From NCBI GenBank assembly GCA_963920705.1, contig OY987226.1:17052501-17116500 (forward strand): a stretch of DNA of 64,000 bases, written 5' to 3'. The notes below the pieces were generated by a model, which did no database searches, was not told the origin of the DNA, and was given only the letters and a program-made list of their open reading frames with translations. Origin of the DNA: Odiellus spinosus. Lineage: Eukaryota; Arthropoda; Arachnida; Opiliones; Phalangiidae. Below, piece after piece: positions 1 to 64,000 of this stretch; within the stretch, counting starts at the first letter, position 1, and every line of letters starts with the position of its first letter. A program made the position numbers and the translations under genes.

Positions 1-37
1 TTGCTTGATTAACTACATTTGCCTTATTTTTTCTCAG

Positions 38-266
38 GATTTTGTTTTACAAAGACGTTGGATTATACGAAAAGGGAATTCGGAAAATTATGCATGAATC
101 ATTAAAATGTTTAGGACCGAACATTTTCTCCGAGTCCGACAAGATAACGTTGGAATCCATCAAATTAGTTGATGTCGCTAGTTTGTTCAAACTGTGGGCC
201 ATTGGCCTGAGTTTGTCTACAGCAATTTTTGCATTCGAGCGCTTACAGGGACGTTATTACGTTTGA
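38..266 (+). CDS. IR-A: last exon of an ionotropic receptor (IR-type) gene, 5' part outside window
   Basis: This exon starts after the acceptor TTTTTTCTCAG at 37 with one base completing a split Arg codon, exactly as in the last exons of IR-B, IR-C and IR-D. It encodes RILFYKDVGLYEKG..., then a hydrophobic segment (VDVASLFKLWAIGLSLS...) ending in E, and stops at 264-266. Seen directly: the end of the S2 ligand-binding half followed by the last membrane helix M4 and a very short cytoplasmic tail. Family knowledge: this is the C-terminal layout of ionotropic glutamate receptors and arthropod IRs, ligand-gated cation channels of the plasma membrane. It is closest to the IR-B last exon, so A and B form a subfamily. 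All upstream exons lie before base 1, so intactness cannot be judged. Confidence 0.72.
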
Positions 267-1724
267 GGTATTACGGAAAAGAAGATTAATGGAAAAACAT
301 AATCCATATCCGTTTTTATCTTAGAATATTATCCGTGATTTACGTAGGGATAAAAAATTTCAAACTTTATTTTCGTGAAAAATAATGAATAAAAAGACGA
401 TTTAAAATCTTAGTTTCGTTGCTTTATTCATACTCTTCAAATTAAAAATCAATTTGAAATATTTTTCTTATATTTTAGACTAATTCCGGAAATGTGAATT
501 TTCTTATCCATCGTTATACGTTTGAATACGAGTAATTTGTTCGTAGATAAGGCGCCAAATGATTATCTTCGGGTAAACCTTATACATTGAACAATTTTAC
601 GAATATACAATTTTTTAGCTCCAAAAATTTACCCCAAGTAAAATATCTGAAAATATACGAATAACAGACGATAATAGATATCCGATTCCGAGTTCTACTT
701 CTATTAGATCATCTCGTCATTGGTTCTAAACACCAAATATTATTATAATAGTCCACAATAAGAACGATGAATATTTAATGGATAAAATCCAATCATGGAG
801 AATGGTTAATACGCAACAAAAAAGAGAACGCAATCTTCTTAGTAAGTAATAAGTCACGCGATACTAAATGTATTATCGCGTTCGATTTTTAATGATACTT
901 CGGACAAGCTGGATCGCCATATGGAACGAGATAAAATGTATTCGGGACATCTCGTTATTTTAAGTTTGACTCGTAACTTATTCGTGATGACGTTTGATCA
1001 ATATTTTAGTTAGTCGTTTTAATATTGCATTTAAAACCTCGCGTTGAGTAGATAAAACAGAATTCTCATTCGCAAGAATAAAAGCGCTTTTCGAATGATC
1101 AAATTCAATACACGCGGACCGTACCGACAAACATGTAAAAAAGGCCACAGCTTGTTTAAGACAAGTTTTTAAAGTTATGAAATAATTCAAACCGAGAGTA
1201 ACTGTAAGAGTTAATTCGTTAAAGTGGCAGTGAAGGGAAAACATATTTCTTCATAATAAAATATTCTAATGTAAATCTAGATGTTCGCGTGACGCACCCG
1301 TAGATTAAGGCACCAGCTATAACATGGCACGAGTCGCGTGTTTACCGAATTTCGATCGAGGTAACGGAGTTATCATAATTTTGGAGCATTTTTGCAACCA
1401 CTTCAAGCATTACTGGGTCAAGTCAGTTAATGTCTATATATATTAAAAAATCTCAAAATCAAATTTTCAATTAAAATATTTTTAAAACAATTACTGTGGT
1501 TGAAGAATCACGTCGTCAAATCATTTTTAAATTAGGAGCACCATTAATTGAATTTTGAAATTTATAACAGGATTTCGTGAGTTACTTGTTAATTTATTTC
1601 AATTATTTCGTCAATGATCGTAAAATTTGGGAATACATGTGCTGATTTCGGATTTCGACCCTTCCCATTTTTATGTATCTTATCCAAAAATGAATTTATT
1701 TCTGTCATAACCAATGGTCCTTGT
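267..1724. other. Intergenic, IR-A to first hAT-like element
   Basis: No coding exon was recognised. Roughly 430-697 resembles the 3' half of the 527-bp hAT-like element at 1725-2251: the ends ATCCGATTCCGAGTTCTA and GATTCCGAGCTCTA match, and the internal text ATTATCTTCGGGTAAA is similar. It looks like an old, diverged copy. No target duplication was found for it. Confidence 0.4.
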
Positions 1725-2251
1725 TAGAGTTCGGAATTCTAATAATTTCGTTAATTGAATAAGACCATCGTGAATTTCAATCAGATATCATCCGTTCGCG
1801 AAAAAATATCCATTTCTTATTCGAGTTAACGAATCGGAATGCAAGGCATTGTTATAGGAAATTGATACGCTAAACGAGTTATTCATTCGGATAAGAAAAT
1901 TTGAAACTCAATTTTTTTGGCGGATTTTAACCCAAATTGAGCTAAAATGCAGTTAATTTAGTTCAGTTCTTTTCAATTTAGATTAAAATCTAATTATTAT
2001 ATCTCATTCTACACGGATTTCGAGAAATATCATATTTTTATCTTCGCATTATCCGTTTGAATAAACGCGTAATTTGTTTATCAATCAAGATTAAAATAAT
2101 ATTTCTGGATAAATTTCTGGATAATTCTTATCCACTTGATATGTCTGTTAATATTATTTGTTGCTTTATATCAACAAAAAATTAAAATATCTGAAAAAGT
2201 CTAGTTATCAATGGATATCCTAAGCTACTCATTATCCGATTCCGAGCTCTA
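1725..2251. mobile_element. hAT-like non-autonomous element (copy 1, 527 bp)
   Basis: The element starts TAGAGTTCGGAAT and ends ATTCCGAGCTCTA, a short terminal inverted repeat. It is flanked by the exact 8-bp direct repeat GTCCTTGT at 1717-1724 and 2252-2259. An 8-bp target duplication with TAGAG-type ends is the hAT superfamily signature. There is no transposase reading frame, so it is MITE-like. A second copy at 5193-5730 has its own target duplication, which confirms mobility. Confidence 0.82.
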
Positions 2252-2474
2252 GTCCTTGTTCTTGTTCCCTCCATTCCCTAGATGCGAAGAGACCCGGTTT
2301 TAATCTATTCGCTCTGATCAAATATTTACTTGTGGCTACAAATTTGATATTGAATTGCATTTTTAGATCTACAAAACGGTGGCTGAAGTCGTTTAGCAAA
2401 TCAAAAAGTGATATTATACTGTATTTGAGTACATCTAAAGGTTGTTTCTTGTAACTGTTACTTGGATTCCGAGA

Positions 2475-5400
2475 ATGCCCACAGCGTATGAAAACTTCAC
2501 AATAAAATTGGGTATTGTAAATGTAAGAATTATTTTTTCCAAAATACAATTCATAATATAGTTTATTCTATATAGCAAGATAATCCACAAAAAATAACTC
2601 CAGTGCATATATTGTTAGCGCGATTTGAATGGAACTTTTAATTATACGCTATATTTGAAAAATATTCGTTATAAATAGTTTGAAACTGTCATAATGAGCT
2701 AAAAGGGATCGACAATAGACTAAGAAGAAGCTATTTTCAATCGAACTGCGTTAACTATCGATTTAACTCTGAAAGGACGAGCTCTTTTTTAGGAAACATT
2801 TCTCGGTTACAAGTGCCATTTCAAAGACGAACTATAGCAATAGAGTGTCAAATAAAACTGAAATTAATTCGCAACTGCAGTGACTCCTTGTGAAAAATAT
2901 TTTAATTAAATGTATAATACCTGCAAAAGAAATGATTGGTTATATGATAATTATTTGCGAATTAACACGAAACCTTTGGGGAGTTGTTTTTATTGTTTAT
3001 AACTTAATACGCGTATTTTAAGTGCAAATCAATTTAAAATAACGATTTTCCACACTCTAATATCTTTTTATTTTAGTTTTGGCCTTCCGTAATTATTTCG
3101 AAAGACACTGGGCAATCCGAAGGATTACTCTACGATCTCTGGGTTTACGTAGCCCAATCCTTGGGACTGAGGTATGGAATAAAGAATTGATAATGTAACG
3201 CTTCTCCGAGTAGTGCGTAAAGAAATTTCATTTAAAAATATAATATTATATTAAATCCAAGCTGTATTGAATTCGATCTCAGCCATTATGGACTCGAAAT
3301 TGAACTTTATAACCATCTCAGAAATAAAGTAATTAAATTAATGGGCTAGCTAGAAATACCATTTATTTATTATTATCTCTCTCGAGTGTTTGGGGGGAGA
3401 TTGGTTTGAACTGAAAACCAGATTTATCAGGCGTGTCTGATACGAGATAAGAAATGCCAGCATGGGAGTTCAAGTTTTTGTTAAAGTCGACGTGATACGA
3501 CACTGTCCAGACAGAGATAGCTCTCATAGATATCATTGCCAGAGGCTACTTAGAGATAATAATAGACTTATGGAAATACTGAAGAATCAATATACATATG
3601 CTAAGTGTTTTAAATTTAAATAGGAAGCGAACGCCGTTGATGTTATTGTTGCGCCTACATTCGCGTTCTCGCCAAAGCTCGATGTTATAATAAGCACGCC
3701 TTTTGATTACTCCTACACAGTGTTAATTAGCAATTTGAGAGGTCAATGCGAATTTACAGCTTACGATCAATATCCAAACGTAACCAATTTGGTAAGCTAC
3801 CACGCATGATGTACCTAATTCGAAAAAAGTCACGTTCGCTTTCTAGTCTTTTCAATTACAATATAAATTGTTTAATATCTAAATTTAGACACTATTAGCG
3901 ACGTTCGCATTCATACTCGCGATCTCGATAATAATTTCCAAGAGCGAAAAGAAGAATGGACTGATAACGTCTTTCTTCGCGATAATTATTACCTTAATAC
4001 GCCAACGTAAGTATATATATATATTGAGGGGTCGGATATTACCAGAAAAAGCTTACGAGAGTTCGAGATCGCAATGTTTGCCGTTAGAGGACGCTTAAGA
4101 ACACTAAGTTTTCTTATTAAACCTTATCTAATTGTTAATAGTCTTATTTAGGGTTATGATATGAGATCTGGTGTCAAATTCACCGTTTGGGTTCTCCGTC
4201 TACCCGAACTTTAGCTAAGACACAATGGGTGCATGGGGTTTTCATTAATGCAAGTTCAAATACAATTTGTTTTTTGGTCAAAGCTATATCTATCAATACG
4301 AAGAAGTTGTCTGCTAGAATAGCGACGGCCTTTCTACTATTGGGTGTATTTCCGCTGATTACGAGATACCTAAACGAAATGAGCGCCAATGTAGTTTCGT
4401 GCAAGGAAAAGATTCCAGACACCTTCGAAGACCTTTTGAAAATGAACAGACCAGCCGCCATATCTGCATACTCCTATGATTATCTTTACATGTTGGTAAG
4501 ATTTTAATTATAATTCCAAAATTTCGATTTCCCCCAAAGCTTTCCTATGTAGCGTACGAACTTATTATAAAATCTAATTTAGTAATATTTTCTCAAAAGG
4601 GAAAATTTAAAATAGTTCTAAATTTCGTTTTTACCCATAACCTTTTAAAAGCTAATATCATTAAAGGGTTACTAGTCTCTGGAAACAAGTTCTTTTTAAT
4701 CGATTTAGACTGTTAAAGTTTGCGTAAAAATATTGTCAACAACTCGCCAAAGGTTCTGTTGTGATTATCAAAGTTGCAAAGTTAACCTCGATGCAATTTT
4801 CAATTTATTTCAAAAGGACATCAATTACTGATTCCAATCGAGTTCGTCTTTGAACTGGCGCGTGAACAGAAATAGATGTTAGTAAGAAATAGAGCGCTTT
4901 ACGAAACATTTTTATACGATATCTCATTGGCATAAGCAAATCATTTTTCTCGAGTCTCCAGTCTAAAATTTCTTCGAAACTGATTTGGCTTAACAAGTCT
5001 AATTCGCGACTTCGAATATTTCCTGCAAATTTCCACGAAACCACTGGTGAGTTTATGTAAGGTTTGTTAAGATTTTTACGCATATTTTAACAATCCAAAT
5101 GGATTATAAATAACTTGTTAGCAGAGTCTAGTCTCCCTTTAACCGGCATTAACTTTAAACAATTATCGAATAGATAGTGGCATAGTTAGATTCAGAGTTC
5201 GGAATTCGTATAACTTTTGTTAATTGAATAAGATCATCGTGCATGTCAATCGGATATTCGTTCCCGAAAAAAATTCTTATTATACCTATTATAGCATAGG
5301 TAACAGTTAACGTATCTGAATGTAAGGCAAACTTAAACTCAAAAATTCGGACATGGAAATTTTATGTTATTCATTCGAATAAGAAAATTTGAAACTCAAG

Positions 5401-7163
5401 TTTCTTTTAACCCAAATTAAGATCTCGAAGCTAGAAATTTATAATTTAGTCGGTCCCTTTCAATATAGATTAAAATACAATTATTATATTTCATTCTACA
5501 CGGATTTCGAGAAACATCACATTTTTATCTTCGCATTATCCGTTTGAATAAACACGTAATTTGTTTATTAATCAAGCCCAAAATTTTATTTCCGGATAAT
5601 CCAAATCCATTTGACACGTGTTTTTTTATATATAATAATGGGTTTTATATTTACTCGAGATTGAAATATCTGAAAAAAGCCTAGTTATCAACGGATATCT
5701 AAGTTATTCATTATCCGATTCCGAGCTCTAGTTAGATTCAAAAACACGCTCTTATCTCCACTATAATGTGTCTATAATGAATGTTAAAACTTCATCATGC
5801 GCAGAATTCTTCGGATACAAATGCCAGAATTTTAGCGGCGAAAATAAAGGAAAGTAACGGACTATTGACTACATGTTATTCTTGTAACGCCTCGATAATT
5901 GAACGCGTGCTTTTGAAGGAGAAACGAACCTTGATCACGAGCTATTTGCCGTTCCTGGCAAATTTGGGGGACGAATGTCTAAAGGGTCACGCCCAAAAAG
6001 AAAAACTGCGTCGTTTAACACTGAGTGTCGGGACCACCCAGTACTATATGAGCGCTCTTTGTATAGCTATGAGAAAAGACCTTCCCAGGGAACTAGTCGA
6101 CTCGATTAACACCAGGTAATATTTAAAAATTTGCCATTCGACCTGTAGCCGATCGAGATGGCAGTCAATACGTGGATATTCATAGCTAAGTGTCCCATCT
6201 TTAGAGATAAAGATTAGTAGCAAAATATGGCGTTCATAAGCTTCCTCTAACGCCAAACTAGGCAAAGTTCTTGCTAACAATAATTTTTCAAATTGACATT
6301 TCAAAACAGTTATAAACAATTTAAATTAAAGTCAACGCGGCTATATTAATTAAAATAGTTTTGTTAATTTTTTAGAAACGTCAAAATAAGTATTCTCGGT
6401 AATAAAAGAAACTAAAAGTAATTAAACTACAAGCTTCCTGGCCATTATCATTCCACAAGTAAAGACTTATAATTTAAAAATAAAATAACAAAACATATAC
6501 GAATTTTGTTGTCACATTTCAAATATTGGTGCTCTACTCGATCTACAGATACTTTACCAATTAGAGGTCGCGGTTTGGACAAGATAATCCATAAATATTT
6601 GGTTAATCAGTCAATTATGAATAATAATCAGTTAAATATTCGCGATTACATTGCATTTATCATAGAGTGAGGGGGCAGACACTGCAGGCGAACTCAGATG
6701 TACAATTTTTTTGAAATCTATGCACTGTCAAAGCTAAACTCAGAGTTCAAGAGAGTTCGAACTCAATGCACTGTCAAAGCTGAACTCCGTGAATTCAAGA
6801 GTGTCAATTGGAAAATTTCAAATTATGAATAAAGATAAAACTTATACAGAAATAATCTTGTTCAAACCCCGACCTCTATTACCAATATATCACATCCCTC
6901 ACATTAATTTCTTTTCTGTCAGGATTTTGTATTACAAGGAGATTGGTCTGTACGAAGTGGGAATGAGTAAAATAATGTTAGAATTATACGAATGTTTGGG
7001 ACCGAAGATTTTCCCGAAGTTCTACGAGTCAAATTTGAAACCCGTCAATTTCGTCGATGTCGCCATTTTGTTCAAACTGTGGGCCATCGGTCTGGCTTTA
7101 TCAACCTTGATTTTCGTTATAGAGTGTGTTAAGTCAATATGCTTCAAATATTACGGAAACTAA
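2475..7163 (+). CDS. IR-B: ionotropic receptor (IR-type) channel, 8 exons, 419 aa
   Basis: Exons: 2475-2522, 3077-3171, 3262-3328, 3624-3791, 3889-4006, 4284-4495, 5805-6115, 6923-7163. Phases agree with IR-C and IR-D, giving 419 residues. Exon 1 (MPTAYENFTIKLGIVN) and exon 2 (FWPSVIISKDTG...LLYDLW) open lobe S1. Exon 4 ends S1 (STPFDYSYTVLISNLRG). Exon 5 holds M1 and the pore loop ending in LIRQ. Exon 6 holds M3, with SANVVSC where canonical receptors have SYTANLAAF. Exon 7 is S2 and exon 8 carries M4. Likely role (family inference): ligand-gated cation channel in the plasma membrane of sensory cells; ligand unknown. Oddities: exon 3 is 8 codons shorter than in its paralogues, and the S1 arginine that binds the ligand carboxylate in glutamate receptors aligns with Pro. 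An in-frame stop precedes the ATG and there is no signal peptide, so an upstream leader exon is possible. Exons 1 and 3 are the least certain. Confidence 0.72.
4661..5142. mobile_element. TTAA-ended MITE in IR-B intron 6 (482 bp)
   Basis: The ends are TTAAAGGGTTACTAGTCTC and GTCTAGTCTCCCTTTAA. Related copies with the same TTAAAGG...CCTTTAA ends lie at 12351-12796, 14017-14508 and 30922-31336. Shared inner text includes ACTCGCCAAAGGTT and AATCGATT. The TTAA could be a tetranucleotide target duplication, as for piggyBac, or part of the terminal repeat. No coding capacity: a small reverse-strand open frame at 4805-5083 lies wholly inside it. Confidence 0.6.
5193..5730. mobile_element. hAT-like non-autonomous element (copy 2, 538 bp), IR-B intron 6
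   Basis: Same family as 1725-2251. It starts CAGAGTTCGGAATTC and ends GATTCCGAGCTCTA. The exact 8-bp direct repeat GTTAGATT flanks it at 5185-5192 and 5731-5738. It ends 74 bp before the S2 exon of IR-B and so forms most of the distal part of that intron. Confidence 0.85.
6562..6878. mobile_element. Second hAT-like MITE family (317 bp), IR-B intron 7
   Basis: It starts TAGAGGTCGCGGTTTGGACA and ends TTCAAACCCCGACCTCTA, an inverted repeat of about 25 bp. The exact 8-bp direct repeat TTACCAAT flanks it at 6554-6561 and 6879-6886. It contains a tandem duplication around ATGCACTGTCAAAGCT (about 6720-6780). It ends 44 bp before the last exon of IR-B. A reverse-orientation relative lies at about 38450-38572. 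Confidence 0.85.
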
Positions 7164-9089
7164 TCTTATTTGAAGTAGTTCTCTGTTCTAGCTAGCCGCT
7201 CAATTTCCAAAAATTACTTATTTCGGTGCTTGCTATTTCTAAAGCCTTTTCCATTCGGAAACAATATTCCTAAAAATTTAGCAATAAGCTCGAAGATCCA
7301 AGCTCATTTATATATCAAAGTACGCGTAGTAGGCCATATTCTAAGTAACCAATAGATAAAGGGCGTCTTGTTACGACCCTTCCCAAAGAATAAATATTTT
7401 TCTCAGAATTAACGACTTAAACGCCCCTAAATTCTTATTTTTTTAGTTTTCGCTAGAACCAACTCTTGCAGCTGTGCTATTTTTCGAGTTACCATAAGAA
7501 CTTGAGTATCGACACTGTATTTGTTGACGTAGGAATTTCCTTCCCCTATGATTGTGAAAATACTTTGTGCGTAGTGTGAAAGCTTTTGGTCATACACTAG
7601 AACTTAACTACCCAATATTAGTATTACCCTCCGCCCATTAATCTCTGTATGTAAATTATGGAATATGTCCATCGCGTGAAAGAAGTTATTACCTCCACCC
7701 TTGACCAGTCGCTCGTGAAAAAGGTTTTCAGCTGACCTGGCCATTCCTAGAGTAAATATCTACCATTTTGTTAGCTATAGCAAAAGTCATTATTCTTTTT
7801 AACTAAAGGAATTAACTCTCGCCTTATTATAGCAGAAAAATGTGTAAGTTTAAACCTTTATTTTCAATTAGGTTCGCGTTTCTAGAATATGATATTTGGA
7901 GCAAGTACGGAAGGAAACCTGCTACAATAAAACTTCAAGCATTACTGCCGGTCCATTTTTACAATGAGCTAATACACGCATTACAAACTATTTCCCAAAT
8001 ATATCTGAATGTATAAAATTAACGGTCTAGTCCATTTAATCTCGCGGGAAGCTATAGTCTACCCGTAATTTTCATGTTGTGTTGGCTTAGAGATAGAGTG
8101 CCTTATAAAGGTTCGCATTTACTGTCAACACGAGGAGAAAAAACTGCTCGTGAAAGAAAAATCGTCTGCCATAAGGCGTTATCCTATCCATCGGGATAGT
8201 ACATATTTTCCATTGGGCGAATTGGACGTTTTTCGCATAATTTAGCAGCAAAAGAAAAGCACTTTCCAATTTTTTGTCCAATTTTACGTTTTGGCGTCGA
8301 AATGAACTTATTCCATGCGATGTCTTTTCGCTAGCTAATGACGGGCCTACTTAATGTTAAGTCCTAACACTTTTTCGGGGGCAACAACGAGCCTTACAAG
8401 TAGTTTTGTAGTCGAGTTAGTTTATTTTCAATATTTCAAGCCTACTTTCCGGGTAAGTTTTAAATTTATTCATAGTGTAATATTCGTCTGTAAAAAAATG
8501 ATAAGGAATCGATAAAAAAACTAGTTTAGCTGCATTCTCCCTTCGTAATTTTTTGTGGTGCAGTGAAAACATGCACTCGAGAGAAAAAAATGATTCAAAG
8601 CGAAATTTCCATGTTCAGCGAAATTTCCATGTTCAGCGAAATTTGAGGAATTCAAACTGCAAAGAAATTCGCGCAGTGAAAACCGAATTTAACACTTAAG
8701 AAGACGATTTTTCGGTCGCAAATAATTGGTAAATGTTACGCGTGGTAGAGAGATGAGAATCTGACACTAATTTTTTTATAATTTCAAAAATCTAGACTGG
8801 AAAATATATTGTTCGAAGTCATTTCTTTTTTAATAAAATTATTCAAGTTTGTATTCCTTTATTTTATTTTTGGTAGTCAACACTGAAATTAAATTCAGGG
8901 ACTTTTGGGTGAAGCGAAAACATTTACGAAAAATATCGCGTGAAACCTTTCTTGAACCAATTTAGTCACGTGGTCTTGGATTGATTTTTGGTTTAGTAGC
9001 GCGGCATGAAATGTTTTTAGTTCCAGACCGTAAAGGGTATTCGCAACAACTCGTCACAATGAAAGAGTGAAATTTATATATTAGACAAA
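7164..9089. other. Intergenic, IR-B to IR-C
   Basis: AATAAA at 7389-7394 is a plausible polyadenylation signal for IR-B. About 8596-8645 holds roughly 2.4 copies of a 21-bp unit (GCGAAATTTCCATGTTCA plus three bases). About 8490-8555 resembles one arm of the TTAA-ended MITE at 30922-31336 (GATAAGGAATCGATAAAAA). No coding exon or convincing promoter motif was seen. Confidence 0.4.
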
Positions 9090-12000
9090 ATGTCTTTCAA
9101 TAGTAGTAATAACTTAAGACTCGGAATATTTGAGGTAGGTTGTAGTTTGTGGGTAACATTTTAATAGCCCTTTAAGTAAAATCACTTTCAATGGAGAAAT
9201 TATACTTGACAATGGAGAAATTATACCATCCATATACTGGTCAAAAGAAACCTCAGTACGTTTTATCGCTACGTGTTGAGATTCTTTGAGAGATCTCCAG
9301 GTTTGCGAGTTTTAAATTAATTGTTAAGACCTTTAAATGATTTTCGAAATGTGGGTTTTTCTTTGCATTTAAATATGCTCCCATAGAATAATCAAAGAAA
9401 ACGATTTACCGAAAGGGCCAAAAAAATCTCATTTGGTCAAAATTGGAATATTTCTTCAGAATTCGACCGAATAGACCAAATAAACAACTCAATAATTTTC
9501 CTTTTTGATCCAATTTCTCTGTTTGGTCGAATTCGGATGGTTTCCCTTTTACTGAAAAAGCTCATTTTCAAGTGATAAGCTTTTGGAAGTTGCCGCCGAC
9601 TTATCTTTATAACAAATTACATATAGAATTGGCCTTTATCCACCGTTTCAACCGAGGGTAAAGTCAGCGGAGTCGCCTACGATTTGTTCAATTACTTGGT
9701 CAAGTCTTTAAAGTTAAAGTAAGAATTTAATACTTCAAAACGACGGTATCAGTCATAAATATCATGGCTCCCACAAAGTTTATAAAATACCTAAAAAGTG
9801 GCCATTTTCAATGTAGTACCTTATTAAGTATAGCGAGTAAAAGGAATAAAGCTTCAAAATTGCCTGCACAATTTCTTGGGAAAGGGTTTAGTCGAGCTCA
9901 AGCTCTGGTTTCGTCCCACGTTTTAGCAGACGATTTTTCGTTTTGGTTTATACTCCCTTTAAAAACCTGAAATTTTCCACTTTAAAACGCCCTTCCCTTA
10001 TACCCTTTTCAGACGAGGCGTAACTAGCCGGTTTAATCAGATTTAACCAGGGTTTAATCAGATTTAACCAGGGTTTAATCAGATTTAACCAGGGTTTAAT
10101 CAGATTTAACCAGGGTTTAATCAGATTTAACCAGGGTTTAATCAGATTTAACCAGGGTTTAATCAGATTTAACCAGGGTTTAATCAGATTTAACCAGGGT
10201 TTAATCAGATTTAACCAGGGTTTAATCAGATTTAACCAGGGTTTAATCAGATTTAACCAGGGTTTAATCAGATTTAACCAGGGTTTAATCAGATTTAACC
10301 AGGGTTTAATCAGATTTAACCAGGGTTTAATCAGATTTAACCAGGGTTTAATCAGATTTAACCAGGGTTTAATCAGATTTAACCAGGGTTTAATCAGATT
10401 TAACCAGGGTTTAATCAGATTTAACCAGGGTTTAATCAGATTTAACCAGGGTTTAATCAGATTTAACCAGGGTTTAATCAGATTTAACCAGGGTTTAATC
10501 AGATTTAACCAGGGTTTAATCAGATTTAACCAGGGTTTAATCAGATTTAACCAGGGTTTAATCAGATTTAACCAGGGTTTAATCAGATTTAACCAGGGTT
10601 TAATCAGATTTAACCAGGGTTTAATCAGATTTAACCAGGGTTTAATCAGATTTAACCAGGGTTTAATCAGATTTAACCAGGGTTTAATCAGATTTAACCA
10701 GGGTTTAATCAGATTTAACCAGGGTTTAATCAGATTTAACCAGGGTTTATTCAAAATTAACCGAGGTTTATTGAACTGAATAGGCTATGTAAACCTCGGT
10801 TAGATCAGATTAAACCACGGCTAATTACGCCTCGTCTGAAGAGGGTATTATGCACAGCCGAGCTTCGACTGTGGAATTTGCTATGTCTGCTAAGCTAGAA
10901 AAGATGGAGACTTTAAAGGGGATTTAAAAATCGCAGATAATCCCTTTAAGAGTTCACGCTTTCCTAAGAAAAGACACTTGAAAATAATACGCGTACGTGT
11001 AGCTTAACGAAATTCTGTTAAAGGCTTTTGTCACTCCATGCAATTAAAATTTAGAGCAGAACGATGTACTATCAAATTAATGTTTTTTTTAACCAGTTGT
11101 ACCGAAGTGAACTTGGGCCAACCAACTTTTGAGGGAAAAAATGAAAGAGGAATTTGGAGTGGAAGCTTCGGGCATTTGCAGACTAAAGTAATTAAACGTT
11201 GGCTAGTTGGAATGGAGAGATTTCGCATGAATTGATTTACGTATGATACTCGTGCATGTAATTGTCACTAACAACATATTCAAGGATGATATCCTGGGTT
11301 TCGTAATTTGGCTTATTTTCTTCAAATTCTTTAGCAAGGCTTACGATTTTGCCTACTGTATATGTTTAAATTATAAATAAAAACTAGGGGAGGGGGCAAC
11401 AATCTTGAATAGGAGGTGTACATCCGAATTCAGCTTTGACAGTTTATCAATCAAGCTTAAAATTTTATCTCCGGATAATTCTTATCCATTTGATATGTCT
11501 GTTTATATAATTCAATGTAATTTAATATTAACAAACAATTTATTGGAGATTAAAATATATGAAAAAAGCCTAGTTATCAATCTTAAGTTACTCATTATCC
11601 GATTCCGAGCTCTAAATACAGTACAGAAATTCTTACTTTTAAACTTATCAGTTAACGCGGTAATAAATCTAACTATAGTCCCCGGAAGTGGATGTCTTAC
11701 TATTGGATTCGTACGCCAGGGAGGACCGTTTCGGTGACATGAAGTTCACAACCCCCTTCGACTTCACCTACACTGTCCTTGTTTCGAATTTAAAAGGGAA
11801 ATGTATCATCACGACTTACGGATTGTTCCCGGAAGTTTCCCGACCAGTAAATACTTTTTTTATAGTGTGATAACTATAGTTGATTATTTAACTAAAAGAC
11901 AATTTTGCAGGTGGTCATCATAACAACAGCGATCTTGGTAGTCGTGTCAATTATTTTATGGCTCGATCAGATTCGAAATTCTTTCTATAACGTTTTAATC

Positions 12001-15000
12001 GTATATGTAGTCACCGTATTACGTCAACGTAAAACTGACAAATTAATCGGCCAGCCATAAGTGAATTTATTTCTAGAATAGTATTCCGCGCGTGTTCAAC
12101 AAATTGTTGAATATATCTTTAAAAGGAGAAGGAGTGATTTTCTATTGATTCCTTATCGCTCTAAGCAAGATATTACAAACAAATATAATTTTTTTTACTC
12201 GGCTCGTTGCTATAAAAAAGTCTCCGACCAACACGGAAAAACGGGCGCGCTTCTTTAGCATCGTTTGATTCGTCTAAGACCCGTTAACGACGAAATATCA
12301 AAATCTTCACGCATCCGTGTTAAGCCTTTTTTCTAGTAAGTTAAAAGGGGTGTCCAACAATATTTGTTTGACTTTTTACTATAGTAAATGTGACTGTTTC
12401 AGCAATAAGAAATGAGAAAACATTCGTTATCGCGCAGTTTGAAATTATCACATGCGTACAATAACGTATCAAAACTCGCCAAAGGTTTCGAGGTAATTTA
12501 CAGTTAAGTCGCGAACTATAGACTAGCTAAGCCTAAATCTGTTTAGGAAGAAATTATAGACTGGAAAATTCCTGGAGAAAAGTTAGTTGCTGATGACTTT
12601 GAAATATCATATAAAAGGGCGTCGTGAACCAACTTTCAAGCCCGCACTTTTTCTAGCAAACCGAGATATTCCAAAGACAAAACTCTAGGACTGGCATCAC
12701 CAATTGACTACTTTGAAACAAAAAAGACTTTGGGCGAGTTTTGACAATGATTTTAGGCATTTTTTAATCGATTTCCAGAAACTAGTATCCCTTTAAACAA
12801 AAATTATCACGTAAGATGAATACAAAACCTGAGAAACCAAAAATAGAGGGTTGTATTGAACATATTTTAAGGGCGCTTCATTTCTATATACGTCTTGAAA
12901 CTTTTCAAATTCATTTTCATTTCTATTAGCAATCATGTTGCTATTTATTCTAACATAAATTCACTTGCGTTGTTTGAGTGATTTTCTATTAAGTATTAAA
13001 TAATCATAATTGAAATTTTGGGTTGATAGCCGTAACACGAGTACCAAGGTGGATTTCGGGAAGACTGGCTTTCGGATTTCTACTAATAGGATTTGTTCCC
13101 TTAATAATAACATTCTTATGCGAAATGAGAGCCAATTTGGCTTCATGTTCCGAAACATCGCCCGAAACATTTGCTCAAATAATGGGAGAAAATAAATTAG
13201 CATTCGTCTCGAGAAACTCGCCAGATATTTCAAGTTTAACAGTAAGTTAATTTCAAGGTAAATAATTGCCTATGGGGGTGATGACGTCAACACTAAAAAT
13301 GTTCATGTATTCTAATTCCCGTGAAATTACCAGCTAGTGTCAAATTTTAATATGTACGTGTTTCGCTTTATTCAAACTAATTGTTTTAAAGGAAATTAAA
13401 CTTCAAGCTAAAAATGGAACAGCTTTTCAATAGATAAATATATAAAAGGGAGGAGTCCTTTTTCGTAAGTTGAGCGTCGACGTCACCTGTGACGTTTCTT
13501 GTACAGAAACACGGCGCCCGCAGTCAGAATGACAAAATTCTAAAGATATCTAGTTTTACTCTTAAGCTTAACGCCTGCTTTCTCCGCGCCTGCGCTCTTT
13601 ATACATCCGGAACTCTAGGGGATGAGTGACGTCTACAGTGACGCGGCCGCTAAACTAACAAGTTGATCAAGCCGAACTGAGCTATTTATATAATCATCTA
13701 TTTAGTTTCGGAATCAACAAAAACGTATTTTTATTAGACCCGTTTTTGGTGTTTAACTTTAGAAATTAATTTACGTTTGAATGTTAGTAAGCATAAAGTC
13801 GGGTCAATCATATTATTTCAACCTTCAACAGCACTTGTAATGTCCTAACAGTAAAAGAATAGGCCTGCGTATGACGCTTAAGGTCTTGGGCATCTACAAC
13901 CTTATCTTTACAATATCTTTGGTTCGAAGGCATAACCGCATCCTTAAATACTCTACACTGATTATATCTTTAGTGTAAAGCAAATACGCATTCAATTACG
14001 TAACACTTCCGTACAGTTAAAGGTATACTTTGAAAACAAATGATATTTAATCTAATTAGAATGTTAATATACCAAAAATCATTACGAAAACTAGGCCAAG
14101 GTTTCATGGTAATTCGCGGTTAGTTTTCAAAGGTGCGAAATTAGGATTCAAAACATTTTAAGATTTATTTCAAAAAGACTGAACTGCGGATTACAACTTG
14201 ATTATCTGAGAGGTCGTCTTTGAAATGGCGCATGAAGCCAATGAGATATTTGTTAAAAAAAGTGCAAGCTTTAGGGTTAAATTAAGTAGAGTTAAACTAT
14301 ATTTCATTGACATTAGCAACACAACTTTCTCGAGAACTTTTTCATTCTAAAATTTATTTTCAACGGATTTAGGCTTAGCGTGTTTAGTTCGCTACTTTGA
14401 TAACAAACTGTAAATTACAGCGAAGCCTTTTTTGAGTTTTGATTGGCTTTTACTCGTATTTAAATTTTAACTACGCAAATCGATTAAAAATAACTTGTAT
14501 CCCTTTAAATCTTCAGACTTGACCACTGATTACGTAAAATTATCTAATAAGTTCAGAATGCCCTTAGAATATTTCATTTAAATTAGTTTACGTAACATTT
14601 TTGTTTAGGAATCGAAAGACGTCTACGTCCGAAGTGTTATGGGCCAAATCAGAAGTACGAACGGATTTCTTTCTGGGGACTATCACGACTATTGGTCGCT
14701 TAAAAAGGTTTTCATCGAAGAAAATCGAGTGTTCATTACTCCCAAACAATCATTCGTATACAATTTGCATCAATTATGCGTGAAGGATGGACTGGCTCGC
14801 CAATTACTTCAAAAATTAAAGCTAAAACTGGGCTCGATCAAATACTTCATGAAATGCGTCTGCTTAGCAACGAGAATAGATTTTCCTGAGCAACTACTTG
14901 AATTCATGAACAAAGGGTAATCTAATTAAACAATTAAATAGATGCTCAAAGGACTCTGAGCATTCGAATGAAATTGAAAAATCTGGGTTCGAAGAACGTT

Positions 15001-18000
15001 AAATATTCATTTCTTAATTTTACAAAATCTGACTGGCGAATTACAGTCATGGGATGGTGTGAAAACTAAATGGAGGTCAGTTCAGGCGAAAGACGAGGTC
15101 AAGTCAGGTGAGGTCAAGCGAGAGGTTAAGTCAGGTGAGGTCAAGCGAGAGGTTAAGTCAGGTGAGGTCAAGCGAGAGGTTAAGTCAGGTGAGGTCAAGC
15201 GAGAGGTTAAGTCAGGTGAGGTCAAGCGAGAGGTTAAGTCAGGTGAGGTCAAGCGAGAGGTTAAGTCAGGTGAGGTCAAGCGAGAGGTTAAGTCAGGTGA
15301 GGTCAAGCGAGAGGTTAAGTCAGGTGAGGTCAAGCGAGAGGTTAAGTCAGGTGAGGTCAAGCGAGAGGTTAAGTCAGGTGAGGTCAAGCGAGAGGTTAAG
15401 TCAGGTGAGGTCAAGCGAGAGGTTAAGTCAGGTGAGGTCAAGCGAGAGGTTAAGTCAGGTGAGGTCAAGCGAGAGGTTAAGTCAGGTGAGGTCAAGCGAG
15501 AGGTTAAGTCAGGTGAGGTCAAGCGAGAGGTTAAGTCAGGTGAGGTCAAGCGAGAGGTTAAGTCAGGTGAGGTCAAGCGAGAGGTTAAGTCAGGTGAGGT
15601 CAAGCGAGAGGTTAAGTCAGGTGAGGTCAAGCGAGAGGTTAAGTCAGGTGAGGTCAAGCGAGAGGTTAAGTCAGGTGAGGTCAAGCGAGAGGTTAAGTCA
15701 GGTGAGGTCAAGCGAGAGGTTAAGTCAGGTGAGGTCAAGCGAGAGGTTAAGTCAGGTGAGGTCAAGCGAGAGGTTAAGTCAGGTGAGGTCAAGCGAGAGG
15801 TTAAGTCAGGTGAGGTCAAGCGAGAGGTTAAGTCAGGTGAGGTCAAGCGAGAGGTTAAGTCAGGTGAGGTCAAGCGAGAGGTTAAGTCAGGTGAGGTCAA
15901 GCGAGAGGTTAAGTCAGGTGAGGTCAAGCGAGAGGTTAAGTCAGGTGAGGTCAAGCGAGAGGTTAAGTCAGGTGAGGTCAAGCGAGAGGTTAAGTCAGGT
16001 GAGGTCAAGCGAGAGGTTAAGTCAGGTGAGGTCAAGCGAGAGGTTAAGTCAGGTGAGGTCAAGCGAGAGGTTAAGTCAGGTGAGGTCAAGCGAGAGGTTA
16101 AGTCAGGTGAGGTCAAGCGAGAGGTTAAGTCAGGTGAGGTCAAGCGAGAGGTTAAGTCAGGTGAGGTCAAGCGAGAGGTTAAGTCAGGTGAGGTCAAGCG
16201 AGAGGTTAAGTCAGGTGAGGTCAAGCGAGAGGTTAAGTCAGGTGAGGTCAAGCGAGAGGTTAAGTCAGGTGAGGTCAAGCGAGAGGTTAAGTCAGGTGAG
16301 GTCAAGCGAGAGGTTAAGTCAGGTGAGGTCAAGCGAGAGGTTAAGTCAGGTGAGGTCAAGCGAGAGGTTAAGTCAGGTGAGGTCAAGCGAGAGGTTAAGT
16401 CAGGTGAGGTCAAGCGAGAGGTTAAGTCAGGTGAGGTCAAGCGAGAGGTTAAGTCAGGTGAGGTCAAGCGAGAGGTTAAGTCAGGTGAGGTCAAGCGAGA
16501 GGTTAAGTCAGGTGAGGTCAAGCGAGAGGTTAAGTCAGGTGAGGTCAAGCGAGAGGTTAAGTCAGGTGAGGTCAAGCGAGAGGTTAAGTCAGGTGAGGTC
16601 AAGCGAGAGGTTAAGTCAGGTGAGGTCAAGCGAGAGGTTAAGTCAGGTGAGGTCAAGCGAGAGGTTAAGTCAGGTGAGGTCAAGCGAGAGGTTAAGTCAG
16701 GTGAGGTCAAGCGAGAGGTTAAGTCAGGTGAGGTCAAGCGAGAGGTTAAGTCAGGTGAGGTCAAGCGAGAGGTTAAGTCAGGTGAGGTCAAGCGAGAGGT
16801 TAAGTCAGGTGAGGTCAAGCGAGAGGTTAAGTCAGGTGAGGTAAGGGATGGTGCTCCGAACTGCGGCCATATATCTGATCGGTCAACAGATAAAAACTGG
16901 TTCTAAATCTGATAAACAGATTTTTGATCTGGGCCGATACCCGTTAAGCGCTTATCTTAAGGAAAATGAGATAAGTAATGTTTTTATCATTCTTTTATCT
17001 GCCAACTAACTGTGAAACGCTTTTGTAAAGTCGCTTAAAGAATTAATTAGAACTAGTGTCAAGAAAAGTAATAAAAATATAGTTAAATTGACAGTTATCC
17101 GTAAATATTCGGATATAAATAATAATATCAGTTAAGTGATTGAATAGACAAATGGTCGGGTAAACAGTAATCAGTTAACTTATCTAATACATAGTTTTCG
17201 ATAGAGGGGCAAAAGAAAATTCTAGCCCTATTTCCCAGCTTTACTTTCATTGCAAGGTTGCTTGTGGGGTGCAGTTCAAAACAGATCAGTTCCAAAACTG
17301 AACTGCTAGCCTTTCTCTCTGCATCAGTTTGCACTCATAAATGGTTTGTAACACTGGGGGAATGGCATTTACCCCCTTTAGTGAAACGTATCTCAGTTTG
17401 ATCTAAAACGATAATTTGATAGCCCAAGTAAGGGATGAGGTAAGGGGCGAGTGGCGAGCTGGGAGGTCAGTTAAGTTGCCGTGAATCTATTTTTCAAACC
17501 TAAGTATTTTTAAAAAATTTAAACCATCAGTATTTAAACTCTCTAAACATATTACATATTTTTATCAGAAACCTTCGAATATCTTATATACGAAATAATT
17601 TAGAGCTTGAGCCCAAATGCCCCCCCCCCCCCCAAATAAATACCTTGAAAATTAAACCCAAATCAAATTGAATAATAACGTGGTAAATTAATGTTATTAT
17701 TCTTATTTAAAAATATTTTCATAATTAACCTTTAAATAAACTCCCACAAAGTTGGCCTATTTCTGTTCAAAATAACACAAGCCTCAAGGCCTACCCTTAA
17801 TCGTCAAAACATGAGTCGATAAAATGTTGGCCATTTTAAAGTAATCGAAAAAATTACCCATAAACCCGAGGCCCGATTCAACGAGTCAATTTATCCAAGG
17901 TTCTTTTAGGAAGGTTATGCCAAGGAGGATTAGACAAGGAGAAGAAATGTGGGGACGGCGCGGTTCCTACTGCGTCGGACTAAACTCCCACTCTGGGAGA

Positions 18001-21000
18001 ACGGGGGGTAGAGACGTTTCGTGGTAAAATGTTGTCGCGTGGGTAAAACGAATCCTTTATGAGACGCGCTAGCTAGCGACCACGTGACAACAGTTTACCT
18101 CGAGAATTTCCTATCCCCCCTTTCCACCCGAGTGGGAGGTTGGCTCTTCTCTCTCTAACTCAACGCAGCCCCACATTTCCTCTCCTTGTCTAATCCTCCT
18201 TGGTTATGCCGACGATGGCGACAACGGAAAATCCTCACAACTTGACTGTAATCGGCCATCTTTCTCTAGCACCCATGACGTCAGTGAAAAGTCTACTCGA
18301 ACGCCAAAACGGCCGCAAATGCAAACAGTTAACCCTGCACCACTAGCCCTCAAACAAATAAAAAAATAAAACGTGGCGTCATTGAAAGCGCTTGTAGCGC
18401 CAAATTGAAGGAGAAGATACATTAATTGTGAAGTCATTGAAAAGCGCTTGCAGCGCCAAATTGAAGGAGAAGATACATTAATTGTGAAGTCATTGAAAAG
18501 CGCTTGTAGCGCCAAATTGGTGGAAAAGAGACATTAATTGTGACGTAAAGTAAACTGCGAAATTTGAATACTGTTTTTTTGAAACATTAAAAAACAAAGT
18601 CACAGCAACAGTGAAATAGGGTATGTTTTATCTAAAAAGAGATAACAAATGTTTAATGAAATATTGTTGGTTTTAATTATGTTACTGTCAGTCGAAATAC
18701 ATTGTAAATAAAAAATATGCCTTAACTGAATTAGTATTTTCTTTATTAAAGTCACTCTTTAATATGACTGACATCAAGAATCCATTCAGGTTCCATAAGA
18801 ATATGGGAGCATAGCTTTAGCCTCTGGTACCATCCTCCCAAACTTTGTAACAAAAGTTCGTCTGCAATTTTCGCAACATTTGTACGCTTAGATCTTTTTT
18901 CGGTCGGCTCCATTTATATTGCCCAAAATATTATGTCAAGGTCGTTAGTGGCGCGGGTTAATAATAGATGTCAGGAGCGATTTACTTGAAAAATTGATTC
19001 GAAGCAGACGAACGTTTGCTACAAAGTTTGGGAGGATGGTTATTGAATCGCGGCCCTCCCATATTCTTATGGAACCTGAATGAATTCTTGCTGACATTAA
19101 AAAAAATTGCATTTTCTAATTGCGGTAAATCCATTCCAAATTGAATTACCGCCATTAGGAAGCGCAAATTTTGTAATGTCAGTCGTATTAAAGAGTGACT
19201 TTAATAAAGAAAATACTAATTCAGTTAAGGCATATTTTATTGTATTTCGACTGACAGTAACATAATTAAAACCAACAATATTTCATTGAACATTTGTTTT
19301 CTCTTTTCAGATAAAACATTCACCCTATTTCACTGTTGCTGTGACTTTGTTTCTTAATGTTTCAAAAAAATAGTATTCAAATTTCGCAGTTTACTTTACG
19401 TCACAATTAATGTCTCTTCTCCTTCAATTTGGCACTACAAGCGCCTTTCAATGACGTCACGTTTTATTTTTTTATTTGTTAGAGGGCTAATGGTGCAGGG
19501 TTAACTGTTTGCATTTGCGGCCGTTTTGGCGTTCGAGTAGACTTTCTACTGACGTCATGGGTGCTAGAGAAAGATGGCCGATTACAGTCAAGTTGTGAGG
19601 AACTTCCGTTGTCGTCATCGTCGGCATAACCTTCCTAAAAGAACCTTGAATTTATCTACACACATAACTAAAAAAATCTAAATGAAATTCACCTGTAAGG
19701 GGAATATTCCATAAAAAAGTATTAATCGTATTTTCTACGGAAACGAACTGAACATTCATTCGAAATAATTAACGCCGTAAATCACACTTATTAACAGCCT
19801 GGCCGGCAGTGGCCGCCATGCTGGCCGTAAACGAAGCCCTTGGCCCCTTTGATCATTTGTTAAGCCTAATCAGTCATTTCTCGCATTATCTGAGATGTGG
19901 CGAGATTACAATTGAATAGTCGAAAATAAAAAATTCACTTACATTACATTCCTCGGGTGTTGTAATTCATTTAGCACACTGTTTGGCAAAGTAAAAACGC
20001 ACGATTTCACTTTCAAACCAGCGATTAGAATCCGATAAATTAATATTGTCCCGACTGACACCGTGACGAGCGACGTATAAGAGAATGGCGAAAACGTGGC
20101 TCTCCTTTGATCCTTCGTTAGGCCTAAAAAGCCCCCCCCCCCTTTCGCTTTATCCATGATACGGCGAAAGATGTTGTATCGTCGAAAATCGAAATTAACA
20201 CTTAGATTGTAATTCATTTAGCACAGTGTTAATCGACGTAAAAACGGTTAATTTCACTTTTAAACGCGATTAGAACTCTATAAACTCACAAAACATTAAC
20301 CCGACTGACACCGCGTTGCCGCGACTATAGGCGAAACTGGCGAAATGAAATCGTAGACGTAGAGGCGAATGGCGAAAACATGGTCTCTCCCGTCGTCGCA
20401 GAGTTCCGGTTGTCCTTGAAACGCTCTCCCGTCTTCGCGCCTTGTCTTTGAAACGAATACGGGACTTCTTTAACTTTCAAATTTACTGGCAAAATCAATG
20501 TAATATCCAGATCTGTAAAATCATGAGTGTGTTACTAGTTTAATTCGAAATTATAGAACAACAAAATGCGCAGTGACGCAGAGCTGTAAAAAAAAATCAC
20601 TAAATGTACTTTCATAAATTGAAACAGATCGTTCCAGTTTACAAGTCAAATAAAAAACCACGATTGTAGAGGGGAGTAGGCAAGCAGCATGAATCAGACA
20701 AGCCGCAGTTTATCACCCCTTTTGCTTTAAGGATTCTCTACCCCCTTTTCAAAGGTGATAGAGGGGTTACAGAGAACGAAAAATAATACATTTTGACTAA
20801 TTCAAGGCTTACCGAAATCTGCAACGAGCGTAGGAGGCTTTCTAGGATCACATTCAAACATAACAAATTTCTTTTGACGAATAAATGATTGAAAAAGCTA
20901 TTGAGCAGAATTAAAAAAAATTTAAATTGACCTCTTGTAACGCTCTTCCTGCGACATTCGTCTATTTTCTTTTTTTTTTCGGGGCTCTGTAGCAAAAACG

Positions 21001-22586
21001 TTCGCCTACTATCCTAGTCTGACTTTTTTACGCGAGTGAATTAGCGTTCCTAGCGGCTCGTAAGTGAAATAAAATAGTTGAAGCGCGAAATTCAAATTTT
21101 ACTGTTTTTTTTTAAAGCCTACCAATTCTAAAAAAAATATCGAAACTTCTTTTAGGCCTATGTCTATTCTTCGTTCGATAAGGCTTATCAGCAGCATAGA
21201 TCATGTTGTTATCGAGTGGATATCGTTATGAAGCGTTACCAAATTGCGCTATTTTTTAATCATTCTTGATTGAATTTTACACTATTTTGTTTAACTGTCG
21301 AAGATTGAATAAAAACAAACCCGGGAAACAAAACCCATTCTCCTATGAAAGATTTACTCAAAATATACGCAATGAAACTTGAATTAGTAGGATTAAAACC
21401 AATTCGAAGATGTAAGCGTACAAATTTTAAATATGTGTTATTTAAATTTAAAGAATTAAGTCACACACCGAGCGGTCTTTGTCACACAAGTAATAACGAG
21501 CGAAGACATTGTAAATGTGGTAAAACGATAAAATAATACACTGACCCTTATATTTAATTGGCCAAAAGCCTAAGCTCGATAAATGTAAGTTTCAAGGTCT
21601 ATAGAGTTTTTATAAAATTTACCGCAGCAAGGTCAAGACTCATAATTGTACAACTTTGTAACTATCTATGGGGGCTACACATTTATCTGGAGAGATTGGT
21701 GGAGCTTCTGTCGTGTAACTAATTAAGAAAGGGAAGTCGAGGGGGAAGTCCCTCTAGGTTCTGTTCTAAACCTGAGTTCACGTGATTCAGCTTTGATTGT
21801 GTAAAGAGTTCGAACTCTTGTGAACTCCAAGTCCAGCTTTGGTCGGGTTAAGAGTTCAAATATTTTGCACACCTGACTTCTCAAGTGTCTGGGAACTCCG
21901 CTAATTAGCTAAGAAACTGTTCGAGGCATTTAGGAGCATTAGTTGACAAATCTTCACCAGAATTTGCTGAGTTAAACGGAAACGAACTAGGCTCTTAACG
22001 CTTCTAGGAAATGTACTCAATTTCTGGGGGTTCATTGAAATCCCACTATGGGTGTTGTCAACGAACATTTTTTAGATTTTCTTGTCTGCGAACCGTTCTT
22101 TAATTAGTTAATTTCATGATTCTGTCATAGGATACGAATTAAAATAGTGTAAACTAGGAGATTTAAAATTCCAAATAAAAACACGTCGTTCTAATGGGTT
22201 CAGAAAAGTAGTTTGGCCAAATTAAATTATTTTGAAACAAAGTTGTTTCCCAGTGCGAATGAGCCTTTATTTTCTTTATGGTTAACCCTTGAGTGTAATG
22301 GATTGTTTAATCGATCTATTTTGTTGCGCGCAGGATTCTAATCTATTCGGAGGCGGGGCTATGGATTTACGGAATGGAACGAATCGAAAAAGACTTCATA
22401 AAGTGCGTGGGTTCAAACGTGATAACGGGCGGCCTCGCCCGAAGTCAAATTCAATTACATCCGGTCAGTCTGTCCGGAGTGGTCATTGTCTATAAATATT
22501 GGATCATCGGAATCGCAATCTCTGGTTACGCGTTCGTCATCGAAATGTGCGTTTATAAATGTTTACGTTGTACTTCGAAAAATTAA
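9090..22586 (+). CDS. IR-C: ionotropic receptor (IR-type) channel, 8 exons, 428 aa
   Basis: Exons: 9090-9134, 9627-9718, 11097-11187, 11679-11846, 11911-12028, 13030-13241, 14609-14916, 22334-22586; all phases close. Exons 1-4 form S1, starting MSFNSSNNLRLGIFE and ending with DRFGDMKFTTPF. The Arg in DRF has the spacing before Phe seen for the carboxylate-binding Arg of glutamate receptors. Exon 5 is M1 (MWLDQ-like, here ILWLDQIRNS) plus a pore loop ending in VLRQ. Exon 6 is M3, with CEMRANLASC in place of SYTANLAAF. Exon 7 is S2 (SGDYHDYWS...) and exon 8 has M4 and a tail of about 14 residues. Predicted role by family: odorant- or taste-type cation channel subunit in the dendritic membrane; ligand unknown. 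It is very close to IR-D in sequence. Odd points: exon 3 starts with Cys where IR-D has Trp; intron 2 carries a minisatellite transposon; intron 7 spans 7.4 kb and holds another minisatellite and a foldback element. The ATG follows an in-frame stop by 27 bases, and no signal peptide is visible. Confidence 0.8.
10001..10847. mobile_element. PIF/Harbinger-like element carrying a minisatellite (847 bp), IR-C intron 2
   Basis: The left end TACCCTTTTCAGACGAGGCG and the right end CGCCTCGTCTGAAGAGGGTA are inverted repeats. Homology continues inward through TAACTAGCCG and the GGTTTAATC...AACC stretch. TTA flanks both sides (9998-10000 and 10848-10850), which fits the 3-bp TWA target of PIF/Harbinger. 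A TA duplication (Tc1-like) cannot be excluded. There is no transposase. The interior is almost wholly the 21-bp array at 10030-10750. Confidence 0.65.
10030..10750. repeat. 21-bp minisatellite, about 34 copies
   Basis: The unit is TTTAATCAGATTTAACCAGG plus G, repeated with almost no variation. The unit is itself two related halves (TTTAATCAGA and TTTAACCAGGG). The unit resembles the subterminal sequence of the transposon that contains it, so the array probably grew from the terminal repeat. Its length is a multiple of three, which produces a spurious reverse-strand open frame. Confidence 0.95.
11447..11614. mobile_element. Truncated copy of the 1725-2251 hAT-like element
   Basis: It matches the 3' third of the elements at 1725-2251 and 5193-5730, from GTTTATCAATCAAG through TTATCTCCGGATAATTC to the end GATTCCGAGCTCTA. 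The 5' part is missing and no paired target duplication was found. It ends 64 bp before IR-C exon 4. Confidence 0.65.
12351..12796. mobile_element. TTAA-ended MITE in IR-C intron 5
   Basis: It starts TTAAAAGGGGTGTCC and ends AGTATCCCTTTAA. The inner inverted text AAAACTCGCCAAAGG...CTTTGGGCGAGTTTT is shared with the copy at 4661-5142. It begins where the similarity between introns 5 of IR-C and IR-D breaks off. Confidence 0.5.
14017..14508. mobile_element. TTAA-ended MITE in IR-C intron 6
   Basis: It starts TTAAAGGTATAC and ends TAACTTGTATCCCTTTAA. Its interior aligns with the IR-B intron 6 copy (for example AAAAAGACTGAACTG versus AAAAGGACATCAATTACTG, and CTTTGAAATGGCGCATGA versus CTTTGAACTGGCGCGTGA). 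Confidence 0.55.
15095..16842. repeat. 27-bp minisatellite, about 64 copies, IR-C intron 7
   Basis: The unit reads GTTAAGTCAGGTGAGGTCAA then GCGAGAG, nearly invariant over 1.75 kb. The + strand is purine-rich. Each unit contains CAG/GTGAGG and GAG/GTTAAGT, which resemble 5' splice sites, and one AGGTCA. The 9-bp word GGGATGGTG occurs just outside both edges (15051-15059 and 16845-16853). The length is a multiple of three without stops in several frames, so long open frames here are artefacts. Confidence 0.95.
17896..19648. mobile_element. hAT-like foldback element (1.75 kb) with nested insertion, IR-C intron 7
   Basis: The left end CAAGGTTCTTTTAGGAAGG and the right end CCTTCCTAAAAGAACCTTG are perfect inverted repeats. 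The 8-bp direct repeat AATTTATC flanks them at 17888-17895 and 19649-19656. The arms pair over hundreds of bases (left to about 18868, right from about 19005) around a spacer of about 140 bp. The left arm carries three tandem copies of a segment of about 60 bp containing AGCGCTTGTAGCGCCAAATT (about 18385-18540) where the right arm has one. The left arm is interrupted by the 280-bp element at 17922-18201. No transposase frame. Confidence 0.85.
17922..18201. mobile_element. 280-bp MITE with 9-bp target duplication, nested in the foldback element
   Basis: It starts AAGGAGGATTAGACAAGGAG and ends CTCCTTGTCTAATCCTCCTT, an inverted repeat of 33 bp with one mismatch. The direct repeat GGTTATGCC flanks it at 17913-17921 and 18202-18210. 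The opposite arm of the host foldback (around 19620-19635) preserves the uninterrupted site with one copy of GGTTATGCC (reverse strand), so the duplication is proven internally. A 9-bp duplication suggests Mutator-like or Merlin-like transposition. Confidence 0.87.
19955..20392. repeat. Imperfect tandem duplication of about 200-250 bp, IR-C intron 7
   Basis: Two diverged copies both begin TTGTAATTCATTTAGCACA (about 19959 and 20206). They share ATTTCACTTT, CCGACTGACACCG and GAGAATGGCGAAAACGTGG / GCGAATGGCGAAAACATGG. No coding capacity was seen. Confidence 0.6.
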
Positions 22587-22645
22587 AATTATTTGGATAT
22601 ATGACGTCCCATTTTGATACGGTACAATTGTTTGGGAAAATAATT

Positions 22646-23183
22646 CTAGGAAAATTTGAGATAGAAATCTAGGAACATTTTGAGACACAAATCTGGGAAA
22701 CTTTTGAGATACAAATCTGGGTAACTTTTGAGATACAAATCTGGGTAACTTTTGAGATACAAATCTGGGTAACTTTTGTGATACAAATCTGGGTAACTTT
22801 TGAGAAACAAATCTGGGTAACTTTTGAGAAACAAATCTGGGTAGCTTTTGAGATACAAATCTGGGTAACTTTTGAGATACAAATCTGGGTAACTTTTGAG
22901 ATATAAATCTGGGTAACTTTTGAGATATAAATCTGGGTAACTTTTGAGATATAAATCTGGGTAACTTTTGAGATACAAATCTGGGTAACTTTTGAGATAC
23001 AAATCTGGGTAACTTTTGAGATACTAATCTGGGTAACTTTTGAGATACTAATCTGGGAAAATTTTGAGATATAAATCCGGGAAACGTTTTTGAGATAGAA
23101 ATCTAAGAGACTTCGGAGACAGAATTATTGGAAAAGGTTTGAGACAGAAATCTAGGAAAAGTTCGAGACAAAATCTGAGAAAA
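22646..23183. repeat. 24-bp minisatellite, about 22 copies, 60 bp after the IR-C stop codon
   Basis: The core unit is AAATCTGGGTAACTTTTGAG then ATAC. Units at both edges are more diverged (TCTAGGAAAATTTGAGATAG) than the centre. It may lie in the 3' UTR of IR-C. The unit length allows a spurious reverse-strand frame of eight-residue repeats. Confidence 0.9.
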
Positions 23184-24352
23184 AAACCTTTAACATAGAA
23201 GGTTTTTGGCTAATTTTCAAACTAATTTAACTAAACCTTTACATTCTCCAAGACTAACTCGCTGCTCTAAATGTTTAAGTACAAGTTTGAGGTATAATAA
23301 TCAATCTTAATAAAAATAGTGACAGCTGACTACCGATAAGAGTATCGTCATAAGTAAGGCCGAATCGCGAGTATGACAAAAATGGAGTTAAGGTTACAAA
23401 AATCCATTCAAATTTCCCTCATCGTCAAACCCACAAGGGCTCCCTAGGCAATTTTAATCCCTGCGCCTGCAGGCATTCTACTATTTTGTTAAATTTTGAT
23501 TACTATGCATGTTCCCATATTGTACCAACACTCCAAGGGTAAAATTCAGAGACCTGGGGACCTAGAAATCGGTAAATTACTGTAATATACGCGGTAAATT
23601 ACCATGTACCATTTTCTCTGGTAAATTACTCAAACGATAATTTATAACTTAAATCTTTGTGGATAACAATTGAACAAATTGCTAAACGAGGTCAAAGTTT
23701 AACGTTTTAAACAGAAAATCTTACAACGCTGCGCAACTGAGATATGCCTCTTCCCATACCCTCTATGTCATCGACAAACCGCAGACGATGAAAGAAGAGA
23801 GATTGTTTTTCCTCGCTCTACCTTCCCTAGAGCATAAGCCTTCAGAATCAAGACATTCCAGGAAAATTATTACCTCATAGATACTGATTTTTATTGGCTT
23901 TGTATACGTGTTTTCTAGGGGCAGAGGCAGGACTGATCCTAGACTTTTTGTTATTTTATTCATTTTTGAAGGTATGGAATATCTTTACTTCTGGTTTTAA
24001 TATGTAACTTATGGTATCGGATTATTTCTTCTCGTCAAAACTTCGAAGCACGGAGTTGGAAGGAAAAAAGTGTTCAAACAAAATAGGTAAACAATGAATT
24101 CTGAGACGTGACATGATTTTTTTTTGTTTTTTTTTTTTTTTTTTTTCTGAAACCCAAGAATTGACTCTTCCTACTTGGTGGCATATAGAAAGCGGTATTA
24201 GAACCGTGATGGGATATTCGTGTTCCTTATTGCTGACTTGGCACGTTAACTTTTATCGCGTCGCAAACATGACCCCTTCCTTAAACGATTCTCACGCGAA
24301 GCTTAGCTATAAGAAACAATACCCCTAATGATTTCATTGTCGTCATATCGAC
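23184..24352. other. Intergenic, IR-C to IR-D
   Basis: No exon was recognised. A T-tract lies at about 24118-24147. An open frame after it (to 24328) has no recognisable relatives and stops 25 bases before the IR-D ATG. Confidence 0.35.
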
Positions 24353-27300
24353 ATGGTTTTCAACGGAAGCAGTAACCTAAGACTCGGAATACCTGAAGTA
24401 AGTTAATAAACCTAATTCTTTAATATTCAAATTATTTAATAGATTCACAAGGAGACACTGTAAAAGGATGAAGAAATTGCTTTAAAACGCGGACAGGAAA
24501 TACATTTTTGCTTTCGTTAAACAGAATTCAGTGTCTTCTTGTGGAATTAATATTGGTCTTAAATAATTTTTACCCGAAACAATAATAGTAGTTTTAAAAT
24601 AATTAAAATTATTAATCATGGTGAAATATAAATTTTAATTATTTTTATTTACGAAATGATATTAAATGGATTGAAAAGGACTTAATTCTTTTGAATGAGT
24701 CGTTTTTATGGAAATGTCTTAAAACAGGTATGGCCATTATCAACAATTTCAGCTCGGGGTAATGTCAGCGGAATAGCTTACGATTTGTGGAAATACTTGG
24801 CAAAGTCTTTGAAATTAAAGTAAGTACCTTAAATGTCAATATTTTAAGTGTGAAACACTTCAAAATGAATCTAGTTAAATTATTTGATTACTAGCCATAT
24901 ATTTTTGACTTTTTAATTCTGAAGTTTCCTAAGACGGCGGGCGTCAACCCAGATATAATTGAATATGGCATTTGAAAACTGATATATGATAAATAGGCTT
25001 TCGAAAACATGATGACAGCCTCACTTTAAGAGAAAACACACATAGAGAGACCATTTGATTTTTTGAGATTCTAAAAAATGTTTAAGAAACATGAACCTTA
25101 TTTAAATATTTAGTTTTAGGGATTGTTTAAGATTTAGTGAATTTTTGTGAAACTAGGATAGGGTATAGGCCTACCTTTTTTTTTTGTTGCGATTTTCGGT
25201 TTTTATAGATTACTAAAGATTTACTTTTTACTCTTTAAGCCGGATTCACACAGACTTATTTTCACGCGTTTCATGCTCGCGCGCTAATGGTACTTCTATG
25301 AGCGCACGAGCGTGAAACGCGTGAAAATGGGTCTGTGTGCATCCGCCTTTAGATTTTGTTACTTGACTTTTCCTATTTTCGTTAACGCTGCGCGACAATT
25401 AAGCTAACGAGCCAACGACGACAAGGAATATAAGAGCTAAACCCACTCCCAGGGGGGGTGGAAAAAACGAGACCGTGCATATTAAAGCCAAAAATCACCC
25501 CGAATTAAAACGGATTTTTTTTTTTTTTACAGTTGGACCGAAGTAAAATTGGGCCAACCTTCTTTTGAGGGAAAAAATGAAAATGGAATATGGGGTGGAA
25601 TTTTCGGACATTTACAAACCAAAGTAAGTATCGTTCAATTTCAAACGCGAGATTTTAGATATGGGTATAAATTATTAATTATAATAATTGGATTGTAGTC
25701 CCCAGAAGTGGACGTCTTGCTATTAGATTCGTACGCCAGGGAAGACCGTTTCGGGGACATGGAGTTCACGACGCCTTTCGACTTCACCTACACGGTCCTG
25801 GTTTCGAATTTAAAGGGGGAATGTATAACCACCACTTACGAACTGTTCCCGGAAGTCTCTGGACCGGTAACTGTCAAAATACGAAGGTATTTTAAAGAGT
25901 AGCCTAAAGAAACGGGTACATTTCAAAGGTGGTAATCATGACAACGGTCATTTTGATGGTAGTTACTACCATCATGTGGCTCGATCAACTGAGAAATTCG
26001 TTCTTCAATATCCTAATCATTGCCTGTATTTTACGCCAACGTAAATATTAATATTTTGGTTGATTTGAGGGAGAATACTGATCGTCAAAAATCAATTTTC
26101 TATCTGAAATTCATTACCGTTTAAATAGGCCTAATCCACTAGCAAAATATTTACCTGGAAGGTAGGCTTAACGAGGATCCATGGGGAGTTTGATACCTCG
26201 CCATTAACTAGTCTCCGATAACCGAGCATAAGCGAGCGTCTCTAAAGCCTAGTTTGAAAGGTTTATATTCATAATAATAGAAGTAATATTTACTGTATTC
26301 CGACTCATATTCAAGGGAAGAGCCTAACAAAACTTTATAAAAATCTGATTGGCTCTATTGAACCATACCGTTGCTGACGTCAATGGTAAAAACATATTTG
26401 GTTGCCCTGGTTACGTTTAGTAGGTAAAACCCGGTTTTGCCTAAGGGATCTTAAACTAGGACGAGCCAGAAAAACATTCCTTTATTAATTTATTTATTAA
26501 TTCCTGATTGCACTGTAGGAATAAATCGCGTGATTCGCCTGTGGCTCGTTAACAACGAGATATCAAATTTTCCAAGGATCCCTGTTAAGTCTACTTTCCA
26601 AGTAAGTTAGAAATTGATTTCTTTCTTAATATTTGTAATTTTTTACTGTTGGAGTAGGCTTATTTGAACGATAATAAATCTACAATTGCAATGAGGAACA
26701 CACTTAATTCTCTTTTTAATGTTGATTTCCCTTTCGTAACAGCTGTACCTAGCGCACCAAGGTCAGTTTCCGGTAGAATCGCTTTAGGGTTCCTTCTCTT
26801 GGGTTTAGTGCCCTTAATCAACTCGTTCTTATGCGAAATGCGAGCTAATCTGGCTTCGTGTTCCGAATCATCGCCCGAAACCTTTGCCCAAATATTGGAA
26901 GAAAACAAATTGGCATCAGTCTCCAAGTATTCACCCGATATGTTCAGTTTAACAGTAAGTTACTTATGTAAATTAAGATACTTAACAATTCAAGTGACGC
27001 TGTCATAATTTTCTTAGAAGATATATATAAATTCGATTTTTAGCTTTTTCATACCAATGAAAACACATTTTCAAAATTTTACACCTTTGCGTTGATGCGT
27101 AAAGAAAGAAACTTAAAAAGTAAAAAAATATATTTTGTTGCATGATAAAGTGGATTATTGAAATAGCTCATTAAGGATAAATGGAAGGGGGTACTTTCTG
27201 GATTAAGTACAAGCGACCACAGTGAACGTAGAATGATTCTAAATTTTTCGATATTTTTTATTTTTTTACTTTTGTCACAATTACAAAAAAAAATTTTCAA

Positions 27301-28587
27301 TCCTTTTTTAATACCATGAAAAACCGGTGATAGCATCACTTTTAACTATATTCATACCAGTCACTATGAAACCGTTTTAGAACGGTGAAATTGTTAAATT
27401 TTCGGGTCAACTGATAGCAATAGATTAATCTTAAAATATGGACACTGATTACACAATTGCGTAACTGCAGAAAGCCTTTCAGAACCGTCACCATGAGGAT
27501 CCGTATATAGGAACTGCCCCACCAAGAATCTGATTGGCCCTACCTAAAGTTTTGGGCTGGTGCTGGGAGAAAAGATTTGTAGGTTGACCCTACCTTAAAA
27601 TTTGGGTTAGTGGCGACCGAGAAGCCTTTGATTATATTAAATTACGTAGTAAGTTTCAAATCCTCAAATGCGATTGGGACTTTTAGGTTTAACTCGCGTT
27701 CAGAACATTATTAGAATTATTTTCAGGAAATGTGTTTTTTTTTTTTTTATTTCTTTTTCGAAAGAAATCGAAGGATATCAATGTTCGAACTGTTATGGAG
27801 AAAATCGGAGCCACGAAAGGGTTTCTGCCTGGAGATTATCACGATTATTCTTCTCTTAAAAGGGTCTTCATCGAAGAAAATCGGGTTTTCATTACACCCA
27901 AACAATCGTTCTTAAACAATTTACACCAATTATGCATGAAGGAAGGAGACACTCGACAATTATTCAAAATCCTCAAACTTAAACTGGGCTCGTTCAATTA
28001 CTTCATGAAATGCGTCTGTCTACCAATCAGAATCGATTTTCCAGACCAATTACTCGAAGACATAAACAAAAGGTACGTCATAGCACTTTTTATATTTCTC
28101 TATTGTTACATATAGTAATAAAGCCTTGCTCAATTTGTTTCTTTGGCTTCATTGCCTACGTCACCTGCATTTCCAAGAATTTTTATTTTTTGACTACCGC
28201 TATATTCTCTACACTTATAAACTATTATTGACTTAGAACCAAGTAGTGTCGTTGCGTGAACGATCCTTCACCCCGATAAGCTTTCTTGATTGCATAATCT
28301 ATATTTCGATCGCGCATAGGATTCTAATCTATTCGGAGGCGGGGTTATGGATTTACGGAATGGAACGAATCGAAAAAGACTTCATAAAATGCATGGGTTC
28401 TAACACGATAACGGGTGGGCTGGACCGAGATAAAATTCAATTACATCCGGTCAGTCTGTCCGGAGTGGTCAGCGCCTATAAATATTGGATCATCGGAATC
28501 GCCATTTCTTGTTACGCTTTCGTCATCGAAATGTGCGTTTACAAATGTTCACGTTGTACTTTGAAAATTAAAATTATTTGGCACTAA
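24353..28587 (+). CDS. IR-D: ionotropic receptor (IR-type) channel, 8 exons, 431 aa
   Basis: Exons: 24353-24397, 24728-24819, 25533-25623, 25699-25866, 25929-26040, 26743-26954, 27765-28072, 28320-28587; all phases close. Residues 1-132 are S1: LRLGIPE, VSGIAYDLWKYLAKSLKL, WTEVKLGQ, IWGGIFGHLQTK, then DRFGDMEFTTPF, whose Arg has the glutamate-receptor spacing. About 133-169 hold M1 and a pore loop ending in CILRQ. About 180-205 hold M3, with CEMRANLASC replacing SYTANLAAF. About 241-342 are S2 (LPGDYHDYSS, FITPKQSF). M4 is about 389-413, followed by a short basic tail. By family it is a ligand-gated cation channel of sensory membranes, probably needing co-receptor subunits; ligand unknown. 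The pore exon is two codons shorter than in IR-B and IR-C. The acceptor at 27764 is chosen over one at 27726 because only it preserves frame and homology. Two in-frame stops precede the ATG and no signal peptide is seen. Confidence 0.82.
25239..25352. mobile_element. Palindromic MITE, IR-D intron 2 (about 114 bp)
   Basis: The left arm AAGCCGGATTCACACAGACT and its continuation TTTTCACGCGTTTCATGCTCG pair with the right arm CGAGCGTGAAACGCGTGAAAA and GTCTGTGTGCATCCGCCTTT. The arms of about 50 bp leave almost no loop. A target duplication could not be fixed. Confidence 0.7.
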
Positions 28588-30921
28588 AGTGGCGCTAGTA
28601 GTAGGCGCAAAAGTCCATCACTTTATTCCATAAAACTAAACAACGCCCCGTAGCTTAATACTATCAGCAATGGTCAGGGTAAATGTACCCATAGATTTTG
28701 ATTCGAGATGACACTCTAGTGGCCGCAGTTGGTGTAAATAGTGGAGAAATTCCGGAGTTGGGGTTAAGACAGTATAGCAAAGCGCGGCCCGCCTAAATTC
28801 CGTCCCTCTCTCCCGACTCAAAATATCGAGGAAGAGTCCAAACAACTCGAGCCAGACAGGGGTGATGACTTTTTTGGCTAGTTTTAAGTGATCGGCTAGT
28901 ACGTTTACCTGGCTATGTGGTGTTGATTACTTCTATGGAGTAAAGGGAGAGACTTTTGGTAGGCGTAATATTTTGTAAATTTTTCCCTTCGCGTGCGTTT
29001 ATAACTATGCATTTATACTTTCTAACTCACATTGTATTTTGATTTTATAAAATATTTCGTCGTTTTAATCGCTACGTCTTTAATATTTGAATATTTGTTA
29101 TTTTGACCAAGTTGAATATCACTTGGGTCAGAAAACTTCGCAAGAATCCTCGGCAAGAATCCTTTGTTGGATCAATAATAATTACTTTGCAATAAGATAA
29201 TTAGCATATTCATTTTTAACCAGCTTTCCTCGATTGCTACACATATTCCATTTGAAACGAATCAACGTGGAGAAATAATAAATCTTAATATTTCTTTTTT
29301 GTCAAATTCTCGGGTCAAGACATACAGTTTCCACTATATGAAGGCTGGATATATCTTATCTAAGACATTCCAAACACACCCATAGATAAAACTTTGATTG
29401 ACGCATATATTTGCTAGATATATAAGCGAAACGTAATTCCGACGCGAGCGTACCTTCTTATAGCCGAGCCAAAACACCAGAGTTAGGTACGAATTAATAC
29501 CGTCGAACCATAGATAACGGTGTTCAGTAATCCCGTCAATCCACATTCATTCACAACGGAACCTACTAAGGTATCTGGTCACCGAGGAAGACATTTAATC
29601 TACAGTGTCGAGCAGACGTTTCCTTTGACCAAATTAATATATTAAATCGCGCCTCCTTCTATGACATCATTTCTTACGAGCTATCTTCACAGCTCGTAAT
29701 ACAACTTGATTACATTTCAAATTCCTTGACCTGTGTAAACTCCCTTTTTTTCTTTTCAACTGTATATGCAACCAAAAAGACCCGAGGTCCACGGTACGCA
29801 AGTAGTCCTCTAGTTGTCCAAGTTAGTGCGTGAGATTTTCCTGAGCTGAACAATTGGAAACACTGTCTGCTCTCGTAAGCGTTTAAGTTTGTAGGGGAAC
29901 ATAAATTTTCAGACACGAGCTTGGCTATAGATAACTGTTGCAGCGTGAACCAACCTTTAGTCCCGATAAGAGGAACCACGATAAGACATCAGCGAGTACC
30001 AAACTACTGTCTCTATTTAATATCTAAAGAAACAAATCATATAGATAGGGAACCTAGGTTCGTTTACGCTGAAAACAAGTCTTGGGAATCACGCAAGAAA
30101 CGCGAATAAGAAAAAAATCTTAGAGAGGTTTTGGGTTCCTAAAAATAGAAATTAACCTTCTTCGTTTAAATGAAAAGAAAGTACGCCACCGATCGGGATA
30201 CCGAAGAAACACGAAGAACGGTTGAGAGAGAATGTGGATCGAAACGTACCATCAGTCTGCGCGAGAAAAAGTCTTTAGGGTGTTTCGGCTTTAAGTCCGT
30301 AGTGTTTCCCGTCGAAGTGTCGACCAAAAAGTGCGCGTCATATCAAACGGATCGCGAGTGTGATCGAGTTAAGTACAAATATCGCGAACGCGACTCTTAA
30401 AGAGATCATTAACCATGGATTACGGACCTGCTTTACCACCGATAAACGACCACCATAGAATGCCCTATCGGAACGAACAGCGAGGACCGAACTTGTCCAA
30501 TTTCGGCGCGTGAAAAAGTTCTGGCATCGAGCCATTGGTAAGTAGAAAAGAATGATGTAGACTTATACTCAAGCTAGCTATCTCTAAGCTCTATAGGTAC
30601 ATCTCTGACTGTATACAAACGTCTTGAGGGGTAAAATGAAAATAAGTGTTCGCTCGTTAACCCCGTTTGTGTCTTCGTATTCACGTATGTATTACGACTA
30701 ATCTAAAGGCGCTAGATCTCGAATAATTTGAATTTTAGGATCGCTTGGCCTAGCTTTTTTTTCGTATGTTAAGAGTTATTCTATTGCTTTTTAAGATGAT
30801 AGAACCAGATTGTTTAATTACTTCGACTGATAGCTGCGATGAGCTAAATTTAGTTGTGGAATTTCTGATTCTTAATTTTAAAAAAATTGATTGGCATTTT
30901 AGAAATTAGTTTAATTAGTAC
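28588..30921. other. Gene-poor stretch after IR-D
   Basis: Apart from the possible exon at 30170-30537, no gene, tRNA or structured repeat was recognised. No further IR-type exon (LRLGI, TPFDF, RANLAS, IEDINKR or M4 motifs) was found between here and 42 kb. Confidence 0.35.
30170..30537 (+). other. Possible orphan exon ending in a strong donor
   Basis: The stretch has a more even base composition than its surroundings. It contains an ATG-started frame of 76 codons (30170-30400, rich in Lys, Arg and Glu), then a second short frame starting MDYGPALPPINDHH (30415-30513). It ends at CATTG/GTAAGTAG. Both frames stop before the donor, so if it is an exon it may be a 5' UTR with upstream frames, perhaps of the gene starting at 42351. 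I do not recognise either peptide. Confidence 0.22.
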
Positions 30922-31336
30922 TTAAAGGTAGAATGCAGCCTAACAACAATTTTTTGTCGATTCCTTATTCATTAAATAGTCCCAATCCACCAGTTTAAAT
31001 TTTTACAAACAAATAATAACCTAGAAATAAATTTAAACTTACCCGGAAAATCGGCTTATTTAAATCATGGAGATTCTGAATTTCTTCGCATTGATGGGCC
31101 AGAGATTAATCAAATGTTATTGGAAGGCTTGTGTAGATTTCGCCATAACAACTGGCCTTTGCTCATTGGTCGCTGACCCATAAATGCTAAGGAATTCAGA
31201 TTTCCATGAATCCAGATAAGTATATTTTATTTCTAGTTAAATATTTGTTTGTAAATGTTTTGTTTTGGTGGATTAGCCCTATTTAAACGATAAGGAATCG
31301 ATAAAAATAACTTGTTAGATTGCATTTTTCCTTTAA
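30922..31336. mobile_element. TTAA-ended foldback MITE (415 bp)
   Basis: Left end TTAAAGGTAGAATGCAGCC and inward TCGATTCCTTATT; right end GATTGCATTTTTCCTTTAA and inward GATAAGGAATCGATAAAAA. The arms pair over at least 150 bp each, including ACAAACAAATA / TATTTGTTTGT. It is the most complete foldback of the TTAA-ended family. Confidence 0.7.
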
Positions 31337-31866
31337 AACGCATTTCTAAACGCTTAAAATTTCAATATAAAAACAATCTCGATATGGAAATCATCTACAT
31401 AAAAGTGTTTTTCGGGTAAAACACTTGCGTTGTTCAAAACAGAGTACAAGTTTTTCACTTCCTCTATACTATAATACCAATGATGACATTCGCTAGAACG
31501 CTAGTACACCAAGTTTCGATCAAAACACGTTTATAGAGTCCTTCGAGAGAACATATGTATCGGCGTCAATACACGCAAATACTATTTCAAGTTTAACTTC
31601 ACTAGAGAATAGAAAAAATTGCTCCTTCAATTTATCGTCGCAAACTAACAATGCCGGTAATCAAGGTTCGTAATTATGAATTACTAATATTTTAGATAGA
31701 CTATATACTGCGTAAGAGGTTACATTTACTGGATTTTGAGAAATTATTGAGCGAAGAACTCTGACTTTAAAGAAATGATGAAGACTAACGTGTTATTTTT
31801 ATTATTTTTCGTTTCGGGAGCTAAAAAAAACGTTATTAATACTCAAGTGTTTCTCATTAATTTAGA

Positions 31867-32011
31867 GTTAAAGGTGGATTCACATATAGTAGTTTCTGAG
31901 CTGAACATTCGGGTTTTAGAACCAAAATCTTGATTAACGTGTACATCTAAATCTCCCGTAATTCTTTTTCCATGTTCCGCTCCGCAACTGTTAGATGTGA
32001 TCCACTTTAAC
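31867..32011. mobile_element. Small MITE-like inverted repeat (145 bp)
   Basis: The left end AGTTAAAGGTGGATTCACAT pairs with the right end ATGTGATCCACTTTAACT with two single-base gaps. The GGATTCACA word also occurs in the 25239-25352 palindrome. No clear target duplication. Confidence 0.5.
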
Positions 32012-33238
32012 TAACGAAGATAACATTTGCGGAACCGCTATAAGCATACAACAATCGTGGCTAATCAGATTCGGTGCCAGGCGTAGGCTGAGTTGACTAT
32101 AGACTACGTGTAAATTTAAATGGGGCCCCTAAATCCACTCAAAGTGCCCTTGAAAACAAACCAATAGGGGTCCTCAAATTACTCTTAGGAACGACCGCAA
32201 TAAGGGCCTCTAAACCTATATCAGCATACGTGAAAAAAATAGTGGCGCAGCCGCAATGCGGCTAATCAAAAAACGTGTTTTCTTGATCGGTTAACGTGCC
32301 AGTGAAAACTACGATTTTTTAGACATTTTTAATTATATTTACATAATGCATTATTATCATGGCTTAGTGGTTACTCAAATTGTAATTAACCGTGAAATTA
32401 CGAGAAACCGAGTTTTAATAATGATTTTACGAATATTTTAATCTTGCTCGCAAACGACTAAGAATAACACTTCATTATCCATTTAATGGAACCAATCTTT
32501 TCACGTGACAAATGAACTGTACGCGTTCTTCGTTAGCTTTCTCAAACTCCCTATTTGATACCTAAACAACAACGGTTTCATTTTTATGTGTAAGGGTGGA
32601 ATTAATTTTTTTGGTAAAAATCCAATTGGCTTCGGATTGGCGCGTAATAAATCTGTCCTTAACTTTACGGTCTGCTTAAAATTCTTCGTGCTAGAAGTAC
32701 AATCATTCGCTACATAGTAGAAAGAATCTTTTTTAATATACAAAAACCTATTTTATGCCTAGTTAATTTTGGTCTTTTAAAGCGTGTAATTTAGTTAAGA
32801 TTTATTTCAAGCCATATGGTAACGCAATTTAGAAAATATATTTGGGAAGTTCGAGTGAACCTTACAATGAAACCTTACTATGAATGTACAAAGCCAATCA
32901 AAACCAATTGTATATGGGAATATTTTTTAAGTGAGTATAATGAGCAAGATTGCGCGTGGGGTTACGGTAGTTACGCAACGTGATCATTTGTTTTCGTGTC
33001 CAAAGATAAGTTGATTGTTAAAACTACGACCAAACTTACTTTTTTTCGAGTTAAGTAATTAAGTGGTTTTTGCGTTAAGCGGTTTATCGAGTAGTCATCA
33101 TGCTCATTTTAAAACTACGGCCGATTTCCATCTAAAAATCTAGATAGAACGCTGGGTTTTATAAAGAAATCTAGTAAGGAGGAATGATTATCTAGTAGAG
33201 ATAGATACAGAAAAAGCCAACATGGTGGGGCCATAGTG
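32012..33238. other. Intergenic, no feature recognised
   Basis: AT-rich sequence with no supported exon, structured repeat or RNA gene. Confidence 0.3.
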
Positions 33239-33439
33239 TTTTCGCGTAACTAAAAACAAAGTTTTGGCATAACTAAAAACGAAGTTTTCGAGTAACTAAA
33301 AACAAAGTTTTCGCGTAACTAAAAACAAAGTTTTCGCGTAACTAAAAACAAAGTTTTCGCGTAACTAAAAACAAAGTTTTCGCGTAACTAAAAACAAAGT
33401 TTTCGCGTAACTAAAAACAAAGTTTTCGCGTAACTAAAA
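33239..33439. repeat. 23-bp minisatellite, about 8.7 copies
   Basis: The unit is TTTTCGCGTAACTAAAAACA then AAG. The first three units carry variants (TTTTGGCAT, AACGAAG, TTTTCGAGT) and the rest are identical. An isolated fragment TGCGTAACTAAAAACAG occurs at about 35721. Confidence 0.93.
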
Positions 33440-36132
33440 TGTGAAAGAGAAAATAAATTGAAACGCAAATAATTAGGAAACCGGGTTCTCCGAGAAGCGC
33501 ATAGTACCACTCTCCCTTACATATATCCCAGAAGGTTTCAATGAGCTAGACTGGGTGGTACTCAACTATGGTTTAAAAAACGTCTTGCAATCAATGGAAT
33601 ATTTATTTGCCCCTGATGGAGAGTCCCGTTCGTTTATTTTTTTAGTCATTAACTGAATATTACAATTCCAATGACCTTGGTTGCCCCCCCCCCCCCTATA
33701 TATATAAAAATATGGGAAGTCTATGACAAGATACTTTCCGAACATTAGCCACAATCCTATAGAATAAACTGGTAAATAAAATAAAATGACTAACTTAACA
33801 TAAAGGTTATCAATGTGGAATGGTGTCCCACTACCCTAGATTAAGAGTTCCGCACGTAACGAAGAGTTTCAAACCCCAAAAATCACGAAAATCCATCCAA
33901 AACTAACATTTACGGAACCATAGACACTCAAAACATACAGTTTGGTTAAATGTCTTCCACACTATACTGTTTTTAATCAAAAGTTTAGGATGAATCTAGG
34001 TTTAGATTTCTAAATTCACGTGTAATTTGCCGTTTCACGGTAATTATCCGGAATTCCCAAAATAATTTGTATTCAATTTCTGTTTTATTAAATAAGATTT
34101 TTTTTTTCTGAGCCATTTTTTAAGATTCGTATTAGTTGGTTAGCGAGAGAGTTCATAGACAATGAAGAAGATAAGAGCTAAATGACGTTGCACACGCTTC
34201 TCACTTTCAAAATCAGTTTTTTTTTAAGTGTTTTGTCTTAAGGTTCAACTAGTTAATGAGTTTTAAAAGATGGACTAGTGTGAGCGAGGCTTAATGATAT
34301 TACACGGGTAGACCAACTTAAACCCCTGTCAAAGTGTTCACTCTGAAGACGCAACGACCACAAAACTACATATTCTAGCAAAAACCTCTTCGAGAGATGC
34401 CTTACTGACGTGTAGGACTCTGAGCTTGACTGAAGCAAACAGTTTTAAACTTTCAGCGATTACAAAGGCAGGCTCGAGCTTTACCCTTAGAGATTGATTC
34501 TAAGGACATACAGGGTATGTTAGCTCTACTTGTAGTGAAAGCTGATTGGATGCCTATAGATAGAGGGGGAGATCATCATCTAGCATTGGAAGGGCGCCAT
34601 CTTCAGGCGGAAAGAATTACGAGCAAGATTCGGTTGACAACTTTCCACAGTACGTTTATTCCACCCTGGGTTCGTAGCCTACACAAATCTAGGCCCCCAT
34701 TATTTCAAAGTAAAATATCTTAAAGATACCAACTATCGCTGCTCTTTACGCGTCGCTATTTATTGGATGAGGCATGCCATGGAGAAAGAATACCAAAGGA
34801 GAGACACACGCTAGAAAGTATTTTTGAATGCAAACATATTTTCATCCATCCATTTCTCCGCGTCGGTCTATCCCTTTGTAATTAGTTCTCCTTGCTTAAG
34901 GGTGGCTTTATTCAGGAACAACGTCTGTCGTTAGCGCTAAAAAAGGCTTAGAGACGATTCCATCAGATGCACTTTTCACATTGAACGAGATTGGGCCTCG
35001 GGTACATCAGCTATATTGTTTTTAGTGTTTTCTTTTTAACCGCGCCGCTATTTCCTTTCGAAAGAGAGTTAACGTCAAAACCACGACAAGAAATTCCTAG
35101 CATTTTATGGACGAAGTGGACGGATTTCAGCTGTTACATCAACCGAAGGGAACGTTTTTTCCTCCGCTCCAGAGACTCAACGCTCGAGCTGCTCTGTAAG
35201 GTCAATAAGTCACGGAACATCCTAATTCTTTTACGGTGACGAAATCACTATCTCAAATATATATATATATATATAAAGATTATCTTTGTTCCGAAGTGAA
35301 TTATGATATAGTGGAGGGATTCTAAATTATTAATCTCATCCTAATCTACATGGGAGTTACGAGTTTAAACTTTACGCGTGGATTGAACAGATCAACGTAT
35401 TGGATTGCATTCGTAAATAGTTTCAAATAAGCATTATTAACTTAGTTTAAACAAGGTCTCTTACATGGGATAATTTGATCTTTCTAAGTTGTGCTTAGTC
35501 TTTGGGTATAAATTAGAAATCAATAGAAGGGTAGAAAAAATAAGCGAAGGTCATTGGCCAACTAGGGAAGCAACATTTGAGGGTGCGCTTCTTTCTCCAG
35601 AACCGGCTAGGCGTCAAAATTCCATATAATACACCTCTTTCTTATAATTAGGATAATCTTAACAACAAAAACAGACGATTTTAAGCGTCGTCTAATAGCG
35701 ACAAACAGTGCGTACTAATTTGCGTAACTAAAAACAGCCTCTCCCACGTTTCTGCCGTGAACTAAAAAGTAGCCAAGGCATCTTCGTTTAGTGTTAAAGA
35801 CAGATATAAATACTTGAAACAGCGACACAGAGTCACAGACGATCTTATTTTCGTTCGATCTTTAAAATTGTTAGATAGTTATTTACAGGAAACCCACTCA
35901 ATTATTATCAAGATCTATTTAATTTTAGCCCGCTACTTTCTAATTAACGGCAGACACGCGATCGAGGCTCTAATAGTAAAGGGATTGAGGCCGCACTATT
36001 TTGGCCTCTAAAATGATATTCAGTTTTTGTTCCAGGTGCAATTTAGAGATGATACAGTTAAGGTTTATCTCTTGGATTATCTATCGATTTTCTCTTAACT
36101 GGTATTTATAAAGGGTTTAAAGACACAACAAA
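33440..36132. other. Intergenic, simple repeats only
   Basis: A C-tract lies at about 33686-33697 and an (AT)n microsatellite at about 35258-35274. No exon could be supported. A 34991-35239 open frame has no ATG start and no recognisable family. Confidence 0.35.
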
Positions 36133-36375
36133 CAATGGACACCTACCATAATAGATAAAGATGAATAACTAAACCTAGCGTTCATAATGGTCTTGTAACC
36201 GCAAACAGCGGAAAAAGTAGGAACATCCAAAACCTCGTGCGTGGCTGGCTGGCTGCTAAGAATTGACAGACGCTCATGTGGTTTTGTTAGTTCCTACTTT
36301 TGCTACTGTTTGAAGTTAGAGGTCTCTTATGAATACCAGATTTTATTTTTTATCTCTTAAGATAGGTGTCCATTG
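36133..36375. mobile_element. Foldback MITE (243 bp)
   Basis: The left end CAATGGACACCTACC pairs with the right end ATAGGTGTCCATTG. Inner arms also pair, for example AAAAAGTAGGAAC with GTTCCTACTTTTGC. No exact target duplication was found. Confidence 0.6.
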
Positions 36376-37067
36376 AATAATAGTCCTAGGCATAACCTTA
36401 CTTACAAAACTGGGAGCAATTACCGAGAGCGAAAAAAAAAAAACTATATTTTTTCCTGTCGGAAAAGTGAAATAATTTACGATCAAAGTTGTTGGGAAAT
36501 TGGAAGCCGTTCGCTTAGAAAAAGTGACAGAATATGACGCGAGACGTCTATAGAGATTCGAAGAGCTTCCTTTTCCTCGAGCGAGCGAAGCATGTTACAC
36601 CCACGCGTAATGACTTCAAAGAGTAAATAAAGAAAACGAGTGCGGGGTGAAATTTACAACTAGACAGGGACCGTGCGCTGGGATCATATTCGAAACCCAG
36701 ACTTTCCCCCCGAGCGCGCGAAAAAACATCGATTTACTAAATTTAGAAAAGTAAAAACCATTTTAGACACTCTATAGGGGAATATCGGGAGAAATATACG
36801 GTAACTGTTTTCATTGGAAGGCGGATCCGTTATTCTAAGGGCGTGTGTGGGGGTTGTCACAGGGTCCCAAGATAAAAATCCATGTCACTCTTGAAAATTT
36901 CACGAAAAATTATTTTAAATACTGAAACCAGGAATTCATAAATAAATAAGGAATATTTTTCTGGCTTCAATGAGTTCATGATCCCCTTCTATGGGAGGTA
37001 GGGTATGAAAGAGTATAGGCGGGTCTTATTTTACTTAGGTAAACCGGGTCGTTACTATTGCAACCAA

Positions 37068-37680
37068 AGGTCTACCCCCATTTCGCCCAATTTATTTTCG
37101 CCCAATTTCATTTCGCCCAATTCCCATTTCGCCCAGTTTCTTTTCGCACAATTTCATTTCGCCCAATTTCTTTTCGCCCAAATCCCATTTCGCCCAATTC
37201 CCATTTGGCCTAATGTCTTCTCGCCCAATCTCGTTTCGCCCAATTTTGATTTGGACCAATCTCATTTTGCCCAAGTCACATTTTTCCACTTTTTCCCCCC
37301 AACCTAACCTAACCTAACCTAACCTAAATTAAATAAAAGTCACTTTTTTGGCCTACTAAGACTTTAAATTTTAAAAGGTTTAAGCTTTAATCGTTTTAGG
37401 CGAAAAGGGAAGAGAAATTTTTGGGTTGGGCGAAATGGGAATAGATAATTCTAGGCTAGCTGATAAAACGATTGGGCAAATTGGGATTGGGCGAATTGAG
37501 AAAAGGAATTTTTAGTTTGGGCAAAATGGGAAGAGATAATTTAGGGCCAAATGATAAAGCGATTGGGCAAAGTAGGATTGGGCGAAATGGAAATAGATAA
37601 TTTTGGGTCAAAAATGTCTTGGGCGAAATGGGAATAGATAATTTTGGGCGAAATGTTTTGGGCGAAAGGGGTACATACCC
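37068..37680. mobile_element. Foldback element built from TTTCGCCCAA units
   Basis: The left arm (about 37070-37280) repeats ATTTCGCCCAATTC-like units. The right arm (about 37390-37675) repeats the complement (GGGCGAAATGGGAATAGAT). The ends are GGTCTACCCCCATTTCGCCC and GGGCGAAAGGGGTACATACC. The telomere-like run at 37301-37327 lies between the arms. The boundary is approximate. Confidence 0.65.
37301..37327. repeat. Interstitial telomere-like repeat (AACCT)n
   Basis: About 5.4 perfect units of AACCT, the complement of AGGTT/TTAGG. This pentamer is the common arthropod telomere repeat. The run sits between inverted arrays, not at a chromosome end. Confidence 0.85.
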
Positions 37681-37859
37681 AACCGGATATTTATTTTTTC
37701 ACTCACGTCAGCAACGTCAGTTGAAAAGAGTCAATAAGATATCAAATATAAAAGTTTGATATGTGAGAGGTTTAGAGGTGAATACACAACGCCTACTATA
37801 TATTATCAAAGCCAGTGCACGCTCCTGAAGTGGGCGGGGACTTTAGCTTGTATAGGATT

Positions 37860-38020
37860 TACATTTTCTCTCGATAGGTAGCGGGATCAATCAGCGATTT
37901 TGCAGAAGCGTCTCTCCCGTTACCGTGGCAACCCGACTGAGGAGATGTTACTATATAGGGTTGCCACGGTAACGGGAGAGACACGTCTGCAAAATATTTG
38001 GTTAATCGCTCCTCTATAAT
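37860..38020. mobile_element. Palindromic MITE-like sequence
   Basis: The core is a perfect 23-bp inverted repeat starting TCTCTCCCGTTACCGTGGCA at 37911 and ending GGTAACGGGAGAGA at 37981, around a loop of about 25 bp. Weaker pairing extends outward (GCGATTTTGCAGAAGCG with CGTCTGCAAAATATTTGG). Confidence 0.6.
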
Positions 38021-41000
38021 GGAAAATCGGCAAACTAAATTCCCCCCTTTGGATTTTTTTTCCGCGTGCACAGGCTTTACTCGAGAAGGCGTTGGAATAC
38101 AGTAAATGGCAACAAGTCTAATATTCCTTCTATATTTATTAATCAATTCCTGTTGATACTAAATTGCACCATCCGGAAAAAAAAAGGATATTCGTACAAA
38201 ATTAGTGTGAGAATTTGACTGAACTAAAGTTATTACTTAACCGAGTACTTATTTATCATTACAAAAAGCGATACTAAGTTACGTAATCGCGTAATCCGTG
38301 TACAGATTTTACGAAAGTGGGTTAAATAAAACAAGAAAGGCCCTTTCCATATGATACATGTTATCGCAATCGTTCAGAAATGCAAATCGAGGGGCAGACA
38401 CTTTTGTTTATATTTCTCTTTTACCTTTACTCATAATTTGAAATTATCCACGGGAAGTCTATGTAATTATCCAATGTAATCGAAATATTTAACTGATTAT
38501 TATGTATAACTAACTGGGTAACTAAATATTTGTGGATTATCTTGTCCAAACCCCGACCTCTAATCCCACCAATGACCCAATATTCATTTTCCACGTGCGG
38601 TATCAATTGTAATATATATCGGTTACTAACTAACCCGTAATTTGTTTAACTATATGCCATCATAAATGTATTAATTGTATTATAATTTCTCGTACTCTAT
38701 AAAGATATTTGGGATAATGAATAAATTAGGCGAAGTCAAAACTCGCGAAATTTCCAAATTAAAAGCGAATATAGAAGTTGGCTTTAATTTCTCTGAGCCG
38801 GTAGTTATTTTTTCTGAGAAAGAAATCAAGGATAAGGGGATCTAGTCTGAATTAATGAATTTCTTCTCTCTCAAGATCTCTTTCTTTATTTTCGCTCTCA
38901 TCTCCTACTCGCGTCTGAAACACACGTGAACGAAATGTTTCTCATCTACATTCCCTCGTCTAAACCACTTGTCAGCTTTAATGAACGCGGTCGCTAGGTC
39001 CCTTTCTTCTAAAAGCTGATGTAAAGAGACGTTGAACACTGTTTTTTCCTAGCGCGGTTAAAAGCGAAATAAAGAAGAATTTCATCGCACATTCGGGGGT
39101 TCTAGCCTAAATAGCCTGTTCGAGCGAGAGAGTTAGTCGTTGCCAAAAATAGATTTTTTTCTTTACGACTTAAAGTCTCGGATATCTCGAGGTTTTATCG
39201 CTCCGAACGAATTTATCTCGGTTTTAGTAAGATTTTTGCGTAACCACCTGGCAAAAAACGAGCTTTTTTCGGATGTCAAAAAAGCTTTCGGAATTTATTA
39301 ATATCCCAAATATCGTTTTAAGTGACGCTATACCACCGATCTCGACGTGACAATTCAAAATGGAATTTCACTAGCATTCATAGAAATATGGTCAAAAAAC
39401 TATTCAAAATGTTTATCAGGGTTCACGCAACTTTTGAGAAACCAAATCCCTTATATTTCCAGGTTTTTCCACAGGTTCTAGGTTCAAGACCAAATTAATA
39501 ATCCACTTTTAATTTTTAATTTTTTCTCGCTTCACGCGGGCTCGTTCTCAGTAGAAAGTTTTAATTATTACCCACTTCTGTCAATAAAATGGAGTAATAA
39601 CATTAGGACACCCTGGAGTGGTTTTAAGAATATTTAATGAAACAACCCATTTAGACCTAATATGCCCAAACCTCAAATTTAACTGACTTCCCTGAATTTC
39701 ACTAATATTTTTAAATTTCCCTGAAATTTCCCTCAACTTTTAGCCTTCAATTTATTTCCCTGAGATTTCCAGGTTTGTATGAATCCTGGAAAACTATGGT
39801 AACAGTAAAAGAATATAGATTTGTAAGCGTCTAGTCCAATATTGAGGGGGGGGGGGGTGGGGCTTTTTCTTCTTAATTACTGGACTATACTAGCTTACAA
39901 CGTTTCATTATTTTTATTTGTTCTTGAGATAAAGTCTTACCACGCAATGAAATAAATGTATGTTTATATGATCCTTGGAAAAATATAGCGACAACATCAC
40001 TTTAAAAAGAGACGGGGAGATGTATAGCTCACATGAGTGGATTTGAAAATTTGGATTTAGAGATAAAAATATTTAGATTTTTTTAGATTTTAGCGAGAAA
40101 ATGTGAGGTGGCCAGAAAAAATATTACATATACTTTTTTACAAGACGAGTTTACATAACGGGAGAAGCTAAGAAGGGTTTATAGACATTGTTGAACCGTA
40201 TAAGGGAAAAAAGACGTTAGAAACTACTCTTGAATATCGACTCTAGGGCTTGAAAGAATTTATTTTCATTTTCCCTATTATCAAATTTCATTTAATAATT
40301 TAGTGAGATATCTATCTTGTAATTTATTTTCATTATGCACGTGCCAATTAATAAAATGAATAATAAGCGATCGAATAGTTAATTTAAAAGAAGTACAATA
40401 ACTGAAAATATTACGTTAGCATATTACCCTAAACTTCGAAATAAAATGAATGTTACCGCACTAAATTTAGAATTTGAATATTTTATCACTTCAAGATCTA
40501 AAATTTTCATTATAATTTCGTAGGGATGCGCGAATATTGAAATTTTAAACAGTATCATCATCAAAATATATAAATCTCTTGTCCTTGGAGTCAATTCAAG
40601 CTCGAAGCTCGCAAATTTGAATTGCATTTATTTTTTTAGGTTTAATGATTTAGAGATTATAAACTTTTTGCGATGTTTAACAAGCGATTTAGGTTAAATA
40701 AGTTTAGTTTCTTGAATTAAATTATCTTTAAGTGAAGGGAAATATCTTTTAGAACAGCTATGGTGGCTACCAAAGATAAATTTGTAAATAGCTGAAAGAA
40801 AATAAGAATTTCAGTAATTGTAATATAATTACGTATGGTACAATGTATTTGATTATGCCACGTAACTAATTTATGAACAAAGACCGTCATTTGTTATCAT
40901 TTTTTAAAGCTTGTCGAATAATTAACACCAATTCTAACACCGAATCAGATATTCGTTTCAAATATTCGGTTTAATTATCGATTCGAAATTACCGAATGTT

Positions 41001-42350
41001 AGTCGAACTTTTTGTACCATAACACTTCCGCTTGGTATAACTAGTCAACCTTTTTTTGCAATATGGGTCTGCGAGAACTTATAGCTGGCCTGTTTATGGT
41101 CAGGATTTTAAAGCTTCAAATATAACAAATAATCGAAAAACGTGATTTTTAAACAGTATTTCCTTTAGAGTGATAAACGGGATAAACATATTTCTTCGTA
41201 CGATTCGTTTATTCATTGGTGGAGAGAACGGAAATGCCTGGTTTTGATAGGGGGCTGATTATTCAAAGTGCTTATAAATAAAATAAGCCAATAAGGCAAC
41301 ATCTCACCCAGCTAAAACGTACACAACCGATCTCTCGCTTTTTATTTTTATTTTTCAAGTTCTTTTCGAAAACCACCTGTTGACAGATTTAAGACACATT
41401 GCGAACGAGAATCGCTCGGCTACCACGGAGAGAAAGCGTAAACATTTTACTCAAGAATTTATTTGAAGAAAAGTAGCTCCTACGTCACTAGGGGATCACC
41501 CAAATTTTGACAATCGTTAAATAAAACGAACCTACTGTCGATGCTAATTTTAGAATTCCCTAGATTTTTCTTCAAAAAGAAGCTCGAAATAAGAAATTTC
41601 CGTAAACAGCGAGGAGGACTACGCTCTACTTAGAATTCTTAATATTGGAGACGTTTGTTAAACTCGATTTAGTCTTTTGATACTCGAAGAAACCGTCAAT
41701 TTATTTAGAATTCTATATCATAGCTACATAGAATACGATTTATAGATATTAAGATTTCTTCATACATATTACGTTCATGGCAAATTCGACTAGGCGACGT
41801 CGGGAGCGCTCCAAAGTTTTTAGAAAACCACGAAAATGATCTTACTCTCGCTCAATCGCGTAAAAGCATACAAAACATGCCATTCCCAAATCATAACAGT
41901 GAAAAGCGTTCTCTCTCGAAAAATACAATTTTCCCAGTGGAACAAAAACGTTTGCTCCAACTCGCGCAGAGGAAAATAACACAAGGATCTCTATCTAGAG
42001 AACCCACAGCACTCAGCTATTATCTAGAGTTAAATGGTATAAACCATATCTCCTTCCGCCTGTATTTCACTACGTTGCCTCGTATTTAGTAGTGGGAATT
42101 AACAACCTCTTATGAAGTCAGAAGATGTATTTTGAAGCTAAACTATTAAGGTGGTTCTAATATTCTTGTACAGTTTAAGTCTCGTGATTATTCATATCTC
42201 GTGATGAAATTTCAAAGCAATACAAATTAGGCTTAACAAAAAGGGAGATTAAGAAATATATTTTAGTCCGCTTTAACTTCGCTTACGTCGAGTACAATGA
42301 TTCGTGAGATATAAACTTTTATGTATAAAATGTAATCTCTCTTTTTACAG
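38021..42350. other. Intergenic upstream of the coiled-coil gene
   Basis: About 38450-38572 is a reverse-orientation relative of the 6562-6878 hAT-like MITE: it ends TTGTCCAAACCCCGACCTCTA and shares the inner text ATATTTAACTGATTATTA. A G-tract lies at about 39846-39855. An open frame at 41877-42089 could be a 5' exon of the next gene, but no donor in a matching phase was found. Nothing else was recognised. Confidence 0.35.
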
Positions 42351-45300
42351 TGTGAAGATCATCTCAACCTAAGCGAGAAGCCAATCAAGATGGACGAAGA
42401 ACAGGACGGTGATGACGTCTTCGTTGATTCATCGGACACTCTTTTACTGGGGAATCAAGCAAAGGGAACGAAACTACGCGTGTTGAGACACAGCGACGGT
42501 GGAACCAGTCCCTTGCCCGAAAACGTCGCGGTTTCGAGCGAAGATGTCAGTCAGAAATCGGTGGATAGTTCAAGTACCGCGGCCATCGAAGACGCTCTTA
42601 GATCCGAACAAGAGTTTCTGGAATACGTTCTCACAGCCATGCCCTCGGTCGCGGATAAAATGGTTCACAAGACGTCCACCGTTTCGGAACCCAGTTATAT
42701 GATCATTACCGACGAGGGATCCCCCATGAGAAAAACCAGTTCCAGAAGCGCGGTAAGTTTCCTTAGTCATTGGAACGATTGTCTTTCGATATTTACAACC
42801 GTTTTGTTCCGGGGTATTTTAGGGAAAAGGCAACTCGAAAGTTGGGCTCGATCATTTGGACAACTTGTGCAAGTTAATGGAACAACTGAGTGAATTGAGG
42901 GAAGCGAATACCAAACTTCAAAGACGAGTTCAATATCTAGAAGACGTTAAAACGTTGCACGAACTGACCAGGGAAGTCAACGAAGTCAACGATGTCGTAT
43001 CCCAACCGTTAGAAGTTAGTTTCGGCGATACGGAGAAACAGACAATACCAGACGAAGTTCCAGAGGAGAAGTTCAACAAGAGAAATCAAAGCGACAGACG
43101 ACATCATGGAGGTAAACTCCTTAACGCCTGTTATTTTTCATAATGTTTAGGATCTTCTTTTTAAATTGAGCAATCGTTCACGTTTTAGGTGGTCTGTACA
43201 AGAGTAAAACTTCACCGGCTATTGGTCAAGAGAGGCTAAGAGAACGTAGTAAATCCGTCGGACACGAGATGGTCGATATCAAATCCGGCAAAAAAAGGTT
43301 TCCCAAATGGTCCAGGGTCAAAGAGGCGCTAGGCTGGGAAAGAACCACTCCGGTCAACTACGCCGACAGAAGACAAAGCGAAAGACAACGATCCTCGCCA
43401 AGACAAGTCCTGAGAACGCAAAGCCGCGGAACGGGTCGAATGGGTTCCAAAAGTCAAAGCTGCAAAGAATACAGAATGTCCGAGCCCTTAATCGAACCGG
43501 AAATGCTTCTACCCGCTTCGTCGTCGGAAGACGTCGGGGACTTAACGTCGGATCGAATAAGACTCGGTAAGGATTCGTCTCGTAAGGGTGTCCGATTATT
43601 TTTCCCCCGTAAACCTAGCCCGGGGTTCTTGGGAAAATACTCCTATACAGTCGTACGTTTGATTAGGGACAAAACGTCATACTTCTTCGGTCAATATACA
43701 TAGAAGTCTACAAGCTCCTGTTCTAGACAATCCAAGGCGCAAGTCCACCCCGAGTCCGACTAGTCTCGCCCAAGAAGCCCTCAAGCAGGAAATGAGACTC
43801 GGTCAAGGTAATGACACGTTTTTAAACTATAAGCGAGAGCGGCAGAAGAAGGGGAGGAAATAAAATCAAAGAAATATTTAACAAACCCGTAAAAAAATTT
43901 AAAATTTTTCGTTGCGAAATTAATTACAACGTGTTAAACCAGACTTGATTTTCGTTTCCAATCATATGGGGACTGGTTTCGAGTGTTTAATTACCGAAAT
44001 AAGAAAATTTCTTTGCGCAGAGCTAAGGCTACGTTGTGAAACCTTGGAAAGCGGTATGGATCCCGACCAGGCCTTGGCCAAATTGAAAAAGTCCAATAAA
44101 GGTCCGTGGGGCCGTGTCAAAACCATAATTCAAACGAGAAAGGACAGTTTGAAAAGAAAACAAAGTCGTAAAGGAGAGGAGCCTCCCGGGGAACGAGCCA
44201 GTTCGGCCATCAGCGTCGAGATCTCGTTGGCCAGCGAAGGAGAAGGAGACTCTTGCAGCTACGACCAGGACACCCAAAGTTTAATTTCCGAAACTAAAAC
44301 CGATTACGACCACAGATCATCGCCTCATTACGATCACGGCAAGGAAGATTCCGTTTCCGTCGACTTTGTGGAGGAAGAGGGCTCCTTGATCGCGCTGACG
44401 TCATCTCCTTCCATGAGACGGAAGTCCAGATGGACTAAGATGAAGAGAGTCTTCGGAGGAAAGAGGGACGAAAATTTTTCCAGATCGGTTCCTTCTAGTC
44501 CAATTTCCAAACCCGAAGGAACCGCTTTCGATTTCGAAAACTTACAGGACGATGAAGGTATCACCGTCAATTCATTCGTTTCAACCATGAACATGGAACT
44601 GGTTATTTGGGACCCAGACGACACGAACGAATCCTGGCTGACGTCCGAAGAGCGATCATCTAAGCCCTAAGACCCGTAGTTCGATGCCCATGGTTGAATG
44701 AATTAACGGTATCCGTACAATACTATACCGCCAAGGTTCAGCCTACAAAGTCCCAACAACATTATGATACTTAACTATCCAAGCACTAGTCCCTCCAATA
44801 AGGTTTTTAAAAGTAGATTATTTATTTACAGACGACATTCACGAAGCGGACAGTCCCGTGGCTAATTCGAACCCATCATCGGGTAACGCGGCATCCAGCA
44901 GCGAAGGAGAAAGAACAGTTTCCTTAGGGGCGACTGCGTCAAGGGGTTCGGCCCCCGTTGCCACCCTGGTACACGAGCTTCAAAGCAATTTGAGTGAGGA
45001 TTTCAACAAGAAGATTTTGGAGTGGGAACGAATGAAATCTTCCGTTAGCGTCAGAAGCCCGAATAAATCATCGTTTAAAAGCGTTCCTGGTTTGAATCAG
45101 ACGCCAACTAACGCCACCCACGAACAAAAACACAAGACTGACAAAGAAAAACTGCAAAAGAGCGAAAAAACTTCCAAGCAACGCGTCAAAGATTTATCGT
45201 GGTTACAAAAAGAAATCGAAAAAGTAGAAAAAGAGAAGGAACGACTCGCCAAGGAGAGGAAAAAATACGAAGATAAGGCGCAACGATTGGAAAACTTGCG

Positions 45301-48300
45301 AAAAACGGTCTTAGACGCCAAGACTACCAATAAGAATGAAGTTTTGGTCAAAACGTCGGCCGGGGAGTTCAGATTCGAAGGAATTTCGGACGACTTCACC
45401 AAGAAACTATACGAATGGGAAACCAAGAAAGGCGTAGGACCCGAATTATCCACCATCGCTTTGTTAGATTCGAGTCGACTCGGGGTCAGAGTGCACGAGA
45501 AAGGCAAGCTACAAAAGGGACTATCGCATTCGGACACCAGCATCAATGACGTTTCGGGAAACCACAGTCTATCACCGCCGATCCAAACTTCCTGTACGTC
45601 ATTACCTTCGTTAATCAAAGAATCAAATCTGTGCGTACCGCAAGAACGCATGCATTCGTCTAGAGCCAATTCCGAACCGGATCTCTTCTCGACTTGCGTT
45701 AAAGAACCTAGTCCCTCGGTTAAAAGCGAGCTAAGCGAGGATAAATCAATAATTACCGGAGTTCCATCGGCTGATGAAAACTACTTGACTTTACTTGAAA
45801 AAAACGCTACTTTGTTGGAAGCATTGCAAAAAGAGGAGGCATTGTGTCAAAGTTTAGAAACAGAGTTGCAAACTGCCGAGGAGAGACTCAACGAGATGAC
45901 GTGGAATCACGAAAAAGAGATGGGTAAGCGCGTCATTGATTGTAGCGTATTTCAATTATTTAAAACAAATAGTTTTATTAAATTTGTATAATCTCTACTT
46001 GCAACATTTGGCTCTAGACAACAGAAAAATGACTGGAAACGCGTACGTGTACTTGAAACAGTGCTTTAGTTATTGAACTTACTTTCACGTACCCGTTCGC
46101 GTTTCAAAACCATTAATCTCTCCTTTATAATTCCTCGCAGAAGTTACTGAAACGTAATTCATTAACTTCTGTTCCTTGTTATACCGCCACTGAATTACAT
46201 GTACTATCTTTTCGAGTTGACATAGACTATTTTTATTTTTTTCAATGTATTTAGTATAGGTTTGCATTTTTTTACGCGCTAGCCAGTAAAACAGTGTTAT
46301 TTGTAGACTAGAGTATTCGGACGATACAACTTTGACAAAACTGGTTGTCAACTATTTTTGTATCGTGAGAATGTATTTGGATGAGTTTAGTGGTACCAAA
46401 AATGTTGGTAAAACAAAAATGGATCAGTCACCCATTTTTGATGACTCATCTAGATGAGTCAAAAAACCGTATCGTTTGAACGAGGCTTAAGAGATCGGTC
46501 TCTTTCGGAAACAGTCGTACATTACGATTCAAATCTTGATTTTTAAATAACGAATTTGTCTCAGACAATTACCGAGGGCAATTGTGGGAAGTTCACCGAC
46601 CAGGGAGTCAACCTCGAGACTTAGAAGAAAGCTTGAAACTAATCACTCAAAGAAAGAATCTTGTAGAAGAACTCGAGACGAAAGTCGAACAACTTAAAGC
46701 GGAACGGGATCACGTAGAAGTAAGATTTTAAATTCGTTTCGAGTCCTTGAGGGTTCCGCGGGTATTTTGGTTTCGGAATTGTTTCTAAAGTATCTTTTCC
46801 CTCGTCGCGTTGTTACTTATCTCTCAGGGGATCTACCGAGCGCGCAATGAAAGACGAGCTGAACTAGCGGCCGAGCTAAGCAACAAAATTAAAGAACTCA
46901 GAGAAGCCAAGAACGCGGTCTCAGCTTGTTTACAACACCAACAAGGTAACTCCACGAGCAAACCTAATCAAACTATTTAAAGGGAAAATATCACGCTCAG
47001 GCTGATTACTCAGGACGTAGTCGGTGTACAACCCTGTAAATTTTCAGTTTTAAATTGATTGCACAACGGACTACGATTTCAAAATTGCCAAAGGCTACAG
47101 CCAGTCACGTAATTATCGCGTATAGACTTTATGAACGCAGGAATTGATAAATATAGAAGTAATATTGGACAAATAATTGCCTTTACTTTATAAAGACTAA
47201 TGTCCCAAGGAAAAGCTCCACCCCTCATCCCTATCGAAAATTAAAAAAAAAAATCTGATTTGTTCTCTTGTATTGTCGTTGCTGACTGGAGTGGCAATTT
47301 AAGACAACCTAGACAGGGTATCCTGGAGCTATGTCACAAAATGGAAGTTTTAACTGAGCCTCCAGTATTTTTATACATTTGCTAAAATTTAAACTCCCGG
47401 TTCCAATAAAGTGAGGGAAGGTATAGATGCTAAAATGTTTTTAAAACCATCCGATGAAGTTACAAATGGATTTTAGTAAGTTTCCTATACATAAAGTAGG
47501 AGGTCGTACGATCCTGGAAGGATTTATCTAACATAATTTCACCAAGTGGCTATAATGTTACCATTCAATGTTCTCGCACTCTTCCATGGGTTCGAGGTTT
47601 CCTAAATATAATTAACCTATAAAAATAACAGACTATTTCTACGTTATTGTCCGAAGATATTTTAGAAAAAAAAAAAAAAAAAAAAAATAGTATTTTAGTT
47701 TGTTTCTTTACAATCTTACAAAGGACCTAAATTTCCTTAGAAAAATAAATTTTCCGACGAGTATTTACATCATATCTAAGGTTGAAAACTATAATTTTGT
47801 TTTCGTATTCATGGTTTAATTTTAACGTTAATTGGATTAGTTTCGAATGCCTTAACTCCAAAGCGTTGAAGTTAAAGGGAGGGTGAAGAGTATAATAAAG
47901 TGATTTTTAATTGATTTTACAATTAAAAATAAACTGTAAGCCAAAGGAGGGTCATTTTGTTAGTCAGAGGCTCTTCTTTTAATTTCAAAACATGTTTTCG
48001 ATTTTTGGAACACTTCAGAGGCACTACCTGAGTGTTTTACGCAAACATTTTTAGAAGCAGGTAAAAAAAAAAAAAAAAAAAAAAAAAACCTTCACCTTCA
48101 CTTTATATATTCAGCGTGCGGCGTATTGGGATGATTCATTTTGCGTTCTAAAAACCTCGTGTTTTTCTGTACCCGATCTATTTAGGGCCTGGCGAAGAGT
48201 GGCAAAGAGGAAGAGTGCCGGAGGAATCGGAATCTCGAGGCGCGAAGGTAATTCTTGGTTCAACCCGCCCACGGATAGGGGTGGGGGTAACTATATCGTT

Positions 48301-50915
48301 AATTAGCCTTTTCGATACCGTAACCCCGACTAGCCTTATTTGATAATTGAAAGGAATAAATACTTAAAATGGAATACAGGAGTCGACGGCCCGTGCCTCA
48401 GGAGACAACGAGAACGGACATCACGACGTCACTAACACCACCGCGACGGAAACTCGAAGCAATGACCGCGAGGATATCAACCGGAAATGGCAATCAGTCA
48501 AGAAGAGTTCTACCGCTTCCTTTAGCGAACATGGTAAGCGTTTTTCATCGCAACGCTTAGTATATAACGAAGTATATATTGCTACTTTCAAGACTAGCGA
48601 CCCAAAATATTTGAGGCTTCTTCGTAACCATTCGTTCCATTGGGAAGCCGGTTTCATACGGAATTTTGGTCCCTACCTAGATTGTAAATAATTATAGGAG
48701 CGTACGTTCACTCTCTAGGCCTTGGAATAGATTTAAACCATTCAAAACATGAACTGGAAACAGTTTTTTCTCCAAAATTTTTGAATATATTTTTCGAAAC
48801 TGCTTCGGAAACTAGTTTTTAACTGATTCGGCTCTAACAGCCAAAAGATGTAACGATAATTAAAAGGATTATGAATGTTACGCGCGAAATCGATTTGCAT
48901 ACGCTAAAGTGAAAGTAGGAAAAAATATAATAGCTAGTTGGTGATTGAACTTTCACTTATTTTAAAAACAGGAGCTGATTCTGAAGACGAAAGAAGAAGA
49001 CGAAGCGAGTCCCGGGCATACTCTGAACAATACGAGGTAATTGGTTAGACTGTTTCATTTAGAGCTAGGTCAAAATTCATTAACTATTCTCATTATATTT
49101 CGACAGTCCAACTCCTTAATGCAAGAAGCATCCGCTTCTAACACGGGCTGCTCTTCGCCAATGGAAGTTCCCGATAGTTTATGTTCGTCACCGAGAGGTC
49201 ACTTCCCTCCTCAAATCACGGTGCGTCGAAGTTCGGCGGGAAACGTCAGTAGCATCTCGGGTCCCGAGTGTAGTGAAAGTTCCAGTCTGAACGAAGCGGT
49301 CTCGTTCGCCCTTCGTCTACCCAACCGAAGATGGCGAGCGGCTTCCAGTTCTTCCAGTTCCGATAACGACGACAATTACTCAACCTCGTCCGACAGTTCC
49401 TTCTTGGAGGACATTCCCACCAACCGAAAGAGTTGGTCCAGACACAGACTATCGCGTCAAGAACGAACGACGGAAATGCCACCGGAAGACGAAACCGAAT
49501 GTGCCTATTACATCCCCATCACCGAAGAGAAAGACGACCAACTTGAATCCGACGCCAAAGATCAGAAACCGTCGGAAGAATCGACGTCGGAGGACGTCAC
49601 CCCCAAAATATCCAACGCTAGTCAAAACCAATTTCTTCCGGAAGAACTACTCGAGGAAGAAGAACCGAAATTTCGACGACCCAATTTTGATTTCTTCTCG
49701 GATGACGATCAAGCCACGCCGACCGTTCAAATGGACCGTAATTGGCAATTCCAAACGCTTTCGGAACCCGAACCAATCCCTACTCATTACGCGGAAATGG
49801 AAACAATCCCACCGGTTTCGATCAGTCCAGTTAGATTTGAAATTCTACCACAATCTCAATCAGCTACCTCGACCGTCGATGAAATGGTACCGCCTTTGTT
49901 GCCAAAAACTCACCCTAAGTACTTCTTCGAACCATTTACTAGTTTAACGGATCTCGTAAAACCACAAAAAAATGAATCGCCGCGTAACGAATCAATTCAA
50001 CCCGCTAAAATGTCGGACGAACCAGAAGCTTCGGTTAAACCCAAACCATTGGCTAGTTTCTCGTCTCTGAAACTTTCCGCGGACAGTCCAGTTATAAAAT
50101 CCAGAAGTCCGCGAAGATTAAAATCGGAAAAAGAACGGAGTAGCGTCTGTTTAGACGGTATTACTAGCCAAGAACCGAACAATAATTCAACAAGCCTGTT
50201 CAATTTAAACGGTAATAAATATTGGCCCAAAGTACCAACGGCAAAAGGTACGTCGGAATCTGAAAATCCTCTGGAAAAGTACCATCCAATAGAGATACCG
50301 ATTACCGGAGAGGAGAGAGACGTCAAATACCATTCTATTGAGATACCAATGATGTTAGAAGAATCCCAACCAATCTCGACTTGCAATATAAAAAGGGAGT
50401 CTAGAATTTGCACAGATTCTAAAGCCAGAATTCAAGCCCAGATTAAAGCTAAAGAGGAATTGCTGCGAAATTACGAATTGGATAAAATACAAGCCGAAAT
50501 TCGAGAGAAAATGGATGTCAAAAGCGAATCTAAAACCATAATACATAAAATAGAATTAGAAGATTCTACGAAATTGGACGCGACCGCTGATAGTAAGAAG
50601 TATTTGGAATCTAGGAAAAGCGCTACTTTGGAACGACCGAAACCTCCAGATAGAGAAATATCTCGCAGTTCATCTCGCGGTTTCTTTAAAATGCTTCAGA
50701 AATCTAAGCAATCTGGATCAACTTCGGCCGTCGGGGCCTTGTGTAGGCAGAGTATGTTTTTAGCTTTGGAAAACCCTACGTCGGAAGAAACTGTGGCGGT
50801 TAATTTGCTATCAAAATCGAGTTCCCAATCGGCGATCGGGGCTAAAAGTTGCCCTTCGTCTCCCGAAACTAAGCCAAAGAGAGGGTGGTTTCCGAAAAAT
50901 ATTTTCAAGAGATAG
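42351..50915 (+). CDS. Large Ser-rich coiled-coil protein of unrecognised family, 12 exons, about 1,704 aa
   Basis: Exons: 42351-42752, 42823-43111, 43189-43566, 43715-43807, 44021-44557, 44832-45923, 46565-46719, 46828-46945, 48186-48247, 48380-48533, 48972-49036, 49107-50915. All phases close. The first ATG is at 42390, but the frame is open back to the acceptor, so the protein could begin upstream. Seen: an acidic N-terminus; a coiled coil in exon 2 (LCKLMEQLSELREANTKLQR); three basic Trp motifs (KWSRVKEALGW, PWGRVKTIIQT, RWTKMKRVFGG) in exons 3 and 5; two DF-KK-EWE motifs (DFNKKILEWERMK, DFTKKLYEWETKK) flanking a long charged helix in exon 6; further coiled coil in exons 7-8; then a long disordered Ser/Glu/Pro tail with a basic end (PKRGWFPKNIFKR). 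No signal peptide, membrane helix or catalytic motif. It looks like an intracellular scaffold or cytoskeletal adaptor (inference). I do not recognise the family. Confidence 0.78.
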
Positions 50916-51131
50916 TGAACGTAAAACATGAAAAGTGCGGGCGATTAATGACATTGAGTTCGCTCGGGCCTCGCTAATTGTTTTTTTTTTTTCTAGAGAC
51001 GTATACCAGCGAATAATATTGGTAAAAATTATAATTGGGCTTTATAGCTTGTAAAATCGGTTGTTTATCCCTTCTTTTGTAACTTTTTAATAGTTAATTA
51101 TCTCTCACAGCCGCACGTTTTGTAAATATGA

Positions 51132-51137
51132 AATAAA
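51132..51137 (+). terminator. Polyadenylation signal AATAAA of the coiled-coil gene
   Basis: AATAAA lies 217 bp after the stop codon at 50915, in AT-rich sequence, and before the minisatellite at 51327. It is the first canonical hexamer downstream. Confidence 0.55.
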
Positions 51138-51326
51138 AACGCAATCAACTTCGTTTAAAAACGACTGGCTAATTATTGTTTGTAAACTAAAATATTAGAG
51201 TCAGCATTAACCTTATTGATATAATATATTTTTAGCAGATGTTTAGGCCTGCTTAAATTTTGTCAGTGGCATCGCATGCATTTTTTTCCATGGACGATGA
51301 TAACTTTTAGTTACGCCTATTGAGAT

Positions 51327-52570
51327 CACTTTCAGTGGTTTTGGAGGGCCCCTTTCAGTGGTTTTTGAAGGCCCCTTTCAGTGGTTTTTGAAGGCTCCTT
51401 TCAGTAGTTTTTGAGGAGCCCTTTCAGTGGTTTTTGAGGGACCCTTTCAGAGGTTGTTGAGGGACCCTTTCAGAGGTTTTTGAGGAACCCTTTCAGTGGT
51501 TTTTGAGGGACCCTTTCAGTGGTTTTTGAGGGGCCCTTTCAGTGGTTTTTGAGGGGCCCTTTCAGTGGTTTTTGAGGGGCCCTTTCAGTGGTTTTTGAGG
51601 GGCCCTTTCAGTGATTTTTGAGGGGCCCTTTCAGTGGTTTTTGAGGAGCCCTTTCAGTGGTTTTTGAGGAGCCCTTTCAGTGGTTTTTGAGGAGCCCTTT
51701 CAGTGGTTTTTGAGGAGCCCTTTCAGTGATTTTTGAGGGGCCCTTTCAGTGATTTTTGAGGGGGCCCTTTCAGTGGTTTTTGAGGGGCCCTTTCAGTGGT
51801 TTTTGAGGGGCCCTTTCAGTGGTTTTTGAGGGGCCCTTTCAGTGGTTTTTGAGGGGCCCTTTCAGTGGTTTTTGAGGGGCCCTTTCAGTGGTTTTTGAGG
51901 GGCCCTTTCAGTGGTTTTTGAGGGGCCCTTTCAGTGGTTTTTGAGGGGCCCTTTCAGTGGTTTTTGAGGGGCCCTTTCAGTGGTTTTTGAGGGGCCCTTT
52001 CAGTGGTTTTTGAGGGGCCCTTTCAGTGGTTTTTGAGGGGCCCTTTCAGTGGTTTTTGAGGGGCCCTTTCAGTGGTTTTTGAGGGGCCCTTTCAGTGGTT
52101 TTTGAGGGGCCCTTTCAGTGGTTTTTGAGGGGCCCTTTCAGTGGTTTTTGAGGGGCCCTTTCAGTGGTTTTTGAGGGGCCCTTTCAGTGGTTTTTGAGGG
52201 GCCCTTTCAGTGGTTTTTGAGGGGCCCTTTCAGTGGTTTTTGAGGGGCCCTTTCAGTGGTTTTTGAGGGGCCCTTTCAGTGGTTTTTGAGGGGCCCTTTC
52301 AGTGGTTTTGAGGGGCCCTTTCAGTGGTTTTTGAGGGGCCCTTTCAGTGGTTTTTGAGGGGCCCTTTCAGTGGTTTTTGAGGGGCCCTTTCAGTGGTTTT
52401 TGAGGGGCCCTTTCAGTGGTTTTTGAAGGGCCCTTTCAGTGGTTTTTGAGGGGCCCTTTCAGTGGTTTTTGAGGGGCCCTTTCAGTGGTTTTTGAGGGGC
52501 CCTTTCAGTGGTTTTTGAGGGGCCCTTTCAGTGGTTTTTGAGGGGCCCTTTCAATGGTTTTTGAGGCCCC
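51327..52570. repeat. 23-bp minisatellite, about 54 copies, between convergent genes
   Basis: The main unit is GGGGCCCTTTCAGTGGTTTT then TGA. The first roughly 18 units vary (GGACCC, GGAGCCC, AGAGGTT, GTGATTT), while the rest are nearly identical apart from one single-T deletion near 52305 and one GAAGGG variant near 52425. Each unit has CCCTTTCAG, a 3' splice-site look-alike on the + strand. Confidence 0.95.
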
Positions 52571-54241
52571 TACGAAACGTGAACGTAGGCTTCAGCCAAT
52601 ACTACCACAACCTATAGTAAGGTTCCACTGAATTTGGTGATCAAATAAAAACCATACATATTTCATACATATTTTTCAGCTTTATTTAAATCAGTCAGGC
52701 ATTTTTTCCAAAGATAATTTGGGGGTATAGGAGAAAAGTATACGAGAAGCTTAATTTCTTTTAACTTTATATAGCATTTTTTTATGGGGAATTTTCTTTC
52801 CTTTCGTACAATGTTTTATAAGTGGTTATATTAATATTCATTAAAATAACTCATAATTTTTAATATACGAGACTCTTGCGGTAGCCGCGAAAACAAATCC
52901 ACCACTTTTTTTTCTAGAATGATGGAAAAACGATCAAATTCGCACAAACACGTACGGCACATGGTCTTTTAAGTTCCATATATTTAAATTTACCCTCACT
53001 TTCTTGTTTGTTGAAAAAGTCTAACGATAAAAATAAACGAATTATTCATTTTTACGCGAAGTGATGACTACGTTTATTTAATATTCATTTATAACCTTAA
53101 TAAGACCCAAAATTCCTATAGAAAAACGGGGATAAACGACGAAATTAGGCTCATTTTAAGGTCGCGACTGACTTTACCTAAAGATATTTTAAATTTAGAC
53201 GACACACTATACATACTTTTACATTTTTTTTTAATATCGCCTGATTTTTTTTTTAATTATATTTTTAGCGAATTGTTATATTTAAATATACGATCGTAGG
53301 CTGAAATGGAAAGGCAAAAAATAATTGTTTTATAATTCACGAAGCCGTAATTCTGTTTTTCATATATAAATTCTTATTAATGTATTTATTTTTAAGAAAA
53401 AAACGGGTAGGCCTTGCGCGTGATACCCCCGGTAATCGAAGAAATTTGATTTAAGCCAAAGAAACAATTTTAGTTATATTATATACGATATATAAACGTT
53501 TAAAAATAATTTCGCGTTAACCCCCTTGGCAGTATTTAAACTATAGTGTTCGTAGGTGGTAAAGATTCAAATTGTTTCTACGTTAAAATCTCACATTAGT
53601 AGGTTTTAAGATTGATTTTAATTCCCAGATCATAACTAATCTATAACTATAAATATATGGAGATTTATATTCAATTATATCTTATGCCTAATAGCTGTAA
53701 ATATTACAGGCCTTGACGAATTGGTAACATTAGTTTTTTTTTTGGTAATTTTCGTAGATAGTTCGAACTTTCTGGGAAAATAACTCGCAAGTTTAGACGA
53801 TTATTTTAAATTAAAACAGAAAAATAAAAACCGTACACTTAGATCAGACTCAAACTTAAAAACCTATGGCACGATTTAAACACGAAAAAAATTTAATATA
53901 TTAAAATATAGTTTTACTAGTTAGGGGTGTAGCAAAGAGACATTGACATTGAAATCCCGTGAATAGTTTAGGAGAGGGGTAAGGGGAAATGTTGCTTGAT
54001 TTTTGGCTTAATTCATTCTTCCTTTTTGGGATATCTTCATTTTAGGGGACATCTGACTCGGTATCACGTAAAAATTCTAAAACATCGTTCCTTCATTTTA
54101 ATTTAAATATTAATTATCTTTTTATCTTCGCAAAATTTTGGAGATTATTTGTTTTTTAATCCAAAAGTATAATAAAGACGTTATAGACGCGTCCTCGCGT
54201 TTTATCCGATTAGAGCCAAGGTCGAAATAGGTGACGTCATT
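52571..54241 (-). other. Probable 3' UTR of the ankyrin-like gene
   Basis: This AT-rich stretch follows the ankyrin stop codon on the - strand. Several TTTATT words (AATAAA on the - strand) occur, for example near 52681 and 53076, but none can be chosen as the cleavage signal from sequence alone. No exon was seen on either strand. Confidence 0.35.
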
Positions 54242-55318
54242 TTATTCTTTCTCCTCTTGTTTTTGAGTCATAAATTGGTCGAGAATATTCTGCATACTGT
54301 TACGAAGATCGTCGTCGTCTTGGGCAGTCGATTCGGTCACGACTTCCTGTTGACCGTCCGGAAACACCCGAGTAGTTGTACGAGTGGTCACGGTCCTACA
54401 CCCCAATTCAACACAATTTTATCATTTACAGGGTCCATGTAGAGTTGGGCGAAGCAAAAATGGAATTATATGACGTAAAAGTTGATAACTTCATGATGAT
54501 TGATTACATGCGGGATTGTGTCGGATGCGGAATAATGTGAATTTGTATATATCAAGCCAAGTGCAAAAGTACGTGAAACTTAGGATTATATCAAATCGTA
54601 CGCAGGATTGTATGAAAGCAAAGATAATTCGATAAACCGTGACACAAAGGTCATAATGCATGAAAAGCGACCAATGAATTACCCAGATCGTAGAACAATA
54701 CTACAAATAATAATTTAGGGGCATGCGCAATGCTGTAGTTCATAAAAATGAATCAAATTTGATGTATGCCCAAGCCATACTACAAATTCGGGACACTAGC
54801 GTTTGAATTGGCTTAAAGTTAACTGGGTAGCGGGATTATATCAAAACAAAGAACGGAAGCAACGTGGAAAAATAGCAATTGATTGCCTATATTATTCGTA
54901 GCGTGAAAAATGAGCAAAGAAACTACAACTACCACCAGGATTGAACAAAAATTCCAAACAACACCAATGAAACGATCAAAATCAAAGCACCGTTGTAAAA
55001 CCAAATAAATCATGCCAAGATGAGACCAGGAAAACTAATACCATTCTTAACTTCTGAGTATTAAACCACCACTATCATAAGTTATGTAACAATGGTTCCG
55101 GGTATAATTCGCGATATTTGCAAATCAAAATAAAGCGGAAAATACACCAAATTACTATAATTCTAAACTATTTCATAGATTATATAGCAATAAAAATCAG
55201 GCTTGAAACATCCAACTGAGTCATGCGTGATAAAACTCTTACACAAGCAATAGTAGAGTTTCCACTAAATCAAAATTATAATATTTAAATAAAAAAAAAT
55301 ACCGAGGCATAAACGTTA

Positions 55319-55356
<38 letters not shown>

Positions 55357-58300
55357 AAGGTTTAAATGGTAATGGAATGTTTTCATTCCACCAAAGTCCT
55401 TTTCAAGAGACTTATTCGTGAATCAATTTAACAAGTATTAAGAACATTCATTTAAGTATTAAATGGCATGCAAAGCGGTGATCAGCGTTTCTGTACTTAT
55501 GTACAGTCCCCACCCAACAATACGATAGAAAAAAAATAATGGCGTCCTACCTCGAAGCCGTGGCGTCGCTCGGGTCACCTCCTTCGATCCAGAAATCATT
55601 TCGCACTTGAATCCCGTCAGCATCTGAAAAAAAAATCAAAGGTTCTAAATTAGTTACAATAATCCACGTAAAAATGTAGAATAAGTAAAAATAAATGTAT
55701 CTGAAAAGAAAAAGAAAAGCTTGAAAATGAACAGAAAAAAAGTTATTTACTTTAACAAAAACTCGAATTTTCATCAGAAGGACGAACTCTTAGTAAAAAA
55801 ACCGTTCTCCGGGTATAGACTGCGTGTAGAAGTTAATCACGCAACACATTCGTAACTAAATGGCTTAATTTTTTAATACGCATGGAACAATAAAAATGAG
55901 AGACGAATAGGTAGATTTCAAAATGTTTACAAACATTTTAATCCTCGTTATCAAATTTTTAACACTCCATGGTTTAGAGCTAATGACGACACCAAAACCT
56001 ATTAAAAATCAGGTTTTGTCGACAGCTTACGCCATCATACGCGTCACTTATTTTTAGTTCCTTTAAAAATTCGACAAATACGCGGATTTTCAAAGTGCAG
56101 TAAATTTAGATTTGGTACACAAACACTTATAGATTTTCAAATTCAGAGCCTTTTGGATATCCACATTTATCGTGTCGAATTTTAACAGGAATTAGAATAC
56201 ATTGACGTTTTAGTCTCCTAGTGTGAAATATAATACCACGTGGTTTTATTTCAACTTCGGTCTATACCTCGGGTATGTTATTTCCTTCTAAAGAAAATTT
56301 AAGTTGGAAAAAAAAAAATTGTTTCTAGTTCAAATCAAAAATAACAAATGAAACATTTAGATCTAAAATTTAAAAATTATGAACCTGGATGCGTTTGTTG
56401 TGTCGAAACGCCACTGTACACTTGCGATCTTACTGAATCTCCTTGAGAAACCACGCAAGATTGCGAAAGAGAAAGAATGAAAAAGAAATTGCATTTTTGG
56501 AGACTTTTTTTTTCAAGTTGATTACCATTTTTAGCGGGAATTAATATTTTGTTTTTTTAAACCAAAATAAAAAAAACTTCTAATGGGTGCAAAACTACCA
56601 TTTGAGTTATTTCACTTTAAAGCGATGTAATATTTAGGTTATTTAAAAAAATACCAAAAACATTAAAGCCGATGAAGACGCGACTTTCATGTTTGTATGA
56701 AATAATAACAATAAAATAATTAAAACATTAAGCGGAATAAAGCCAACACTAGTTTCTGGTGATAAAATTTCGCGGCTGAGGCGCATACTTGAAATACGGA
56801 ATTAAAAAAATGAAAATGAATTAAAAAAAAAAAAAAAAAATCACACATAGAAAGCTTGCTAATTCCAAAAATAAAAACTTAAAGGATTTCTGAAAAGCGT
56901 GTTGTACTGACCATATAAAATCGCCCAAAAACCTAAATTATATAATTCGCAAATTATTTCTCGTAAATTTAAATTAGCATAGATTTAAAATACTAGAGGT
57001 TTTAATGCGTTGTTTTTGTACAGTTTTAGACAAGGACTTAAAGTCTAAATTTTTAACTCAACTTGATCAGGGTAATTTTAATTGGATTCGGACATGAGGA
57101 TAAGCTTCCAAAATATCCCCACTACTTCAACGACAAAACGGTGAATTTAATACCAGATTAATAATACAACAGCCACGCAAAAACGGTGATCAAGGCTAAC
57201 TTCATCAACTTCGGGCGAACATTGCACCATTTCTCTGTTTTGTCGCTTAAGAAGTGAGGATATTTTCGAAACTTCCTCTTTCGGCCTAACCCGAGTAAAT
57301 AGACCCTAAATTAGAAGAATCAGCAAAAATAAATCTGTTCTAAATACATTTTTTTCCAACCAGCATTTTTAGTAACAAAACTAATCGATCACGATAAGAT
57401 TTGTATGACTGAACAAGTTGACTCCAAAAGTTCTATCTAGGAGGATATAGGGGAGAAGGAGTCTTCGACTGCCTTCTCTTAGATTCCAAGTTTGGGCCAG
57501 TGCTGGTTAAGACAATCACGCGCATCTAGTTGCCTTGGCTACGCGCATCACGTGACCCACGGACCGTTTAAATACAGGACCATAATTCGCTAGCCTTCAA
57601 CAGTACAAAATATCATTCTCATGGCATCGGGTCAGTAAAACGCGAGAAAAATATGATACAAGGTCGTTTTTTTCCCCCTTCGTCAATGTGATATACCACG
57701 TGATCAGCGTAATTTCTGACTATTAACGGAGATTTTCTCAGCAGGGGGTGCCAATTTACAATAGGTCTTTCCACCACAGTTTGCAGCGCGTACAAACTTA
57801 CCCCATCCGTTATCTTTACGAATAGTTTATTTATAGGGATATTGAGGGCCTCGTTTTAAGCGAGCTGACAATCACGTTTGGTAACCATTTTCCCGCAGCT
57901 GGTTCACTCTCTGTAGTTCACCTTAATTTGGCAGCACGTATAAACTTACTCTTTCCTTTATCTCTAAGAATTGTTTACTTAGGAATATAGGGAGCGTTAC
58001 TATAAACATTCGGCAAACGCTAAAATGTGAATAGAGTAACGAGACCGCCTTAAGACTTTGCCAAAAATATTAAAAAATTCTCAGGAATTCTCAACTCTTC
58101 CCTATGACGACGAGTTTACGACATGCGCCAAACTAGTGGCGCGTGAATATACCACTAGAACGAAGGGGAAAACGGCGGGGGGGGGGGGAAGCTAGTAGCT
58201 AGAGGCCAGAAAGCGGTAAGCGCGTTTCAATGGGAAAACAGGCAGTCCAAGACTCCTTCTCCCCTATATCCTCGTAGGTTCTATCATCTAAACAGGCTTT

Positions 58301-61300
58301 TGAGCGCTTCTTATTATTGATAGCCTTGAAATTTAACCAAATTTTCATGAAAATTTGGTTATTTAAAGATAAACAGAACCCATTATCTTCTATTCCAGTC
58401 CCAAGAATGGAGCCTTAGTTTTAAGTCTATGGCCAGCTCATTTTTACGAGATTCAATTGTGAATTAGAAACATTATGAAAGTGTTCAGACCGAATTTCGA
58501 GAATTTAAGAAAGGGTCAAAGTAAAATTGGCTCTCAAATCTCAGGAAGGCCCGTTTTATTGCGTTATTAATATATTATTTGGGTTAGATTAAATGTTTGA
58601 TTAATTATCACCAGAGAACAGCGTTTTTCCGCGACAAGGGCAGTGGGTACGTTTAACGAACTTGTAAGGGGGGTAAATCTACCTTCGAGCGTTCCCGGGT
58701 GACCCGTCGGATGCGTGAAGTCGGCGGAAGCGGAAGTGCTAGTAAAGCTTGCCATGTCGGGTAAGGGGGCAAAGCCGGGTGGTGATTGGTTGATAGGGTC
58801 CTCCTCATCTAGCGGAAAATGGGTAGAATCGCCGGTAGCCGCGGAATAGAAAGCCGCGTCGGGGTCATCAGCCTCGAAATAGTATCGCGACTGCTGTTGG
58901 GAATCGGACGCGCAAGATCTGACGAAGTCCTCGATTTCTTTCCGCGCGTTGGGGCCCGCGAACGTCATGGTACGAACTTCCGGTTTGACGATGTACTGTT
59001 GGGTGACGCGTATGACGTTTCCGTGTTCGTCGGTGTCTTCGAATTCCTCCAGATCTTCGTTTGTCGCCGGTGTATCTTCAAACTGTTTGAGGAATTCTTC
59101 GGATTGCGTGTCGGCGTCCGGTCCTTCAAATGTTTGAGTCAAGATGCGGGGTTCCGATAGAACGTGACGTTTAACCGTGCGTGTAATGATGACGTTGCCA
59201 GATTCGTCCAACGATTCTCGCTCCTCTACTTCTTCTTCACCAGTGGACGTGTTTAACGCGGATTTTTTCAAAAATTCTTTAATTTCTTCTTCGGTTTCGA
59301 AAGGGGCCGAACGGGCTTGTTCCGGATCTATGACGACGGTGCGTTTAACTTTTCGAGTAATGACGACGTTGCCTTTGTCGTCGACCGAACGAACTTCTTC
59401 CACATCTGGTTGTTGTTGCGGTTGGCGCTGTTCTTTAACGGTCTCCCAGATGGTTTTTTGTAAATTGACGTCAGATAAGTCGTCATTGGCAGTTTCCGAT
59501 GACAGTATGGTGGTTGCCGTAGTCGTGGTAGTCGTCATCGTAGCCCTTCTAGGCGACAACGGGGCTCTTTCAGCCACCGTTTCTAGCGTCGAATCTCCTT
59601 CGCTGAAGGAATAACTGATCTTAGTTTCCGGTTGGGTGTTATCCGTTCCGGAAACGACAGTGGCCGACTCTTCGCCTGACGTCTGTACGCTGTTAACGCT
59701 GGAGGACATGATGGAATCGGTTTCGAATTGGTAGGTGGCGTGCGTCGCCGTTGAACTACTGGGTTCCAAAGAGTCCGTGCTGGAGAGCATACAGTCTCCC
59801 TTGGAAGAAGCGTCTATAATTAAATCGGTTTGATCGCCGGATAAAATTTCGGTCAATTGAGTTTGAAGATCGGTTTCTTTCTTAGGTAAACTACGGGAGT
59901 TTATCGAGACGCTGGTTTCCGAGGAGCAAAGTTCCTCTTCGTTTTCAATGTCCTTAACTTGGTACAAGGAGTCTTGCATGGCCGACTTTAACTCGTCTAA
60001 AGAATCGGCTTCTTGGGACTTTTCTTTCATAGAATGACTGGATTTTTCCCTGAGCGAATCTTTGTCCATTTCGCGCGATTTTTCGCCGAGTGAATCGCGG
60101 TCGTAGAAATCCTCTTCTTCGAAATCTCCCTCGCCTTCATCCGGGTCTTCGACATCCCTGAGCGATTCCGTATCGTACTGCGTCGCCGTAGACGCCGAGC
60201 TCTTTGGCAGAGAATCCCAACTCTCCAAGGAATGCCCGCTCGTCGTGCGTTCGGCCAATACGTGGCGGGGGAGAGCCGAAGTTGTCGGAGGTCCGGCGAC
60301 GCCGACTTCGGCCGCCGCCGGCTTTCTAGTCGGCTTTTCTTCTAGGGGCGGAGGTGGAAATTCGCGTTCCTTTTTCGGCGACGGGCTTCGATCCACGAGA
60401 CTGCTCTCGGTGCTTTCGTTACTGGATAAAGTACCGGACCTGTGCCTCTTGGGTCCCCCCGCGTGATGAGCGCCTTTCAGTCCCATTTCCTCGAGCGTAA
60501 ATTGTTCGACGTTGGTTTGCGCTTGTCGAATAATCTCGTCGATTTCCGTCATTCTCTTCTCGTAATCGTCCGAGTCGTTCGATTGAAGGTCGCCGCCATG
60601 CTCGTCCGATAAAGTTCCTCGACTCGTTTCGCGTCCTTCTTGAATTTCGGAAAGCCTAACGCCGGTCGTTTCGCGTTCCTCGAGCATAGCCAGGGCTCTT
60701 TTCCGTTCTTCTTCGGCCGTCAAATCTCGTTCGATTTTTTCGAATTCCGTCAAGGAACCAGCGGAAACGTCATCGTGTTCACCGCTTTTGCTTCTCAGCG
60801 GAATTCGTTCGTTTCCGGAATCAACGGAGGAGGAGCCGACGCTGGATTTGCGTCCCATGGCGATTTCCGCTTCAAGCGATTCGAATTCTTGAAGCGAAGA
60901 GTTGGAAGTGTCGTCTTGTTCTCCACTCCTACGGAATAACTTGCGACCCGCCAACGTGTCATAAACTGGGATATTTATGGCTGCCGAAGCCGTCGAGCGC
61001 TGTTTCAAACTTTCCACTTCTAAGGTCTCTTCGTCTTCTTCTTGATGGGTGTACAGGTCGTTATAACTGGGAGTGTCTTCCAACTCACGTTCGAACTGCA
61101 TACCATAAGCGTAGGGGGCCTCCGGTAATTCCGCTTCGTCCTCTTCGGGAGCCGCGTCGCTCGCCGTTTCCAAGGCTTCTCGCGATCCGACTCCGTTCGA
61201 AATTATATTTTCGTCCATTTCCCCGACGTCAGCAGTCTCACTTTCTTCCCGATATCGATCGTCTTCGGGCGACGTATCGTTAGTTTTAGATTTGGACGCC

Positions 61301-64000
61301 GCAGTATGTTCTTCGAAACGGACCACGGGCGAGCCCCGTATTGCGTCCTGTTCGCTCTCAGGCAGGCAGCTTTGATCATCGACAGGAAGCGGGTATTCGG
61401 GGGGTGGAAATCCGTTACTATCGCCGTTCGTATCGTCCTGGTTTTCGAAATCGTCTTGTAAATCGGATTCCGGTAGACTAGGGTGTTGAGCGGCTTTCAA
61501 AGATCCGGGCGCGTATCTGGTATCGTCTCCTACTGCGTTCTCTGATAATGGTTTGGCTTGAAATTCTATATCTTCTTGTATCTCTTGAATTTCTCGAATA
61601 TCATGAACGTCCTGATCGGATGAAATCGATTCCGTAAAATCGTCAGCCGTTACTGAATCCAAATGACGACGGCCATCATTTAAAAAACCTTCGGATGATG
61701 GAGCTTGACTTTGTTCAGAGCTGATTCTTAGTGGGGGTTCGGGCGCTTCTCTGACGTCGCTAACACTTCTACCTCTAAACTGACTACTTGGCACTTCGCT
61801 GACAAAATCGTCGGATACGTCATATTCTGGAATGTAATCGACTTCGACCGGCCCGTTAGCTTGGCTATACCAAGCCGGAATTTTGTTCGTTGGTATTTGC
61901 GCGGTCGTGTAAACGTTGGGCGAAGGCACCGTCGCTACCTCCGTCGACGTAGTCGTGTAAATAACTGTTTCGGTACTCAAAGTGCTTTGAGTAACTGAAC
62001 CTTCCGAGACGGATAATGGTTCGTCCTCTCCGAATGTAAAAGGCGGGTCCAACGTTTCACTGTCGTCTTTGCTCAAGGTTCTTTGGAATTCCTTCGATTT
62101 TTCGCTACTGCTAATTGGTAGTCCGTTTTTCTTGCCCCTAGTCGCACTATCGACCGTATCGTCGGAAGACTCCGAAGAATCGCTACCTCGTTCGTCCGAC
62201 GGTCCAAATTTGCTGTCACCCTTGGCCCCTGGATCTTGATAGGACATACCCCAACCTAAAGACCCGGATTCGTTGACACGATCCATTTCTTGCCAATCTC
62301 GCATGAAGGGGACTTCAACTCCGGATCTAATAACATCTACGGAAATTTCGCTGTCGTACGGTTCTCTGAGGTCACCGGTCTCGTCGGGGGTAGGGGTTTC
62401 GACGTCGCGCGTCACTAAGTCCATTTCGAGTTCTTGGGCAGAAGGAACTAGCGTTTCGCTCGTTTCGGAAGATATTTCTAAACTGGCTAAGTTCCCGGAG
62501 CTTTCGGAGTCGACCGAGTAGGCCGATTCTCGAGAACTGTGAGTGGTGGAAGAACGCGCCGTGGCGAACGAAGGATCTTGGGAAGAAGCGGCCGTGATGT
62601 AGGAAGCGTCTTGAGAAGTGGCGCATGTTTCGTATTCGGAAGCCTGCCCGCTATGAACTTCGAATTCGGAAGATGTCGGTCTACTGCCTCGCGGCGTTTT
62701 GTTACTTTCCGACGTCTCGAACGATTGATAATGGCTCTCCGTTTCACCAGAACTGGAATAAGACTCGATGTCCCTGGAGCTTCGTTTCTCTTTCGGTCGA
62801 TCCTTTTTGGGCCTAAGGACAACGTTCTCGAAGGAAACTTTTTCGGAAGTATCGGTATGATCCGGATCGCTTTTGGTTTCGGTTTTCAACGAGGATTTTG
62901 GATAAGTTTGTTCACTTTGGAATGATTCGGAGCTGAGAGACTCCGAAAACTTGGCACTAATGGAATGTCCTTCCGATTCGGCTAATTCGGCCATATCTTG
63001 TGCAATGGGACCGCTAGCCATAGAAAAACTATAATGACGCGATTTCAAATCTCTATCTAAAAGTTTCAAATCCTGGAAGGATCTTTCCTCGATACCCTCT
63101 ACCAAATCTTCATCCGAGATTTCTGAAGGAATATGCATCAGTGGCGGTCTTTTCGAAACTGCCGTTTTAATATCGTCCACGATCTTTTCCGCTATCATTC
63201 TAGCTTCGGCTTGTTCGGCTTCTTGGTCGAAATCCGAAATAATTTCGTCCCCGTTTTCTTCCAGATCATGTTCTTCTTCCGAAGTGTCGTCTTTGGCCTC
63301 GTCACCCAAACCTTCTTGAAGTCTGGCGGGCAAATCGATCATTTGAGATATTTCTTGGGCTTCGTCCTCCTCGCCTTTACTCTTTTCGGATATTTCTGGC
63401 GATTCTTCGTCGTGTTCGACTAGCAGTTGCGTTTCGGGAGGCATAGCCGCAGCTTCTTCCGATATCCCTTCGTCTTCGGAATCCCGAAGACTTTGAACCG
63501 GAGCTTCCCACGTCACGTGTTCCGCGATCACCTCCGTGGCGCTAAGGTGTTGTTTAATAATAGGCGCTTCGTCTACCACGATGAAATCGTCTTCTTCGTC
63601 TCGCTGGATGGGCGCTTCCGGAGTTTCTTGTCGATAAACTTGGCCGGCGTCGAACGACTCCGACGTTAAGGACAGTCCGTCGGGGGACTGTTGAATCATT
63701 TCGGCCGCTTGGGCCGGATCCGGATGGACCACCATGCTAGCGTCAGAATCGCTAGATTCTTGCTTCTCTTTAATATCAACGACCAGCTCTTTGCGTTCGG
63801 GCGAACCTCGGTCCACATCTTCTTCCAGCTCGTTGGTAAATATATCGGACCGAATTTGGGCAACTAAATTAACTTCCCGATCGATTTCGGTACAGGATAT
63901 GCGATCCTCGCTCTCCTCGCGTGACAGCGGTTTCGATTCTGGGATATTTTCCTCTAAAGACTGATCTAGTTCGTCGGAAAGGATTTGCGACTTAATACAC
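54242..64000 (-). CDS. Ankyrin-like gene, 3' part: giant tail exon plus small C-terminal exons
   Basis: Reading 5' to 3' on the - strand: giant exon 64000(open)-58683, possible cassette exon 56441-56385, exon 55623-55551, last exon 54395-54242 (stop at 54242). The giant exon gives over 1,770 residues, mostly disordered, acidic and Ser-rich. Near its end are three related repeats built on DxxGNV plus basic/hydrophobic residues (DDKGNVVITRKVKRTVV, DESGNVIITRTVKRHVL, DEHGNVIRVTQQYIV), each followed by an F-rich acidic segment. The last exon encodes TVTTRTTTRVFPDGQQEVV and ends MQNILDQFMTQKQEEKE. This repeat style and ending are typical of ankyrin C-terminal regulatory tails. Ankyrins link membrane proteins to spectrin, and giant tail exons mark axonal isoforms. 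The ANK repeats, ZU5/UPA and death domains would lie beyond 64000 and are not seen, so the family call rests on the tail. The frame continues past 58683 to 58567 only as read-through; GAAG/GTAGAT is the preferred donor. Confidence 0.75.
56385..56441 (-). CDS. Possible 57-bp cassette exon of the ankyrin-like gene
   Basis: On the - strand a long pyrimidine tract (TTTCTTTTTCATTCTTTCTC) leads to TTTCTCAAG, then 57 bp that enter and leave in the same phase as its neighbours (GDSVRSQVYSGVSTQQTHP). The donor GTTCAT is weak. Because the length is a multiple of three, inclusion or skipping would both keep the frame. Confidence 0.45.
57438..58277. mobile_element. hAT-like element (840 bp) in an ankyrin intron
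   Basis: The left end TAGGAGGATATAGGGGAGAA and the right end TTCTCCCCTATATCCTCGTAG are inverted repeats of about 30 bp. GTTCTATC flanks both sides (57430-57437 and 58278-58285), an 8-bp duplication, or 7 bp if the outer C belongs to the element. Inside are two related blocks containing ATAAACTTAC / ACAAACTTAC. No transposase frame. Confidence 0.75.

What the first reader, a model, noticed from the sequence alone, without database searches (positions are those of the whole stretch)
38..28587. Tandem array of four truncated-type ionotropic receptors recovered from tiny exons
Seen: four copies of the last exon and three complete eight-exon sets with the same order and split codons (exon lengths 168, 212 and 308-311 are conserved). 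Most exons are 45-210 bp and would be missed by open-frame scanning. Family knowledge: the S1-M1-pore-M3-S2-M4 order with LRQ...P...S.R and ANLA near M3 is that of ionotropic receptors. A/B and C/D are two subfamilies sitting in blocks, so the cluster grew by at least two duplication rounds (inference).
Basis: partly seen in the sequence, partly recalled or inferred. Interest (0 to 1): 0.72.

Follow-up and report, generated by a model that had tools for sequence, protein, structure and literature searches.

The report
Harvestman array of minimal ionotropic receptors
The window holds the tail end of a tandem array of divergent chemosensory-type ion-channel genes (ionotropic receptors) of a harvestman; such arrays are a known kind, but these genes seem to start directly at the ligand-binding domain, without the usual signal peptide, and share an arginine in the channel pore.

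Summary
Copies B, C and D are complete eight-exon GT-AG genes; copy A has only its last exon in the window, its other seven lying just upstream. The genome matches the harvestman Odiellus spinosus, chromosome 2. The array is larger than described: 23 copies, all on one strand, over about 168 kb. Sixteen are uninterrupted; the four pairs tested with intervals have dN/dS of 0.19-0.51. Taken singly, the window's own proteins stay below Pfam cut-offs, but two paralogues (N5, N6) pass that of Lig_chan-Glu_bd. A family profile hits solved glutamate receptors (best E 4.8e-10, all 60 rows shown of 225); a profile of reversed members hits none. They are therefore divergent ionotropic receptors. Less ordinary: an ATG at the very start of S1 is present in 22 of 22 first exons; in 6 of 22 an upstream coding exon is ruled out for canonical splicing. 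So a signal peptide seems to be missing, although all 22 carry an N-glycosylation sequon there. The pore has Arg at the AMPA-receptor Q/R position in 23 of 23. Function and expression were not tested.

The parts
38..266 (+). copy A, exon 8 (S2 end, M4, stop); exons 1-7 lie upstream of the window at -5033 to -1642
2475..2522 (+). copy B exon 1: start ATG, NFT sequon, first S1 strand
3077..3171 (+). copy B exon 2 (S1)
3262..3328 (+). copy B exon 3 (S1, short form, 67 nt)
3624..3791 (+). copy B exon 4 (end of S1)
3889..4006 (+). copy B exon 5 (M1 and first half of pore, ends LIRQ)
4284..4495 (+). copy B exon 6 (rest of pore, M3, start of S2)
5805..6115 (+). copy B exon 7 (S2)
6923..7163 (+). copy B exon 8 (S2 end, M4, stop)
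9090..9134 (+). copy C exon 1 (start ATG, NSS sequon)
9627..9718 (+). copy C exon 2 (S1)
11097..11187 (+). copy C exon 3 (S1)
11679..11846 (+). copy C exon 4 (S1, keeps the ligand-site arginine)
11911..12028 (+). copy C exon 5 (M1, pore, ends VLRQ)
13030..13241 (+). copy C exon 6 (pore, M3)
14609..14916 (+). copy C exon 7 (S2)
22334..22586 (+). copy C exon 8 (M4, stop), after a 7.4-kb intron that holds a 27-nt minisatellite
24353..24397 (+). copy D exon 1 (start ATG; in-frame stop upstream and no AG between)
24728..24819 (+). copy D exon 2 (S1)
25533..25623 (+). copy D exon 3 (S1)
25699..25866 (+). copy D exon 4 (S1, keeps the ligand-site arginine)
25929..26040 (+). copy D exon 5 (M1, pore, ends ILRQ)
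26743..26954 (+). copy D exon 6 (pore, M3 with RANLAS)
27765..28072 (+). copy D exon 7 (S2)
28320..28587 (+). copy D exon 8 (S2 end, M4, stop); last gene of the array as far as 20 kb beyond the window

Best explanation
The window shows the right-hand end of a 23-copy tandem array of divergent ionotropic receptor (IR) genes on chromosome 2 of the harvestman Odiellus spinosus. Each gene encodes one subunit of a glutamate-receptor-like ligand-gated cation channel reduced to ligand-binding lobes S1 and S2 plus M1-pore-M3-M4. Most likely each is a ligand-tuning subunit (taste or smell) that assembles with an IR25a-like co-receptor, of which this genome has several loci. Shown here: gene structure, homology, intact frames under purifying selection, three subfamilies. 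Inferred: expression in sensory neurons, ligand sensing, partner. Also inferred, from an invariant ATG: the protein starts at S1 without a signal peptide, so M1 itself would have to carry the N-terminus into the ER lumen, where the conserved sequon could be glycosylated. The Arg fixed at the Q/R position predicts low calcium permeability, by analogy with edited GluA2.
For: Exon order, phases and open frames in the 16 complete copies. Profile A4 (seven members) against PDB: 225 sequences at E up to 1, best 4.8e-10 (GluK3), the 60 shown all glutamate receptors, aligned from S1 through pore and M3 into S2. A profile of six reversed members, not the same set as A4, gave 8 unrelated hits, best E 0.44. 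N5 and N6 pass the Pfam cut-off for Lig_chan-Glu_bd, from profile position 3 at protein residue 9. dN/dS 0.19, 0.51, 0.47 and 0.42 in the four pairs given bootstrap intervals, all upper bounds below 1. ATG in 22 of 22 first exons; purine at -3 in 21 of 22, AG at -2,-1 in only 9 of 22; 6 of 22 have an in-frame stop upstream with no AG between, four of these six being complete genes. Sequon in 22 of 22 first exons against a shuffled mean of 5.1 and maximum of 12. RQ at the pore in 23 of 23. IR25a-like pore exons in the same genome (name recalled).
Against: The window's own proteins miss every Pfam cut-off singly, and one complete member (N4) matches nothing at E up to 1. No expression data: RNA-seq listed for this species is from abdomen only and could not be mapped. 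Seven of 23 copies are incomplete or interrupted in my models. In 16 of 22 copies an upstream coding exon is not excluded; in type 1 the bases from -10 to -1 are conserved (majority base in 64-100% of 14 copies), which fits a start context but also a former splice acceptor. Signal peptides diverge fast, so the upstream comparison is weak. Sequons are not confined to the predicted outer segments: 64 in 5131 outer residues against 6 in 814 inner ones, and the outer total (64) only just exceeds the shuffled maximum (61 in 1000 shuffles). The charge rule around M1 fails in 2 of 16. No ligand or partner was tested.
Confidence: 0.78

Rival explanations
1. The genes are ordinary divergent IRs with a normal signal peptide encoded by an undetected upstream exon; the apparent start at S1 is an annotation gap, as usually assumed for IRs.
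For: Croset et al. 2010 (PMC2924276, passages seen) report that most of their annotated sequences encoded no N-terminal signal and treat this as incomplete 5' ends. The sequon in exon 1 needs a luminal N-terminus, which a cleaved signal would give. Nine of 22 copies have AG just before the ATG, and in type 1 the last ten bases before the ATG are conserved.
Against: In 6 of 22 copies (N2, N3, G01, G03, G04, D; N2 and G03 are not complete genes) an in-frame stop stands upstream with no AG between it and the ATG. The ATG is kept in 22 of 22 although AG before it is not. No upstream segment shared by more than 4 copies was found, while the 12 best segments of a control over exons 1-4 match 15-21 other copies.
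Confidence: 0.35
2. The array is largely dead: a relic cluster drifting to pseudogenes.
For: Seven of 23 copies have missing or broken exons, and orphan exons lie at -112577 and -56782. Three dispersed copies on C1 and C84 (L031, L032, L033) have exon 4, 7 or 8 split into pieces.
Against: 16 of 23 copies are uninterrupted over about 1.25-1.37 kb of coding sequence in eight exons, with dN/dS clearly below 1 in the pairs tested.
Confidence: 0.08
3. They are not chemoreceptors but glutamate-gated or regulatory subunits of synaptic receptors.
For: Superfamily match is to iGluRs; types 2 and 3 keep the S1 arginine that binds the ligand carboxylate in 8 of 8 copies (register).
Against: No amino-terminal domain; identity of D to six members of other types is only 32-36%; 13 of 15 type-1 copies lack the S1 arginine. 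A lineage-specific tandem array is the pattern of chemoreceptors rather than synaptic receptors (own knowledge; Croset 2010 passages on IR arrays).
Confidence: 0.07

Closest known systems
Divergent ionotropic receptors of arthropods (e.g. the IR94 and IR52 clades of Drosophila; the IR expansion of the centipede Strigamia maritima)
   Same: S1-M1-pore-M3-S2-M4 order, no amino-terminal domain, loss of ligand residues, tandem arrays, low identity (Croset 2010 and Strigamia genome paper, passages)
   Different: Eight small exons, where divergent IRs of a mosquito have 0-3 introns (PMC5769321 passages); coding starts at S1, while tuning IRs of Drosophila have about 200 residues before S1 (PMC7882480 passages)
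Drosophila IR84a / IR8a complex
   Same: Model for a tuning subunit plus co-receptor; Q/R-position residue known to govern calcium permeability (PMC7882480 passages)
   Different: IR84a has Gln at the position; here Arg in 23 of 23. Deleting the short N-terminal region of IR84a abolishes normal cilia targeting, yet here that region seems absent
AMPA/kainate/delta glutamate receptors (GluA2, GluK3, GluD1)
   Same: Collinear match over S1, pore, M3 and M4; the GluA2 chain aligned also has Arg at the Q/R position
   Different: No amino-terminal domain; the M3 end SYTANLAAF (recalled) is reduced to forms such as EMRANLAS

Membership tests
ionotropic receptor / iGluR superfamily | ligand-gated ion channel core homologous to Lig_chan and Lig_chan-Glu_bd | tested here: met
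   Met by family profile (E 4.8e-10; control of reversed members negative) and by N5 and N6 over the Lig_chan-Glu_bd cut-off. Not met singly by A, B, C, D. The Lig_chan cut-off is met by none of the 16 scanned (9 members, judged from its best E of 0.00056; 7)
ionotropic receptor / iGluR superfamily | S1 - M1 - re-entrant pore - M3 - S2 - M4 order | tested here: met
   Alignments; hydrophobic peaks for M1, M3, M4 in 16 of 16
IR subfamily (as against iGluR) | loss of one or more glutamate-contact residues | tested here: inconclusive
   Met for the S1 arginine in 13 of 15 type-1 copies; not lost in 8 of 8 type-2/3 copies nor in G08 and G09 (register). The S2 contact residues were not tested by any search
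IR subfamily (as against iGluR) | no iGluR amino-terminal domain (except IR8a, IR25a) | tested here: met
   coding starts at S1 in 22 of 22 copies with an exon 1, with the reservation on upstream exons in 16 of them
tuning IRs | signal peptide and about 200-residue N-terminal region before S1 | tested here: not met
   absent in all models; upstream coding exon excluded for canonical splicing in 6 of 22, unlikely but open in 16. This is where the family departs from typical tuning IRs; it does not define the superfamily
chemosensory IR | expression in peripheral chemosensory neurons | not testable with these tools
   no expression data held; public RNA-seq is from abdomen

The most novel reading that the evidence does not exclude
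In harvestmen a whole IR lineage has lost the signal peptide and everything before S1: a bare flytrap-plus-channel receptor whose N-terminus is carried into the lumen by M1 and glycosylated at a site kept in every copy, with arginine fixed in the gene at the Q/R position, giving a large family of chemoreceptors predicted to be nearly calcium-impermeable.
Probability: 0.45. Interest if true: 0.6.

Novelty: new variant of a known kind. Interest (0 to 1): 0.4.

Why it matters
I found no paper on ionotropic receptors of harvestmen in the held library (none by title among the 1 of 1, 3 of 3 and 12 of 18 papers listed; listings only). The array shows how far an IR can be stripped down and still be kept by selection. 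The question whether missing signal peptides in divergent IRs are real or annotation gaps becomes directly testable: 22 aligned starts, six of them closed upstream. The fixed pore arginine gives a sharp prediction about calcium permeability.

Tried and rejected
Single-protein Pfam scans of the window copies were inconclusive and were supplemented by profiles. N1: the script closed its frame, but the exon 3 it chose scored 11 and looks unrelated, so N1 was dropped from the count of complete genes and from the dN/dS and tree sets. G12 would be complete with a GC donor (GCAAGT) after exon 6; it is counted as incomplete. An upstream signal-peptide exon was sought by comparing 46,390 bases upstream of 22 first exons; 36 cross-copy hits, the widest segment shared by 4 copies of different types and looking like a repeat. 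TATA and Inr-like motifs near the ATG showed no common pattern. Q/R residues of other members in this genome could be read only in part: of 8 loci, Pro in four IR25a-like ones, His in one and Gln in one glutamate-receptor-like locus, two not visible; of 6, Pro in one IR8a-like locus, three NMDA-receptor-like loci with AAVNVDCP, two not visible; of 6, one may have Glu, the rest not readable. Structure prediction and fold search were not run: the rule admits proteins that the DNA gives letter for letter, which a spliced protein does not clearly satisfy.

Full report
OBSERVATION. In D the eight exons have GT-AG borders and join to an open 431-aa protein ending at 28587. The same structure was found for C (428 aa) and B (419 aa; its third exon is only 67 nt). 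A has only exon 8 in the window; with the flank its eight exons give 418 aa. The joins have phases 0,2,0,0,1,0,2; the search for C, B and A used the phases and GT-AG rule of D as constraints, so these are fitted, while the open frames and the matching peptides are not.

WHERE. The window is C2:17052501-17116500 of a 443-Mb genome. Contig C2 has 34,489,198 bases, C1 35,433,943 and the mitochondrial contig 16,074. The genome note for Odiellus spinosus (PMC11503004; abstract, outline and genome report section read) gives chromosome 2 as 34.49 Mb, the longest scaffold as 35,433,943 bp and the mitochondrion as 16.07 kb.

EXTENT. Neighbouring DNA carries the array leftwards. I count 23 copies, all on the + strand, from window coordinate -139639 to 28587, about 168 kb, plus an orphan exon 8 and an orphan exon 1. 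The 10 kb further left gave no exon hit at E below 0.05, and nothing was found from D to the end of the 20 kb fetched beyond the window, at E 0.001. Related exons lie on C1, C3, C84, C87 and C202 (the tool scores only the best candidates). Sixteen of 23 copies are uninterrupted with canonical splice sites; N1, N2, G02, G03, G05, G08 and G12 are not, in my models.

SUBFAMILIES. A tree of 16 complete copies (midpoint root) separates type 3 (N3, N5, N6; 100/100), type 2 (C, D; 100/98) and type 1 (11 copies including A and B; 100/99, with G04 on a long branch). dN/dS was 0.187 for C-D (interval 0.138-0.242), 0.506 for A-G13 (0.349-0.737), 0.474 for G07-G11 (0.333-0.658) and 0.416 for N4-G01 (0.303-0.568); five further pairs gave 0.34-0.56 without intervals. 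By these overall ratios the proteins are constrained.

FAMILY. Singly, the copies are faint: D matches SBP_bac_3 at E 0.00097 and Lig_chan-Glu_bd at 0.0033, B Lig_chan at 0.01, C SBP_bac_3 at 0.02, G01 nothing relevant, all under cut-off. Of the nine scanned, three match Lig_chan (best E 0.00056) and four SBP_bac_3. Of seven more, N5 and N6 pass the Lig_chan-Glu_bd cut-off (32.1 and 39.2 bits against 30) and that of SBP_bac_3, N3 misses the former by 0.2 bits, and N4 matches nothing. A profile of seven diverse members finds 225 PDB sequences at E up to 1; the 60 shown are all glutamate receptors, best 4.8e-10. An earlier profile of nine gave 76, of which 60 were shown, 55 of them glutamate receptors and 5 bacterial-type binding proteins, best E 0.0044. 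A profile of six reversed members (a different set from the seven) finds 8, none a glutamate receptor, best 0.44. An S1-only profile of types 2 and 3 finds 365, best GluK4 at 5.5e-6, and aligns its conserved Arg with the S1 arginine of glutamate receptors. That arginine is present in 8 of 8 type-2/3 copies and in 2 of 15 type-1 copies, G08 and G09.

START. All 22 copies with an exon 1 have ATG at the same point, followed by an N-X-S/T sequon whose Asn is residue 4 or 7, and by the first S1 strand. The sequon is in 22 of 22; shuffling the exon's residues gave a mean of 5.1 and a maximum of 12 in 2000 runs (the copies are related, so they are not independent). Position -3 is a purine in 21 of 22; AG stands directly before the ATG in only 9 of 22. 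In N2, N3, G01, G03, G04 and D an in-frame stop lies upstream with no AG between it and the ATG, so no coding exon can be joined there by ordinary splicing; four of the six are complete genes. In the other 16 it cannot be excluded, and in type 1 the bases from -10 to -1 are conserved. Three dispersed copies that I read (L031-L033), which look broken further on, start the same way. S1 has no hydrophobic stretch like M1 (19-residue peak 0.52-1.52 against 1.65-2.74); the 8-residue peak within the first 25 residues reaches 0.37-1.98. The flank after M1 is more positive than the one before in 14 of 16, as expected if the N-terminus faces outwards. Sequons number 64 in 5131 residues predicted outside and 6 in 814 predicted inside; the outer total compares with a shuffled mean of 40.8 and maximum of 61. 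That the sequon matches one at the start of the GluA2 binding core is recalled, not shown by a call. Literature: Croset et al. 2010 (passages) found most annotated sequences lacking a signal and took it for incomplete 5' ends; a review (PMC7882480, passages) gives about 200 residues before S1 in tuning IRs, needed for normal cilia targeting in IR84a; in a mosquito 26 of 49 iGluR/IR proteins had a predicted signal (PMC5769321, passages); an IR trafficking paper shows that a binding-domain glycosylation site matters for transport of IR8a (PMC6472016, passages). The case here is stronger than usual, but is not settled without transcripts.

PORE. Exon 5 ends in RQ in 23 of 23. The R aligns with R of a GluA2 chain and with a Gln of GluK3; that this is the Q/R site is recalled. 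In IR84a that position is Gln and governs calcium entry. In this genome four IR25a-like loci have Pro there and two glutamate-receptor-like loci His and Gln (names recalled). Whether Arg is common in divergent IRs of other species I did not test.

MECHANISM. Most likely the genes encode tuning subunits of ligand-gated cation channels, partnered with an IR25a-like co-receptor; types 2 and 3 may still bind carboxylates, type 1 mostly not. Homology, structure and constraint are shown; ligand, partner, topology, calcium permeability and tissue are inferred.

VERDICT. The array itself is ordinary for chemoreceptors (51 of 54 IRs of a centipede fall in one expansion clade; PMC4244043 passages). The apparent start at S1 and the fixed pore arginine make it a variant worth a bench test.

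Noticed in passing
G000:C14 near 1.05-1.10 Mb and 9.65-9.69 Mb (loci L002, L003, L004, L008): Four loci read look like IR25a (SLTPQGGGEAP...SGRLVAATWW), a co-receptor that I recall as single-copy in most arthropods; further Lig_chan hits beside them suggest two clusters of several copies. Name recalled, not tested.
   Followed up: partly
G000:C11:17585850-17586150 (L041): Pore exon that looks like IR8a (GGGEAP...VLVAVYWLFVVLILATFSANLSALLTVERM), with Pro at the Q/R position. Name recalled.
   Followed up: no
window 15095-16842: Minisatellite of 27 nt, 64.7 copies, 99% match, inside the last intron of copy C, open in several frames; similar 21-nt (10030-10770), 24-nt (22655-23104) and 23-nt (51329-52566) arrays nearby.
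   Followed up: no
window about 18100-19700: Segments that match each other on opposite strands at about 50-100% within the last intron of copy C: an inverted repeat, perhaps a transposon remnant.
   Followed up: no
window 58570-63999, - strand: Open frame of 1810 aa running off the window edge, with no Pfam family at E 0.01.
   Followed up: partly
G000:C17 between 1.1 and 4.4 Mb: Several nuclear copies of mitochondrial COX1, four of them with in-frame TAG, on one chromosome.
   Followed up: no
G000:C84:1146185-1152467 and 1242610-1248892: Two related receptor copies in opposite orientation with the same or nearly the same scores, and similar ones on C1, C87 and C202: recent segmental duplication or haplotypic remnants.
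   Followed up: no
window coordinates -16935 to -16880 (copy G12, end of exon 6): Exon 6 is open but its donor reads GCAAGT instead of GT.
   Followed up: partly
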